Assembly: GCF_021730615.1 (NCBI RefSeq)
Contig: NZ_JAJLMN010000005.1
Location: forward strand, 1-52,104
DNA: 52,104 bases
Source: Lichenibacterium dinghuense
GTDB taxonomy: Bacteria; Pseudomonadota; Alphaproteobacteria; Rhizobiales; Beijerinckiaceae
Direction: 5' to 3'
Of the stretch, positions 1-52,104 are shown in pieces (position 1 is the stretch's first letter; every line of letters starts with the position of its first letter). Under the pieces are notes generated by a model, which was given only the letters and a program-made list of their open reading frames with translations, did no database searches and had not been told where the DNA came from. The translations under genes and the position numbers were made by a program.

Positions 1-328
1 CGTAGCCCTGCCCCTCGCTGTGCGACACGCCGCCATTGGCGTTGTCGATGATGCGGCCGTCCGGCGAAACGAAGCTCGCCCGATAGGCCGACCATTGCGA
101 CCTGAACCAGCTCTTGGCGGCCCGCCTCACGGCGCCGTCGCTGCCCCCTCCGGCCACCTCCGGGCCCGAGAGTCCTGCAAGATGCGTGAGCCCTGCTGTG
201 CTTGACGGAGCTGAGACGGTCGCAGTGCCTGGTCCGTTCGGCACCTCGACGGGGGCCGCCACGGCTGGCCCCGCGCCGAGGAGACTGCAGGACAACAGCA
301 GGGTCCGGAGACGAAGGGACGGGCTCAC
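1..328 (-). CDS. bcsZ: Cellulase BcsZ (GH8), N-terminal part
   Basis: N-terminal 109 codons of a GH8 endo-beta-1,4-glucanase, the periplasmic cellulase of cellulose synthase operons. A GTG start at 328 overlaps the bcsB stop (GTGA), which signals translational coupling. A signal peptide (LRLRTLLLSCSLLGAGPAVA) comes first, then a low-complexity linker, then the GH8 start with FVSPDGRIIDNANGG and SHSEGQGYG. The Glu of SEGQG is the family's general acid. The frame leaves position 1 after the first base of a Gly codon and continues exactly into the minus strand at 52104, giving YGLLLALAADDP, as expected for BcsZ. The gene is therefore whole on a circular molecule (392 aa). Identification is by motif recall. 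Confidence 0.93.
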   Translation of the reverse strand, partial: MSPSLRLRTLLLSCSLLGAGPAVAAPVEVPNGPGTATVSAPSSTAGLTHLAGLSGPEVAGGGSDGAVRRAAKSWFRSQWSAYRASFVSPDGRIIDNANGGVSHSEGQGY

Positions 329-2598
329 TTCGTCCCCGAGCGTCGGATCAGGGCATGGGTCGACAGACCCAGGATCGTCATCAGAAGCATGAGGAAGGCG
401 AGGCTCAGCTCGATGTGGTTCGACACGAGGCCGCCGAGGATCGGCCGGACGTCGGACAGGACGAGGTGGTCGGGCGCGACGTAGAGCACGCGCGACGGCT
501 GGATCGAGGCCATGCGGCCATCCGCGAGGTCGAGGCTGACGGCCTGCCCGTCGAGGTCGCCCCAGCGCCCGTCGGACACGAGGCGCGTGAGCCCGTCGCG
601 CAGCGTCGGCGCGTCGGCCGCGGTCACGACGAGCCACTGGGCGGAACTGGCCGTGAAGCGCGGCAGGCTGATCCCGCCCGCCCCGGCATCCTGCGGCCGC
701 GGGGCGAGGGCCGTCACCACGAGCGAGCGGGCCGACACGGGCACGGTGCGTGCGTCGCGGTCCACGCCGAAGAAGAAGCCCTGCCGCCGGAGTAGGCGCT
801 GCGCTTCTCCCGCCCAGTGACGGAGATCCCCGCTCCCTGCAGCCCTCACGACGCCCTGTCCGGCCGTGCTCTGATCGTCCTGCCCGGCCCCGTTCGTTTC
901 GACCTTCGACGCGGGTTCGGCGGCGTTCGCCATCTCGGCCCGAACCTCGCCGCGCAGGTCGGCCGGCAGCTCGTTGAAGGATGAGACGACGATGCCGGGC
1001 GCGGCGTCGGCGGCCGGCGCCCCGAGATGGACGGCGATCCTTTCGAGCCCGCGATGCTCGGCCGCACGGTTGGCCATCACGGTGAGCGCGGGGCCGACCG
1101 ACGCCGCGCCGGTCCCCGGCAGGTAAAGGTCGACCGCGGTGCCGTCCCCGCGGCGCCCGTCGGCCATGGCGCCTGGGATCTGCGGTATGGTGCCGAGGTG
1201 GGCGAAGCTCGGGAAGACGATCTCGGACGTCTTCCCGAGCGTGAACCTGACGTCGTTCGCCATGGCGGTGGTGTCGCATTGCCGGTCCGCCGCAGTCGAC
1301 GTGATGGCCTCGATCTCGACGGCGTTGCGGCCGGGGTGAAAGAAGCGCAGCGGCAGGTCGACGGTCTCGTGATCGAGCAGGCCGCCGCGGTCGGGCCCGA
1401 GGCGGAGCGACGACACAAGGGCGCCGTTGACGCGGAACACGAGGTCGCTGCCCGGGTCGAGGCTCGCAGCGTAGGATCCGTCGATCAGCACCTGGGCCTT
1501 GTCGTAGTTCGCAGGGTAGAAGTCGCTCGGCAGCACGACGTCGAGGGCGGAAGCGAAGCGACGCCCCGAGAAGCTCTCGGTCGGAAGGCCGAGCGACGCG
1601 AAGGAGCGGCGTTCTTCCCCGGCGACGATCATCTCGCCGGCCGGGCTCGGCGGGGGCAGGCCCGCGCCGCTCGCCGCGAAGGCCACGATCTGCCGGTCGA
1701 GGTCGGCGTCGTCGGTGCCCGACAGCGCCACGACGAGGCGGTCGGTGTTCGCGTCTCGGGCCAGGGTGACTCCGTCCTCGCGCCCCAGGATGCGCAGGTT
1801 GCGCGTCGCCTCGTCGCGGGTGCCCGCGGACTCAATCACGACGTCGAACCCGGCCCCGCGGCCGCCTCCTTCGTCCGTCTCCACGATCGGGCGCACCAGC
1901 CCCGCGCGCTGCACGAGTGCGTCGATGAAGAGCGAGGCCCGCTCGATCGCGCCGGCGTCTCCACTGTCCGGGATCCGCAGCGCGATCCGCGTCGTGCCGT
2001 CCGCGGCCAGAGCCTCGGCAGCGATGTCGCTGATCGAGCGCGATCCGCCCCAGGGAGCCGTTGGCACGACAAAGCCGGTCTGGGCCGGATCGAGCAGCGT
2101 CCAGAGTTCGTAGGTCGCTGCGACCGAGCAGTCGACGCGGTGCGCCATGGCGACCGACACCTCGACTGTGTTGAAGCCGGGGACGAGCACGCCGGGCGGG
2201 ATCGCCACGGGAGTGATGGACAGGCCCTCGGACGACCGCGCCGGCAGCGTCGCCAGGGCGCGCCCGTTAACCGACAGCTTCAGGGTCGACCGTTCCGGCA
2301 GGAGGGCGACGGCGTTCTTCAGCGCGAGCTGAAACACTTTTGCACGCTCCACCTCGCCGCGCCCGAGATAGATCGAGAAGGTGCGGTGGCTGAGTTCACC
2401 CCGGAAGGTCAGCTGCTCCTGCCCGGCCGGCAGGTGCTTCAAGGCCAGCGCGGGGGCGGGCGCAACGACGAGCGCGGGGGCGGGCGCAACGACGGCTGGG
2501 GCCGGGGTGGCGGGTGCCGCCATGGCCGTGGGAGTGCCGGCGAGGACGGCCGCGACGGCGGCCGACACTCTCGTCAGAGACTTGTGGGAGAGGATCAT
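325..2598 (-). CDS. bcsB: Cellulose synthase regulatory subunit BcsB
   Basis: 757-aa periplasmic, membrane-anchored partner of BcsA, which guides the emerging glucan across the periplasm. A signal peptide (to about residue 28, AAVLAGTPTAMAA) is followed by a Pro/Ala-rich linker with repeated APAPAL units. Two carbohydrate-binding/flavodoxin-like halves follow, with typical BcsB strings such as ERSTLKLSVNGRALATLP, VPGFNTVEVSV and FFHPGRNAVEIEA. A single C-terminal transmembrane helix (LSLAFLMLLMTILGLSTHAL) ends in RRSGTK; in the family this helix packs on BcsA. It begins 40 nt after bcsA and overlaps bcsZ by 4 bp. Length and order fit the family. The repeated linker is the only unusual part. 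Confidence 0.93.
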   Translation of the reverse strand: MILSHKSLTRVSAAVAAVLAGTPTAMAAPATPAPAVVAPAPALVVAPAPALALKHLPAGQEQLTFRGELSHRTFSIYLGRGEVERAKVFQLALKNAVALLPERSTLKLSVNGRALATLPARSSEGLSITPVAIPPGVLVPGFNTVEVSVAMAHRVDCSVAATYELWTLLDPAQTGFVVPTAPWGGSRSISDIAAEALAADGTTRIALRIPDSGDAGAIERASLFIDALVQRAGLVRPIVETDEGGGRGAGFDVVIESAGTRDEATRNLRILGREDGVTLARDANTDRLVVALSGTDDADLDRQIVAFAASGAGLPPPSPAGEMIVAGEERRSFASLGLPTESFSGRRFASALDVVLPSDFYPANYDKAQVLIDGSYAASLDPGSDLVFRVNGALVSSLRLGPDRGGLLDHETVDLPLRFFHPGRNAVEIEAITSTAADRQCDTTAMANDVRFTLGKTSEIVFPSFAHLGTIPQIPGAMADGRRGDGTAVDLYLPGTGAASVGPALTVMANRAAEHRGLERIAVHLGAPAADAAPGIVVSSFNELPADLRGEVRAEMANAAEPASKVETNGAGQDDQSTAGQGVVRAAGSGDLRHWAGEAQRLLRRQGFFFGVDRDARTVPVSARSLVVTALAPRPQDAGAGGISLPRFTASSAQWLVVTAADAPTLRDGLTRLVSDGRWGDLDGQAVSLDLADGRMASIQPSRVLYVAPDHLVLSDVRPILGGLVSNHIELSLAFLMLLMTILGLSTHALIRRSGTK

Positions 2599-2638
2599 GG
2601 TCGAGCTCGCTCGTGGTCGGGGGACGACGGCTCCGCCA

Positions 2639-4822
2639 TCAGATGGCGGAGGTTTCGGTCGGTGACGTCACGCGGGACGGGGCGGGCGTGGAGCGGCGTA
2701 GGAGAGCGTAGACGAAGCCCCGGACGATCTGCGATGCCCACCAGCGGGCGAACATCGCGGTTCCGCCGATCAGACCGAGGTGGCGATAGCCCGCACTTCG
2801 GTGGGCGTAGACGGGCGCAATGTCGGAGAACACGACTTTGGCGATGATGCGGAAGCGGTCGCTCTGCGAGCCGTAGAATTTGAGGCCGAAGCCGCGCCCC
2901 CCTTCGAGGGTCCGGCGGCCGGCCGCCACCACTGAGGTCTCGAGGACGGGACCGCCGTCGTCGTCGGCGAGGCGCAGCGTCGCCATCGTCCGCGCCGGCA
3001 GCTGGACCGCGCCGAGGGTGCGGACGCGCAGGCCGCCGAAGGACATGTCGTCAATGACGACCGGCACCTCCTCCTGGCCCACGACGAGGCTCGCCCGGAG
3101 CTGGCTCGCCACACGCGGCATGCTGCGCCGCTCGCGGCGCTCCGACACGGCCCCGAGGGCGATCCCGGTGAGGACCAGGTTCAGGCCGCTCCACACACCG
3201 ACGACGGTGATGAGATCGCGGGCGTTGGGCTCGTGCACGAACCTGTAGCCTAGGAAAGCCATGCTGGCCGCCACCAAACCGAAGATCGCGAAATAGGGCC
3301 AGGCGAAGGACGACAGCCGGTCCTCGTCGAGCGTCTGACCCTTGGCCGTGACGTTGAAGCTCGGGCGGCGGGGGGCCAGAAAGACGCTGATCACGGCCCG
3401 GAACAGCATGACGGACTGGATGTACTCGTAGAGGTCGGACGTCCAGGGCCAGCGGAATCGACCGAAAATGTAGCTCTGAATCAGCAGCGCAGAGAGCATA
3501 TATGTGACAGTATAGGACAGAAACTCCTGTCCGTTAGCGATATATATTTTCATTCCGAAGAATATAAACAGCATGGGGGCAAAGATGAACACCATCCGCG
3601 ACAGCGGGAACAGCCAGAACATGCTACTCGACAGATAGCAGAGGCGCTGTGCCAGGGTCAGGCCCTGCTTAAAGAGGGGGTTCTTGAGCAGAAGGATCTG
3701 CACCATGCCCTGGCACCACCGGGAGCGCTGGCCGATGAAGGATTCGAAAGTTTCAGGCTGGAGCCCCGCGATCATCGGCTTGTCGACGTAGAGGCTGTTC
3801 CAGCCGCGCGAATGGAGCTCGAGCGCGCTTTCGGCGTCTTCCGTGATCGACGAGCCGTGGAAGCCCCCGACCTGCTCCAGGGCGGCCCGGCGCAGCAGCG
3901 CAGCCGAACCGCAGAAGAAGGCCGCGTTCCACTTGTCGAGCCCCTTCTGCACGAGGCCGTAGAACATCTCGTTCTCCGCCGGCAGCCCGGCGGCGGCGAC
4001 GTTCTTCTCGATCGGGTCGGGGTTGAGAAAGAAGTGCGGGGTCTGGACGAGGAACAGCTTCTCGTCGGCGTCGAAGAACCCGACGGTTTCCGACAGGAAG
4101 TCCCGGGCGGGCACGTGATCGGCGTCGAACACGGCGACGATATCGCCGTCGCTGTGGGCCAAGCCGTTGTTGAGGTTGCCGGCCTTGGCGTGAGAGTTCT
4201 CCTCGCGGGCGAGATAGCGGACGCCGAGCTCGGCGCAGAGCGCCTGCATGTCGCGGCGTCGATTCGCGGCGCGCGCGGCCGCGACCGGATCGTCCGAGTT
4301 GAGCTTTTGGTCGGTGCCGCCGTCGTCGAGCAGGAAGACGTTGAGCTTGCCCGCTGGATAGGTCATCCGCTTCGCGGCCGCGAGGGTCGGCGCCACGATC
4401 TCGATGCTTTCGTTGTAGGACGGCACGAAGACGTCGACCGTCGGCGCCGCCTCGTCGGCGAGTTGCGGCGCCCTCGGGCGATCGATCGGATCGGCGACGG
4501 TGAACAGGCTCAGGAACATCATGGCGACGCAATAGAGTTCGGCCATGACGAGCACCGAGCCGGCGATGAAGTCCGCCGGGGACTGGAACGACGGGATTGT
4601 GCTCGACAAACGCCAGAAGACGTAGCGCAGGATGACGAAGGTGCCGAGACCCAGGAACACGGCCCGCCAGGGTCCACGCAGGTTAAGCACTTTCATCGCC
4701 ATCATTGCGACGAGCGCCGTAGCCGCGATGGCGAGTTGGGCTTCGACGCCGAGAGGCAGACCAGCAAGCAGCAGCATGACGCCACTCGACATGATCCAGA
4801 GCAACAGGATCGTCGCTTTCAT
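2639..4822 (-). CDS. bcsA: Cellulose synthase catalytic subunit BcsA (c-di-GMP activated)
   Basis: 727-aa inner-membrane GT2 synthase that polymerises UDP-glucose and exports cellulose. N-terminal membrane helices (about 1-110) precede the GT domain, which has all catalytic marks: LLDDGG (164-169), FDADH (232-236), ITEDAE (TED at 327-329) and QRSRW (365-369). More helices follow at about 385-480 and 505-560. The C-terminal PilZ domain shows an Arg-rich c-di-GMP motif (ERRERRSMPR) and DMSFGG, so activity should depend on c-di-GMP. The ATG at 4822 has an AAGGAT Shine-Dalgarno seven bases upstream. First gene of bcsA-bcsB-bcsZ-TPR. No bcsC porin or bcsQ-type gene lies beside it. Confidence 0.95.
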   Translation of the reverse strand: MKATILLLWIMSSGVMLLLAGLPLGVEAQLAIAATALVAMMAMKVLNLRGPWRAVFLGLGTFVILRYVFWRLSSTIPSFQSPADFIAGSVLVMAELYCVAMMFLSLFTVADPIDRPRAPQLADEAAPTVDVFVPSYNESIEIVAPTLAAAKRMTYPAGKLNVFLLDDGGTDQKLNSDDPVAAARAANRRRDMQALCAELGVRYLAREENSHAKAGNLNNGLAHSDGDIVAVFDADHVPARDFLSETVGFFDADEKLFLVQTPHFFLNPDPIEKNVAAAGLPAENEMFYGLVQKGLDKWNAAFFCGSAALLRRAALEQVGGFHGSSITEDAESALELHSRGWNSLYVDKPMIAGLQPETFESFIGQRSRWCQGMVQILLLKNPLFKQGLTLAQRLCYLSSSMFWLFPLSRMVFIFAPMLFIFFGMKIYIANGQEFLSYTVTYMLSALLIQSYIFGRFRWPWTSDLYEYIQSVMLFRAVISVFLAPRRPSFNVTAKGQTLDEDRLSSFAWPYFAIFGLVAASMAFLGYRFVHEPNARDLITVVGVWSGLNLVLTGIALGAVSERRERRSMPRVASQLRASLVVGQEEVPVVIDDMSFGGLRVRTLGAVQLPARTMATLRLADDDGGPVLETSVVAAGRRTLEGGRGFGLKFYGSQSDRFRIIAKVVFSDIAPVYAHRSAGYRHLGLIGGTAMFARWWASQIVRGFVYALLRRSTPAPSRVTSPTETSAI

Positions 4823-5136
4823 GAGGTATCCTTAAAGGAAACGATCAAGCGTGAAGATCGGACGCGCGGGATATGCGCTTCTCACTGGAGCTCTGACGTT
4901 TTTCGCTCTCGATTTCTACCGAAAACAGTGTAAACAATCCCTCGATTGAAAAACTTGGATAACGGACGGACCTCGTAGTAGCGGGGTGCAGGCCTGACTG
5001 GAAAGATCGCGCTCTTCACTTCCTTAAGAAGCTAGGAGGGTGCATGCGGCCTGCGGCAAGCTGGTGAAGCAAATTGGGGCAGATTCGGCTACCTCTGAAG
5101 CAGGTTGTCGAGAAATAGTACGTTTGGTGAAGAATT
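4823..5136. other. Intergenic leader between bcsA and recombinase 1
   Basis: No gene is supported here. The bases next to bcsA hold its ribosome binding site. The region is less GC-rich than its surroundings and contains runs such as tttttttgaga near 5150, so it should hold the bcs operon promoter, but I cannot pick convincing -35/-10 boxes. The convergent recombinase gene ends at its right border. Confidence 0.5.
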
Positions 5137-5820
5137 CTACGGCAGTTTTTTTGAGACGTTCGGAACTTGGGACATAAGCGACACGTCGGCTTCAGGCTGG
5201 TCCATCGTGGCGGCGTTCAGCCGCTTTCTGACCTTCGCGATCGTCCCCTTGCTGCATCCCAAGGCGCCCTGGATCTGCTGCCAGGACGAGCCGGTCCGCA
5301 GCATGGTGGCGATGCCCTCGTTCCGGGCCGCGTTCTCGCGCCGGCCCTTGTAGACGCCCGCGGCCTTCGCCTTGGCTGTGCCCTCGGCCTGCCGTCGGCG
5401 GCGGTCCTCGTAGTCCTTGCGCGCGACGGCGGCCAGGACATCGAGCATCATGGCGTTGACGGCAGCGAACATGCGGCCGGTGAACTCGTCGGTCGGGACA
5501 GCGACGGTCCACGACGTCGGCAGGTCGAGGGCGACGATGCGGACCTCACGCATTAGGATTTCAGCTCGGAGGCGATACCAGTCGGCTTCTGTCAGGCGAG
5601 ACAGGCGATCCACCTGTTCGATGAGCAACATGTCACCAGGCTCACAGTCGGCGAGCAGGCGGAATAGCTCCGGCCGTGCCAGCTTCGCCCCGCTCTCGTT
5701 CTCGACATAGCGAGCTGCGATGGCCAGGCCGTGCTCTGCCGCGAAGGCGTCGAGGCGAGCACGCGCCCGAAGCGCGTCCTGCTCGACGGTCGAGGCTCGG
5801 AGATAGGCGCGCACGATCAT
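5137..5820 (-). CDS. Serine recombinase 1 (resolvase/invertase family)
   Basis: 227-aa serine recombinase. The N-terminal catalytic domain starts IVRAYLRAS, with the nucleophile Ser in YLRAS, followed by EQVDRLSRL, the conserved region around the active-site Arg. The C-terminal part holds a Hin-like helix-turn-helix (GIATMLRTGSSWQQIQGALG). The start is the ATG at 5820, nine bases after GGAG. It is a close paralogue of the gene at 47250-47903, including promoter and leader, but diverges at the 3' end (extra tail MSQVPNVSKKLP). It points toward the bcs operon. Likely role: site-specific inversion or resolution on the plasmid; substrates are inferred only. Confidence 0.88.
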   Translation of the reverse strand: MIVRAYLRASTVEQDALRARARLDAFAAEHGLAIAARYVENESGAKLARPELFRLLADCEPGDMLLIEQVDRLSRLTEADWYRLRAEILMREVRIVALDLPTSWTVAVPTDEFTGRMFAAVNAMMLDVLAAVARKDYEDRRRRQAEGTAKAKAAGVYKGRRENAARNEGIATMLRTGSSWQQIQGALGCSKGTIAKVRKRLNAATMDQPEADVSLMSQVPNVSKKLP

Positions 5821-5847
5821 GGACCACCACTCCACTTAAGGTGGTCT

Positions 5848-5876
5848 ACTATGAAAAGTCTATTTTGGTCAGTCAA
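5848..5876 (-). promoter_or_regulatory. Promoter of serine recombinase 1
   Basis: On the minus strand TTGACT (5876-5871) is followed after 17 nt by CATAGT (5853-5848). The same arrangement, TTGACA-17-CATAGT, is conserved before recombinase 2. Downstream, GACCACC and GGTGGTC form inverted arms around the TGGAG Shine-Dalgarno. Confidence 0.6.
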
Positions 5877-5905
5877 GCGCCACCATGGTAGACTCGCTAG
5901 GGGCG

Positions 5906-5933
5906 GTTCGCTTGGGGCATACTCAAAGCGAAC
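5906..5933. repeat. 28-bp palindrome, copy 1
   Basis: Imperfect inverted repeat with arms GTTCGCTT and AAGCGAAC around a central gcatac. It lies upstream of recombinase 1. Related copies lie at 7843-7872, 44667-44694 and 47136-47163, with a core-only copy at 44572-44583. A 28-bp palindrome with a central dinucleotide matches the size of a serine recombinase crossover site, but it could also be an operator. Confidence 0.65.
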
Positions 5934-5977
5934 TAGACTTTAAGACCATGGCCGCAACGGCCACCGTCGAGCGTCTA

Positions 5978-6232
5978 TTAAGGCGTTCGGGCGGGTTCAT
6001 CGACCGCGCCAGCTTCAAGCGTCAGACGTGCCCGATATACGATCCGGTCTGGCGGGCAACGGACTTCCGCGACGATTTCGTGATGGTCGCCGTCCGGTAG
6101 CTCGGCGCGAGCGATGTCAGGCAGCAGGCCAATCGCATAGAGACGAGCATCGTCTGGGCCGGGCAGATCATGACCTGTCGGGTCCGACGCTAGCTTTTGG
6201 TTGTGGGTGACGTCGAAAAAATACCTTAGCAC
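5978..6232 (-). CDS. DUF6894-type small protein
   Basis: 84-aa protein starting LRYFFDVTHN, the opening pattern (RYFFD) of the small DUF6894 family common in Rhizobiales, with the later IVYRARLTLEAG strand. GTG at 6232 is chosen because AAGGCGA precedes it; an upstream in-frame ATG at 6268 would add 12 residues. Function of the family is unknown. Other likely members on this plasmid are at 28347 and 44778. Confidence 0.6.
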   Translation of the reverse strand: MLRYFFDVTHNQKLASDPTGHDLPGPDDARLYAIGLLPDIARAELPDGDHHEIVAEVRCPPDRIVYRARLTLEAGAVDEPARTP

Positions 6233-6311
6233 GTTGCATTCGCCTTGTTTAAACTCGCATGACGGCAACTTTCATGATCTATTAAGGGCCCAATTTTTTC
6301 GAGCTATACAT

Positions 6312-7376
6312 CTACGACGCGACGACCCGAGAATCCTTTGGGTCTCGGATGCGGAAGTTATCGGTGATTCGGGATGAGAAGCGACTGAAGTGCTTCGGGA
6401 CCGTTTCCTTGAGGAATGTCAGGATCGCCTCCGCGAAGTCCTTGAATGTGGCATAGTACCGGTTGTGGGTGACGTTCTGGTGCATCACGCCCCAGAGCCG
6501 CTCGATCGGGTTGAGGTGAGGGCAGTAACTCGGGATGAAGTGAAGCACGATGCGCCGTCCCGGTTGCCTCATCCAATCCTGAACAGCACGGGCATGATGA
6601 TAGCGGGCGTTGTCCAGATAGACATGGATCCGACGCATCGTCGTGTAGGCGTTCTCGATGGAGGTCAGAAGCTCGATCGTGCTTTGCGCATCGACCGAAA
6701 GCACTTCCTTCATCCGCGTCGCGCCGGTCTCCAGGTCGATCACACCATGGATGTTCATGCGATCACGGCCCGACGCCGCAGGAACCGCGACGTCGGCGCC
6801 ACGCGGCATCCACACGCCCGCCGGTCGCGTCTGATGGGTCGGGTGAACGGCATCGCCGTAGACGATCGCTTCGTCGGCCCCAAGGCCGTTGCGGAGCCGC
6901 TCATGCTGCTCGATGAACGCTTCCTGCGCCGCAAGGTCGAGATGCGAGGGCACAAGGTCAGGCTTGCGCCAGACAAAATCCAGCGCCGCCATCAGCTTGA
7001 TCAAACCGGATCGCGTGTACGACATGCCATACGTCGTCCGGATGTGATGACCGATCGCGCGTGTCGACGCCGGAAGCGCCTCCGTGGCCCAGGCTTTCAG
7101 GGCCGTGAGCTGCTCCACCGTCAAGGCGCGGTGCCCGCCCGCCAAGTCGAAGCGCGCCAGAGCCGGTACGCCGCCCTCGCGATAAACCTTGAACCAGCTC
7201 CGGATCGTGTCGTCGTCCAGGAGGAGAGCCTCCGAAACCTGCTCGCAACTCCAGCCCTTGTCCAACAAAAGGATCGCGTTGGCGCGCCGGGCGACCCGAT
7301 GCTCCTCAAGCCCATCCCGCGCGATGCCCGTCAGCCGCGCACGATCGTCCTTGCTCAGGAAATGGCGCTTGATCAT
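6312..7376 (-). CDS. IS630 family transposase
   Basis: 354-aa transposase that looks full length. An N-terminal HTH region (about 1-60, WSCEQVSEALLLDDDTIRSWF) is followed by a second HTH/linker and a DDE domain with VYGDAVHPTH, HVYLDNARYHHA and HLNPIERLWG, which supply the three acidic residues. ATG at 7376 is preferred; GTG at 7382 is possible. The element ends are not clear: a 10-bp motif gctatacatc occurs as a direct repeat at 6303-6312 and 7436-7445 just outside the gene. Unlike the IS630 copy at 46032-47090 the reading frame is intact. Confidence 0.9.
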   Translation of the reverse strand: MIKRHFLSKDDRARLTGIARDGLEEHRVARRANAILLLDKGWSCEQVSEALLLDDDTIRSWFKVYREGGVPALARFDLAGGHRALTVEQLTALKAWATEALPASTRAIGHHIRTTYGMSYTRSGLIKLMAALDFVWRKPDLVPSHLDLAAQEAFIEQHERLRNGLGADEAIVYGDAVHPTHQTRPAGVWMPRGADVAVPAASGRDRMNIHGVIDLETGATRMKEVLSVDAQSTIELLTSIENAYTTMRRIHVYLDNARYHHARAVQDWMRQPGRRIVLHFIPSYCPHLNPIERLWGVMHQNVTHNRYYATFKDFAEAILTFLKETVPKHFSRFSSRITDNFRIRDPKDSRVVAS

Positions 7377-7510
7377 CGACACAAAACCGAATCGAAAGCG
7401 ACCCCGCCGTCAACCCCGCATCCTCACGGAATCGGGCTATACATCGCGTTGAGCCTGAAAATGTCATATCATATGCTGTAGCTTATGTGACCCTAAAGCC
7501 GGTGAGCGCC

Positions 7511-7795
7511 ATGGTCGGGCTAACAGCGGATATCTTTCACTTCCGGGAGCAGACAACTCCCGTCCCGACCGCTGCGCAGTTCCGTGCGGCCCGTGCAATG
7601 TTGGGTTGGTCGCTCGTCGATGTAGCCCGCGCGGCCCAGGTTTCCGTCTCAACCGTCCTGAACGTCGAAGGCCGAGGCGGTCACCTTTGTTCGGTTGGGG
7701 GCGCAAGAGCGGTCCAGACCGCGCTTGAAAAGACCGGCGTGCGCTTCATAACCGAGCAGGGCAGGGGTATCGGATTGCAGTTCAATCCCTCGTAA
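7511..7795 (+). CDS. Small HTH DNA-binding protein (plasmid HTH family, copy 1)
   Basis: 94-aa protein with an Xre-like helix-turn-helix: FRAARAMLGWSLVDVARAAQ then VSVSTVLNVEG, ending in the family tail (LEKTGVRFITEQGRGIGLQF). ATG at 7511 is preferred; an in-frame GTG at 7487 is possible. At least five relatives lie on this plasmid (17798, 30515, 30810, 31135, 34888). It lies between IS630 and the palindrome at 7843. A transcription regulator role is inferred. Confidence 0.7.
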   Translation: MVGLTADIFHFREQTTPVPTAAQFRAARAMLGWSLVDVARAAQVSVSTVLNVEGRGGHLCSVGGARAVQTALEKTGVRFITEQGRGIGLQFNPS

Positions 7796-7842
7796 TAAGC
7801 GACGCGGCGGGCAATTGCGGGTAGTTTCACCACATTTGTAAC

Positions 7843-7872
7843 GGTTCGATTAAGGTGTACCTAAAACGAACC
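7843..7872. repeat. 28/30-bp palindrome, copy 2
   Basis: Arms GGTTCG and CGAACC around taaggtgtaccta; the best preserved symmetry of the family. It lies 48 bp after the HTH gene at 7511-7795. Confidence 0.65.
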
Positions 7873-8321
7873 AGCCCCAATGCATGGCTCTGCGGGTCTA
7901 ACTAGGCGCCGGTTGGCTGATAGCGTTCCATAATGCGGCTTACCCGAACGTCCGGGCGGCCCGCCGGGCCGGCGCCGGCTGGCTGACCATGACACTATTC
8001 TACCCCGCCCGGGGCCAGCCGGCCACTTCATGCCATGGACGCAGGCCATGAGTGCGGTGCGCAGCGGCGGCGAGCGCGGCCTTGCAGGCCGCTTCAGCGG
8101 CAGCGATCCCCGACGCCATACAGCAGAAGGCCCTGACCTGCGTAAACGAGGCCGTGCAGATCTGCCCGGACGTGTTCACTACCGAGACCCCGGCCTCGCC
8201 TGCATGACGGGCAAGCTCCGCCGCGTGCGCACCTTCAAACACTCAACCGACTAAGGTTGCCCCAATCCGGCCGAGGTAGCTCGACGCTATTCCCTCTCCA
8301 CCTTCGCGAGAAAACGGTCCC
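7873..8321. other. Gene-poor stretch with a possible gene remnant
   Basis: Mostly without a convincing gene. In the plus frame 8051-8206 (GTG start) a 51-codon ORF encodes Ala-rich helix then IPDAIQQKALTCVNEAVQIC, which looks like protein and may be the 3' end of a decayed gene. Low support. Confidence 0.35.
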
Positions 8322-8780
8322 TCAGATCGCTCCCACGCACGCGAACACGACCTTGGGTCCGTCCTTCTGGATCAGCGTCCCGACCTTGATGTGCCGGTCG
8401 ATCGTGAACGACCAGGCGTCCTTGTAGCCGGAGCCGGGCGTGTTGAAGCCGCCCGTGAAGGCGATCGTGGTGTGCGACTTGAAATACCCGACCACGCCGC
8501 CGTCGTGCTTGGCATAGTCCTGCCACCGGTCCACGATGCCGACGATAGCCGCTGGCCCGGTCGGAGCCGAAAGGCTGAAGGCCTTCGTGGGCGCACACGG
8601 CATCAGGCCGGCGACGAAGCTCCCCGAGATGCAGCTCAGATCGCGCCCGGCATACCGCTGCGCCTTGAGCGAGATCGACACGGGAGCCTCATCCTGGGCC
8701 GTGCATCGGATTTGCTCCGCTTGCGCTGAAGTGGCGACCGCCATCAGGGTGACGATCGCGAGGGGGAAGCGCATGGACAT
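8322..8780 (-). CDS. Secreted protein of unknown function
   Basis: 152-aa protein with a clear signal peptide (MRFPLAIVTLMAVATSAQA, cleavage after AQA). The mature part has four Cys residues (IRCTAQ, LSCISG, MPCAPT, FACVGA) that could form disulfides in the periplasm, and a Gly/aromatic-rich centre (TGGFNTPGSGYKDAW). I do not recognise the family. Start: ATG at 8780 or 8774. It stands alone on the minus strand. Confidence 0.65.
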   Translation of the reverse strand: MSMRFPLAIVTLMAVATSAQAEQIRCTAQDEAPVSISLKAQRYAGRDLSCISGSFVAGLMPCAPTKAFSLSAPTGPAAIVGIVDRWQDYAKHDGGVVGYFKSHTTIAFTGGFNTPGSGYKDAWSFTIDRHIKVGTLIQKDGPKVVFACVGAI

Positions 8781-8836
8781 GTCTCGGCCGGCTGATCCCA
8801 GCACTTCAACGCGGTGAGCTTGCGCGGGGACTGAAC

Positions 8837-8974
8837 CTACCGCGGCCAGAGCGCCCCGAGCGTCGGACCGATCAGGAGCACGACGCTGGCCAGGGCCATG
8901 AAGCACTGAGCCCAGCTTGGAGGCGCGATCGTCGTATGATCGGTTCCGCGTCGGGCCTGCGCTGTGTCGCTCAT
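8837..8974 (-). CDS. Small single-span membrane protein
   Basis: 45-aa ORF: a polar N-terminus (MSDTAQARRG) followed by one hydrophobic helix (CFMALASVVLLIGPTLGALW). GGAG lies eight bases before the ATG. No family is recognised. Confidence 0.5.
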   Translation of the reverse strand: MSDTAQARRGTDHTTIAPPSWAQCFMALASVVLLIGPTLGALWPR

Positions 8975-9594
8975 CTGAACTCCGCTCGTGCCGTTCCGAT
9001 CAGCCTCCCTCGCATTGGTTAAAGGACAGGAGCCGAACTTCCATCCTGCTGCACGCCGCCGGCGCCGAGCGGTTCATGCTCGATCGCTTGGGGCTCGACG
9101 GCGATCCGCCGCTCCGCTGCGAGGTCGAGCGGCTGCGCGAGGCTTTGGAAAGGCTGTCCGTCGTGCGATGTGAACGACCGTTCAACTTCCAGTGTCGCTG
9201 AGGACTGGACTCCTGTTGAACGCGCTTCACAATCCTGACCACAGGATCGCCACATTTAAGACCCTGCCGCTTTTGAACGGACCACGGCCTCGCTTTTCGC
9301 GCTGTGATGACCTCGGAAGCGAGGCCGTGGGACGCGGGCTCAACCCACTGCAGGGAGCTGCAGTAGACTTCAACCATTTTCGACACTTGGTAGCAAGACA
9401 GAATCAGGTCGAGACCCTTCTGTGGCACGACGATCCTCGCCCTGCCCCACGGCTTCTACCGTTCCTCTTCGCCGGAGTCGCGTTCCCGGACGGGTCAGGA
9501 CGGCGCTGGAGCGGGTGGTAGAGCTGGTCTGAACCCGCTCCCGTCTCCGCTCACTGCCGGAGGTCAGGTCGTCTACGAACCCGCGGAGAGCGCG
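8975..9594. other. Gene-poor stretch before the copper-protein gene
   Basis: No well-supported gene. A short plus ORF ending at 9201 contains a coiled-coil-like CEVERLREALERL and may be a remnant. A perfect 14-bp inverted repeat (CCACGGCCTCGCTT at 9282-9295, complement at 9317-9330) with a 21-nt loop could form a strong hairpin. Confidence 0.45.
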
Positions 9595-9924
9595 ATGCAG
9601 ATGCTGTCAAATGAAACTAATAGTTGTATAAAGACCTGCCTCAAGTGCTACAGCACCTGCCTCGGCATGGCCTCGAACCATTGCCTCAAGGTCGGCGGCC
9701 CGCATGTCGAGCAGGACCACTTCCGGCTCATGCTGGCCTGCGCCGAGGTGTGCCGCACCCACGCGCACCTGATGCTCCTGGGCTCGCCCCACGCCAAGCA
9801 CCTCGCACCGGAGTGCGCCGAGATCGCCACCAAGTGCGCCGAGAGCTGTGAAAAGGTCGGCGACATGGATGAGTGCGTGAAGACCTGTCGCGCTTGCGCG
9901 GCTTCCTGCGCCGCGATGGGCTGA
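9595..9924 (+). CDS. Four-helix-bundle copper-binding protein (Csp/DUF326 type)
   Basis: 109-aa cytosolic protein without signal peptide and with 14 Cys arranged on helices (CIKTCLKCYSTC, CAEVCRTH, CAEIATKCAESC, CVKTCRACAASC). This spacing is that of Csp copper-storage proteins and DUF326 four-helix bundles, where Cys lining the bundle core bind many Cu(I). Likely role: buffering copper. No copper exporter, CueR or CsoR homologue is nearby, so it stands alone. The start is the ATG at 9595 or the one at 9601. Confidence 0.85.
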   Translation: MQMLSNETNSCIKTCLKCYSTCLGMASNHCLKVGGPHVEQDHFRLMLACAEVCRTHAHLMLLGSPHAKHLAPECAEIATKCAESCEKVGDMDECVKTCRACAASCAAMG

Positions 9925-9963
9925 GGCGCATCAGGCTACGTCGACTGAAAGGCAGCCATGCGC

Positions 9964-9979
9964 AGGCAAGCGCTTGCCT
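9964..9979. promoter_or_regulatory. Perfect 16-bp palindrome after the copper-protein gene
   Basis: AGGCAAGCGCTTGCCT is self-complementary and lies 40 nt after the stop of the copper-binding protein. It may be a terminator stem (no T-run seen) or a protein-binding site. Confidence 0.35.
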
Positions 9980-10019
9980 GCTCGTCCTAGTCGACTCATC
10001 TCAGGAGGGCAGTGGAGAC

Positions 10020-10049
10020 GCTGCATGCCCTTCTTGGGCGTTTCCTCCC
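10020..10049 (+). ncRNA. 5' part of an sRNA-like repeat, split by an IS
   Basis: Contains the GCCC-ttctt-GGGC hairpin and the tttcctccc motif also present at 21852-21874. Its 3' half (terminator hairpin) is at 11432-11470, beyond the IS5-type insertion. Confidence 0.5.
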
Positions 10050-11431
10050 TAGCAGGCCGCTGAAAAAGGCTTCGGGGTCTGGCCAGTTCGTGATTCACTC
10101 CGCCTTGCTCATGGGGGGAGTATCGAGTGCGCGGACAGGACAGCCGGAGCGGCTCGCTGTTTTCCTACGTGGACCTGGAGCAGCGGGTCCGTTCGGATCA
10201 TCCCCTGCGTACGATCCGGGCTTTGGTGAACGAAGCTCTGGCGTCGCTCGACGGGCGCTTCGGCGAGATCTACTCGGAGATCGGCCGTCCCTCGATCCCG
10301 CCCGAGCAGCTGCTGCGGGCGATGCTGCTGCAGGTCTTCTATTCGGTGCGGTCCGAGCGCCAGCTGATGGAGCAGCTCGACTTCAACCTTCTGTTCCGCT
10401 GGTTCGTGGGCTTGGGCATCGACGATCCCGTGTGGGACGCCTCGACCTTCTCCAAGAACCGCGACCGCCTGCTCGACGGCAGCGTGGCGGCGGCGTTCCT
10501 GAGTGCGGTGCTGGCCATCCCGCGGGTGAAGCGGCTGCTGTCGCAGGACCACTTCAGCGTGGACGGCACGCTGATCCAGGCCTGGGCCTCGATGAAGAGC
10601 TTCAGGCCCAGGCACGGCGACACGCCGCCGAACCCGCCCGCTTCTGCCGAGCCGCCCGCGGGCGGGCGCGGTGGACGCGGTGGACGCAATGCCGAGGCGG
10701 ACTTCCACGGGGAGCGCCTGAGCAACGACACGCATCGGAGCGTCACGGATCCCGAGGCGCGGCTTTACCGCAAGGGACGGGGCCGGGAAGCCAGGCTGTG
10801 CTTCATGGGGCATGCGCTGATGGAGAACCGCCATGGGCTGATCGTGGACGGCTGCGTGACCGAGGCCAACGGCCACGCCGAGCGCACCGCGGCCCTCGCC
10901 ATGATCGAGAAACGCGCCGATCGGCCGGGCCGCATCACGCTCGGGGCCGACAAGGGGTATGACGCCGAGGACTTCGTCAACGAGCTGCGGAGCATGAACG
11001 TCACGCCGCACATCGCCCGCAACACGGCCAAGCGCCGCTCGGCCGTCGACGGGCGCACGACGCGTCACCCCGGCTACGCCGTGAGCCAGCGCATCCGCAA
11101 GCGCATCGAGGAGGGGTTCGGCTGGGGCAAGGAGTTCGGGCTGCTGCGCCGCATCCGGATGCGCGGCCGCGAGCGGGTCGACATGGCCTTCGCCGTCTCG
11201 GCCGCGGCCTGCAACCTCATACGCCTGCCAAAGCTGCTGGCCGAACCAGCGGTGGCGTGAGGTGGCGTGACATGGGGCCCTGTCCCGTCGCGACGAGCGC
11301 CAGCCCCGTCGCGGCGGCAAAGGAGCGGACAGCAAAAAGACCGACCCTCACGCTTTCCATCGTCCACCCGCCAAAAACGACGCCGGATGAAGCTCAGGGG
11401 CTGAACGTCGACCTTTTTCAGCGACCTGCTA
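10050..11431 (+). mobile_element. IS5/IS1182-like element with CTAG target duplication
   Basis: The ends are near-perfect 20-bp inverted repeats: TAGCAGGCCGCTGAAAAAGG at 10050-10069 and the complement of TAGCAGGTCGCTGAAAAAGG at 11412-11431. CTAG occurs at both borders (10049-10052 and 11429-11432), as expected of a 4-bp target duplication. Flanks 10020-10049 and 11432-11470 rejoin to a sequence nearly identical to 21850-21908, showing exactly what was interrupted. It holds one transposase gene. Confidence 0.88.
10127..11260 (+). CDS. IS5/IS1182-like transposase
   Basis: 377-aa DDE transposase that looks intact. It begins with the IS5/IS1182-type N-terminus (SYVDLEQRVRSDHPLRTIR), contains FSVDGTLIQAWASMKS with the first acidic residue, and TLGADKGYDAEDFV with the second. 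The C-terminal part has RIRKRIEEGFGWGKEFG, which carries the conserved Glu. A Gly/Arg/Pro-rich spacer (about 165-190) sits between the first and second motifs. GTG start at 10127. Confidence 0.9.
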   Translation: MRGQDSRSGSLFSYVDLEQRVRSDHPLRTIRALVNEALASLDGRFGEIYSEIGRPSIPPEQLLRAMLLQVFYSVRSERQLMEQLDFNLLFRWFVGLGIDDPVWDASTFSKNRDRLLDGSVAAAFLSAVLAIPRVKRLLSQDHFSVDGTLIQAWASMKSFRPRHGDTPPNPPASAEPPAGGRGGRGGRNAEADFHGERLSNDTHRSVTDPEARLYRKGRGREARLCFMGHALMENRHGLIVDGCVTEANGHAERTAALAMIEKRADRPGRITLGADKGYDAEDFVNELRSMNVTPHIARNTAKRRSAVDGRTTRHPGYAVSQRIRKRIEEGFGWGKEFGLLRRIRMRGRERVDMAFAVSAAACNLIRLPKLLAEPAVA

Positions 11432-11475
11432 GACTTGGGCCGCTCGCCGCAAGGTGGAGCGGCCTTTTTCTTGTC
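11432..11475 (+). terminator. Terminator half of the interrupted sRNA-like repeat
   Basis: GGCCGCTCgccgcaaggtgGAGCGGCC followed by tttttc forms a textbook rho-independent terminator. It matches the terminator at 21881-21915. Confidence 0.7.
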
Positions 11476-11497
11476 GGGGTCAGGCGCGACGGTCCGT

Positions 11498-11716
11498 TCA
11501 GCGCTCGTGAACCACGATCGACCTGACCCGCAGACCGCGGTGCGCCGGGTCGCAATCCCAGACTCTGCCCGGGTACTCAATAGCCAGCCTGTCCACGATC
11601 TCGCCGAGCGTCGGGATTAGCCGAACTCCAGGGTCTGCGGATCCGACAGGCTCGGCAGTTGCATCGACAGGGTGAACGGTGATCTCGCAGCCCCGAATGA
11701 CCCGGCCTTCCACCAT
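11498..11716 (-). CDS. Hypothetical protein, 72 aa
   Basis: Small protein with alternating hydrophobic strands (VIRGCEITVHPV, GLRVRSIVVHER) and a helix GEIVDRLAIEYPG. No family is recognised. A competing minus frame at 11617-11895 looks less protein-like. Confidence 0.4.
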   Translation of the reverse strand: MVEGRVIRGCEITVHPVDATAEPVGSADPGVRLIPTLGEIVDRLAIEYPGRVWDCDPAHRGLRVRSIVVHER

Positions 11717-12044
11717 CCTTGTCCCTTCCGCCGATCGTGTCCGGACGGGTCTACCACGTCAGGCCTTGCCAAGATCCGTTCCATCCTTGATGGCCGCCAT
11801 ACCCGAAACGTATCGCCATCGAGGCGTCCCGCAGCGGTGAGACGGGCGGCATGACGCCAAGCGTTCGAAGGACTGTACGTTCCTACAGCCGCCACATACT
11901 GGCCTTCTGCCGCTCACCACGACGTCCTGACGTTGAAGCCTTCAGCTTCTCGCCTCGGTACCGTTCCGGTGAGTAGGCAAGATTACAAAATGGTAAGTCT
12001 TGCCATGCGAGGCTATAGCAGCCTCGAATGGGACATGACGTAAG
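11717..12044. other. Intergenic region before the PilZ-like gene
   Basis: No gene supported. An AT-richer stretch (about 11975-12010, aagattacaaaatggtaagtcttgcc) may hold the promoter of the plus-strand PilZ/HD-GYP genes; no firm boxes were assigned. Confidence 0.35.
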
Positions 12045-12452
12045 ATGTTTAGCATCAGGAAGGCTTGGAACGGCATCAGCGGCGGAAAACCTCATGCACC
12101 TATTTCGACCATCCCGCGGGACATCTTGTCTCGAAGAGCCGCCGTCGACGTCCAGCTTACAACACTCGATGCTATCGAGCCAAGCGACACACGCGCTGCA
12201 CCCCGCTTCCTTCCCGGAAAAACCACAACTATTCTTACAACCAAAAGCGGCAAGCGGTTGGCGGCGCGCATCATCAACGTGTCCGCCACGGGGGTAGCTG
12301 TTGAGGCCGAAGCGGCAGATCTCCGCGCCGACGATGTCGCCAAGGTCGGCAGCCGTCCTGTGACACCGGGTCGGCGTGTAGCGCACGGCATCGTGCTCGT
12401 CTTTCAAACTCCTCTGAAGCCCGAGGAGTGCGGCCCCGATATCGTGCTCTGA
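12045..12452 (+). CDS. PilZ-like domain protein
   Basis: 135-aa soluble protein. The second half resembles PilZ: APRFLPGKTTTILTTKSGKR, AARIINVSATGVAVEA (the N/DxSxxG-like motif reads NVSATG), then GRRVAHGIVLVF. The upstream Arg motif is weak (RRAAVD), so c-di-GMP binding is uncertain. It lies directly before the HD-GYP gene, which favours a role in c-di-GMP signalling, perhaps as an effector. Confidence 0.6.
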   Translation: MFSIRKAWNGISGGKPHAPISTIPRDILSRRAAVDVQLTTLDAIEPSDTRAAPRFLPGKTTTILTTKSGKRLAARIINVSATGVAVEAEAADLRADDVAKVGSRPVTPGRRVAHGIVLVFQTPLKPEECGPDIVL

Positions 12453-12609
12453 TGGCTCAGGCTGCCCGCGATGCTGTCGGCCGCGATCCGGCCGAGTCCC
12501 GGATGATGCTTCGTTCACCCTGAACGCAGCATGCAGCCTGAATGTAGTTCAAGGTTTGTCAGTGATTCAACCTTCACGGCACAGGCTGGCCTCGATTGAG
12601 GAGCGGCCG

Positions 12610-13998
12610 ATGCACTTGGCGAGTGTAGTCAACGAGGGTGGAGCAACGGACACCGTCCGGCTGTCCGAGATACTCGGCGCCCTCAGCCATGCCCTGGATC
12701 TCACGGAGGGCCAGCCGTCGGGGCACTGCGTCCGCGCTACCTGGATCGCCGTGAAGATCGGCCATGCTATGGCGCTCGGTGAAGAGCAGCTCCGCGACGT
12801 CTACTTCACGACTCTGATGAAAGACCTGGGCTGCTCGTCCAACGCGGCGCGGATCTGCGAGCTTTACCTGTCCGACGACATCGCCTTCAAGCGCGACAGC
12901 AAGACAATGGGCGAAAGCCTGCCGAGCGTGCTCGGCTTCGTGTTCTCCCACACGGGGCTGAAGGCGGGGCTCGCCGAACGGCTGAAAGCGATCCTCAACA
13001 TCCTGCAGAACGGCGGCACCATCGTCGATGGGCTGATCGAAACGCGCTGCGAGCGTGGCGCCGCCGTCGCGGCGAGCCTGCGCCTGCCCGCGACCGTGTG
13101 CGACGGCATCCGGTCGCTCGACGAGCACTGGAACGGCGCGGGGCGGCCCGACCGCCTGCGTGGCGACACCATCCCGCTCCCGTCACGGCTCGCGCTTTTG
13201 GCGCAGGTGGTAGACGTATTCCACCGCTCGACCGGGCACGAGGCCGCCTTAGCCGAGGCGCGCCGGCGATCCGGGACGTGGTTCGATCCCGACCTCGTAG
13301 CCGTCTTCCTGGATCTGGCCGAGGCCGATGAGTTCTGGACAGGCTTGGAGGCGAAGGATCTCGAGGCCGCCGTCTTCGATATGGAGCCGGCCGGCCCCGC
13401 GGCGGCGATCGACGAGGACTATCTCGACGACATCGCCCGCGCCTTCGCGCATGTCATCGACTCCAAGAGCCCCTTCACCTCGGGCCATTCGGAGCGGGTC
13501 GCCGTCTACGCCGACCTCGTGGCGGCCGAGCTCGGCTACGATGCTGCGCGGCGGCGCTGGCTGCGCCGTGCGGCACTGTTGCACGACATCGGCAAACTCG
13601 GCGTGAGCAACGCTGTTTTGGACAAGCCCGGCAAGCTCGACGACGAGCAGTGGCGCGAGATGCGCGAGCACGCCACCTTGTCCGAAAGCATCCTGTGGCG
13701 CGTGGCAGCCTTCCGCGACATGGCGCGGATCGGCGGCGCCCACCACGAGCGTCTCGACGGGCGGGGCTACCCGCGCGGCCTCGCCGGCGACGCCATCGCA
13801 CTCGACACGCGTATCGTGTCGGTAGCCGACGTCTTCGACGCGCTGACGGCCGACCGCCCCTACCGGGCCGCCATGCCGGTCGAGAGGGCGCTCGGCATCA
13901 TGCGCAAGGACCTTGGCCTCGCCTTCGACCCGATCTGTTTTGCAGCGCTTGAGCGCGCCCTTGTCGCCATGGAAGCGCAGCTCGGGTTAGCGGCCTGA
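12610..13998 (+). CDS. HD-GYP domain c-di-GMP phosphodiesterase
   Basis: 462-aa cytosolic protein with two HD-related halves. The N-terminal half keeps a degenerate HD fold (SGHCVRATWIAVKIG, DEHWNGAGRPDRLRG). The C-terminal half is canonical HD-GYP: SGHSERVAVYADLVA, LLHDIGKLG (about 322-330), HHERLDGRGYPRGL (GYP at about 386) and RIVSVADVFDALTADRPYR. In the family this hydrolyses c-di-GMP to pGpG/GMP, opposing the GGDEF protein at 42922 and lowering BcsA activity. ATG at 12610 is preferred because GAGGAG lies upstream; an earlier TTG at 12556 is possible. Confidence 0.9.
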   Translation: MHLASVVNEGGATDTVRLSEILGALSHALDLTEGQPSGHCVRATWIAVKIGHAMALGEEQLRDVYFTTLMKDLGCSSNAARICELYLSDDIAFKRDSKTMGESLPSVLGFVFSHTGLKAGLAERLKAILNILQNGGTIVDGLIETRCERGAAVAASLRLPATVCDGIRSLDEHWNGAGRPDRLRGDTIPLPSRLALLAQVVDVFHRSTGHEAALAEARRRSGTWFDPDLVAVFLDLAEADEFWTGLEAKDLEAAVFDMEPAGPAAAIDEDYLDDIARAFAHVIDSKSPFTSGHSERVAVYADLVAAELGYDAARRRWLRRAALLHDIGKLGVSNAVLDKPGKLDDEQWREMREHATLSESILWRVAAFRDMARIGGAHHERLDGRGYPRGLAGDAIALDTRIVSVADVFDALTADRPYRAAMPVERALGIMRKDLGLAFDPICFAALERALVAMEAQLGLAA

Positions 13999-14004
13999 GT
14001 CCGC

Positions 14005-14182
14005 GTGGTGCTCTCGACCTACCACCTGGACTACGACCCGCAGAACGACGCGCCAAGCAAACTCGCCGCACTGTGCCAGCGGTGTCACCTCATGCACGAC
14101 GCGCCGGAGCATCACCGACGGCGTCATGGCGGTGCGGGCCAGGCAGGCGGGCGAGGACCTGTTCGAGGGGCCGTATGGGTGA
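14005..14182 (+). pseudogene. HNH endonuclease remnant, frameshifted
   Basis: Codes for the HNH core STYHLDYDPQNDAPSKLAAL then CQRCHLMHDAPEH. After about 14120 the frame must shift by one base to reach the family end, AGEDLFEGPYG and a stop at 14182. The N-terminal part is missing. The same DLFEGPYG ending occurs in a second remnant at 22495-22588. Confidence 0.65.
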
Positions 14183-14227
14183 GGATAGCCTGTCTCCCTG
14201 CATGTACATGAAGCATAACCTCAACGT

Positions 14228-14854
14228 ATGGTGACCCATAGCCACGCATGCACGGGAGAGCGCGCCTTGAGCAATGTTCCATCCGCTTCGAGGACGACGG
14301 CGCTGCGCCCGGATCGCGGGATCATCTCGGTCATCGAGGGCGGAGCATCCGAGGCGGCGATGGGACAGGGACGGCTGGAATTGCTGGCCACGCCGGACCC
14401 CGCCGAACCGGTGGCATTGACGCCGCGCCACTACCAGACGGCGTTGAGCCTGCTCGAATGCGCCGCCAAGGCGCTGGAAATCCTGTACGACCGCCGCGAC
14501 CAGCTCGAAGCCTCAATCGAGGACGTGTCCATGCGGGCTGAGAGCGCCGTGGTGGCGGCTCAGGCCAAGGTGCTCGATTGGCAAAAGCTCGCGGCCGGCT
14601 TCAAGAACGACAATCAGGAGCTGGAGCGCCGTCTAGCCGTTATGCAGCAACGCGCCGAGCTGGCTGAAACACAGCTTGAAGCCGAGCGCGCCCGGGCCGA
14701 CGCCGCCGAACGGCAGGCCGCCGAGGCGCTAGGCCTGTCTCAGGGGTTGCATTCTAAGATCATCTCGGCCTTCGGCCGCGGCTCCACGGCCCACAGGGCG
14801 TTGCTGGTCGCTGTCGACGATGCCCCAGGGGCTTCCAAAGCTCCCAGCGCTTGA
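14228..14854 (+). CDS. Coiled-coil protein A
   Basis: 208-aa cytosolic protein. A short N-terminal segment is followed by RHYQTALSLLECAAKALEIL and a coiled coil of about 90 residues (AESAVVAAQAKVLDWQKL through ELERRLAVMQQRAELAETQL), then a short tail. A TTG at 14268 with GGGAGAG upstream is a possible alternative start. First of three adjacent coiled-coil genes that follow HD-GYP; no enzyme motif is visible. Likely a structural or scaffold protein (inference). Confidence 0.65.
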   Translation: MVTHSHACTGERALSNVPSASRTTALRPDRGIISVIEGGASEAAMGQGRLELLATPDPAEPVALTPRHYQTALSLLECAAKALEILYDRRDQLEASIEDVSMRAESAVVAAQAKVLDWQKLAAGFKNDNQELERRLAVMQQRAELAETQLEAERARADAAERQAAEALGLSQGLHSKIISAFGRGSTAHRALLVAVDDAPGASKAPSA

Positions 14855-14932
14855 GGGGTTCGAAGCCGTTCCATGCGGCCGACTTGGCCGGTGCGATGAA
14901 AGCCCGGTGACGGTGCAGAGGTGGTGAGGTCC

Positions 14933-16456
14933 ATGTTCGAAGGTTGGTCGCTGCTGAGGAGGCGCATATCCACCGGGGACGAAACCTCGCCGCGGACGCA
15001 TGCTTCCGAGTTGGGCAGGCCGGCCGGCCGCGTCGAACACGGCGAGCGGACGGAGCAGGTGGAGCGCGAGCCCGGCCCGGCGCAGCTCACCGGCGGCGGC
15101 CCGCTCGACACGCTCGGCCAGCAGAGCGAGAGCGTGCGTGACCGGGTGAACCGAATGGCGGAGCGCCTCGACGAGATGCGCTCGCTGTCGGCGGAGTTCG
15201 GGCTCATCATCGGCCCGCTCAACGACTTCGTCGACCAGCACGCGGCTTCCCGTGCCCGGCTGATGGAGGTCGAGGCGCTGCTCAGGCGCGAGCGCGAGCT
15301 TGGCTCGGCCGCGCGGGCGGAACTCGCCACTCTGCAAGTGACGAGCGCTAAGACTTTCGGCGATTTCCAGGACGCACTGGCGGCCCTCACCGAGCGCGAG
15401 GAGGTCCTGCGCCGCCAGGACGTGCAGGTGACAGAGTTGCGCATCCGCGCGGCCGACCTCAAGACCCACGCCGATAGCCTGGACGCGCGGCTGTTCGCAG
15501 AGGCCGACCGGAGCCGCGGGCTAGCCGAGGACAACGCCGCACTGCGCGGCGAGGTGGCGCTCGCCGAGGAAGCGAGCGCCACCTCCGACCGTGCCCTCGC
15601 TGAGACGCGCGAGACACTGGGGTTGACGGAGGCCGAGGTGTCGCGCCTGCAAGCGCTGGCAGAATCACAGTCTCTGAAAATTGCCGGCCTCAACCGCACG
15701 GTCGCGGATCTGGAACCCCAACTTCAGATGGCGCGCAGCACGGCAGCGCTGGTGCAAGGTAAATACGCGGTCGAACAAGCGGCCCGACAGAAAATCGAGG
15801 CGTCGCGCGACGCCGAGCGGGCCGCCCACGAGATGGAGCTCGCCTCTCAGGCGATGAAGATCGATGGGCTCAACGCGCACGTGGCCAACACCGACCGGCT
15901 GATCGCTCACCTGCGCGACCAGCTCCACGACAAGTCCGAGGCCCACCGCGCTTCCGAGAAGGCCTCGCGCGATGCCACCGCCGAGCGCCTGTCGCTGGAG
16001 CGGCGGCTCGACGCGGCACAGGAGGCGGCGGCCCGTGCCAACGCGCAGCTCGCCGAGGCACAGCGCGTGGGGACCGGGCTCGCCGACCGCGCCGACATGC
16101 TGGCCAAGGCGGTGGCCGCCAAAGACCAGGCACTCGACGCCGCCAACCGCAAGGCCGCGAACCTGCTCGATCGCATCGAGGGGCTGAACGCCCGCTTCGC
16201 GCTGGAACGCTCGGAGTTCGAGGCGACGCACCGGCGCACTATCGAAGAGCTGCAGAACGAGCGGGCCGAGCGCTCGCTGGCCCACGGCGCGCTCGACATA
16301 GCGCGCCGCAGCCGCACGGCGCTGCTTGCCCAATATACGGAGCTGAAGCGTCGCACCGGCGCGCCCGACCCGCGGCCGTCGGACGAGCCTCGCGACGAGG
16401 CCCGCGCGGTTGACAGCAACGTCATGGCGTTTGTGCCGCCCGACGCGAGCGCGTGA
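14933..16456 (+). CDS. Long coiled-coil protein B (intermediate-filament-like architecture)
   Basis: 507-aa protein that is almost entirely heptad-rich coiled coil from about residue 60 to 470, with a basic non-coiled N-terminus (FEGWSLLRRRISTGDE) and an acidic disordered tail. Head, long rod and tail resemble crescentin-type bacterial filament proteins, but I cannot establish homology. ATG at 14933 follows a GGTGAGG; GTGs upstream (14921) are possible. It lies in the same direction as coiled-coil genes A and C, and downstream of PilZ-like/HD-GYP, so a role in organising surface polysaccharide or cell shape is a guess. Confidence 0.7.
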   Translation: MFEGWSLLRRRISTGDETSPRTHASELGRPAGRVEHGERTEQVEREPGPAQLTGGGPLDTLGQQSESVRDRVNRMAERLDEMRSLSAEFGLIIGPLNDFVDQHAASRARLMEVEALLRRERELGSAARAELATLQVTSAKTFGDFQDALAALTEREEVLRRQDVQVTELRIRAADLKTHADSLDARLFAEADRSRGLAEDNAALRGEVALAEEASATSDRALAETRETLGLTEAEVSRLQALAESQSLKIAGLNRTVADLEPQLQMARSTAALVQGKYAVEQAARQKIEASRDAERAAHEMELASQAMKIDGLNAHVANTDRLIAHLRDQLHDKSEAHRASEKASRDATAERLSLERRLDAAQEAAARANAQLAEAQRVGTGLADRADMLAKAVAAKDQALDAANRKAANLLDRIEGLNARFALERSEFEATHRRTIEELQNERAERSLAHGALDIARRSRTALLAQYTELKRRTGAPDPRPSDEPRDEARAVDSNVMAFVPPDASA

Positions 16457-16522
16457 CGATCGATCAATCCCGGCCGCGTGTTGATGGCCGAGTCCCTAAC
16501 CGAGTTCCCCGAGGAGAGTGCG

Positions 16523-16975
16523 ATGGTGGAAGCCGCGATGCAGAGCCGTGACGAGGCCGAGTCGACCGCCCTGGCTGTGGTGCCGACGACGCCCGCGGGT
16601 GGGCCGGGCGCGGCGTCCGACCGGGTCGTAGAGTTTTCGGCCTCGATGAAGGACCGGCTGCTCCAGAGCGCCGCAGACGGCACGAATGCGGGCAAGCGCG
16701 ATTGGTCCTCCGCGCTCGACCTCGTCAGCGAAGCCTTCGAGGCTATCCGTATGGCGGACGAACGGGCCGCGGCCTCCGAGGAATACCAAGCCGAGCTGGT
16801 CCAGCGCCATGCCGACCACGTGAAGGTACTGGAGACCCGCATCGCCGCTGCCGAGAAGCGTGCCGACGCGGCCGAGAACCGCGCCAAGACGGCCGAGGGT
16901 TGGCTGTCGAAGTTCCACGACACGATCATCGACGAGTTTCAGCGCACCTTCGCATCACGTGGTGGGGCACGCTGA
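16523..16975 (+). CDS. Coiled-coil protein C
   Basis: 150-aa protein. N-terminal variable segment; SALDLVSEAFEAIRMADERA begins a helix that continues as a coiled coil (RIAAAEKRADAAENRAKTAE) and ends WLSKFHDTIIDEFQRTF. ATG at 16523 has GAGGAG seven bases upstream; ATGs at 16478/16484 are alternatives. Third of the coiled-coil trio, 66 nt after protein B. A terminator hairpin follows, so the transcript probably ends here. Confidence 0.65.
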   Translation: MVEAAMQSRDEAESTALAVVPTTPAGGPGAASDRVVEFSASMKDRLLQSAADGTNAGKRDWSSALDLVSEAFEAIRMADERAAASEEYQAELVQRHADHVKVLETRIAAAEKRADAAENRAKTAEGWLSKFHDTIIDEFQRTFASRGGAR

Positions 16976-16997
16976 TATCTGTCTAGCCGGCAATCCA

Positions 16998-17026
16998 GGG
17001 GAGGCCAGTGCGGATGCGGTCTCCCC
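16998..17026 (+). terminator. Terminator-like hairpin after coiled-coil gene C
   Basis: GGGGAGGCC and GGTCTCCCC pair around agtgcggatgc. The same module, loop included, recurs at 25022-25052 after the histidine kinase gene. Confidence 0.6.
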
Positions 17027-17145
17027 CAATCGAGCCGAACGATTAAAGATCGTCCACCTTCGAAACTCCTCCCAGCAGCCTGCGTAGCTTCTGCCGATCC
17101 CTCGCGTGGCGTCACCGCCCGTGCGGGGTCATACAGGAGTAGACC

Positions 17146-17709
17146 ATGACGACGATGACCAAGGGCCTGCGCGCGCTCACCCTCGCTGCAGCTCTCGCGG
17201 CCGGCACGGCCTCGGTCGCCTACGCGGCGGACCCGATGGTGGGCGGCGCGCCGATGTCGCCCAGCAAGAACGTTGTCGAGAACGCTTCTCAGGCCAAGAA
17301 CCTGACCACCCTGGTGGCCGCCGTGAAGGCGGCGGGGCTCGTGAGCACCCTGGAGGGTCCCGGGCCGTTCACGGTGTTCGCGCCCACCAACGCGGCCTTC
17401 GACAAGCTGCCGAAGGGCACGGTTGAGAAGCTGACCCAGCCCGACATGAAGGCGGAGCTGACCAAGATCCTGACCTACCACGTAGTGCCGGGCAAGATCG
17501 ACAAGGCCGAGCTTGAGAAGGACATCAAGGCGAACGGCGGCTCCTACAACATGAAGACCGTCGAGGGTGAGACCCTCACGGCCAAGATGGATGGCGACAA
17601 GATCGCGCTCATCGACGCCAAGGGTGGGGGTGCCCTGGTGGAGCAGGCGGACGTCTATCAGTCCAACGGCGTCGCCTACACGATCGACTCCGTTCTGATG
17701 CCGAAGTGA
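17146..17709 (+). CDS. Secreted fasciclin (FAS1) domain protein
   Basis: 187-aa exported protein. A signal peptide (ALTLAAALAAGTASVAYA) is followed by one FAS1 domain: NLTTLVAAVKAAGLVSTLEG, PGPFTVFAPTNAAFDKLPKG (H1 box), ILTYHVVPGKID (YHV motif) and NGVAYTIDSVLMPK (H2 box). FAS1 proteins act in adhesion and matrix interactions, which fits a cellulose/biofilm plasmid. AGGAG lies seven bases before the ATG. Single-gene unit closed by a hairpin. Confidence 0.92.
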   Translation: MTTMTKGLRALTLAAALAAGTASVAYAADPMVGGAPMSPSKNVVENASQAKNLTTLVAAVKAAGLVSTLEGPGPFTVFAPTNAAFDKLPKGTVEKLTQPDMKAELTKILTYHVVPGKIDKAELEKDIKANGGSYNMKTVEGETLTAKMDGDKIALIDAKGGGALVEQADVYQSNGVAYTIDSVLMPK

Positions 17710-17734
17710 CCCCTTCGCTGAACTGAGATCGACG

Positions 17735-17765
17735 GGCCGGGCTGCCTTGGGGCGGCTCGGTTCGT
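17735..17765 (+). terminator. Hairpin after the fasciclin gene
   Basis: CCGGGCTGCC-ttgg-GGCGGCTCGG with a short t-rich end (ttcgtc). Probably the terminator of the FAS1 gene. Confidence 0.5.
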
Positions 17766-17797
17766 CACCCCGACCGTCGATGGATGGGTATCCCGGA

Positions 17798-18043
17798 ATG
17801 CTGACAGGCACGCAGCTCAAAGCAGCCCGCGCCTTGCTGGGCCTGCAACGATCCAAGCTGGCAGAGCGCATGTGCCTCCCAACGCTGATCATCAGGCTCG
17901 CCGAGTCGAGCGACGGTGAGTGCCCCGTCACGGTCGCTCGGGCGCGCCAGATCCAGGGATACCTGGAGCGACAGGGCATCGAGTTCCTGCCCGTCGGCAG
18001 TGAGCCGGCCGCTCGTCTCATGGTAGGTGCCATCGGCGCCTGA
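17798..18043 (+). CDS. Small HTH DNA-binding protein (plasmid HTH family, copy 2)
   Basis: 81-aa member of the same family as the genes at 30515-31365: MLTGTQLKAARALLGLQRSK, LAERMCLPTLIIRLAES, then ERQGIEFLPVGSEP. ATG at 17798 is chosen to match the paralogues' starts (MTLTGQQ, MVTGRQI); ATG at 17780 is possible. Convergent with the operon at 18114-18693. Confidence 0.7.
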   Translation: MLTGTQLKAARALLGLQRSKLAERMCLPTLIIRLAESSDGECPVTVARARQIQGYLERQGIEFLPVGSEPAARLMVGAIGA

Positions 18044-18113
18044 CGCGGCTCGGCCTGCTGCGCGCCGACAATGCCGGGAAATTGCCAAATTGCGGCCGGA
18101 AGGATGACGGCCC

Positions 18114-18368
18114 TCAATCATCCTGTTCGTCATCCACCAGTCGGCCACCCATGATCGCGATAGCGGCACGCGCAGCCCGTTCCGCCTTGTCGCGGTCGCC
18201 GGACACTTGGCCGTTGCGCACGAAGCAGCCGTGCGGGTCGTCGTAGACGGTCCAGTGCCACCGCTGGCCCGATGCATCGCTCTCGACGAGCCGCACATTG
18301 AACGACATGGGGCGGGGTGCCGCGGCCCTCACCTCGCGAGCCAGCCCTTCAGCTTGCCCTCGCGCCAT
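18114..18368 (-). CDS. Hypothetical protein, 84 aa
   Basis: Contains FNVRLVESDASGQRWHWTVY and DDPHGCFVRNGQVSGD, then KAERAARAAIAIMGGRL; looks like a small alpha/beta fold. Last gene of the minus operon whose first gene is split by IS21. An internal ATG at 18308 (MSFNVRL) would avoid the 40-bp overlap with the upstream gene. Confidence 0.55.
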   Translation of the reverse strand: MARGQAEGLAREVRAAAPRPMSFNVRLVESDASGQRWHWTVYDDPHGCFVRNGQVSGDRDKAERAARAAIAIMGGRLVDDEQDD

Positions 18369-18541
18369 AGCGTCCTGGCGTGGGTGCCGGGCGTCATGTC
18401 TTCAGCTCCCCGCGGCCGAGCGACCCTGCCGTCCCGCTCGGCCTCCATGTAGGCCAGGCACACGGCCTCTTGCTCGTCGCCGAGCTTGCGAAACAGCTCG
18501 CACATCGTCTCACGCTGGGGCGAGGCCGACCCAGGCCACAT
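18329..18541 (-). CDS. Hypothetical protein, 70 aa
   Basis: Small helical protein (MCELFRKLGDEQEAVCLAYM, then RTLWREGKLKGWLAR). Its ATG overlaps the stop of the preceding gene (TGATG at 18541), indicating translational coupling. Family not recognised. Confidence 0.55.
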   Translation of the reverse strand: MWPGSASPQRETMCELFRKLGDEQEAVCLAYMEAERDGRVARPRGAEDMTPGTHARTLWREGKLKGWLAR

Positions 18542-18693
18542 CAATGCATCCTCCGTCGCGCCATGCTCCAGAGCACGACCTCGCAGAGACGAAGAAGGCG
18601 CTCGCGCGTCTCCTGCCGGGTGGTGATACGGGCGGTCGGCAGTGTCGGGACAGAGGACGTCCTCGGGCTCGGCGGTGGCGCGATAGGCGTCAT
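18541..18693 (-). CDS. Hypothetical protein, 50 aa
   Basis: Short ORF (ITTRQETRERLLRLCEVVLW near the end). ATG at 18693 overlaps the stop of the IS21-interrupted gene (ATGA), and its own stop overlaps the next ATG. The coupling is the main reason for accepting it. Confidence 0.45.
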   Translation of the reverse strand: MTPIAPPPSPRTSSVPTLPTARITTRQETRERLLRLCEVVLWSMARRRMH

Positions 18694-18756
18694 GCTTCGA
18701 CAGCCCTCTGTCTGAGCGCGGCTTCCCCGGCCGACCGGGCGCTCTGCGTCGTGGAG
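18690..18756 (-). pseudogene. 3' part of the gene interrupted by IS21
   Basis: Without the IS and one copy of GTGGAG, the frame from 21617 runs DKSLKDYST|TQSARSAGEAALRQRAVEA to the stop at 18690. The gene was intact before insertion and headed the four-gene operon. Confidence 0.75.
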
Positions 18757-18927
18757 TGCGGATTCCGATCGAAGCCGGCCACTGATTCCGAGATGAAGCC
18801 GGCCGCCATTCCGATTTGATGCCGGCCACCGTTCCGAGATGAAGCCGGCCACCCTGATCCGGCAATAGCGTCCCCGCAGGTCAGCAACCGCGGCACCCTG
18901 CCTCGCCCCCCACGCGAGGAGATCGGG

Positions 18928-20466
18928 ATGCCGGCCAGGAGAGAGCTGACGATGCGACAGATCCGACACATGCTCCGGCTCGCCCGCGACGGGGTGAGCG
19001 CCCGCGAGATCGGCCGAACGCTCGGCATCGCGCGGTCCACCGTCCAGGACAACCTCGCCCGTGCGTCAGCGGCGGGCTTGGCTTGGCCGATCGATGAAGA
19101 GATCACCGACGCCGTCCTCGAACAGCGGCTGTTCGACCGCGTCGGCGTGAAGCAGGGCGTCAGACGACGCGTCGAGCCAGACTGGCCGTCGATGGTGCGC
19201 GAGATGCGCAGGCCCGGCGTCAACCTGATGGTTCTCTGGGAAGAGTATCGTGTATCTGAGCCCGGCGGCTACGGTTACTCGCGCTTCTGTGATCTTTACA
19301 GGGAGTTCGAACGCCGTGTCACGCCGGTGATGCGCCAACACCATGCCGCCGGCGACAAGGTGTTCGTCGACTATTCCGGCAAGCGCGTGCCCATCGTCGA
19401 TCCCGCCACCGGCGTGGTGAGACAGGCCGAGATCTTCGTGGCGGTGCTGGGCGCCTCCAACCTCACCTACGCCGAGGCGACGTGGACCCAGGCGCTGCCG
19501 GACTGGATCGGCGCCCACGTGCGCCTGTTCGACTTTCTGGGCGGCGTGCCGCGCCTGGTGGTGCCCGACAACCTCAAGAGCGGGATCAACAAGGCGTCCT
19601 TCTACGATCCGGAGATCAATCGCTCCTACGGCACCATGGCCGAGCACTACGGCATCGGCGTGCTGCCGGCCCGGCCGAGGAAGCCGCGCGACAAGGCCAA
19701 GGTGGAGAACGGCGTCCGCTTCGCCCAGAGCTACATCCTGGGACGCCTGCGGGCCCAGACGTTCTTCTCGCTGGCCGAGTGCAACGCCGCCATCGCGGCC
19801 ATGGTGGAGCGCATCAACGCCCACCCCATGCGCCGCCTCGGCACCACGCGCCGGGCGCTGTTCGAGGCCGTGGAGCGGGCCGCCCTGCTACCCCTGCCGT
19901 CGGCACCCTACGTCTTTGCCGAGTGGCGGCTGGCACGGGTCAACCTCGACTACCACGTCGAGGCTGCCGGCTTCCTGTACTCGGTGCCCCATGCGCTGAT
20001 CCGCGAGCAGGTGGACGTGCGCCTGACGGAGCGCACCGTGGAGGTGTTCCACCGCGGCCAGCGCGTCGCCGCCCACGACCGGCGTTATGGCGGCGCCCGG
20101 CACGGCACCGACGTCGAGCACATGCCGAGCGCTCACCGGCGCTACGCGGAATGGACGCCGGCCCGCTTCGAGCGCTGGGGCCGGGAGATCGGCCCCGAAA
20201 CCGAGGGCCTCGTCATCGCCATCCTGCGCGGGCGTCCCCATCCCGAGCAGGGCTTCCGCACCTGCCTGGGCGTGCTGCGCCTGTTTCGCGGCCTCGCCCC
20301 AGCTCGGGCCGAGGCCATCTCCGCCCGGGCCACGGCCATCGGTGCGCTCACCTACAAGAGCATCGCCTCCATCATTGCCAACAACCTCGACCGAAAGTCT
20401 CGAATAACAGAAACGACGAAGATCATCGATCATCCGAACCTGCGCGGCGCAGGCTACTTCCACTGA
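18928..20466 (+). CDS. istA: IS21 transposase IstA
   Basis: 512-aa transposase. N-terminal HTH (MRQIRHMLRLARDGVSAREI then GRTLGIARSTVQDNL), a DDE integrase core with KVFVDYSGKRVPI, LVVPDNLKSGI and KPRDKAKVENGV (acidic triad), and a C-terminal Mu-transposase-like domain. GAGGAG precedes the ATG. Followed 14 nt later by istB. Confidence 0.95.
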   Translation: MPARRELTMRQIRHMLRLARDGVSAREIGRTLGIARSTVQDNLARASAAGLAWPIDEEITDAVLEQRLFDRVGVKQGVRRRVEPDWPSMVREMRRPGVNLMVLWEEYRVSEPGGYGYSRFCDLYREFERRVTPVMRQHHAAGDKVFVDYSGKRVPIVDPATGVVRQAEIFVAVLGASNLTYAEATWTQALPDWIGAHVRLFDFLGGVPRLVVPDNLKSGINKASFYDPEINRSYGTMAEHYGIGVLPARPRKPRDKAKVENGVRFAQSYILGRLRAQTFFSLAECNAAIAAMVERINAHPMRRLGTTRRALFEAVERAALLPLPSAPYVFAEWRLARVNLDYHVEAAGFLYSVPHALIREQVDVRLTERTVEVFHRGQRVAAHDRRYGGARHGTDVEHMPSAHRRYAEWTPARFERWGREIGPETEGLVIAILRGRPHPEQGFRTCLGVLRLFRGLAPARAEAISARATAIGALTYKSIASIIANNLDRKSRITETTKIIDHPNLRGAGYFH

Positions 20467-20480
20467 TAGGAGACTTGACG

Positions 20481-21224
20481 ATGCTTGCTCATCCCACACT
20501 CGAACTTCTGCACGGCCTCGGCCTGCACGGCATGGCGCAGGGCTACAAGACCCTGGACGGGAACCCGGAAGCGCAGGCGCTGACGCACGCCGAGTGGCTC
20601 GGCATCATCCTGGAGCACGAGAAGACCCTGCGCGAGCAGAAGCGCTTCGAAACCCGCGCCCGCGCCGCCCACCTGCGCCATCCGGCCAGCGTCGAGGATG
20701 TCGACTACCGCGCCCATCGCGGCCTCGACCGTGCCCTGTTCCTCAAGCTGTCCGGCTGCGACTGGATCCGAAGCCGGCGCAACCTGGTGATCACCGGGCC
20801 GTGCGGTGTCGGCAAAAGCTGGCTCGCCTGCGCGCTCGGCCAGAAGGCCTGCCGGGAGGACCTGTCGGTCCTGTACTACCGTGTGCCGCGCCTGTTCGCG
20901 GCGCTCGGTCTGGCGCGCGGCGACGGCCGCTATGCCAAACTGCTCAAGCAGCTCGCCCGCGCCAGGCTGCTGATCCTCGACGATTGGGGCCCTGAGCCCC
21001 TCAGCGCCGAGCAGGCGCGCGACCTTCTGGAGATCGTGGAGGACCGCTACGACGCCGGCTCGGTGCTGATCACCAGCCAGGTGCCGGTCGACCGCTGGTA
21101 CGAGATGATCGCCATCCCGACCCTGGCCGATGCCGTGCTGGACCGCCTGATCCACAACGCCTACCGGATCGCGTTGTCCGGCGACAGCCTGCGCAAGCAC
21201 CGCCCTGCCGACCAGCTGGCTTGA
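20481..21224 (+). CDS. istB: IS21 helper ATPase IstB
   Basis: 247-aa AAA+ ATPase that activates IstA and selects targets. Walker A is GPCGVGKSWLA, Walker B is RLLILDDWGPEPL, and SVLITSQVPVDRWYEMI follows as sensor region. Complete; it begins after a ...GGAGACTTGACG leader. Confidence 0.95.
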   Translation: MLAHPTLELLHGLGLHGMAQGYKTLDGNPEAQALTHAEWLGIILEHEKTLREQKRFETRARAAHLRHPASVEDVDYRAHRGLDRALFLKLSGCDWIRSRRNLVITGPCGVGKSWLACALGQKACREDLSVLYYRVPRLFAALGLARGDGRYAKLLKQLARARLLILDDWGPEPLSAEQARDLLEIVEDRYDAGSVLITSQVPVDRWYEMIAIPTLADAVLDRLIHNAYRIALSGDSLRKHRPADQLA

Positions 21225-21372
21225 CCCGAAACACTCCTCGACCGATCTACGAACCCGACCAGCGGGGCGCCATCGCCGTGGCCGGCTTCAGATCGGAACG
21301 GTGGCCGGCTTCATGTTGGAATGCTGGCCGGCTTGAAATCGGAATACCCGGCCGGCTTCGTCGGAATCTGCA

Positions 21373-21617
21373 GTGGAGTAGTCCTTGAGGCTTTTGTCGA
21401 ACACCAGCGCCCCGAAACGGCGGATCTCCCAACCATACTCCAGGCCACCGGTGGGGCGCCGAACGACGAATACCTCCAGCGTGTCTCTGGGCAGGGCCGC
21501 CTCCCTCTTGCGCCGCCTCGCCTCGATCGCGGCCGCACGAGCGGCTTCCGTGAAATGACGTCGCGTTGGTCTGGTGAGCGGCATGTCGTCGAGCCCCAAC
21601 GATGGACACGCGTCCAT
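21373..21617 (-). pseudogene. 5' part of the gene interrupted by IS21
   Basis: Encodes RPTRRHFTEAARAAAIEARR, then TLEVFVVRRPTGGLEYGWEI, RRFGALVFDKSLKDYST. Start ATG at 21584 or 21617. Reading into the IS adds foreign residues. The protein (about 93-104 aa when whole) is of unknown function; its remainder is at 18690-18756. Confidence 0.7.
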
Positions 21618-21835
21618 GTGGCACGCTCAACCCGCTCCAGCCCTCATCTCAAGTTAATTCTTCGTTCATTTTTCAGAAAAATCGCTTTTGTCAGATCGGC
21701 GATGCGCTCCGCCTTTCTCCTGACATCTAACATAAGCTACCAACAAACGATGCAATGATAGGTCATTATTGATAAATATGTAATCTCGGTGAGTTTTTGT
21801 ACGGAACTTGGGTTGGATTACTGTCCTTAATCCGT

Positions 21836-21915
21836 GCGCCTTCGGGCGCATGCCCTTTTTGGGCGTTCCTCCCCAGACTTGGGCCGCTCGCCGGAAGGTG
21901 GAGCGGCCCTCTTTC
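21836..21915 (+). ncRNA. Candidate small RNA, intact copy
   Basis: Three consecutive hairpins: GCGCC-ttcg-GGCGC (21836-21849), GCCC-ttttt-GGGC (21852-21864), then a single-stranded ttcctcccc (21866-21874) and a terminator GGGCCGCTC...GAGCGGCCC followed by tcttt (21881-21915). The exposed cctcccc could pair with Shine-Dalgarno sequences, as in several alphaproteobacterial sRNA families. A second copy at 10020-10049/11432-11470 is split by an IS. Family name not assigned. Confidence 0.55.
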
Positions 21916-22065
21916 GGGCTCCGGTTTCTTCCGCCCTGCCGCCTCGTTTCACGACGCAAGCTTGGACGTTCCCCAATCGCGGTAACTCGGACAGGCTGCT
22001 CCAGCTTGCCGGCCATGAGCAGCAACCCCGCCTCGATGCAGGATATGCCCATGGGAGAATAACTG

Positions 22066-22458
22066 ATGCGCCTCGCCCTTGCTGCCTCAGTGATGCTGGT
22101 CGCAGGATCGGGATGGGCCGCCTCTCCTCGCCTCATCAGCACGACGCCGGGCAAGGATGCGCCGATCGGGGTTTACGCCGTGGTCCGCAGCGACTGCTCG
22201 GTCGGCGCCGCACCAGACATCCGCGTCATCCGACGTCCGGCGCACGGCGCCATCATGGTCGACGATGTCCGGCTGGCAGGGAGGGGTTCCGACCGGTGCG
22301 CGCCCGTAGTGGCTCTCGCCCATCGGGTGACGTACAGGCCGGCAGCGGGGTTCGTCGGCCAGGACGAGGTAACATTCGACATCGTCGATCGTGATACGGG
22401 GCAGGCTGATTCGCATCCGGTGACGATCGTCGTGCAGCCTGGGCTGCCGAACATCTGA
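22066..22458 (+). CDS. Secreted Ig-like/cadherin-type small protein
   Basis: 130-aa exported protein: signal peptide (RLALAASVMLVAGSGWAAS), then a beta-rich domain with RRPAHGAIMVDD and VTYRPAAGFVGQDEVTFDIV, the pattern of bacterial Ig-like/VCBS-type repeats (YTPxxGFxGxDxFTY). Two Cys may form a disulfide. Possibly a matrix or surface protein; no partner is visible. Confidence 0.65.
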   Translation: MRLALAASVMLVAGSGWAASPRLISTTPGKDAPIGVYAVVRSDCSVGAAPDIRVIRRPAHGAIMVDDVRLAGRGSDRCAPVVALAHRVTYRPAAGFVGQDEVTFDIVDRDTGQADSHPVTIVVQPGLPNI

Positions 22459-22494
22459 GCGCTTCTCCGCCGATCGAAGCCGTCGCTGCTACCC

Positions 22495-22588
22495 GCTGAA
22501 CGATGTCCCGGAGCACCGAAAGCGCCAAGTCGTGGCGCTGCAGGCTCGGCGGGCGTGCGGGGACCTGTTCGAGGGGCCGTATGGGTAA
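22495..22588 (+). pseudogene. HNH endonuclease C-terminal remnant
   Basis: Frame LNDVPEHRKRQVVALQARRA then CGDLFEGPYG and stop. Shares its ending, at DNA level too (gacctgttcgaggggccgta), with the remnant at 14005-14182. The HNH core upstream is missing. Confidence 0.5.
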
Positions 22589-22653
22589 GCGTAGGGCTGC
22601 CGGTCGCTCAGTCCCCTCGACAGCCCGAGGTGGACGTGCGCCTCTTGTCTGCG

Positions 22654-25014
22654 ATGGCAGGCGCACACTTTCACGGTTGGCCAGCAGGCGATGGCGAGAT
22701 GGCCGGGCACACCCGCGCGTTCGACTGGTCGACGACGCCGCTGGGGCCGAGCGAGGCGTGGCCGCTGCCGCTGCGCACGGCTGTCGAGATGATGCTGGCA
22801 TCGCCGATGCTGGCCACTCTGGCGGTCGGGCCCGAGCGGGTGTTCCTCTACAACGACGAGGCCGCCCGCCACTACGGCGGCAGCCATCCGGGCGTGCTCG
22901 GCCTTCCGCTGGCGCAGGCCTTCGCGCACGAGTTCGCCGACATCGCCCCCTTCTACGACCGCGTGTTCGGCGGGGAAAGCCTGCACGTCCCCGCGCAGCC
23001 GCTCGATCCGGGCCGACGCGGCGCGGCCGAGGTCTTCGACGCTTATCTGACGCCGGTGCGCGAGGTCGGTGGCGGCGTCATCGCAGCCCACATGACCGGC
23101 TTCGCCGTCGGCGAGCGCCTGCAAGCCGAGGCGAGGCTGCGCGCCAGCGAGGAGCGGCAGGCCTTCCTGCTCCGGCTCAGCGACGCGCTGCGGCCGGTCG
23201 GCGACCCGGTCGAAGTCCAGCGCATCGCCACGCGGATGCTGGGCCAGCACCTCGGGGCGACGCGCGTCTTCTACGTGGCCGTCGGCAGCGACGGCGACAC
23301 CGCCGACATCCTGCACGACTACACGGACGGCGTTCCAAGCCGGGTCGGCCGCTACTCGCTGCAGGCCTTCTCGTCCTCCGCGCTCCGCGAATGGCGCGCC
23401 GGACGGACGGCCAGCACCGACGACGTCGAGGACGACACGCGCTACAGCCGCGCCGAGCGCGAAGCCTACGCGTCCGTGTCGACGCGCGCCGGGTTCGGTG
23501 TTCCTTTGATCAAAGAGGGGCGGCTGGTGGCGCTGCTCGGCGTCAACCAAGCCACGCCCAGGCATTGGTCCGATGACGACATCGAGATAACCGGCGATGT
23601 TGCTGAACGCACCTGGACGGCAGTCGAGCGTGCCCGTGCCGAGACGGCGCTGCGCGAGAGCGAGGAGGAACGCCGTTCGCTCATCACTGAGATGAACGAG
23701 GGCTTCTGCATTCTGGAAGTGATCCTCAACGACAACGACCGCGGAGTGGACTACCGCTTCCTCGAGACCAATCCGGCGTTCGTGCGGCAGGGCGGCTTCG
23801 ACCCCGCCGGCCGGCTGATGTCGGAGATCGCGCCGATCGAGCCGGTCTGGCCCGCGGCCTATGGGCGGGTGGCGGCGACCGGCGTGCCCGAGCGGATTGT
23901 CGGCGGTGCCGCTGCCTTCGGTCGCATTTACGAGGTCTATGCCTTCCGCATCGGCAAATCGGTGGATCGTCGAATCGCGGTCTTCTTCACAGACATCACC
24001 GCCCGCACAATCGCCGAGGAACGGTTGCGAGAAAGCGAGGAGCAGCAGAGGCTGACGCTGCAGCTCGTCCCCGCCATGCTGTGGTCGGCCGATCCCGCCG
24101 GGCACCTCATCACTGCAGATCAGCGATGGAAGGCATCGACCGGGCTGGGTGACGCCGACGTCAACGATTTCGGCTGGCTCGACGCGGTCCACCCCGACGA
24201 CAGGGAAGCCACGCAGGCGGCCTTCGCGCATGCCTACGCCACGGGCGAGCCGATCGAGCGACAGCACCGCATCCATCATGTCGGGGACGGATACCGATGG
24301 CACCTCGTCCGACATGTCCCCGTGCGCGACGAAAGCGGCGCCATCACGCGCTGGTTCGGCGCCGCCATCGACGTTCACGACCTGCATGAGCTTCAGGACC
24401 GCCAGGACGTCTTGGTCGCCGAGCTGCAGCATCGCACCCGCAACCTCATCGCCGTGGTGAAGGGCATCGCCAACGACATGATGGAGGAGACTGGCCCAAC
24501 CGACGCTTTCCGCGCCGCCTTCTCCGACCGCTTGTCGGCCCTGTCGCGGGTGCAGGGTCTGCTGTCGCGCGCCGAAGCCGAGCCGATCACCATCGGCAAC
24601 CTGCTGCGCCTGGAACTCGACGCGGTCGGGGCAACTGTCTCCGGGGCGCGCGTCACCACCGAAGGACCGGAGGTCTACCTGCGCCCGTCCACCGTGCAGA
24701 CGCTCGCGCTCGCGCTGCACGAACTCGCCACCAATGCGCGCAAGCATGGTGCGCTGTCGCACGAAGGTGGGCGCCTCGCCGTGACGTGGCGAAAACGGGC
24801 TGAGGCCGGTGAATGCCGTCTCGCGATCGAATGGGTCGAGACCGGCCTGGAACAGGCTACGGAACGGCCTGCTTTGAACAGGCCGGGCGGCGGCTACGGC
24901 CGCGAGCTGATCGAGCACGCACTGCCGCACACTCTCGGTGCCCGCACCAGCTACGCCCTGACGGCCTCGGGCGTGCGCTGCACCATCGACCTCGTGGCTC
25001 GGCCTGGAACTTGA
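22654..25014 (+). CDS. PAS/GAF sensor histidine kinase, HWE type
   Basis: About 786 aa, no membrane helix. Order: N-terminal PAS (FDWSTTPLGPSEAWPLPLRT), GAF domain (about 165-330), PAS (about 340-460), PAS-fold (about 465-580), then the HWE/HisKA_2 kinase: AELQHRTRNLIAVVKGIAND with phospho-acceptor His near 590, HELATNARKHGALS N-box near 690, and WVETGL. HWE kinases in alphaproteobacteria often feed general stress or light responses. No response regulator gene is adjacent, so the partner is unknown. Start is ATG 22654 or 22699. Confidence 0.9.
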   Translation: MAGAHFHGWPAGDGEMAGHTRAFDWSTTPLGPSEAWPLPLRTAVEMMLASPMLATLAVGPERVFLYNDEAARHYGGSHPGVLGLPLAQAFAHEFADIAPFYDRVFGGESLHVPAQPLDPGRRGAAEVFDAYLTPVREVGGGVIAAHMTGFAVGERLQAEARLRASEERQAFLLRLSDALRPVGDPVEVQRIATRMLGQHLGATRVFYVAVGSDGDTADILHDYTDGVPSRVGRYSLQAFSSSALREWRAGRTASTDDVEDDTRYSRAEREAYASVSTRAGFGVPLIKEGRLVALLGVNQATPRHWSDDDIEITGDVAERTWTAVERARAETALRESEEERRSLITEMNEGFCILEVILNDNDRGVDYRFLETNPAFVRQGGFDPAGRLMSEIAPIEPVWPAAYGRVAATGVPERIVGGAAAFGRIYEVYAFRIGKSVDRRIAVFFTDITARTIAEERLRESEEQQRLTLQLVPAMLWSADPAGHLITADQRWKASTGLGDADVNDFGWLDAVHPDDREATQAAFAHAYATGEPIERQHRIHHVGDGYRWHLVRHVPVRDESGAITRWFGAAIDVHDLHELQDRQDVLVAELQHRTRNLIAVVKGIANDMMEETGPTDAFRAAFSDRLSALSRVQGLLSRAEAEPITIGNLLRLELDAVGATVSGARVTTEGPEVYLRPSTVQTLALALHELATNARKHGALSHEGGRLAVTWRKRAEAGECRLAIEWVETGLEQATERPALNRPGGGYGRELIEHALPHTLGARTSYALTASGVRCTIDLVARPGT

Positions 25015-25021
25015 GGCGCCC

Positions 25022-25052
25022 GGGGGAGGCCAGTACGGACGCGGCCTCCCCC
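25022..25052 (+). terminator. Terminator-like hairpin after the kinase gene
   Basis: GGGGGAGGCC and GGCCTCCCCC enclose agtacggacgc. Eight nt after the stop codon. Same module as 16998-17026. Confidence 0.65.
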
Positions 25053-25127
25053 AACCCGACAGCCGCGGCGGATCGCGCGGCCGACCGGGACACCATGGGG
25101 CGGGATGGTTGATGGCGGGTTGACGAC

Positions 25128-25436
25128 TCATGCGTCCAGCCCGAGCCCCTTCCGCAACATCTCGTTCGCCCGGCCCTGCCAGCCCGAGCCGCTGGCCCGC
25201 AGCGTCGCGAGCACGTCCTTGTCGAGGCGGAGTGAAACAAGATCCTTGGTCGGCGCCCTCTGCGGGCCGCGGCGGCGCTCCATGGCGGCCACCAGCTCCG
25301 GCATGGCCTCGGCGAGCGGGCGCGACTTGGCGAAGTCCTCGGCCGTCAGCTCGGGATTGTCGCTCACGTCGTCCCAATCCTCTTGAGTGTAGCCGTGGCC
25401 CGGCTCGAAGCCGGGGGCGTGTTCATGCGAAGCCAT
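25128..25436 (-). CDS. brnA: BrnA-type antitoxin
   Basis: 102-aa antitoxin. The N-terminal half is acidic with DNPELTAEDFAKSRPLAEAM, the BrnA hallmark. The C-terminal RHH-like DNA-binding part reads KDLVSLRLDKDVLATLRASG and WQGRANEMLRKGLGL. It neutralises BrnT and represses the operon. It overlaps the brnT 3' end by 14 bp. Likely a plasmid-maintenance module. Confidence 0.87.
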   Translation of the reverse strand: MASHEHAPGFEPGHGYTQEDWDDVSDNPELTAEDFAKSRPLAEAMPELVAAMERRRGPQRAPTKDLVSLRLDKDVLATLRASGSGWQGRANEMLRKGLGLDA

Positions 25437-25698
25437 GGAGGGTCCTTTCCGTAAGGCTGGCGGGCCGGAGGCTGACCAGGGACAGCGCCTCCGACCCGAG
25501 CGGGGAGACGATCGCGACCACGACGAGCTCGCCGCCCATCCACCCGATGAGGGCGAAGCGCGTCCGGCCGGTGCGGCTGGTGTAGGCCTCGAACTGGCGC
25601 GCCGTACGGAAGTCGAACCCGTCAGCGAAGCCGTCCATGTCCAACCCGTGCTTGCGGAGGTTGGATAGGCGCTTCGGTTCGTCGAACACGATCATCAT
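25423..25698 (-). CDS. brnT: BrnT-type toxin (RelE-fold ribonuclease)
   Basis: 91-aa toxin: FDEPKRLSNLRKHGLDMDGF matches the BrnT start (W/FDExKxxxNxxKHG), then RFALIGWMGGELVVVAI and SLRPASLTERTLHGFA. In the family it cleaves RNA and stops translation until bound by BrnA. First gene of the pair. ATG at 25698 or 25695. Confidence 0.87.
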   Translation of the reverse strand: MMIVFDEPKRLSNLRKHGLDMDGFADGFDFRTARQFEAYTSRTGRTRFALIGWMGGELVVVAIVSPLGSEALSLVSLRPASLTERTLHGFA

Positions 25699-25704
25699 GG
25701 ACAG

Positions 25705-25750
25705 ATTGTAGATACAACATAGGGAGTGTCAACTCTGATTGTAGCTACAT
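25705..25750 (-). promoter_or_regulatory. brnTA promoter with two operator palindromes
   Basis: Minus strand: TTGACA (25732-25727), 16 nt, TACAAT (25710-25705). Two related palindromes flank or overlap it: TTGTAGATACAA (25706-25717, over the -10) and TTGTAGCTACAT (25739-25750, upstream of -35). They are natural binding sites for BrnA autorepression. Confidence 0.7.
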
Positions 25751-26067
25751 AAAGCACAGTGCGACGGCGTGAACCGTGTCTTATGCGGGCGCCGTGGGTA
25801 GCCATCCCGCACTTGCGCCGCCACTCCGCGCCGAAGGGCCGAAAACGCCGCCAGCGGGCTTCGTAGGGGCGGCGCGGAGCCTTGATCACTTCCACCACAC
25901 CACCGCCCTCTGCGTTCCGTTGTCCCCCGACAGTGCGTCTTGTCGATTGCTGGACGGGAGAGAAGAATCTGTAATCCGAAGGGTGCCCGGGGTTCTGAAC
26001 CCACCCCCTCGGGAGCTGATCGACGATGGGCAGTTGTCCGGAATTTCCGGACAACTCGCGGCCGCGC
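25751..26067. other. Candidate replication origin region
   Basis: No gene supported. The region lies between brnTA and the candidate Rep gene. It contains a perfect inverted repeat GTTGTCCGGA-att-TCCGGACAAC (26033-26055) and GGGTTC-t-GAACCC (25990-26002). No clear iteron array or DnaA box was found by eye. Location next to rep/par makes it the best oriV candidate (inference). Confidence 0.35.
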
Positions 26068-26817
26068 TCATCGCGCGACACCGTGGCGCTGGCTTGCACA
26101 GCGAGCACCACGCGCGGTCCATGTCCCCTTCGCCCCGCCTATCCAGCGCCCCCGATCAACCACCGGGAACTTCCCGGTAGTTGGGGCGGTGCCCTGCGGG
26201 GCCGGCTTCGCGCCTAAGCCGCTGGCGGCGCTGGCCCGCGGGGCGGTGCTCTCCGCCTGCCGCGGGTGGTCCCCAGCCCGCCTGCGGTCGCGCATCTTCA
26301 GCCAGGCGCGCAACTCCGGCGAGGTGACGCGCACCGTGTTGGGCGCCGATCGCCACGCCGTCAGCCTCCATTCCTCGCTCGTCAGGATCCCGAGCGCCAC
26401 GGCCTGCCGGATGGCGTTCTGCACCGTGGTGCGCCCTACCCCGGCCAGCGCCGCGATGTGGCCGATGGTCAGCCGGCACAGGCCCCGGCGCGCCACCTCG
26501 GCGGCGATGGCCGACAGGGCCGCAGCCTCGCCCATGGTGAAGCGCGCGGCGAGCTGCGGCGGGAGCCACCCCGACGACGTCCAGCGCCGGCGACGCTCCA
26601 TCGCGGCCGGCGAACGTGGCCGGGAGCCGACGCAGCGCTTGGGCTTGACCGGCCGGACCGGCATCGCTTTGCGCGCCGCGATCTCCTCGGCGAGCCCCTG
26701 CGCCTCTCCCTCCGTCAGCGCCCCGCAGGCGAAGCCCTTCCACACGGCCGCCGACAGCTCGGCAAGCCGCTCCCGTGGCGTGCCCGGCAGGGCTCGCCTG
26801 ATGTCGTCCGCGAACAT
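26068..26817 (-). CDS. Winged-HTH protein, candidate replication initiator
   Basis: 249-aa basic protein. N-terminal helices (DDIRRALPGTPRERLAEL), a basic linker, ERRRRWTSSGWLPPQLAARF, then a clear winged helix (GHIAALAGVGRTTVQNAIRQ, AVALGILTSEEWRL) and a disordered basic tail. Proteins of this layout recur on Methylobacterium replicons (recall). It is the only candidate Rep here, near ParA and brnTA. ATG at 26817 is chosen over upstream in-frame starts. A transcription factor role is the alternative. Confidence 0.5.
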   Translation of the reverse strand: MFADDIRRALPGTPRERLAELSAAVWKGFACGALTEGEAQGLAEEIAARKAMPVRPVKPKRCVGSRPRSPAAMERRRRWTSSGWLPPQLAARFTMGEAAALSAIAAEVARRGLCRLTIGHIAALAGVGRTTVQNAIRQAVALGILTSEEWRLTAWRSAPNTVRVTSPELRAWLKMRDRRRAGDHPRQAESTAPRASAASGLGAKPAPQGTAPTTGKFPVVDRGRWIGGAKGTWTARGARCASQRHGVAR

Positions 26818-27202
26818 TCTCGACCCGTCCCATGGGCCGCACCGGGGCAAAGCGGGGTCGTTCGCGGAAACGCCAATTTCCGCGTTGACGACTCAGTGGC
26901 CGCTGTGGTGATCTCGCGACTGCTTAGGGTTGCGAGAGCACCTATCGATTCCAAAGAGCCTCCAGGCGCCAACCTGGGGGCTCTTTCCGTTTGTGGCCTG
27001 CTGCGGCGGCTGCGATCTCCTGGCGGCGGGAATCAGCCCCGCCGCGACACTCCATCGAGCCCGGACCGGGCCCTTGTGTCAAACTGGCGCGACGTCGAGG
27101 GCGAGCCGCCCGTTCTGCCGCCGGAGTGCAGCCGCGCCGGCCCTCACTCCCCGAATCACCCGGCCCGCCCTAGAACAGAAAGGGAACAAAGCGGAGGGTG
27201 CC
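26818..27202. other. Rep leader region
   Basis: No gene supported. It holds the hairpin at 26953-26986 and a possible plus-strand promoter (TTGACG at 26885-26890), so it may encode a small antisense RNA controlling rep; see findings. The plus-strand operon starting at 27203 has GGAGGGT before its ATG. Confidence 0.35.
26953..26986. terminator. Strong bidirectional hairpin upstream of rep
   Basis: AAAGAGCC-tCCAGG-cgccaa-CCTGG-GGGCTCTTT: A-run before and T-run after the stem allow termination on either strand. About 135 nt upstream of the rep start. Confidence 0.65.
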
Positions 27203-27424
27203 ATGCTCTACAAGCTCGGGGATGCAGTGCGGCTGCGCGATGGGTCGGCGATGCGTGAGGGGCTCGACCCATGGGAGGATGCGACCGGCAGGGTCGTCGC
27301 GATATTCGACGACATGACGCCGCCGCGGCTCAACGTGATGTACGGCGAGCATGGGCCGTTCCTGTCGACGGTGCTGGCGTCAGAGTTCGTGGCCGACCGG
27401 CCGTTCGACGGGGCGCCGTTCTGA
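27203..27424 (+). CDS. Hypothetical protein, 73 aa
   Basis: Small beta-rich protein: MLYKLGDAVRLRDGSAMREG, TGRVVAIFDDM, RLNVMYGEHGPFLSTVLASE. GGAGGGT before the ATG gives a strong start. First of three genes joined by TGATG overlaps. SH3-like features possible; function unknown. Confidence 0.6.
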   Translation: MLYKLGDAVRLRDGSAMREGLDPWEDATGRVVAIFDDMTPPRLNVMYGEHGPFLSTVLASEFVADRPFDGAPF

Positions 27425-27654
27425 TGTCCGCCCGCCGCTCCGGGCGTCTGCCGGCCCTCACATCGCCCCTGACCTTGCTCGACCAGGTCGCGCCGATCCA
27501 CCGCGCGCTGTGCGCCGAGATGGCCGAGCTGACGATCGGAGGGGCGCACTACGGCGCCGTGGCGCGGGCCGTCGAGGCACTGGCGCAGCTCGCCGCCGAC
27601 CTCGGGCATCCGGGGCGGTTCGCGGAGATGGCGCCGCGGTCGAACATGGGCTGA
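27424..27654 (+). CDS. Hypothetical protein, 76 aa
   Basis: Helical small protein (APIHRALCAEMAELTIGG, GAVARAVEALAQLAADLGHP). Its ATG overlaps the previous stop and its stop overlaps the next ATG. Function unknown. Confidence 0.55.
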   Translation: MSARRSGRLPALTSPLTLLDQVAPIHRALCAEMAELTIGGAHYGAVARAVEALAQLAADLGHPGRFAEMAPRSNMG

Positions 27655-27875
27655 TGCCGACCGAACGCTTCATCCGCGACAAGGCCGCGATCTGCGATGA
27701 TCTGGAGCGGCTGGCGCGGGCCCGGCGCGTCATCACCTACGGCGAGGCCGCGGCCCTGGTGGGACGCTCGGCGGCGGCGCTGATGCCCGTCCTCGCCGCG
27801 ATCCGGGCCGAGGACGCGAGGCGGGGTCGGCCCGACCTGACGTGCCTCGTAGTGGCGGAGCAGGAGGGGTGTTGA
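27654..27875 (+). CDS. Small winged-helix-like protein, 73 aa
   Basis: RVITYGEAAALVGRSAAALM, PVLAAIRAEDARRGRPDLTC, LVV: a pattern I recall from many small Rhizobiales proteins with an HTH-like core. Third gene of the overlapping trio. Function unknown. Confidence 0.6.
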   Translation: MPTERFIRDKAAICDDLERLARARRVITYGEAAALVGRSAAALMPVLAAIRAEDARRGRPDLTCLVVAEQEGC

Positions 27876-27935
27876 AGGCGTGGGCTGTTGCGCTCATCGG
27901 TTGAAGGAGTAGCTTCCTTTGCCGGAGACTTCGCC

Positions 27936-28145
27936 ATGCCCGACAAGCCCGCCCCCGAATTCTACGACGTCATGCAGGTCGGAGATGAAACTTACGCCGT
28001 GGTCTACGACGGCACGGACACTGTCGTCGTGCTCGACGGCGTTCCTCAGGTCGGCTTCGACATCCAGGATGCATACGATGTGGCGGAGAGCCTTGAGGCC
28101 ATCAGGCACATCATGCCGAGTCGAGGCACGCGGACGGTCAACTGA
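27936..28145 (+). CDS. Hypothetical protein, 69 aa
   Basis: Acidic protein with YDVMQVGDETYAVVYDG, VVVLDGVPQVGF and DVAESLEAIRHIM. Family not recognised. ATG at 27936 with ccggag upstream. Confidence 0.55.
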   Translation: MPDKPAPEFYDVMQVGDETYAVVYDGTDTVVVLDGVPQVGFDIQDAYDVAESLEAIRHIMPSRGTRTVN

Positions 28146-28346
28146 CCCTCACGGCGCCCGCCCCGCATTTGTCACATCGATCACCCTGCAGGGCACCCCT
28201 CCCGGCGACGCACAGCCGGAGAGGAGCAGGAGCAAAAGGACGAAGGACAGGGCGCGCATAGGCCTGAAATTGAGTCCATCGTACCCGACTCCGGCTTGAA
28301 CCACAGCCGGCATGCCCCATCCTCATTTCGACGATGGAGGATTGCA

Positions 28347-28595
28347 ATGCCGCGGTTCTACTTCGATTTGTACGACGAATCATCGTCCATATCGGACGAA
28401 CATGGCGAGGTCTTCGCGACGCTGGGCGACGCCAGAGAGCAGGCTGTCGCCATCGTGCTCGACGTTTTGTCCGAAGCTCATGTCTTCCGACCTGCTCGGC
28501 ACGGCTGCCGCATCCGAGGCGACCACGGTGAGGCCTTCTGCGACGTCCGCGTGACCATCGAGGTCTTCGCTCAGCAGGCAGCCTCTGACGCTTGA
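28347..28595 (+). CDS. DUF6894 family protein
   Basis: 82-aa protein starting MPRFYFDLYDESSSISDEHG, then LGDAREQAVAIVLDVL and CDVRVTIEVFAQ: the DUF6894 layout. GGAGG lies seven bases before the ATG. Function of the family unknown; two further likely members on this plasmid (5978, 44778). Confidence 0.75.
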   Translation: MPRFYFDLYDESSSISDEHGEVFATLGDAREQAVAIVLDVLSEAHVFRPARHGCRIRGDHGEAFCDVRVTIEVFAQQAASDA

Positions 28596-28671
28596 CCGCA
28601 CAGATCAGGCGACGCAACTCGCCCTTGGCGCCGCACCTTGCCTACAACCTGCACCGCACTACAACCTGCCG

Positions 28672-28869
28672 ATGCCGACAGCCCACGCCATCGCCGCGGC
28701 CAGGACCGCGCTCGAAACCCTGCTGAGCCTCCGCAAGGTCACCGGCAAGACGGTCGCTGGGAAGCCGCTCAACAACGCGATCGACGTCGCCAGCGGGGAG
28801 GCGCGACAGATCTTGGACCAGCCTGCGCGGAGGCCGGAGCACGTCGCGAGGCGGTTCGGGGAGGGGTGA
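28672..28869 (+). CDS. Hypothetical protein, 65 aa
   Basis: HAIAAARTALETLLSLRKV and KPLNNAIDVASGEARQIL suggest a small helical protein. No recognised family; start at 28672 has no strong ribosome binding site. Confidence 0.4.
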   Translation: MPTAHAIAAARTALETLLSLRKVTGKTVAGKPLNNAIDVASGEARQILDQPARRPEHVARRFGEG

Positions 28870-29146
28870 GACGGCGAAGCCGGCGGGTGGGAAGCGGGGG
28901 GGAAGGACGCGCGGGAGAGGGCCATCGCGGTTCAGGAGGCCGTGTTCAGGGCGAGGGCCGGACGGGACCAAACGGCGTCCGATCCGCTATTGTCGTATTG
29001 CCGATCTGGCGTGCACCGCTACGTCCGTAGGCTGCTATCAGCGTATTTCGCTGTCCCCATTGTGGCATGCCGTGCGATGGGCACAGCGCGGCAGCGCAGC
29101 ACAAGCCTACGGTGATGTAGTCGTGTCGCCGTAGGAGGACAGCCAT
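28870..29146. promoter_or_regulatory. Upstream region of parA, candidate centromere/operator
   Basis: No gene. Contains CTACG-tc-CGTAG (29019-29030), and CCTACGG (29106-29112) with CCGTAGG (29129-29135), the latter enclosing the GTAGGAGG Shine-Dalgarno of parA. GCTATC/GATAGC hexamers recur at 29034, 30124, 30426 and 30482 around the par genes. A parS-like or operator role is inferred from position. Confidence 0.4.
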
Positions 29147-29812
29147 ATGCGCGTGGTCGCGTTCAGTTCGCAGAAGGGAGGCTCGGGCAAGTCGACCCTG
29201 TCGGCCCATCTGTCCGTGTTCGCGGACGCGCCCGGCAAGCCGGCGCTCCTGATCGACACCGATCCGCAGGCGTCGCTCGCCTTCTGGCACGAACTGCGCG
29301 CGGCCGAGACGCCGATCCTGGTCAAATGCACCGCCAAGGATCTCCCGACCGTCATCGACGAGGCCAAGGCCGAGGGCATCGAGTGGGTGTTCATCGACAC
29401 GCCGCCCCACAACGCTGCCGCCATCGCTGAGGCCATGCGGGCCGCGGACCTCATCGTGGTGCCGCTGCGCCCGGCCGTCTTCGACATCGCGGCGGTGGCG
29501 GCGACGCTCGACATGGCCAAGGCGCTGAACAAGTCGGCGCTGCCGGTCATCAACGCCGCGCCGGCCAAGCGCATCCTCGGCGAGCCGGCCGTGGTGTCGG
29601 AGGCGCGCCAAGCGCTCGCCGGGCTCGACGCGACGGCGTGGGCCGGGCAGATCACCCATCGGGCGGCCTTCGCTCACGCGCTGGCAAGCGGGCAGGCCGT
29701 GCACGAGTTCGAGCCGTCGAGCCCGGCGGCGGCCGAGATGGGCAAGCTGTGGGAAGCCGTCCGCAGCGCCACGGGCGCGGCTCCGGCGCCGAAGCGGAAG
29801 GGTCGGAAGTGA
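29147..29812 (+). CDS. parA: ParA family partition ATPase
   Basis: 221-aa deviant Walker ATPase without N-terminal HTH (small type, as in parA/parG and ParA-like MinD relatives). KGGSGKST at 10-17 is the deviant Walker A; LLIDTDPQASLAFW is A', and WVFIDTPPHNAAA is Walker B. Drives plasmid segregation with the adjacent RHH protein. The strong AGGAGG ribosome binding site lies within an inverted repeat. Confidence 0.92.
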   Translation: MRVVAFSSQKGGSGKSTLSAHLSVFADAPGKPALLIDTDPQASLAFWHELRAAETPILVKCTAKDLPTVIDEAKAEGIEWVFIDTPPHNAAAIAEAMRAADLIVVPLRPAVFDIAAVAATLDMAKALNKSALPVINAAPAKRILGEPAVVSEARQALAGLDATAWAGQITHRAAFAHALASGQAVHEFEPSSPAAAEMGKLWEAVRSATGAAPAPKRKGRK

Positions 29813-30096
29813 ACGCGAAGCGGACCCCATTGTCGGGCCTCGGGGCTCGTCTGGCGAAGAAACCGGCGGATGCGGTCGACCCCGCGCCGACGCAGCCTGA
29901 CGCCATCCAGGCCGACCCTGCTGCGCCGCGCGAGCGCGCCGCGGACGGACGCAAGGGGATCTTGGTCCGGGCCCGACCGGAAGCGTGGAAGGCTCTCAAG
30001 CTCGTGGCGCTGGACCGTGAGATCACGTTGCAAGAGGTGATGACGGAGGCGATCAACGACCTACTGACGAAGCACGGCAGGCCGCCAACGGCGTAG
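29809..30096 (+). CDS. Ribbon-helix-helix partition partner (ParG/ParB-like)
   Basis: 95-aa protein: basic, flexible N-terminus (VNAKRTPLSGLGARLAKK), Pro-rich linker, then KGILVRARPEAWKALKLVAL and ITLQEVMTEAINDLLTKHG, an RHH fold (strand, helix, helix). GTG start overlaps the parA stop by 4 bp. Probably the centromere-binding protein and autorepressor of this par operon. Confidence 0.8.
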   Translation: MNAKRTPLSGLGARLAKKPADAVDPAPTQPDAIQADPAAPRERAADGRKGILVRARPEAWKALKLVALDREITLQEVMTEAINDLLTKHGRPPTA

Positions 30097-30140
30097 CGCG
30101 CTGGGCCGATGCTGCCATAGCGTGATAGCAGAGTAGCACT

Positions 30141-30422
30141 CTACGCCGCGGTGAGGTGCGGGCCGATGACCTTGGCGAGCTCGAACATGGTGATCCGCTC
30201 GGCACCGAAGATCGGCCGCAGCGTGGCGTCCGCGATGATCCCGCGCTTGTCGGCCGGGTCCTGCAGGTCGTGCTTGCGGATGTAGTCCCACAGCTTCGAC
30301 ACCACGGCGGTGCGGGCCAGCGGCTCGGCGCCGACCACGGCCGCCAGCTCGGGCGAGGGCGTCAGCGGCTTCGCCAGCGCGCCGGCGGTGCGGGGCTTCT
30401 TCGGGGCGACGGTGCGGGACAT
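30141..30422 (-). CDS. SWIB/MDM2 domain protein
   Basis: 93-aa protein: basic N-terminus (SRTVAPKKPRTAGALAKPLT) then a single SWIB domain: PELAAVVGAEPLARTAVVSK, LWDYIRKHDLQDPADKRGII, FELAKVIGPHL. SWIB was named in eukaryotic chromatin remodellers; stand-alone SWIB proteins occur in chlamydiae and several proteobacteria with unclear function. ATG at 30422. Convergent with the par operon and downstream of an HTH gene. Confidence 0.88.
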   Translation of the reverse strand: MSRTVAPKKPRTAGALAKPLTPSPELAAVVGAEPLARTAVVSKLWDYIRKHDLQDPADKRGIIADATLRPIFGAERITMFELAKVIGPHLTAA

Positions 30423-30498
30423 GATGCTATCCTCGTTGTACCGTGCGGATGCAGCGGCATTGTGTAATACGGAGCTAGCACGATAGCGATGTGCTGCA

Positions 30499-30518
30499 GT
30501 AGTGCGCTGGCGCACTAC
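30499..30518. promoter_or_regulatory. 20-bp palindrome upstream of the SWIB gene
   Basis: GTAGTGCGC-tg-GCGCACTAC, perfect arms, overlapping the stop of the HTH gene at 30515. No T-run follows on either strand, so it fits an operator for the SWIB promoter better than a terminator. Confidence 0.5.
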
Positions 30519-30778
30519 GAGCGTTGCTGATTGGTCGCCACCTCCGCCCCCGGCCGCCCCTCGGCGTCGAACGCGACGCGCACGCCGGCCCGCTCCAGCG
30601 CCGTGCGGATGGCCCACACGTCGGAGTGCGACAGCGTCGCCATGTCTGCGTCGTCCTGGGCTTTGATGACCATGTCGAAGCTGATTTTGGAGGCTTTGGT
30701 GAGCTTGGGCGAGGACCACCGGAGGAGGGCGCGAGCCTGCCGGACCTGGGCGGCGGTGAGTGTCGGCGGGGCGGTCAC
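30515..30778 (-). CDS. Small HTH DNA-binding protein (plasmid HTH family, copy 3)
   Basis: 87-aa member: LTAAQVRQARALLRWSSPKL, KASKISFDMVIKAQDD, then WAIRTALERAGVRVAFDAEG. GTG start at 30778, 31 nt after the next copy upstream. End of the long minus-strand gene run. The recognition helix differs between copies, so targets probably differ. Confidence 0.7.
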   Translation of the reverse strand: MTAPPTLTAAQVRQARALLRWSSPKLTKASKISFDMVIKAQDDADMATLSHSDVWAIRTALERAGVRVAFDAEGRPGAEVATNQQRS

Positions 30779-30809
30779 GCCGTCGTCGCCGAGAGGGCGC
30801 AGGCAGAGG

Positions 30810-31034
30810 TCACGTGTTCACCTTCAGCCTTGGTCCATCGGCAGCAAACTCGATGCCGGCGCGCTCGCACGTCCGCCTGAGCGCGAGCATCTGTCCGTCG
30901 AGCAACATGGAGGCGCTCTCCTGATACTCAATGACCTCGATCACCGAGAGCGGCAGGAAGGCTTGGCGGCTCAGGTCGGCGCGGTCCCAGCCCAGCAACT
31001 CGCGCGCCGCGCGGATCTGCCGGCCCGTCACCAT
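30810..31034 (-). CDS. Small HTH DNA-binding protein (plasmid HTH family, copy 4)
   Basis: 74-aa member: MVTGRQIRAARELLGWDRAD, LSRQAFLPLSVIEVIEYQES, ERAGIEFAADGPRLKV. The ATG at 31034 follows GGGGAGGTG, a strong ribosome binding site. Confidence 0.75.
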   Translation of the reverse strand: MVTGRQIRAARELLGWDRADLSRQAFLPLSVIEVIEYQESASMLLDGQMLALRRTCERAGIEFAADGPRLKVNT

Positions 31035-31134
31035 GATGCACCTCCCCAACCAAGCGGCCGATCCGGTCGGATTTCAGCGCTCCCTCGCTCCGACGCGGAA
31101 GGCGTAGTCGCGAGGGCGATCGTCGGGAGACGCA

Positions 31135-31365
31135 TCAGGCCAGCTTCTCTCGCAGGCGCGGGCCTTCCGGCGCAAACTCGACGCCGGCACGGTGGAACCC
31201 ATCGTTGAGGACGATCTCGCGCACCAGGGTCGCCTCGATCACGGTCTCGGCCGCCATCACTCTATCAATCACGTGTAGTGGAAGTGCAGTTCGGCGCTGC
31301 AGGTCGTAGCGCCCCCAGCGAAGGAGTTGGCAGGCGTCGCGCACCTGTTGGCCGGTCAACGTCAT
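31135..31365 (-). CDS. Small HTH DNA-binding protein (plasmid HTH family, copy 5)
   Basis: 76-aa member: MTLTGQQVRDACQLLRWGRY, DLQRRTALPLHVIDRVMAAE, HRAGVEFAPEGPRLREKL. ATG at 31365 overlaps the stop of the upstream gene (ATGA). Confidence 0.75.
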   Translation of the reverse strand: MTLTGQQVRDACQLLRWGRYDLQRRTALPLHVIDRVMAAETVIEATLVREIVLNDGFHRAGVEFAPEGPRLREKLA

Positions 31366-31679
31366 GCCCGCCCCCCGGACTGAGGAGGGAAGGAATCGTC
31401 CAGCACGCGATGGCGCCGCGCCGCGTTCCGTGCCGCCTCGCCCGGCGACAAGCGCTGTCCACGCTCCCACGCCGCCCGAAGGCCCAGCAGCAGCTCGATT
31501 TCACTCTCTGCGTAAAGACAACCAATCCACGCCGTCGCGGTGCCGTCCTGGTGACGTCCGATCCACTTGAACACCGTCACGACAGCGTCGAGGAACGCGA
31601 GGGGGTGGGGGCTGCAGAGTGTCGCGTCGACCAAGGCGACGAGCTGCTCTGTGGTCATCTGCTGTTCGCTGGAAGGCAT
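31362..31679 (-). CDS. Hypothetical protein, 105 aa
   Basis: Helical protein: MTTEQLVALVDATLC, PLAFLDAVVTVFKWIGRHQD, IELLLGLRAAWERGQRLSPG. No motif recognised. Overlaps the HTH gene that follows, so co-expressed. Confidence 0.55.
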   Translation of the reverse strand: MPSSEQQMTTEQLVALVDATLCSPHPLAFLDAVVTVFKWIGRHQDGTATAWIGCLYAESEIELLLGLRAAWERGQRLSPGEAARNAARRHRVLDDSFPPQSGGRA

Positions 31680-31813
31680 GAAGGTTCCACGGCGCCCAGC
31701 GTCGGCTATCCCGGCACGTTACAGGCACGCATCAACCATCACATGATAATTTTGTTCGCCAGAGCAGGAATAATCCAGAGATCGTTACTTCAGAATACAT
31801 CGATGCGCGTCGG

Positions 31814-32071
31814 TCACGCCGTCGCTGCCCTCGCGTCGCTGATGCCGGCCCTCCTGCGCCCCTCACCCGTGATGACGTAGACGCGGCGGGGCGACCTCTC
31901 GCCAGCGGCCTTGCCGCTGCGGCCGGCGATGAGGCGCTGGCTTTCCAGCATGATGAGGCGGCCGCGGACCTCGCCGGGCGACATGGCGCAGGCCGTGCCG
32001 ATCTCAGCCGCGCTGGCGGTGGTGCGGGCGGCGAGGTGATGGAGGATGGCGAGTTCGGGGGAGGGGGTCAC
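31814..32071 (-). CDS. Winged-helix regulator-like protein, 85 aa
   Basis: PELAILHHLAARTTASAAEI, GTACAMSPGEVRGRLIMLES, QRLIAGRSG...RRVYVITGEGRRR: a MarR/ArsR-like winged helix (helix, recognition helix, wing). GTG start at 32071 overlaps the stop of the Xre gene (GTGA). Confidence 0.7.
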   Translation of the reverse strand: MTPSPELAILHHLAARTTASAAEIGTACAMSPGEVRGRLIMLESQRLIAGRSGKAAGERSPRRVYVITGEGRRRAGISDARAATA

Positions 32072-32673
32072 GCCTTCGTTGAGCTTTTCATGATCTCTCC
32101 AGCTTCAGCCAACGCACGCCCGAGCAGCTGTGCCAAGGCACCTGCATCGTGTGTTCCGGCTTGCTGGAGCAGCGCCAGCAAGGGATCGACCACGGCGCGT
32201 GTCGGTTCAAGGGAGACGCGCTGGCGTTCTACCCGTGAAGCCGGTGCTGGTGGGGGCACAATCTCGGTGACAGGCTGCTCCGCACCGTCCCCTTTTCCGA
32301 GTTCTCGGACCAGCGCCAGAAGCGTCTTGGCGACACGGGGATCACGGACCTGCTGAAACAACTCTGCCGATCTCCGAGCCCCTTTTCCGGTAGAGCCGGT
32401 CGACGTCGCCATATGCGTATCGAAGAACGATCCAGGATGGATTTTCAGCGCTCTGGCGATCCGGTTCAGGGTACTCACTGCCATCCGATCTTTGCCAAGC
32501 TCGTACTTCTGCAGCTTCTGATACGCGATGCCGACAGCGTCGCTGAGCGCCCTCTGTGTTATCTGAGCAGCGACGCGCGCCTCACGAATGCGAGCGCCGA
32601 TCATCACCTCGAACTCGATGTCGCGACCGCTCTTACTCGCATCTCGCGGCTGAAACTCAGTGCGACGACCCAC
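32068..32673 (-). CDS. Xre family regulator with helical C-terminal domain
   Basis: 201 aa. N-terminal HTH_XRE: IGARIREARVAAQITQRALS, DAVGIAYQKLQKYELGKDRM, AVSTLNRIARALKIHPGSFF. The C-terminal half is helical (DPRVAKTLLALVRELGKGDG; DPLLALLQQAGTHDAGALAQ). Paralogous to the gene at 33016-33480, which shares the ARIRxARxAA...QKYELGxDRxAVSTL core. Confidence 0.85.
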   Translation of the reverse strand: MGRRTEFQPRDASKSGRDIEFEVMIGARIREARVAAQITQRALSDAVGIAYQKLQKYELGKDRMAVSTLNRIARALKIHPGSFFDTHMATSTGSTGKGARRSAELFQQVRDPRVAKTLLALVRELGKGDGAEQPVTEIVPPPAPASRVERQRVSLEPTRAVVDPLLALLQQAGTHDAGALAQLLGRALAEAGEIMKSSTKA

Positions 32674-32779
32674 GCTTCAGCTCCTCGGTTGCGATCAGCC
32701 ATAAGATGCATGACGCGCTCAGGAGTTGAAGCAAAATCTAGGCTGTCGCAGCTACGACCGGTGAGGAAATGGAGGGTCG

Positions 32780-33013
32780 TCAGCTTGGGGAAGAGGGACA
32801 CGGCGCCCGCCTCACGATCCCCTCGGCCTCGGTGAGCGCATGCCCGAGGTGGCGAGCCAACGTCACGGCACCGGCCGCCTCGGCCTCCCGCAACAGCGCC
32901 GGCAGGGCCACGATCGCGGCTCGCGCCGCCGGGATGTAGTCGGCGCCGGCCTCCTGCTCGACGTCGCGCCGGGCGCGAGGTGCCGAGCGCTCGAAGACGT
33001 GGGGGCGACGCAT
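32780..33013 (-). CDS. Hypothetical protein, 77 aa
   Basis: Ala-rich helical protein (AARAAIVALPALLREAEAAG; TLARHLGHALTEAEGIVRRA). Its end resembles the C-terminus of the Xre protein at 32068 (AQLLGRALAEAGEIMK), so the two-gene unit 33480-32780 may be a split version of that gene. Two nt after the Xre gene at 33016. Confidence 0.5.
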   Translation of the reverse strand: MRRPHVFERSAPRARRDVEQEAGADYIPAARAAIVALPALLREAEAAGAVTLARHLGHALTEAEGIVRRAPCPSSPS

Positions 33014-33015
33014 CG

Positions 33016-33480
33016 TCAGGGCGCCCCGTCGCCGGTGACGGTGGACTGCTCGTCTTCCGACCCCGCAAGCATGTCGGCGAGCGCGAGCAGGCGTTTCGCA
33101 ACGACGGGGTCGCGCACGCGCTGGATGCGCTGTCCAAGCTTGATGACGGCTTTCACGTCAGGAATAGGGCCGGTCGCCGCTGGCATGTCCTCGTCGAAGA
33201 ACGATCCGGCGTGAACGCCGAGGGCCACGGCTATGGCATGCAGGGTGCTCACAGCGACACGGTCCCTGCCGAGCTCGTACTTCTGCACCTGCTGGAAGCT
33301 GATGCCGACCGCTTGGCCAAGTGCACCTTGGCTCATGTGGGCAGCTAGGCGAGCGGCGCGAATTCGGGCGCCGAGAGAGATGTCGAATTCCGGATTGCGC
33401 TTGACGCGCTTGAGGCGCTCGGGGGCGGGCGGCGGCTGATCACCGGCGGCCTTCTTCGGGGCTCGGGGTACGCGCGCCAT
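33016..33480 (-). CDS. Xre family regulator
   Basis: 154 aa. Basic N-terminus, then HTH_XRE: LGARIRAARLAAHMSQGALG, QAVGISFQQVQKYELGRDRV, AVSTLHAIAVALGVHAGSFF, and a helical C-terminus (VAKRLLALADMLAGSEDEQS). Its ATG overlaps the stop of the small ORF upstream. Probable DNA-binding repressor. Confidence 0.85.
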   Translation of the reverse strand: MARVPRAPKKAAGDQPPPAPERLKRVKRNPEFDISLGARIRAARLAAHMSQGALGQAVGISFQQVQKYELGRDRVAVSTLHAIAVALGVHAGSFFDEDMPAATGPIPDVKAVIKLGQRIQRVRDPVVAKRLLALADMLAGSEDEQSTVTGDGAP

Positions 33481-33635
33481 CAGCTCTCGACCTTCCGCAA
33501 CCGCACCCCGGCGCCGCCACCATTCTCGAGAATGGACTCGGCACCGGCGTTCACAGGAAGGTCGGCTTCCTCACCGGGTTTGCAACCTGCTCTGCCCCAC
33601 CTCACTGCATCACTCGTCTTCGACAGCTTGGTCAT
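33480..33635 (-). CDS. Truncated HTH-family tail ORF, 51 aa
   Basis: Unrelated N-terminus (MTKLSKTSDAVRWGRAG) followed by NAGAESILENGGGAGVRLRK, the C-terminal tail of the small HTH family without its HTH. Likely a deletion product or recombined remnant. Confidence 0.45.
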   Translation of the reverse strand: MTKLSKTSDAVRWGRAGCKPGEEADLPVNAGAESILENGGGAGVRLRKVES

Positions 33636-33661
33636 CGCGCGTCCTCTGTCGCCATGGCCTG

Positions 33662-34891
33662 TCAGCGCGGCCTGTCGGCGGCTGGTTTTGACGGGCGGGC
33701 AGCCAGAGTCACTGCCCATGCGTCCGGTGCCTTCTCGTCGGCCGGCGACGGGTTGATGACGATCCGGACCGCCTCGCCGCGGTCGATCGCCCGCGCCGCG
33801 TCGGCCCAAGGGATGCGCGGATAGGGCTCCTTGGTCCAGGGGTCGACGGCGGCGAGCATCAGCGCCATGCCGACCACCCCGGCCAGCGAGGACGGGCGAA
33901 GCCGCAGGAGGCACAGCGTTAGCGTCCACAGCACGACGAGGCGAGGAATGTAGAAGTAGCGCTCTGCCGCGTAGATGTTGTCGAAGTATGCGTTATCGCC
34001 GATGAAGCGCAGAAAGGTTGCGAGCAGGCCGAGGCCCGCGAAGAGGTAGAGCCGAGCAGCGAGCCGCGGGACGGAGAAGGCCGCGACAACGGCGGCCGCA
34101 ACCAGCGCCACGTCATCCCGCACGTGGGCGGACCGCAAGGTGCGCCCTACGTGGGCCGCTTGGCCAATCCAACGGTCGAGCAGCGTGGCGGCGAAGTGCA
34201 GCGGCGCCAAAGCATCCGGCGCTGTGGCGGGCTTAGGCTCGAAGAGCACCAGGGTGAGTTGCACGGATGCCCCTGCCAGGGCCAGAACGCATAGTAGGAC
34301 GGCGAAGCCATCCCGCCTGCGGTCCCACAGGCGCCACAGCGCCAAAGGCGCGGCGAAGATCGAGAACGGGCCCGTGAGGCTCGCCGCCGCGACGAAGGCC
34401 AGTTGGTTGACGCGGGCCAGCCGCCCCGCCGGCGCGGGCGTGGCCAGAACCAGGGCGAGCGCCGGCCCGGTCAGCCATTGGACGTTGGTCAGCGTGCCGA
34501 AGACCTCGCCGTCGGTGGGCGGCAGCAGCATGAGGGGCGCCAGCACCCAGGCGTGGCGCTGCCCCGTCGACGCCACCGTGGCGGCCGCCCAGGCTACGAC
34601 GACCGTGGCGAACAGGAGGTAGAGACCGGGCGCCTGGGGTGATGGGAAGGCCGAGGTCGCCAGCGCGGCGAGCCGGGGCAGGACATGGAGGTAGCCCGCA
34701 TAGGGCGTGACGAGAGAGCCCCGGCCGCCCAGCTTGGCACCGACGAAGAAGACGCGCCCATCTTCAGCCACCAGTTGCGGATGCACGGCCGATTGGCCGC
34801 TGCGCCACAGGTAGAGCGCCACGGCCAGCGCGGTCGCCAGCGCGACGAGGCCTGCCCCGGCGCGTTTCGACAGGACGACGCTGGCGCTCAC
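33662..34891 (-). CDS. Polytopic membrane protein, GT-C-like
   Basis: 409-aa inner-membrane protein with about ten hydrophobic helices (AGLVALATALAVALYLWRSG; LYLLFATVVVAWAAATVAST; VGMALMLAAVD and others). After helix 1 comes AEDGRVFFVGAKLGGRGSLV then TPYAGYLHVLPRLAAL: an acidic loop and PYAGYLH motif seen in uncharacterised membrane proteins resembling GT-C glycosyltransferases (recall). Its GTG overlaps the stop of the HTH gene at 34888. A sugar-transfer role is a hypothesis; why it sits among HTH genes is unexplained. Confidence 0.65.
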   Translation of the reverse strand: MSASVVLSKRAGAGLVALATALAVALYLWRSGQSAVHPQLVAEDGRVFFVGAKLGGRGSLVTPYAGYLHVLPRLAALATSAFPSPQAPGLYLLFATVVVAWAAATVASTGQRHAWVLAPLMLLPPTDGEVFGTLTNVQWLTGPALALVLATPAPAGRLARVNQLAFVAAASLTGPFSIFAAPLALWRLWDRRRDGFAVLLCVLALAGASVQLTLVLFEPKPATAPDALAPLHFAATLLDRWIGQAAHVGRTLRSAHVRDDVALVAAAVVAAFSVPRLAARLYLFAGLGLLATFLRFIGDNAYFDNIYAAERYFYIPRLVVLWTLTLCLLRLRPSSLAGVVGMALMLAAVDPWTKEPYPRIPWADAARAIDRGEAVRIVINPSPADEKAPDAWAVTLAARPSKPAADRPR

Positions 34892-35346
34892 GAGCCGAAC
34901 CGCTCCGGGAACACAAGTCGATCCTGGATCTCTGCGCCACGAGCATCCGAGGGCAGGTTCGGGACCCTCCAAACGCGATCGCCGAAGGCCAAGGACAGCG
35001 CGTTCCGATCCTCGTCCGAGAATCCAACGGCGATCACGTCGACACGGTCGAGCGGATCCGCGGAACCGTGCAAAGCGGTCAGCGACGCCAAGGCTGTTTC
35101 GAAAGCCGTCATATGATGCAGCCGCACCCCCGCCCCGCCGCTGCCCTCCGGGATGAACTCGACGCCGGCGGCTTCGAGAACGGAGCGGACCGCCAAGGCG
35201 TCAGGCTTCCGCATCATCGCCATTCCATCGACCGCTTCGACCCTGGCGACGAGGGCCAGCGCGACGCCGGCCTCCCTGGCGAGGTCGGCCTGTTCCATGC
35301 CGGCGAGGATGCGCCCCTCTCGGAACTGGCGCCCTGAGAGGATCAT
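34888..35346 (-). CDS. HTH-family protein with C-terminal extension (copy 6)
   Basis: 152 aa. Residues 1-75 are the small HTH family (MILSGRQFREGRILAGMEQA, DLAREAGVALALVARVEAVD, EAAGVEFIPEGSGGAGVRLH). An extra ~77 residues follow (DVIAVGFSDEDRNALSLAFG, WRVPNLPSDARGAEIQDRLV), absent from other copies. Overlaps both neighbours by 4 bp. Confidence 0.75.
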   Translation of the reverse strand: MILSGRQFREGRILAGMEQADLAREAGVALALVARVEAVDGMAMMRKPDALAVRSVLEAAGVEFIPEGSGGAGVRLHHMTAFETALASLTALHGSADPLDRVDVIAVGFSDEDRNALSLAFGDRVWRVPNLPSDARGAEIQDRLVFPERFGS

Positions 35347-35744
35347 GGCTCGGCCTTCCGCAAGCGGACGCCGGCTCCGCCGTTCTCCGGGATGAACGCC
35401 GGCGCCGGCCGCACGGCTTCCCAGCTCCTCGCGAGCCCCTGGAAGTTTCGGAGCACCGCGGCCGCTATGGCCGGGTCACCGTTCTTGCCCGTCTCCCTGT
35501 CCGCACCGCACAGCGTCGCGAACAGCCGATGATGCGCGACCGCTTGGAAGTAGCCGAGAGGCGCCGATGGATGACCGTCCTGGACGGGCTGCAGCCGCTC
35601 GGCCGTCTCGTGCGCCTCGGCGATGACCGCCGCAACTTTGTCCAGCATGGCCCGCTCAATCGCCGCCAGCGCCGCGCCGAAGCGCGCCTGCTCGGGGGTG
35701 GGGATCGGGCAGGCGCCTTCAGTCATCGCGAGATCCTCAGTCAC
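35343..35744 (-). CDS. Hypothetical protein with HTH-family tail, 133 aa
   Basis: Helical body (ARFGAALAAIERAMLDKVAA, VIAEAHETAERLQPVQDG; AAAVLRNFQGLARSWEAV) ending in AFIPENGGAGVRLRKAEP, the C-terminal tail of the small HTH family but without an HTH. Suggests a recombinational fusion. Overlaps the neighbouring genes (ATGA). Confidence 0.55.
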   Translation of the reverse strand: MTEDLAMTEGACPIPTPEQARFGAALAAIERAMLDKVAAVIAEAHETAERLQPVQDGHPSAPLGYFQAVAHHRLFATLCGADRETGKNGDPAIAAAVLRNFQGLARSWEAVRPAPAFIPENGGAGVRLRKAEP

Positions 35745-35944
35745 GCTTCGGCATCGCCATCGGCCTGCTCAGCGACATGGGCCAGGGCCGCGGCGAGGTG
35801 TTCTTTGACGGCGTGAAGCCCGAGCTTTTCGGCGTTGAGGGCGGCTTCGGTCAGGACGTCTTTCAGCATGCCGAGGTCGACCGCCGTCTCCGCTTCCGTG
35901 ACGTCCAGGAAGGGTCGATGGTGAGCGGTCACGTCGGTTGTCAC
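35741..35944 (-). CDS. Hypothetical protein, 67 aa
   Basis: Acidic helical protein (DVTEAETAVDLGMLKDVLTE, AALNAEKLGLHAVKEHLAAA). ATG at 35944 overlaps the stop of the RHH gene. Function unknown. Confidence 0.55.
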   Translation of the reverse strand: MTTDVTAHHRPFLDVTEAETAVDLGMLKDVLTEAALNAEKLGLHAVKEHLAAALAHVAEQADGDAEA

Positions 35945-36399
35945 CGGAACCGCTCCATGTCGGCGAGACGGCCCAGGTCGACCATGTCGAACACGCTCGG
36001 CTGCTTGTCGGCGCCGCGGAAGACATTGACCAAGCCGAGGCCGTGGTGCTCGCGCCAGTCGACGCGCTTGCGAACCGCCCTGTGCAGGATCATCGGGCCG
36101 ACGCCCGTCACAATCACGGCCTCGTTCGGGTCGGCGTCGGCGTAGCGGTCTGTTGCTGCCGCGCTCTGCGATGCGGCCGGTATCTCCTCTGGGCTCCCGC
36201 TGGACAGGTAGCCCTTAGCGCGGAGGTGGTCGGTGAGAGCACGGCGGACGGCCTCAGGACGGCCGATCTCGCCTTCATGATCGCCTGCGAAAGCGTCCAA
36301 TGCCGCGAGCAGAGGATCATGCATCCGCACGACAACCTGCTGGCCTTTGCCAGTCGCCGGGCGACCCCCAAGGTTTTTGCTAGCACCGCTTGACGACAT
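35941..36399 (-). CDS. Ribbon-helix-helix regulator, first gene of the run
   Basis: 152 aa. QQVVVRMHDPLLAALDAFAG and RPEAVRRALTDHLRAKGYL form an RHH/CopG-like DNA-binding domain. The C-terminal part (ADADPNEAVIVTGVGPMILH, DMVDLGRLADMERF) is unknown. It heads the minus-strand gene run and lies beside a palindromic site at 36402-36419, so it may repress the whole run. Confidence 0.7.
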   Translation of the reverse strand: MSSSGASKNLGGRPATGKGQQVVVRMHDPLLAALDAFAGDHEGEIGRPEAVRRALTDHLRAKGYLSSGSPEEIPAASQSAAATDRYADADPNEAVIVTGVGPMILHRAVRKRVDWREHHGLGLVNVFRGADKQPSVFDMVDLGRLADMERFR

Positions 36400-36401
36400 A
36401 C

Positions 36402-36419
36402 GTTTATGCTGGCATAAAC
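36402..36419. promoter_or_regulatory. Palindromic operator candidate before the RHH gene
   Basis: GTTTATGC-tg-GCATAAAC, perfect arms, three bases upstream of the RHH start codon. AT-rich in a GC-rich context. Position over the ribosome binding/promoter area fits RHH autorepression. Confidence 0.6.
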
Positions 36420-37163
36420 CTCGGGCCGAAGCAAGGCTGGAACCCTTGCCTCGGCCCTGACCACCACGATCCCACGGAGATCACGATGGCTGCCGCCACC
36501 GATAGCACATCCGCGCCCGCTCGACGCCTACTTCGAGCCACCGACCCCCGCCACATCCTGACCACCGCCGAGTTTCCCGCCCTTGTGGCGAAGGCGCTGC
36601 CGGTCGCCCTCGGGCCGCAGGTCGATTGAGACCGCCTCGATGCCGCGTCCCCAGACGCCGCCGAGCGTCACGCGCGGGTGCTTCGCCAGAACGGCGCGGG
36701 CGGCCGCCCTCGCGCATCGAATGGCCTCGTAACGGGCTTCGGTCAGCGCAGGCATGGTCGGTTCTCCCGGTCCGTCCTGCCGATCCCTGTGCGGGTCCGC
36801 TCCTGATCCGCGGCTGAACCGCCGCTTCATCTCCCGTTTAGCTGCCGCCGACACGCGCTCCCGCATGAACGACGACGCGCGCCCCCTCACCTGTGACGGC
36901 CTGCGTAGCCTGGGCCGACGTCCACTCCCGACATCTTCCCAAGGTCTTCGCCATGCACATCGCTGAGATCCTGCGCTGAACCATCGTGTCCGGCTTTGCT
37001 GCCGCTCTGCTCCGGCTCCCCCGCCAGCCACGTTCTGGTCGCTCGGCGCCGGCCGCCCCTTCGTCCTCGCTCGCGCCACCGTCGGGGCAGGCCGCTTCCG
37101 GCAGTCCGCGCCATCCTGATCTCCTGACCGGCAGCAGCCGGACCTTTTTCCCCCTCCCACATC
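36420..37163. other. Gene-poor stretch with two doubtful small ORFs
   Basis: Two overlapping small ORFs compete: plus 36486-36629 (47 aa, RLLRATDPRHILTTAEFPAL) and minus 36528-36755 (75 aa, ARYEAIRCARAAARAVLAKH, with GGGAGA before its ATG). At most one is real. Nothing supportable in 36760-37160. Confidence 0.35.
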
Positions 37164-37361
37164 GTGCGTCGGGCCGCGGGCGACGTGGCGGGCAAGACCG
37201 TGGCGGCACAGGTCCGTCAGGCGGCGAGGCACCTCGGCTACGCGGCGGACGACTGGCGCGTGCGGGAGGCGTGGTACGGCCGGGCCGAGTCCTGGTCCGC
37301 GGCGGCGCTGGACGAGCTGCGACGGCGCTACGCGGCGTGGCGAGACCGGGAAGACGGCTGA
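37164..37361 (+). CDS. Small hypothetical protein (possibly truncated by a stop)
   Basis: 65 aa: QVRQAARHLGYAADDWRVRE, AWYGRAESWSAAALDELRRR, YAAWRDREDG. I recall longer relatives with a C-terminal coiled coil. After the TGA at 37359 the same frame continues as GLEGRVAAVLRRLAKLKREV, AALEAEVGRLF, so the gene may be interrupted by a TGG-to-TGA change. GTG start. Confidence 0.5.
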   Translation: MRRAAGDVAGKTVAAQVRQAARHLGYAADDWRVREAWYGRAESWSAAALDELRRRYAAWRDREDG

Positions 37362-37562
37362 GCCTCGACGGGGCTGGAGGGGCGCGTCGCCGCGGTGCTG
37401 CGGCGGCTTGCCAAGCTGAAGCGCGAGGTCGCGGCGCTGGAGGCCGAGGTCGGCCGCCTGTTCGTCACTGACGGGGGGGCACCGGCGATGCGTGACGCTC
37501 AGATCAAGCAAGAGGAGCGATCCGTCGCTCGGCCGAAGAGACCGGCGCTGACCCTGAAAGGG

Positions 37563-37829
37563 TCAGGCCGCCTTGAACTGGAAGTCCGCGGTTCGAGGCA
37601 TCACGGGGACGTGCTCCTCATAGCCGAGGCGGAACAGCTGCATGCGCGACATGAGCAGGATCATGCGCGCCTTGGTCTCTTTAATAGTGGAGATTACCGT
37701 CTCGGAGGCCAAGTGGCCGCCACGATAGAGCCGGAGCAGCACCACGGCTCGGCCGTCGTCCGACGGACGCATGGTGAGGTGGAACCGCACCTGTTCCTTG
37801 CTGTGGTCCATGCCTCTCCCCGTCGCCAC
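37563..37829 (-). CDS. Hypothetical protein, 88 aa
   Basis: EQVRFHLTMRPSDDGRAVVL, LRLYRGGHLASETVISTIKE, QLFRLGYEEHVPVMPRTADF. Alternating strands and a helix; family not recognised. ATG at 37829 or 37811 (MDHSKEQ). Confidence 0.55.
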   Translation of the reverse strand: MATGRGMDHSKEQVRFHLTMRPSDDGRAVVLLRLYRGGHLASETVISTIKETKARMILLMSRMQLFRLGYEEHVPVMPRTADFQFKAA

Positions 37830-37919
37830 CGTTCAACGGTGCTTGCGACGACAGAAAAGATCAGCATGGTTAACCGTTGGTTAAAGCGGTGTCATGCAGA
37901 TGTCGGGGTGGCCGCTGCC

Positions 37920-38432
37920 TCACTGCACCTTGATCTGGTCCGCGGACATCTTCCCCGACCGCTTGTCGGCCACGAGCTCGTAGGAAACCTTGGAGCCGTC
38001 CGCGAGATCGGTCAGGCCGGCGCGCTGCACAGCGGAGATGTGCACGAAGGCGTCCGAACCGCCGGCGTCGGGCTGGATGAAGCCAAAGCCTTTGACCGGG
38101 TCGAACCATTTCACGGTGCCTGTCGCCATCGTCGTCGTCTCGCATTTCATCGGGCGACAACGGGCAGGGCGTGCCGGCGTTCCGCGCTGGCCGTCGGGGC
38201 GATCCGTTCCCTTCCGTGCCGCACGGCCGATGCGGTCGATCGCGCGGCGCCGGCCCACCTTCATCAGCTTCACCAGGAGGCACGGGCCCTTGGCCATCTC
38301 GGTCTCAAGGGCCTGCCGGAGCGCGTCGAGGTCGACCTCACCGGAGATGGCGGCATCGATCCGGCGCAGGGCTTCGGAGAGAACCGCAGCTTGGCGCTCG
38401 GGGCTGGGCAGGGCGATGCGGCGGACCGGCAT
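37920..38432 (-). CDS. Cold-shock domain protein with in-frame N-terminal extension
   Basis: The last 69 residues are a typical CspA: ATGTVKWFDPVKGFGFIQPD, DAFVHISAVQ, with RNP1 (KGFGFI) and RNP2 (VFVHI-like). The frame stays open upstream to an ATG at 38432, adding about 100 residues that look like real protein (PERQAAVLSEALRRIDAAIS, LDALRQALETEMAKGPCLLV). Either one 170-aa fusion or a 69-aa CspA starting at 38129. Upstream of 38129 there is no good Shine-Dalgarno, which slightly favours the fusion. CspA binds single-stranded RNA/DNA. Confidence 0.75.
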   Translation of the reverse strand: MPVRRIALPSPERQAAVLSEALRRIDAAISGEVDLDALRQALETEMAKGPCLLVKLMKVGRRRAIDRIGRAARKGTDRPDGQRGTPARPARCRPMKCETTTMATGTVKWFDPVKGFGFIQPDAGGSDAFVHISAVQRAGLTDLADGSKVSYELVADKRSGKMSADQIKVQ

Positions 38433-38752
38433 GGAGCGCCTCGCGAAAAGACCCGCGGCCCACGTCGGGTTAGGGTGATAGTGCGGGCCGCGGGGCGGGC
38501 GATGCGCCCGGCGATCGCATTCCACCACATTGAGCGGTCAACTGCATCACCCGAATGGGCGAGGGGTCGCACCCCTGGCGCCCTGACCGCCAATGGTCGC
38601 GGCTTGGTTCCTCGGATGGTGGCGGTGTGGGCGCGGCGGGGGTGGTGAGCCCTGCCAGGCTAGGCCGGGTTTGCGCTCTGCGGCTCTACCAGCGACAGGC
38701 TGAGCATCGTCTCGACGCGCGCGCGCAGCTTGTCCTCAGTGTCGTTTGCTCA
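38433..38752. other. Junction region without an intact gene
   Basis: No whole gene. On the minus strand EDKLRARVETMLSLSLVEPQ ending at a stop near 38660 looks like the C-terminus of a lost gene. On the plus strand the RuvC-like fragment starts abruptly. A deletion junction is likely. Confidence 0.4.
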
Positions 38753-39007
38753 GTGGGGCGGTTCTGTGACGCGATCCGGGCGGGGACGCTCGGCGCGCTC
38801 GGCGTCCCCATCGTCATGTTGGCGCCGGCGTGGTGGAAGCGACGCGTCGACATCGGGCCCGGCACGGACCGGAAGGACGAGGCGAGGTCGAAAGTCATCG
38901 CGCGGTGGCCCGCCATGGCGGACAGGTTCGCCCGCAAGAAGGACGATAGTCGCGCCGAGGCATGCCTGATCGCGGTTGCGGGACTGACGCGGGAGGCGGG
39001 ACGATGA
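38753..39007 (+). pseudogene. RuvC-like nuclease, C-terminal fragment
   Basis: AGTLGALGVPIVMLAPAWWK, RRVDIGPGTDRKDEARSKVI, ARWPAMADRFARKKDDSRAE, ACLIAVAGL match the C-terminal half of small phage/plasmid RuvC-like Holliday-junction nucleases, including the final acidic residues (DDSRAEA). The N-terminal half with the first catalytic Asp is missing. A GTG at 38753 could start a truncated product. Overlaps the next gene (ATGA). Confidence 0.6.
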
Positions 39008-39204
39008 CGGACAAGCACCAAGACGCGCCGCACCCGCTCCGCTCGACGCTGGCACTGCTGGAGCGCGAGGCGGCCCGGCGAGCGAAGGGGACGCACCCCG
39101 GCATGATGCGGCTCGACGACGCCGAGCTCGCGGCGCTGCTGGAGGTGCTTCAGCGCGAGGTTGGGGCGGCGATGGTCGAGACAGAGGGAGCGGCGGGGCG
39201 ATGA
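39004..39204 (+). CDS. Hypothetical protein, 66 aa
   Basis: HPLRSTLALLEREAARRAKG, AELAALLEVLQREVGAAMVE: small helical protein. Coupled by ATGA overlaps to the RuvC-like fragment before and the IS66-split gene after. Function unknown. Confidence 0.55.
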   Translation: MTDKHQDAPHPLRSTLALLEREAARRAKGTHPGMMRLDDAELAALLEVLQREVGAAMVETEGAAGR

Positions 39205-39272
39205 GCAAGAGCACCACGAAGGCCAAGGCGGCGTCGATCGACATGACCGCGCCGGGAGCCACCCGGAACATC
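39201..39272 (+). pseudogene. 5' part of the gene interrupted by IS66
   Basis: MSKSTTKAKAASIDMTAPGA, TRNI. Removing the IS and one target copy joins it in frame to 41809 (EITVSKTSTDSMREIGCSEW). Confidence 0.75.
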
Positions 39273-39348
39273 GTAAGCGTCGCCCCGGCCCCACCTTCTG
39301 GAGCCTGACCGGGTGATGGATGATCGAGGCCGCAGGAGGCTTCGATCC

Positions 39349-39798
39349 ATGTCTATACCTGAGCATATGCACGTGTCGGAGGGGCCGCAGCGCTTCGACG
39401 TGTTCACCGGCGGAGGGCGCCGACGCCGTTTCACCGCGGCCGAAAAGGCGGCGATCGTCGACGAAAGCTACGCGGACGGGACCTCGGTCTGCGGGGTCGC
39501 GCGCCGTCACGGCCTGACGTCCCAGCAGCTGTTCGGCTGGCGCCGACTGGCTCGCCTCGGGCCATCGTCGTCTCTGCCCGCCGAGCGACCGCTGTTCGTG
39601 CCCGTCATCGTGGCCTCCGAGCCCGAGGCGCCGCCCCGTGATGAGGCGCCGACTGGCCCGAAGCCGCGCAGGCGCCGGAAGCGGATCGAGGAGGCGAGCA
39701 TCGAGCTGGAGATCGCCGGCGTCGTGGTGCGGGTGGGCCGGGATGCCGACGCCGGCGCGATCGCGGCGGTGATCGGCGCGCTCAGGGCCGGCACGTGA
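39349..39798 (+). CDS. tnpA: IS66 TnpA (accessory HTH protein)
   Basis: 149 aa. RRRRFTAAEKAAIVDESYAD, GTSVCGVARRHGLTSQQLFG, WRRLA is the IS66 OrfA HTH; basic middle; ELEIAGVVVRVGRDADAGAI at the end. AGGAGG precedes the ATG. Overlaps tnpB by 4 bp. Confidence 0.93.
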   Translation: MSIPEHMHVSEGPQRFDVFTGGGRRRRFTAAEKAAIVDESYADGTSVCGVARRHGLTSQQLFGWRRLARLGPSSSLPAERPLFVPVIVASEPEAPPRDEAPTGPKPRRRRKRIEEASIELEIAGVVVRVGRDADAGAIAAVIGALRAGT

Positions 39799-40151
39799 TC
39801 GGTCCCGCGGGCGCGGTACGCGTCATGCTGGCCACCCGGCCGGTGGACTTCCGCAAGGGCATGGACGGCCTCGCCATGCTGGTGCGCGAACAGCTGGGCG
39901 CCGACCCGTTCTGCGGCACGGTGTTCGCCTTCCGCTCGAAACGGGCGGACCGGCTCAAGCTCCTGTTCTTCGACGGCACTGGCGTGGTGCTGGTGGCGAA
40001 AAGGCTGGAGGCGGGCGCGTTCCGCTGGCCGAAGCCGGGCGATGGTGCCGTCCGGCTGACCGCCGCCGAGATGGCGGCGCTCGTCGACGGGCTCGACTGG
40101 CGGCGCGTGCACGTGCCGCGTGAGGTGGCCGTGCCGCGGCTGGCCGGTTAG
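39795..40151 (+). CDS. tnpB: IS66 TnpB (accessory protein)
   Basis: 118 aa. AVRVMLATRPVDFRKGMDGL, AFRSKRADRLKLLFFDGTGV, RLEAGAFRWPKP match IS66 OrfB (PF05717) over its whole length. GTG start overlapping the tnpA stop. Confidence 0.95.
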   Translation: MIGPAGAVRVMLATRPVDFRKGMDGLAMLVREQLGADPFCGTVFAFRSKRADRLKLLFFDGTGVVLVAKRLEAGAFRWPKPGDGAVRLTAAEMAALVDGLDWRRVHVPREVAVPRLAG

Positions 40152-40205
40152 GCGAGAACAGGCGAAGGCGTCGCGCGCGGGGCTCGGGTGTGATCTGATC
40201 CCTCT

Positions 40206-41738
40206 GTGATCCCGAGCGAGCCCGCCCCCTCCGACGACCCCGCCGCCCTGCAGGCCATGCTGGCGGCCGAGCGGGCCGAGAACGAGCGGCTGCGCAAGAT
40301 CATCCGCGAACTCCAGCGCCACCGCTTCGGCCGCCGGGCGGAGAGCCTGCCGTTCGATCAGCTCCAACTCGGGCTGGAGGAGGCCGAGCAGGCCGAGGCG
40401 GCCGACGAGGCCAGCGCCGAGGCGGCGGCTCCGACCGTGCGCGCCGCCCGCGTCGCCAAGCGCCGGGCCAACCGGGGCTCGCTGCCGGCCCACCTGCCGC
40501 GGATCGACACCGTGGTGGACATCGCCGACGACAGCTGCCCGTGCTGCTCGGCCCCGCTGCATCGCATCGGCGAGGACGTGTCCGAGCGGCTCGACGTGGT
40601 GCCGGCGCAGTTCCGCGTGCTGGTGGTGCGCCGGCCGAAATACGCCTGCCGGGCCTGCACGGACGGCGTGGTCCAGGCGCCCGCACCGGCGCGGCTGATC
40701 GAGGGCGGGCTGCCCACCGACGCCACCGTGGCGCAGGTGCTCGCGTCGAAATACGCGGACCACCTGCCGCTGTACCGGCAGGCGCAGATCTTCGCCCGCC
40801 AGGGTGTCCTCCTGGACCGCTCCACCCTGGCCGACTGGGTGGGGCGCGCGGCGCTGCTGCTCGAACCCGTGCACGGGCGGCTGCTCGACCACCTTCGGGC
40901 GTCGACGAAGCTCTTCGCCGACGAGACGACCGCGCCGGTGCTCGACCCCGGCCGTGGGCGCACGAAGACCGGGCAGCTGTGGGCCTATGCGCGCGACGAT
41001 CGCCCCTGGGGCGGCGCCGATCCGCCGGCGGTGGCCTACGTCTACGCCCCCGACCGCAAGGCCGAGCGGCCCATGGCACATCTCGCCGGCTTCGCCGGCG
41101 TGCTGCAGGTGGACGGGTATGAGGGCTACCGCGCCCTGACGAAGGGCGACCGGGTGAAGCTCGCCTTCTGTTGGGCCCATGTGCGGCGCGGGTTCATCGA
41201 CCTCGCCGCCAAGGGCGCGTCGCCGATCGCCGCCGAGGTGCTCGAGCGCATCGCGGCGCTGTACCGGATCGAGGACGAGATCGCCGGGCTGCCGGCCGAG
41301 GCCCGCCGCCAGGCGCGCGGGGAGCGCAGCCGGCCGCTGCTGACGGCGCTCGACCTGTTCCTGCGCGAAAAGCTGGCCCTCCTCAGCCAGAAGAGCACGC
41401 TCGCCGTGGCGATCCGCTACGCGACCTCGCGCTGGGACGGGCTGACGCTCTACGTGGACGACGGCCGGGTAGAGATGGACTCCAACACGGTGGAGCGCTC
41501 GATCCGGCCCCTCGCCCTCACCCGCAAGAACGCCCTCTTCGCCGGTTCCGATCGGGGCGGCCAGACCTGGGCGGTGATCGCCTCGCTGGTAGAAACCTGC
41601 AAGCTGAATGGCGTGGACCCACAAGCCTACCTCTGCGACGTGATCAGCCGCATCGTGGGTGGCCACCCCCAGAGCCGGCTCGACGAGCTCCTGCCCTGGG
41701 CCTACCCGACCATCCCGGGGCTCGAGGCGGCCGCCTGA
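40206..41738 (+). CDS. tnpC: IS66 transposase TnpC
   Basis: 510 aa. N-terminal leucine-zipper-like coil (ERAENERLRKIIRELQRHRF), Zn-binding CPCCSAPLHRIGEDVSERLD, then the DDE domain with LFADETTAPVLDPGRGRTKT, VDGYEGYRAL and MDSNTVERSIRPLALTRKNA. Full length and uninterrupted. GTG start. Confidence 0.95.
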   Translation: MIPSEPAPSDDPAALQAMLAAERAENERLRKIIRELQRHRFGRRAESLPFDQLQLGLEEAEQAEAADEASAEAAAPTVRAARVAKRRANRGSLPAHLPRIDTVVDIADDSCPCCSAPLHRIGEDVSERLDVVPAQFRVLVVRRPKYACRACTDGVVQAPAPARLIEGGLPTDATVAQVLASKYADHLPLYRQAQIFARQGVLLDRSTLADWVGRAALLLEPVHGRLLDHLRASTKLFADETTAPVLDPGRGRTKTGQLWAYARDDRPWGGADPPAVAYVYAPDRKAERPMAHLAGFAGVLQVDGYEGYRALTKGDRVKLAFCWAHVRRGFIDLAAKGASPIAAEVLERIAALYRIEDEIAGLPAEARRQARGERSRPLLTALDLFLREKLALLSQKSTLAVAIRYATSRWDGLTLYVDDGRVEMDSNTVERSIRPLALTRKNALFAGSDRGGQTWAVIASLVETCKLNGVDPQAYLCDVISRIVGGHPQSRLDELLPWAYPTIPGLEAAA

Positions 41739-41808
41739 GCCGTCCGGCGCCTTGCCTCACCAGGCAGCCCGGCGCAACGTGGGCTCGGCGCCCCGCTTAC
41801 GGAACATC

Positions 41809-42695
41809 GAGATCACGGTGAGCAAAACATCGACCGACTCCATGCGGGAGATCGGCTGCAGCGAGTGGGCGCTGTGGAACGACACCCTGCTCCAGCGCAC
41901 GATGCTGGCCCGGACGGCACGGCGCTGGACAACTACAACGCCGGTGTCGCAGGCCTCGCCCTGCGGGCCTTCGCGCCGCGGGACGAGGTCGAGTCCATGC
42001 TCGCCTCCGCCGCCGTCGCCATGCACGTCGCAACCGTGGAATGCAGCCGCAGGGCGATGTTGCCGCAGCAACAGAGCGACGTCTCATCGAAGCTTCGCCG
42101 CGACGCGGTCAACTCGGCCCGGACCCTGATCAAGCTGACCGAAGCGATACAGCGCCGCCGCGGGAAGGGCACGGGCCAGACGGTGCGGGTCGAACGAGTC
42201 ATCGTGAACGAGGGCGCACAGGCCATGGTGGGCAATGTGACCGCCGGGACGGCGCTGCCCGCCTCGCCTCCGGCGCCAGCGGCCATCGGGCAGGGCGCGG
42301 CACCGATGGCGCCGCTGGACGCCGAGCCCGTCGTGGCCGGACAGGGGAGGGGGAGCACCATGCCGGACCGAACGGTTAACCCCATGCGTCGAGGGGAGCC
42401 GGTGTCCGTGCGACCTCAAAAGCTGTTATACGATGCGGTGGTCGCTGCGACCGCGCCGGTGGCCGGCGGGGCGAAAACCCGGAGCGGCGCGACCTGCCGC
42501 AACATGCCGGTGTCGGCGGGCGCGCGATGCCGAATGCACAGAGGCCTGTCTGCGGGTCCGCGGACCCCGGAGGGCATCGAGCGCCACCGCGAGGCCGTCA
42601 CCCGCCACGGCGGACGGAGCCAAGCCATGCGAGACTTCAGCGCGTTCATGCGCCAGCTCCGGGTCGACGCGCGGCGCTTGATCAAGGTGACATAG
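41809..42695 (+). pseudogene. 3' part of the IS66-split gene, also frameshifted
   Basis: Begins in the frame of 39201 (EITVSKTSTDSMREIGCSEW, ALWNDTLLQRTML). Near 41905 one base appears missing, after which the coding frame is DGTALDNYNAGVAGLALRAF, ...VERVIVNEGAQAMVGNVTAG. The C-terminus has GGAKTRSGATCRNM, ARCRMHRGLSAGPRTPEGIE: a small Cys/His motif plus the HGGxSxGPRTPEG-type element common in alphaproteobacterial phage and island proteins. A product could still start at 41865 with TTG/GTG-type codons. Confidence 0.65.
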
Positions 42696-42921
42696 CAGGA
42701 CCCCTCCGACGTGCTGGCGATGCCCAGCCAATCGGACCGAAAAATGGTGAGCCGGATCTGCAGACAGGAGGTCGCTGACGGCCTGCGACCGACCGAGGTT
42801 AATCCACGGCTCCCATCGTTCACCGCGGGTCAACCAAGTCGGGAGGGGCACCGCCAGCTTGCATATCGTTCAGGCCACCTCCGGCGTTCGATGAAGCAAC
42901 AAATGACATGGAGACGCCCGC

Positions 42922-44139
42922 GTGATCGATATCGAGACCTTGGCCGCCCCTGCGTTCCTGATCGAGGTTACGTCGCACGGCACTCTGGCCGAGGCTCGCC
43001 TGAATGCTGTGGGTCGTTCCCATCCGTTGCTGATGTACACGCTGTCACCCTGGGCACATTGTGATGAACTTGGCTCAAGGCGGAACAGGCGTGATGAAGA
43101 GTCTTTGTGGCCCCTGCTGGGAGGCTGCGCCACGAGGCGCCTGACCCGTGACGTCACTCTGACGTCACCGACGTCGGACGGATCGCCCTTCTGGCGCGCC
43201 TCCGTCACCCCGTTGGTCGGCCACGATGGCCGCGTGGCAGCTCTCCTCGGGGTCTGCCGCGAAGACAGGGCATCTGAGCACGGTCACTCTCGCGGTAGCG
43301 ATCGCCTGTCGGTCGCCCTCCAGGCCATCCACGGGGCAGAATGGCGGTACGACGTCCGCAGCGACGTCTACGAGGGATCAAACGAGATCGCGATGCTGAT
43401 CGGCGAGGACACGGCGCGGCCCTTCACCTGGGCCGAGTGGTTGGAGCGAGTGCACCCGCAGGACCTGGCGTCCTTTCTTGGCCGGCCCGATCCGGAGGGC
43501 ACGGCAGAGTTCCGCTTCCGCGCCATCGATAATCAGATGCGCTGGGCGCGTTGCTCCAGAGCTGCCCTGACGGACGAGACCGGCATCGTCGAGACCGTGC
43601 TCGGCATCATGGTGGACATCACGGAGGAGCGCGTCCGGGAGACAGCCTGGGCCGAGCTCGCCATCCATGACCCGCTGACCGGCCTGCTGAACCGGCGCGG
43701 CCTGCGGCAGGAGATCGACGGGCTGCTGGCCGCCTCGCGCCCGATGCCCTGCCTGGCTCTGTTCGCGGTCGACCTCGACCAGTTCAAGGAGACCAACGAC
43801 GCTCATGGCCACGCTGCGGGCGACGCCGTGCTGGTCGAGGCGTCACGGCGGCTCGCCGCTACCGCCGAAGGAGCGGTCTGCGCCCGCCTCGGCGGCGACG
43901 AGTTCGTGGCCGTGTTGCCCGTGCCGGGCGAGGTGGAGGCGCAGGAAGCACGCGCTCGTCTGCAGAGCGCCTTCCATCGTCCCCTCGCGTTCCGCGGCCG
44001 TTGGCTGCCGGTGTCAGCGAGCGTGGGCGTCGCCTGTAGGCCGATCACCATCGACATCGCTCGCCTGGTGGACGATGCCGATGCCGATCTCTACGCGCGC
44101 AAGCGTGTCCGAAGCCGTTTTCAGGCCGCAGCGGCGTAA
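42922..44139 (+). CDS. PAS-GGDEF diguanylate cyclase
   Basis: 405 aa, soluble. A first, eroded PAS-like segment (about 1-115; the stretch 30-70 does not look like PAS), a second PAS (about 125-235, AEWRYDVRSDVYEGSNEIAM), then GGDEF: IHDPLTGLLNRRGLRQEIDG, VDLDQFKETNDAHGHAAGDA, ARLGGDEFVAVL with GGDEF at about 324-328 intact, so catalytically competent for c-di-GMP synthesis. No RxxD inhibitory site is obvious. Supplies the activator of BcsA and opposes the HD-GYP protein. GTG start with GGAG upstream. Confidence 0.9.
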   Translation: MIDIETLAAPAFLIEVTSHGTLAEARLNAVGRSHPLLMYTLSPWAHCDELGSRRNRRDEESLWPLLGGCATRRLTRDVTLTSPTSDGSPFWRASVTPLVGHDGRVAALLGVCREDRASEHGHSRGSDRLSVALQAIHGAEWRYDVRSDVYEGSNEIAMLIGEDTARPFTWAEWLERVHPQDLASFLGRPDPEGTAEFRFRAIDNQMRWARCSRAALTDETGIVETVLGIMVDITEERVRETAWAELAIHDPLTGLLNRRGLRQEIDGLLAASRPMPCLALFAVDLDQFKETNDAHGHAAGDAVLVEASRRLAATAEGAVCARLGGDEFVAVLPVPGEVEAQEARARLQSAFHRPLAFRGRWLPVSASVGVACRPITIDIARLVDDADADLYARKRVRSRFQAAAA

Positions 44140-44571
44140 AAGCCCCGCTCTGGTCATCTCCGAAGCGGCGAAGCCGATCGGCGGTCATAGACAGAGCTTG
44201 ACCTTGACCTATGACGAGCGTTTCAGGCTTGAGCTCCTCTGACCAGGGCAAGTTCGCACCCTATGCCGGCGATCGACGCCGAGAATGCGCGGGGGAGCCG
44301 GAGCCTGCCCGACTCCCCCGGTCTCCCTCCCGCGATAGGGCGCAATACGCGGCAGGAAGGCCGACACGATGAGGCGCAATCGCTGAACCTCGCATGAGCG
44401 GCGCCGAGCCGATGAACGCCACGGCTCGCGGGACCGCGCCCGTCGACCGCAGAACCGTGGCGGGCGGGGTGGGTGAGATCCCGCCGGCCGACATGGGACA
44501 CCGGGCGCGATGGTCGAGCAAGGCCGACGAGGTCGCGACCGAGCTGGTCATGCATCCGGTGCAGCCTCGCA

Positions 44572-44583
44572 AAGGTATACCTT
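44572..44583. repeat. Core-only palindrome related to the 28-bp family
   Basis: AAGGTATACCTT is perfectly symmetric and equals the consensus centre of the 28-bp palindromes; the outer arms (gcctcgca / aacggggc) are degenerate. Confidence 0.5.
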
Positions 44584-44666
44584 AACGGGGCATGGCGTCT
44601 CGCTGGGGCATCGTTTAGCTTCCGAGACGGACGGACTTTGGCTCGGTCAGATTGCGGCTCCAGCCG

Positions 44667-44694
44667 GTTCGGTTTGGGTACACCTCAAGCGAAC
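44667..44694. repeat. 28-bp palindrome, copy 4
   Basis: GTTCGGTTTGGG-tac-acctcaAGCGAAC. Right half cctcaagcgaac is identical to copy 5 at 47136-47163. Confidence 0.6.
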
Positions 44695-44777
44695 TACCGG
44701 GATCGTCGATGACTGCCCGACGTGGCCACGTCGTCGTAGAAACGAGCTATATCTCAGAAAGCTTAAAAGCTGACCAA

Positions 44778-45044
44778 TCATAGATCCCTAAAGATCGGTC
44801 TATCTGCCACAATCAAAGGTGACACAGAGATCGCCACCACAGAGTTGAGCAAGCGCGCACCATCGTCCTGCTCGACTATGACTTCGATTGCCGCGTTGCG
44901 GCAACCACGGGCAATCTCGTCAGTCGCCATGCGCATGGCACTATACACACCGGCAGCGAGCGCCGCCTCCGCGCTGTCATGCTCGGCCTCGTCGTCGCGA
45001 GCGTAAAACTCCGAGTTGCGAAGTTGGATGGAGAACAGCGGCAT
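44778..45044 (-). CDS. DUF6894-like protein, 88 aa
   Basis: MPLFSIQLRNSEFYARDDEA, EAALAAGVYSAMRMATDEIA, AAIEVIVEQDDGARLLNSVV: start, central helix and C-terminal strands follow the DUF6894 layout, with a divergent beginning. Stands between the palindromes and the Crp-like gene. Function unknown. Confidence 0.6.
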   Translation of the reverse strand: MPLFSIQLRNSEFYARDDEAEHDSAEAALAAGVYSAMRMATDEIARGCRNAAIEVIVEQDDGARLLNSVVAISVSPLIVADRPIFRDL

Positions 45045-45179
45045 AGGCTCGGCCTCATGCGAGGCGCAAGCTATGAGCTCACAGCCGCCAGCGCCCCGGA
45101 CATCGAGCCGACGATGACCTCTCGTACCACGATGTGAACAGAAAACAATATCTCCAGTTAATGTTATAGGAATGCAGCA

Positions 45180-45902
45180 TCATCCCTGCTTCTGTAACCG
45201 CCGATGCAGATATCCTTCGTCGAACCCTGAAAATTTGGTCAGCGCCGCCGCATCTCGAATGTGCAGGACCCCTCGTTGCAACGCGATGGCTCCCGATTGA
45301 CGCAGCTCCTGAAGCACCCTGTTGATGTGCACGGTGCTCATCCCAAGTGCGTCCGCTAGGATCTGCTGAGAGAGGGGCAATTCCATGCCGTCCTGGCCCG
45401 CTACGCCGGTGCGCACGGCGCGGATATGGAGTTCGAGTAGCAGGTGCGCTGCCCGCTCGGCGCTGCTGCGCCGGCCGAGGCTGACGATCCAGGCACGCAA
45501 CGTGCTCTCGTCGACGAGCTGCGCGATGTACATGGCCCGAGCTATACCGGAATGAGCATCCATCATCTCGTCCATGACCTGACGCGAGATCGTTGCAACC
45601 TGAGCGGATGTGGCTGTTTGGATGCTGTGATCCATGGTCGCCAACATGCCGACGTTGAGATCGCAGGCATCGCCCGGCATCATGAAGGCCATGATCTGAC
45701 GCGATCCGTTAGGGAGCACCTTGTAGCGAAAAGCCCACCCCTCCAGCATGACGAACACAGGGCCGGGCTGATCGCCCTCGCGGATGAGATCCTGACGCGG
45801 TTTGTAGTCGCGAGGATTGCTGGTCACCCGCGCAAGCGTCTTGCATTCTTTGTCGGTGAGTTCGACGAACTCACGAAGCTTGGCCACGAAACGGTTCACC
45901 AT
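45180..45902 (-). CDS. Crp/Fnr family transcription regulator
   Basis: 240 aa. cNMP-binding beta barrel (REGDQPGPVFVMLEGWAFRY, LPNGSRQIMAFMMPGDACDL) followed by a dimer helix and a winged helix (PLSQQILADALGMSTVHINR, VLQELRQSGAIALQRGVLHI). No Cys cluster for an FNR-type FeS centre. This layout is common in Rhizobiales as a regulator with unknown ligand. The gene stands alone; promoter probably in the AT-richer 45903-46000. Confidence 0.92.
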   Translation of the reverse strand: MVNRFVAKLREFVELTDKECKTLARVTSNPRDYKPRQDLIREGDQPGPVFVMLEGWAFRYKVLPNGSRQIMAFMMPGDACDLNVGMLATMDHSIQTATSAQVATISRQVMDEMMDAHSGIARAMYIAQLVDESTLRAWIVSLGRRSSAERAAHLLLELHIRAVRTGVAGQDGMELPLSQQILADALGMSTVHINRVLQELRQSGAIALQRGVLHIRDAAALTKFSGFDEGYLHRRLQKQG

Positions 45903-46031
45903 GGTACGGTTCTACACGGCAACCTTTGCTCCTGATATTGCCGCACGATAATATCTTCAGTTTATGTGGATCAACCCGTCACGCTCGTACTGCGGTCAGC
46001 ATGCGGCCGGCAAAAATCTATGACACCTATT

Positions 46032-47090
46032 TAGAGCTGCTGCCGCTCAGGTTGGCTCGGGCGAGGTAGCGCAGGGGGCGGTGCTGTGATTCGGTGGTGG
46101 CCGGATCACGGAGAAGACCGATGCCCCGAGCTTTGTCGCTGGACCTGCGCGAGCGGGTGATTGCCGCCATCGAGGAGGGCGCGTCCTGCCGCGAGGCGGC
46201 GGAGCGCTTCAGCGTCGGGGTGGCGACGGCCATCCGGTGGCGCGCACGCTTCCGGGCCGAGGGCGAGATCGCGGCCAAGCCGATGGGTGGGGACCGGCAC
46301 TCCCACCGAACTGAGGCCCATTCGGCCGCCATCCTGAAGGCCTACGAGGCGCGCCCGCAGATCTATCTGCGCGAGGTGAGGGACGTGCTGGGGGAAAGCG
46401 GCGCCACGGCAAGCCTGAGCGGGCTGTCCCGCTTCTTCCGGCGTCACGGCATCACCCGTAAAAAGGGGATCTGCACGCCGCCGAACAGGACAGGCCCGAC
46501 GTGATGGAGGCACGCGAGGCCTGGTTCGAGGGCAACTCGACATCGACCCTGATCGCGTCGTGTTCCTGGACGAGACCGCCACCGCCACCAACATGGAGCG
46601 GCGTTACGGGCGGGCTCCGCGGGGCGAGCGCTGCCGCATCGCGGTGCCCCACGGCCACTACAAGACCACCACCGTCACGGCCGCCCTGCGGGCGAGCGGT
46701 CCCTTCGCGATCGACCTCATGGACGGGGCCACAAACGGGACGCGGTTCCTATGCTACGTCACCGGCACGCTCGTGCCCGCGCTCAAACCAGGTGACACGG
46801 TCGTCATGGACAACCTCGCGGCCCACAAGGTGACCGGCGTCCGGCAGGCCATCAAAGCGGCGGGGGCGAAGCTGCTCTACCTTCCGGCCTACAGCCCGGA
46901 CTTCAACCCGATCGAGCAAGCCTTCGCAAAGCTGAAGGCCCTGCTGCGCACCGCGGCGGCCCGCACTGTCCCCGACCTGTGGGCTGCCATCCGCGACGCC
47001 TTCACGCGCTTCAGACCCGATGAGTGCCGAAACTATCTCGCTGCAGCAGGCTACGATGCCTATGACCCAACCTGAGCGGCAACAGCTCTA
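46032..47090 (+). mobile_element. IS630 family element, degenerate
   Basis: Inverted ends: TAGAGCTGCTGCCGCTCAGG (from 46032) and the complement of TAGAGCTGTTGCCGCTCAGG (to 47090), bounded by the TA typical of IS630 targets. The single transposase frame is broken twice. Confidence 0.85.
46121..47075 (+). pseudogene. IS630 transposase, frameshifted
   Basis: Part 1 (46121-46504) is the HTH half (LSLDLRERVIAAIEEGASCR, EAAERFSVGVATAIRWRARF). Part 2 (from 46560) is the DDE half (VFLDETATATNMERRYGR, VVMDNLAAHKVTGV, PDFNPIEQAFAKLKALL). The first shift is at AAAAAGGGG (46460-46468), where related IS630 elements use programmed frameshifting. The second, near 46533, needs one inserted base (ggcaactc for ggccaactc) and is probably inactivating. 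Confidence 0.8.
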
Positions 47091-47135
47091 GGCGCTGCAC
47101 CGAACCCAGAAAATAAGGAATTCAACTGTGAGATG

Positions 47136-47163
47136 GCTCCGTTTAGGTATGCCTCAAGCGAAC
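47136..47163. repeat. 28-bp palindrome, copy 5
   Basis: gctcCGTTTAGG-tat-GCCTCAAGCGaac. It is the inverted-orientation counterpart of copy 1: both lie about 85-115 bp upstream of a recombinase start and share tatgcc-caagcgaac. Confidence 0.65.
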
Positions 47164-47193
47164 CGTTTCGGCGTGAGTCTACCATACCGGCGC

Positions 47194-47222
47194 TTGACAA
47201 ACCAAAACAGACTTTTCATAGT
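47194..47222 (+). promoter_or_regulatory. Promoter of serine recombinase 2
   Basis: TTGACA (47194-47199), 17 nt, CATAGT (47217-47222). The leader that follows has inverted arms GACCACC (47224-47230) and GGTGGTC (47242-47248) around the TGGAG ribosome binding site. Confidence 0.65.
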
Positions 47223-47249
47223 AGACCACCTTAAATGGAGCGGTGGTCC

Positions 47250-47903
47250 ATGTTCGTGCGCGCTTACCTCCGAGCCTCGACCGCCGAGCAGGATGCGCAT
47301 CGCGCCCGGGCCTGCCTCGATGCCTTTGCGGAGGACCACGGTCTGGCCATCGCGACTCGCTACGTCGAGAACGAGAACGGGGCGAAGCTGGCGCGGCCGG
47401 AGCTGTTCCGCCTGCTGGCCGACTGCCATCCCGGCGACGTGCTCCTGATCGAGCAGGTCGACCGGCTGTCGCGCCTCACCGAGCCCGACTGGCGCCAGCT
47501 GCGGGCCGAGATCGAAGCCAAGCAGCTCCGCATCGTCGCCCTCGACCTGCCGACGTCGTGGACCGTCACCGCCCCGGCCGACCACTTCACGGCCCGCATG
47601 CTAGCCGCCGTGAACGCCATGCTGCTCGACGTCCTGGCCGCGGTCGCGCGCAAGGACTACGAGGACCGCCGCCGGCGGCACACCGAGGGTACCGCCAAGG
47701 CGAAGGCGGCCGGCACCTACAAGGGCCGGCGCGAGAATGCGGCCCGAAACGAGGGCATCGCCACCATGCTGCGGACTGGCTCATCCTGGCAGCAGATCCA
47801 GGACACCTTCCGCTGCAGCAAGGGCACGATCGCGAAGGTGAGGAAGCGCCTGAACGCCACCATGGAGGACCGGCCTGCCGCCGATGTGTCGCACAATTCC
47901 TAA
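47250..47903 (+). CDS. Serine recombinase 2 (paralogue of recombinase 1)
   Basis: 217 aa. FVRAYLRASTAEQDAHRARA with the nucleophilic Ser in LRAS; LLIEQVDRLSRLTEPDW; C-terminal HTH GIATMLRTGSSWQQIQDTFR, CSKGTIAKVRKRL. Strongly similar to 5137-5820 along the whole length, promoter included. ATG at 47250 with GGAG nine bases upstream; ATG 47235 also in frame. Its 3' end runs into a res-like sequence (47886). Faces the bcs operon from the other side. Confidence 0.9.
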   Translation: MFVRAYLRASTAEQDAHRARACLDAFAEDHGLAIATRYVENENGAKLARPELFRLLADCHPGDVLLIEQVDRLSRLTEPDWRQLRAEIEAKQLRIVALDLPTSWTVTAPADHFTARMLAAVNAMLLDVLAAVARKDYEDRRRRHTEGTAKAKAAGTYKGRRENAARNEGIATMLRTGSSWQQIQDTFRCSKGTIAKVRKRLNATMEDRPAADVSHNS

Positions 47904-47942
47904 GTTCTGCGACACCGCCCCGAGCCGGGTCCGCGTCGAGGA
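47886..47942 (+). repeat. 57-bp inverted repeat, left copy (res-like)
   Basis: Its complement matches 49053-49109 at about 90%. It contains TGTCGCA-n14-TGCGACA, itself an imperfect palindrome, followed by cgccccgagccgggtccgcg. Overlaps the end of recombinase 2. Confidence 0.75.
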
Positions 47943-48379
47943 CGGGAGGCGTCGCAGATGTCTGCCGCCGATGCCGTTCGCGTAACCTCTGCATATGGAA
48001 CCACCTTTCAGGATGTGGCGCCTGACGCTGCCCGGGCGGCGTCAACCGGACCAGGGGCGGCCTGTTCGCCCCGCAAGGCCGGTACTGGCGGGGTTGACAG
48101 GGCTCGTCATCGGCAGGTTCCCGCTTCCCGCATCGGAGGTGCACAGGTGTGACCGCAACAAACCGCAGCATTTCGTAGCGATCCGAAGCGTTTCGCGACG
48201 TCCCGGCACCTTCAGTGCGTAAGGTGTGACCTCCCCTCCCTTGTGGCCTTTCAGTGGCCCTCGGTGGCCTCTTGTGGCCCTGATCAAGGAAGCCTTACCC
48301 GTGGCTTGAAATCGGTCGCCGCGGAAGCAAGCAGCTCGATGCGACAGGACTACCCCTCTTCTTGGTAAGCCGCCCCTGT
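47943..48379. other. Non-coding stretch with phased GTGGCC repeats
   Basis: No gene supported (a plus ORF at 47995-48222 is weak). Holds four GTGGCC copies at 48243, 48254, 48264 and 48274, spaced 11, 10 and 10 bp, i.e. on one face of the helix, preceded by ctcccctccct. Confidence 0.45.
48243..48279 (+). repeat. Four helically phased GTGGCC repeats
   Basis: Copies of (t)GTGGCCy at 48243, 48254, 48264 and 48274. Iteron-like or regulator-binding array; protein partner unknown. Confidence 0.5.
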
Positions 48380-48955
48380 TCAGGATGGAGTGGCTGAAAC
48401 CGGCACCCTGGCGAGTTCCCGGTAGAGCGTCGCTGGATGGCACTTCAGGATGACGCGCGCCACCTCGCGTGCGCTCTTACCCTCGTCGATCAGCCGCCGC
48501 CCGAGTGAGACCTGCTCCGGCGTCAGCGCCGCGGGACGCCCGAAGCGCACGCCGCGATCTTGAGCGGCCTTCCGTCCCGAGCTGGTCCGCTCGCCAATCA
48601 AGGAACGCTCGAACTCGGCAATGCCGGCGAACACGGTCAGTACCATGCGGCCAGCGGGCGAGGTGGTGTCGGCCCAGGGCTCGGCGATTGAGCGCAATCC
48701 AGCTCCGGCATTCTGGAGCCGCTCGGCGATGTCGAGGAGGTCGCGGGTCGAGCGCGCCAGACGGTCGAGGCGGGTCACCACGACCACATCACCATCCCGG
48801 AGCTGCTCCAGCATGCGGGCGAGCTCCGGCCGGTCGCGCTTGGCCCCCGACGCCTTCTCCTCGAAGGTGCGCTTGCACCCTGCATCCTTCAACGCCGCGC
48901 GCTGGAGCGTGAGGTCCTGGTCATCGGTCGAGACGCGGGCGTAGCCGGTCAGCAT
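48380..48955 (-). CDS. Resolvase (Tn3-type serine recombinase) 3
   Basis: 191 aa. MLTGYARVSTDDQDLTLQRA with catalytic Ser in RVS; GDVVVVTRLDRLARSTRDLL; GIAEFERSLIGERTSSGRKA; C-terminal HTH LGRRLIDEGKSAREVARVIL, KCHPATLYREL. Full-length Tn3-type resolvase, only distantly related to recombinases 1 and 2. The upstream region 48992-49110 has the look of its res site. No Tn3 transposase gene is present. ATG at 48955; an in-frame upstream ATG (49000) is less likely. Confidence 0.92.
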   Translation of the reverse strand: MLTGYARVSTDDQDLTLQRAALKDAGCKRTFEEKASGAKRDRPELARMLEQLRDGDVVVVTRLDRLARSTRDLLDIAERLQNAGAGLRSIAEPWADTTSPAGRMVLTVFAGIAEFERSLIGERTSSGRKAAQDRGVRFGRPAALTPEQVSLGRRLIDEGKSAREVARVILKCHPATLYRELARVPVSATPS

Positions 48956-48991
48956 GTGTCCACCCCGGTCGAGGGCCGGAGAGGCCGGCGC

Positions 48992-49046
48992 ATGTCGCAA
49001 AACTTATCGCAGAACGAAAACATTCTGCGACAAACTTTTGCGACAT
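48992..49046. promoter_or_regulatory. res-like site upstream of resolvase 3
   Basis: ATGTCGCAAAAC...TCGCAGAA and TTCTGCGA...TTTTGCGACAT form a long imperfect inverted repeat around cgaaaaca. Together with 49053-49109 it gives several TGTCGCA/TCGCAGAA subsites, as in multi-subsite res sites that bind resolvase dimers. Confidence 0.65.
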
Positions 49047-49052
49047 GTTCTC

Positions 49053-49109
49053 TCCTCGACGTGGACCCGGCTCGGGGTAGTGTCGCAGAACTTAGGAGAT
49101 GTGCGACAG
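49053..49109 (-). repeat. 57-bp inverted repeat, right copy (res-like)
   Basis: Inverted partner of 47886-47942; the two bracket the 1.2-kb segment with resolvase 3. Confidence 0.75.
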
Positions 49110-49373
49110 AGACGGGAGGTACGTTCAGTCCCGAACCACCAGAGCCGGCCGGGGTCGACCCATGTAGGTATATGACGCCGATCAAGGCCTGCTCTGACCA
49201 GATCCCCTCACAGCCGATTGGTCGTGTCGGCCCGCAGGAGGGCATTCGACGCAGTGCATGTCCGCCTCGCTGGACGCCTTCTCCGGATCGCCGATCGTAA
49301 TCACGCCCTATGGATTGGATGAGCCATGAAGCTCGACCGATTCGACGCGCGCGTCGGGCAGGGCCGCGCCGTC
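49110..49373. other. Spacer between the res region and the bcs operon end
   Basis: I see no gene, terminator or strong repeat here. Confidence 0.4.
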
Positions 49374-51263
49374 TCAGCGCAGATGCGGTGGGGTATAGGC
49401 CTGCTGGATCACGCGGAGGCCCTCCATCCGCTCTTGGGAGTAGCTGCCGGCGTCGAGCCCGGAGAACACCTGCTTGGCCCCTTCCCAGTCTCCCTTGTTG
49501 TACATGGCCCAGCCCCGGACGACAGTCAGCCCGCGCGGCTCGGCGCGTTTCTGCCGGCGCTGCTCGAGCAGCGCGACGGCCTGGTCGTACTGGCCCGCGT
49601 TGTAGACCTTGACGATGTCGTCGGCGCTGCGGTCCCATCCGTCGCCCTTCGGCGCTGCCCGGCGGGCACTCGCCCTCGCGACCGCAACGCGCTTGCCGGA
49701 TCCGCGGTGCGCCTGCACGGCGACGCGCGCAGCCGGGTGCGAGGCCTGTCGTGGTCGCATCAGGCTTTCGAGCTCCGCGATGCTGGGGTAGGTCTCGCGG
49801 TATTGTTCGATGCGCGCGGCGTAGTCGCGGTCGTGGCGCAAGCGGTGGGCCGACACGACGAGCCCGATCGCGGCCGACTCGTTCGCCTGCCAGTCCGCGG
49901 ACTTGCGGAACCAGCCCTCGGCCTTGGCGACGTCGCCGCTCTTGTAGCTATACCAGCCGAGCGCCTGGGCGCCATCGGACGATTTCAGGGTGTCCGTGGC
50001 CGCCATAGCGGCGCTCACCTCGTCGCGGGTGAGGGGCGTGGCCTTCGGGTCCGACATGGCGAGCGCCGCGACCTCCACCATCAGCTTACGATTGAGTGGA
50101 TCGAGATCCGCATACTGGAAGGCCAGCCTGGTCGCCTCGGGGATCTGGCCCGCGTCGCGCAGCGCGAGCACGAGCCCCTCGGCGGCCTTGGCGTCAGGGC
50201 CGGTCGCCAGCGCGGCGCGGAACCACCGGATCGCGCCGTCGTAATCCTTGCGCGACCGGGCGTACCAGCCGAGCAGCGCGGCATCCGCCCGGCCGCCGGG
50301 GCTCGCCGCGCTGGCCGTCACGGCCGCGATCTCGTCCGGGGTCGGCTGAGTCGGCACGGTGCCGGCGGTCGCCGCGCCGATCGTCTTGCGCATGAGGTCG
50401 AGCCGCACCTGATCGAATTCGCCGCGCCCGTCGGCCGAGCGACGCCCGAGTGCGATGAGACCATCGAGGCCCCCCGGCGCGGTCAGCAGCAGGCTCGCCT
50501 TCTGCACCGTCGCGAGCCGAACGTCGGCCGCCGCGCAGGTGGTGAGGACGTAGCGGTAGGCCGCGACCGCGCGGGCCTCATCGCCCGTGCGCACCAAGGC
50601 CTCTGCGGTCCGCCACAGGGCATCGACATCGTCGCAGGTGAGAAGCGACGGGTTCGTCGACGCCGTCGCGATCACGTCGGTCCACCGATGCCCGTCCGAC
50701 GCCGCGATCACCGTCGCGCGGGCCTCGCCGAGCGCGATCTTGTTGGCGAGGTCGCTCGTCGGCTGCCACTCCGGCTTGTCGCGGCGGATGTCGTCCATCT
50801 TCGCCCGCAGTGCGGCGAAGTCGCGGCGGGCGAGAAGATCCCACAGCGGCTGCTCGTCGATACCGCTCCCGACTTCCGAGAACAGGTCCTGCGGGGGCTC
50901 CCAATCGGGGTGCTTCGAGCGGATCAGCCTGATCTCGGCCGACACCCGCCCGAGGTCGTTCTGCGCCGCAAAATAGCGCAGGGCGTCGAGGTCGATCGCA
51001 TCCTTGCGGGGCGCCGTCGCCTCGGTGGGTGCGGCGGGTTTCGGTGCGTCGAGGACGAAGGGGGCGACGGCCGGTGCCGATGTCGGTGCGACCCTGGTCG
51101 GGACGGCAGCGCGGAGCGGCTTCGGCTCGGCCGGACGGGCGTCCTCGAAGATCGGGGCGGGCGCGGCGTCGTTCCCGACGGAGGCGTAGCCCGCCTCCGT
51201 GCGCACCACGACCGTCAGGGCGACCGCTGCACAGGTCAGGAGGAGGGTCGTCTTCACAGGCAT
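49374..51263 (-). CDS. Periplasmic TPR protein of the cellulose operon
   Basis: 629 aa. Signal-like N-terminus (KTTLLLTCAAVALTVVVRTE), Pro/Ala-rich linker (about 35-80), then helical TPR-type repeats to the end (ALLGWYARSRKDYDGAIRWF, ALGWYSYKSGDVAKAEGWFR, VVRGWAMYNKGDWEGAKQVF). A basic Ala/Arg segment (about 510-545) interrupts the array. It occupies the place of BcsC but lacks the outer-membrane beta-barrel, so another porin or a different export route must exist. Likely a periplasmic scaffold of the synthase. Overlaps bcsZ by 10 bp; last gene of the operon. Confidence 0.8.
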   Translation of the reverse strand: MPVKTTLLLTCAAVALTVVVRTEAGYASVGNDAAPAPIFEDARPAEPKPLRAAVPTRVAPTSAPAVAPFVLDAPKPAAPTEATAPRKDAIDLDALRYFAAQNDLGRVSAEIRLIRSKHPDWEPPQDLFSEVGSGIDEQPLWDLLARRDFAALRAKMDDIRRDKPEWQPTSDLANKIALGEARATVIAASDGHRWTDVIATASTNPSLLTCDDVDALWRTAEALVRTGDEARAVAAYRYVLTTCAAADVRLATVQKASLLLTAPGGLDGLIALGRRSADGRGEFDQVRLDLMRKTIGAATAGTVPTQPTPDEIAAVTASAASPGGRADAALLGWYARSRKDYDGAIRWFRAALATGPDAKAAEGLVLALRDAGQIPEATRLAFQYADLDPLNRKLMVEVAALAMSDPKATPLTRDEVSAAMAATDTLKSSDGAQALGWYSYKSGDVAKAEGWFRKSADWQANESAAIGLVVSAHRLRHDRDYAARIEQYRETYPSIAELESLMRPRQASHPAARVAVQAHRGSGKRVAVARASARRAAPKGDGWDRSADDIVKVYNAGQYDQAVALLEQRRQKRAEPRGLTVVRGWAMYNKGDWEGAKQVFSGLDAGSYSQERMEGLRVIQQAYTPPHLR

Positions 51264-52104
51264 CGCGGGTACCTTTCCTGGATGATGGAGAGGGACAGGA
51301 GGCGGAGCGTTTCGGGATAGTAGAGGGTGTCACGCGCCGTCATGAGATCGGGCGGCACCGTTTCGCCCCGCGCCGCGCAGCGGGCGAGGGCGAAGATCGC
51401 GCGGTACCCGACGCCGCCCATCGACGAGCCCGAGGCCCCCGTCGACACTTCGATCACGCTCGGATCGGAGGCCGGGGAGAAGCGGGCGAAGGCGGACAGC
51501 AGGGGCGGGGGCGCGTCACCATCCCAGGCGAGGTAGAGCGGGATCCGGATCGCGTCGTAGCCGAAGGTTGCCGGGAAGCCGTGCGCGGGCGCCGGCATCG
51601 CGCCGGCGACCGACACCCAGTCGGCCGGCAGGCCGAGCGGCCCGAACCGAGCGACGTCGAGGAGCTTGAAGCCGCTCGCGCGCAGCCCACCCCAGGGGCT
51701 TTTCGGCCACAGGGCCGCGAAGTCGCGGAACGCCGGAAAGATCCAGTAGGACAGGTTGACGACCGGACCGCCGGGCTGGTCCGCGGGACCGAAGCCCGCG
51801 GCGGCGGGCAGGAGGACCGGTCCGAGCGCGTTCGGACGAACGGCCGCAGCCGCGACGGCATCGGCGATGCGGCGCGCTTCGACCCCGTAGTCCGCACGGT
51901 TGAAACGTTGCGCCGCCTCGGCCAGCGCCCAGGCGATGAGGACGTCGCCGTCCGTGGCGTCGTTCCGGTCAGCGACGACGGCCCGCCCCGGCTCCCACTT
52001 CCAGGCGAACAGGCCGTCGTGGCGAACCCCGAGATGATCCGAGGTCCAGCGCCAGATCAGCGCGAAGCAGTCCGGATCGTCGGCCGCGAGCGCGAGGAGG
52101 AGGC
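51254..52104 (-). CDS. bcsZ: Cellulase BcsZ (GH8), C-terminal part
   Basis: Remaining 283 residues of the gene that starts at 328, entering from position 52104. Continues the GH8 (alpha/alpha)6 barrel: ALIWRWTSDHL, DRNDATDGDVLIAWALAEAA, FGYDAIRIPLYLAWDG (the Asp equals the proposed catalytic base of BcsZ), and ASGSSMGGVGYRAIFAL. 328 + 851 bp = 393 codons exactly, so the window ends are contiguous. In the family BcsZ trims nascent cellulose in the periplasm and tunes biofilm formation. Confidence 0.92.
   Translation of the reverse strand, partial: LLLALAADDPDCFALIWRWTSDHLGVRHDGLFAWKWEPGRAVVADRNDATDGDVLIAWALAEAAQRFNRADYGVEARRIADAVAAAAVRPNALGPVLLPAAAGFGPADQPGGPVVNLSYWIFPAFRDFAALWPKSPWGGLRASGFKLLDVARFGPLGLPADWVSVAGAMPAPAHGFPATFGYDAIRIPLYLAWDGDAPPPLLSAFARFSPASDPSVIEVSTGASGSSMGGVGYRAIFALARCAARGETVPPDLMTARDTLYYPETLRLLSLSIIQERYPRCL

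Follow-up and report, generated by a model that had tools for sequence, protein, structure and literature searches.

In phage lambda, the origin of replication lies inside the gene of the initiator O. Among plasmids of Rhodobacterales, the RepQ, RepY and RepW types are described in the accessible part of PMC9025767 as linked to the IncQ-like, RepL and Rep_1 families and as tested by cloning. For the plasmid pMR68, the part of PMC3737084 available to us states that its authors could not identify the origin. Cellulose synthesis operons of type III (IIIb), with the order bcsN-A-B-Z-K, are reported for Starkeya sp. N1B in the accessible part of PMC6559018 and are also described in that of PMC11470070. 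Within the open-access literature, the titles and abstract openings include none about a plasmid of Lichenibacterium, and no title names the replicon type proposed below, each of which is weak evidence of absence.

The DNA analysed here, called the window, is a stretch of 52,104 bp that spans all of contig C5 of a five-contig, 99%-complete assembly from a relative of lichen-associated bacteria, placed by named relatives near Lichenibacterium/Lichenihabitans (Table 1). Its best reading from the sequence is a complete circular plasmid, as an earlier sequence-only reading had proposed, and the proposal is supported by a base-exact join of the two ends, the gene order of relatives and the presence of partition genes. 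We hold with high confidence that a circular plasmid of ~52.1 kb, a putative winged-helix replication module, segregation by ParA and an RHH protein, and a bcs operon jointly explain the window. The replicon is ordinary in kind; what is new is its proposed replicon type.

Table 1. Positions of the features discussed in the text, in window coordinates
Feature	Position	Strand	Basis or remark
bcsZ, 5' part	1..328	-	codons 1-109, then one base of codon 110; begins with GTG at 328, overlapping bcsB stop
bcsB	325..2598	-	Pfam BcsB, E 1.3e-27
bcsA with PilZ domain	2639..4822	-	Pfam glycosyltransferase 2 families, Cellulose_synt, PilZ
Three-gene block	14360..16975	+	crescentin-like coiled-coil protein at 14933-16456, Pfam Rod_CreS, 260 bits
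IS21-type istA/istB	18952..21224	+	flanked by 23-bp repeats (18771-18853, 21279-21359)
brnT/brnA toxin-antitoxin pair	25128..25698	-	Pfam BrnT_toxin, BrnA_antitoxin; adjoins rep
Conserved G-rich box, candidate origin element	25965..26006	-	just past 3' end of candidate rep gene
Candidate replication initiator, winged-helix, 249 aa	26068..26817	-	small-contig distribution, plasmid relatives, phrog profiles
Block GCCAGTTTGACAC, possible second cis element	27076..27088	-	~260 bp upstream of candidate rep gene
Small ORFs between rep and parA	27203..28869	+	ORFs at 27203, 27424, 28672; relatives on plasmid C3, 80-90% identity
parA, partition ATPase	29147..29812	+	Pfam AAA_31/CbiA/MipZ
RHH protein, likely ParA partner	29809..30096	+	Pfam Antitox_RHH, E 3.4e-10; start overlaps parA stop
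SWIB-domain protein	30141..30422	-	counterpart on plasmid C3, 99% identity
IS66-type transposon, three ORFs	39367..41738	+	Pfam scan
Serine resolvase	48380..48955	-	Pfam Resolvase, E 2e-44
TPR protein, BcsK-type	49374..51263	-	Pfam TPR matches only; start overlaps bcsZ stop; same position in two relatives
bcsZ, 3' part	51254..52104	-	remaining two bases of codon 110, then codons 111-392 and stop

The GH8 gene bcsZ, read on the minus strand, runs from its GTG at 328 to base 1, where it leaves the window in mid-codon, and resumes in frame at 52104 to end at the stop codon 51256-51254. The joined frame is open throughout and has the length claimed for it, 393 codons (392 aa plus stop). Residues 1-109 derive from 328-2 and residues 111-392 from 52102-51257, the join falling inside codon 110 (SEGQGYG), and the residues spanning it, SEGQGYGLLLALAADDP, are exactly those given earlier as matching BcsZ. 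When the joined 392-aa product was compared with known families, Pfam GH8 (PF01270) matched residues 77-382 with E 2.2e-50, so the match covers the join; of the 30 PDB sequences found at E <= 0.001, the top solved relative was 6vc5_A (E 6e-55, residues 77-378). BcsZ matches were present in 20 of the 60 genomes searched, the host genome among them. The 14 alignment rows around residue 110 represent 10 distinct places, namely nine relatives and the host's own chromosomal copy, and the protein is continuous at the join in all 10, with a gap of one residue shortly before it in one case. At the DNA level, window positions 51272-52104 and 1-114 align to 3163-4007 and 4008-4121 of a same-genus contig (G004:C10), which runs through the join without losing or gaining a base; the local alignment is ungapped from -13 to +96 bases around this point. 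Deleting bases or inserting random ones at the join (1, 2, 3, 6, 9 or 30) lowered the alignment score in 12 of 12 trials, slightly so for a one-base change. Measured against this relative, the sequence proves continuous across the window ends at the level of single bases.

End-to-end joins of contigs C1, C3 and C4 also yield open frames (925, 602 and 447 codons). Because the DNA is G+C-rich, a long frame across a join proves little by itself, and it is homology that carries the argument for circularity. Exact terminal overlaps of at least 10 bases were absent from all five contigs, so any assembly overlap had been trimmed beforehand; terminal overlap was accordingly dropped as an uninformative test. 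Contig C2 closes in frame within a 125-aa RHH protein that follows parA, the join lying in codon 58 and the RHH domain (residues 68-106) after it, which, within one assembly, supports the C5 circle. The join of C4 has an open frame of 234 aa without a Pfam match. C1 is not visibly closed, since a helicase-like frame at its first bases has no continuation at the contig end, so closure of the whole assembly is not proven. For C5, the assembler would have opened the ~52.1-kb circle at an arbitrary point within bcsZ.

The winged-helix protein is likely the product of the plasmid's replication gene; the earlier reading had mentioned a candidate Rep without pointing to an ORF. All seven matches to the gene in the host genome lie on C2-C5 and none on C1, and relatives of the protein occur on 67 plasmid records, where they are labelled GntR regulator, helix-turn-helix or hypothetical. 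Whole records were read for 12 plasmids, which were picked for carrying the gene and are described by incomplete PLSDB gene tables; every one has a ParA-type gene, and none an annotated Rep. The protein matched each of 14 plasmids compared, ParA-type genes coming next with 13, a result due partly to selection. Plasmid L061, 13,969 bp long, has 17 annotated CDS, and not one bears the name of a replication gene. Profile searches matched the protein to phrog_15967 and, weakly, to a "replication initiation O-like" family; the latter match recurs in all three members scanned and, for the window protein, is a weak similarity to phrog_391 (E 2.1e-6). From these associations, we infer an initiator and origin on the plasmid that databases leave unlabelled.

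A conserved G-rich box lies at the 3' end of the gene. In its loose form (at most 4 mismatches), the box was found in 27 of 30 rep 3' regions; the comparison sets gave 9 of 419 for random windows and 1 of 30 for opposite strands. The DNA of the box is conserved where it is non-coding. In 13 of the 30 regions, an exact 16-mer of the box falls within the gene's own 3' portion, whereas in the window and four close relatives it lies past the stop codon. Across eight genomes, the strict box has five occurrences, one on each of five contigs that bear rep; it is missing from three gene-carrying genomes (G003, G013 and G015) and from the C2 and C4 copies. A search allowing up to 3 mismatches found the strict form typical of the window's clade neither on C2 nor on any of the 12 whole plasmids; what these have in common with the clade is a looser box only. 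The block GCCAGTTTGACAC is largely retained in the same five close relatives, and conservation of blocks upstream of the gene means that the origin could lie there instead. No array of iterons or tandem repeats was found near rep and parA. We propose that the initiator would act at or close to the G-rich box that follows its gene. It appears fairly probable from these comparisons that the window exemplifies a replicon type widespread in Hyphomicrobiales but unlabelled in the records: a small winged-helix initiator, paired with ParA, would have its origin in a G-rich box at the 3' end of its own gene. With similar, moderate confidence, we place the box of this proposed type within the 3' part of the gene, or just after it in the window's clade. 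Two observations led us to lower our estimate for a novel type slightly: conservation extends to the upstream blocks, and several replicons with the gene lack the strict box.

One alternative concerns the replication part only: on this view, the winged-helix protein controls transcription of partition or other genes, and the initiator or origin is something else on the plasmid. Pfam gives weak GntR/MarR-type matches only, in line with the labels on plasmid records, and NCBIfam returned nothing for four members of the family. A predicted model of modest confidence (pLDDT 65.8, pTM 0.46) retrieved generic winged helices from the PDB, none at E <= 0.001, and the conserved upstream blocks could be operators. 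Against a regulator stand the occurrence of the gene on every plasmid compared, partly by selection, the recurrent if weak O-like matches, the box tied to the gene's 3' end and conserved where non-coding, and plasmid L061 with its lack of a named replication gene. We consider a regulator unlikely, though it deserves weight, and retain the protein as the candidate initiator.

Pfam confirmed the ParA/RHH pair that had been claimed, an ATPase with a small DNA-binding partner as in ParA partition systems, and this pair would segregate the plasmid. ParA scored 160.6 bits against NF041546, below the cut-off of 180, and a search upstream of parA for centromere-like repeats found short two-copy and inverted repeats only. 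The BrnT/BrnA pair and serine resolvases would aid plasmid maintenance, the tabulated resolvase possibly through multimer resolution. A Pfam scan of 59 of the 60 called genes found no relaxase or mating-pair gene, which suggests that the plasmid is probably not self-moving. These findings also bear on two other accounts of C5. One takes it for an integrating element that has been excised as a circle and is no stable plasmid, a reading its three serine recombinases would suit; it is very improbable given the ParA/RHH genes, the backbone genes shared with C3 and C4, and the absence of tRNA on C5 by ARAGORN. Equally hard to credit is an assembly artefact, in which the assembler turned a tandem duplication or collapsed repeat of the chromosome into a circle: such structures can produce circular contigs and C1 itself lacks visible closure, but the matches of a 3,000-base probe (window 1-3000) on C1 (5.86 Mb) are all short and diverged, the bcs operon of C1 is a separate and diverged one, and C5 has its own partition genes along with a gene found on separate small replicons.

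Read as a circular plasmid, the window can be taken as a whole gene set, comprising a cellulose operon, partition genes and addiction genes. Two genomes of the same genus show the order bcsA-bcsB-bcsZ-TPR that is found on either side of the join, and the plasmid-borne genes of the window would form a type-III-like cellulose synthase operon. As in type III, bcsA, bcsB and bcsZ stand together in order, and a BcsK-type protein matching TPR families only takes the place of a BcsC with an outer-membrane barrel, a distinction that calls for caution because a longer chromosomal TPR frame likewise has no barrel-domain match; the idea that the chromosome carries a classic BcsC was dropped on that ground. 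No match named BcsN (type IIIb) appeared in the same Pfam scan of 59 of 60 called genes. PilZ domains bind c-di-GMP, which probably switches the synthase on through BcsA. As for other cargo, the crescentin block also occurs on large contigs of relatives, and its protein matched nothing in the plasmid collection. A search for the block's empty site on the chromosome was unsuccessful, the flanks of one relative mapping poorly to the host genome. Megablast of bases 1-50000 as two 25-kb queries found no record covering 80% of either, and the best-listed matches were mostly to transposases and recombinases.

The candidate replication gene and origin are common to dozens of plasmids, mostly of Methylobacteriaceae, and none of the 22 plasmid records examined gives a replicon type. 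If confirmed, plasmids of this proposed type could be typed and turned into vectors; if true, the type would explain how plasmids with no annotated Rep replicate, including pMR68, as far as the accessible text of PMC3737084 describes it. A question of compatibility also arises, since C3 and C5 are co-resident with candidate initiators that are 83% identical and ParA proteins that are only 34% identical.

Among described plasmids, the small circular ones of Methylobacterium, Methylorubrum and Methylocystis (p3META1, pMRAD07, pMRAD08, pMPOP01 and pSS37A-Re-6) share the winged-helix and ParA-type genes with the window and, like it, have no annotated Rep, but they carry other cargo; the same holds for p_unnamed2 of Lichenihabitans psoromatis, whose cargo also differs. 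The repABC plasmids share a ParA-type gene, whereas RepC (PF03428) is absent from C5 and was found in the host genome on C4 only. Like the type IIIb operons of PMC6559018 and PMC11470070, as far as the accessible portions of both go, the window has bcsA-bcsB-bcsZ followed by a protein with TPR matches only; unlike them, its set lies on a 52-kb plasmid and has no BcsN match among the scanned ORFs. RepQ, RepY and RepW, according to the available part of PMC9025767, resemble the proposed type in having been found through formerly unlabelled replication genes, whereas the putative initiator of the window has no IncQ-like, RepL or Rep_1 Pfam match. Finally, the window gene differs from lambda O-like initiators in that no repeat array was seen at it and the similarity is weak, but it resembles them in its winged helix, its weak O-like profile matches and a conserved box within or next to the gene's 3' part.

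The genome totals 6,106,602 bp with a completeness of 99.24% and is assembled in five contigs, C1 (5,860,510 bp), C2 (12,642 bp), C3 (22,905 bp), C4 (158,441 bp), and C5 (52,104 bp), the last of which the window matches exactly (1-52104). The sequence-only reading held that the GH8 cellulase gene bcsZ exits one end of C5 and re-enters at the other. Linking base 52104 to base 1 bears this out, yielding a minus-strand frame of 392 aa that crosses the join at codon 110, within SEGQGYG; its GTG start at 328, which overlaps the bcsB stop, was a choice. When this end-to-start product was compared with GH8/BcsZ, a check proposed in that reading, both the Pfam GH8 domain (E 2.2e-50, residues 77-382) and the best solved relative, 6vc5_A (E 6e-55, residues 77-378), were found to span the join. 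BcsZ matches occurred in 20 of the 60 genomes searched, counting its own and including one (G030) that is weak at E 7e-4. Around residue 110, the 14 rows shown represent 10 distinct places, with several loci repeating one place, and in all 10 (the copy on C1 plus nine relatives) the sequence runs unbroken through the join; one of them shows a single-residue gap, located a few residues ahead of it. The BcsZ encoded on C1, 50-51% identical to the plasmid copy, is a separate gene rather than the continuation missing here.

Continuity was also evident at the DNA level. By blastn, window positions 51272-52104 align to contig C10 of the same-genus genome G004 ending at 4007, and positions 1-114 align from 4008 with 83% identity. 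The local alignment runs without gaps from 13 bases before the join to 96 bases after it, and removing bases or inserting random ones there lowered the score in 12 of 12 trials (six sizes, 1-30), from 207 intact to 200-202 for a one-base change and 135-148 for thirty bases.

Joining the other contigs served as a control. Open frames extend over the joins of C1, C3, and C4 for 925, 602, and 447 codons, and because frames this long arise easily at such a G+C content, their length was not taken as evidence by itself. The C2 join lies inside codon 58 of a 125-aa frame downstream of parA, which has a Pfam RHH domain (E 4.7e-7) at residues 68-106, all after the join. The C4 join falls within a 234-aa frame with no Pfam match, and no exact terminal overlap of at least 10 bases was present in any of the five contigs. 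C1 does not visibly close, because a helicase-like frame that opens at its first bases lacks a continuation at its end. Taken together, the homology across the join, the DNA continuity with G004, and the operon order in relatives support the earlier claim that C5 is a complete circular replicon of 52,104 bp, a plasmid that is ordinary in kind.

Our own codon-usage gene caller predicted 60 genes on the plasmid, of which 59, including the joined bcsZ, were scanned with Pfam; a 40-aa ORF was omitted. The scans matched bcsA with PilZ, bcsB, bcsZ, and a TPR protein, as well as SWIB, BrnT/BrnA, and the ParA and RHH that had been read as a pair. Also matched were three resolvases and several transposases, crescentin-like and fasciclin proteins, an HWE kinase, GGDEF and HD-domain proteins, and a Crp-type regulator. 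Neither a relaxase nor a mating-pair gene was detected in these scans, nor was any named Rep family. The istA/istB pair is flanked by multiple 23-bp repeats, as expected at IS21 ends, and approximately 0.5 kb beyond this element lies an Rfam RF00519 suhB/mmgR small RNA match (46.9 bits; cut-off, 41).

Coordinates of plasmid features and compared loci
Feature	Coordinates	Strand
PilZ-bearing BcsA	2639-4822	
HD-domain protein	12610-13998	
Crescentin three-gene block	14360-16975	
Crescentin-like protein	14933-16456	
IS21 repeats	18771-18853; 21279-21359	
suhB/mmgR match	21845-21924	
Downstream G-rich block	25965-26006	
Winged-helix gene	26068-26817	-
Backbone shared with C3	26068-32071	
Same backbone on C3 (locus L039)	8743-13682	
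Upstream block	27076-27088	
40-aa ORF	31135-31257	
GGDEF protein	43234-44139	
Second bcs operon (locus L043)	G000:C1:3660000-3676000	

The candidate replication initiator is a winged-helix gene, for which all seven matches in the genome lie on C2, C3 (80%), C4, and C5, some of those on C4 being fragments, and none on C1. It occurs in 10 of 60 genomes searched, its own included and two weakly, and on 67 plasmid records, including 42 from Methylobacterium and 7 from Methylorubrum. Matches to a "replication initiation O-like" profile are weak, yet appear in all three family members scanned. Twelve plasmid records read whole each carry a ParA-type gene, annotated as ParA family in seven and as AAA ATPase, Soj, or iron-sulfur carrier in five; no gene in any of them is labeled as a replication protein. 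The gene tables of PLSDB are, however, incomplete, and helicase-like or DUF927 genes with no assigned role occur in some records. ParA-type genes are also found in 9 of 10 records read in part, the exception being a stretch that ends at the record end. These plasmids were picked for carrying the winged-helix gene, which accounts for its presence in every one; no such selection underlies the ParA association or the absence of an annotated Rep. A replicon type is shown for none of the 22 records, and the type appears to be without a label in the libraries used here.

In an alignment of five close relatives, a G-rich block beyond the stop codon of this gene is kept while the flanks have diverged, and shorter upstream blocks are also kept. 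Allowing up to 3 mismatches, the downstream block occurs once each on C3, C5, G001 C1, G001 C137, and G002 C8, all rep-bearing, with no other occurrence across the eight genomes searched; it is absent from G003, G013, and G015, genomes that carry the gene, and from other contigs that bear the gene, C2 and C4 among them, and a reversed control gave no match. Among 13 further plasmids used for comparison, six (five from Methylobacteriaceae and one from Methylocystis) have an exact related 16-mer within the gene itself, 138-156 bases short of the gene's end. With up to 4 mismatches, this 16-mer is found on the gene's strand in 27 of 30 rep 3' regions, some of them near-duplicates and six the source of the motif, and in 21 of 24 once those six are excluded, compared with 1 of 30 opposite strands and 9 of 419 random windows. 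The in-gene copies mostly translate as Gly-Gly-Gly-Cys-Lys, with glycine codons of 33 GGG, 17 GGA, and 2 GGT inside the box and 185 GGG, 79 GGA, 215 GGC, and 65 GGT outside it, a bias that is partly built in because the counted copies were chosen by likeness to the DNA motif. The position of the block past the stop codon in the window's clade is a stronger sign of conservation as DNA than this codon bias.

The co-resident plasmids C3 and C5 have backbone genes in common, namely the candidate Rep (83% identity), SWIB (99%), and a small HTH protein (95%), but their ParA proteins share just 34% identity, as if partition had diverged so that both could coexist. The crescentin-like protein (Rod_CreS, 260 bits) is the sole family match in the genome. 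Its three-gene block also occurs in G001 and G002, on contigs of 189 kb and 298 kb, with 76-82% DNA identity, and may have been transferred to the plasmid from a chromosome; a search for an empty site found none.

G004 and G005, both of the same genus, have an identical bcsA-bcsB-bcsZ-TPR order, as does C1, where a second, diverged operon encodes BcsA, BcsB, and BcsZ with 51%, 31%, and 51% identity to the plasmid copies. Together with the HD-domain and GGDEF proteins, the PilZ-bearing BcsA could form a self-contained c-di-GMP circuit for cellulose. The plasmid operon agrees with the type III bcs operon as described in passages of PMC6559018 and PMC11470070.
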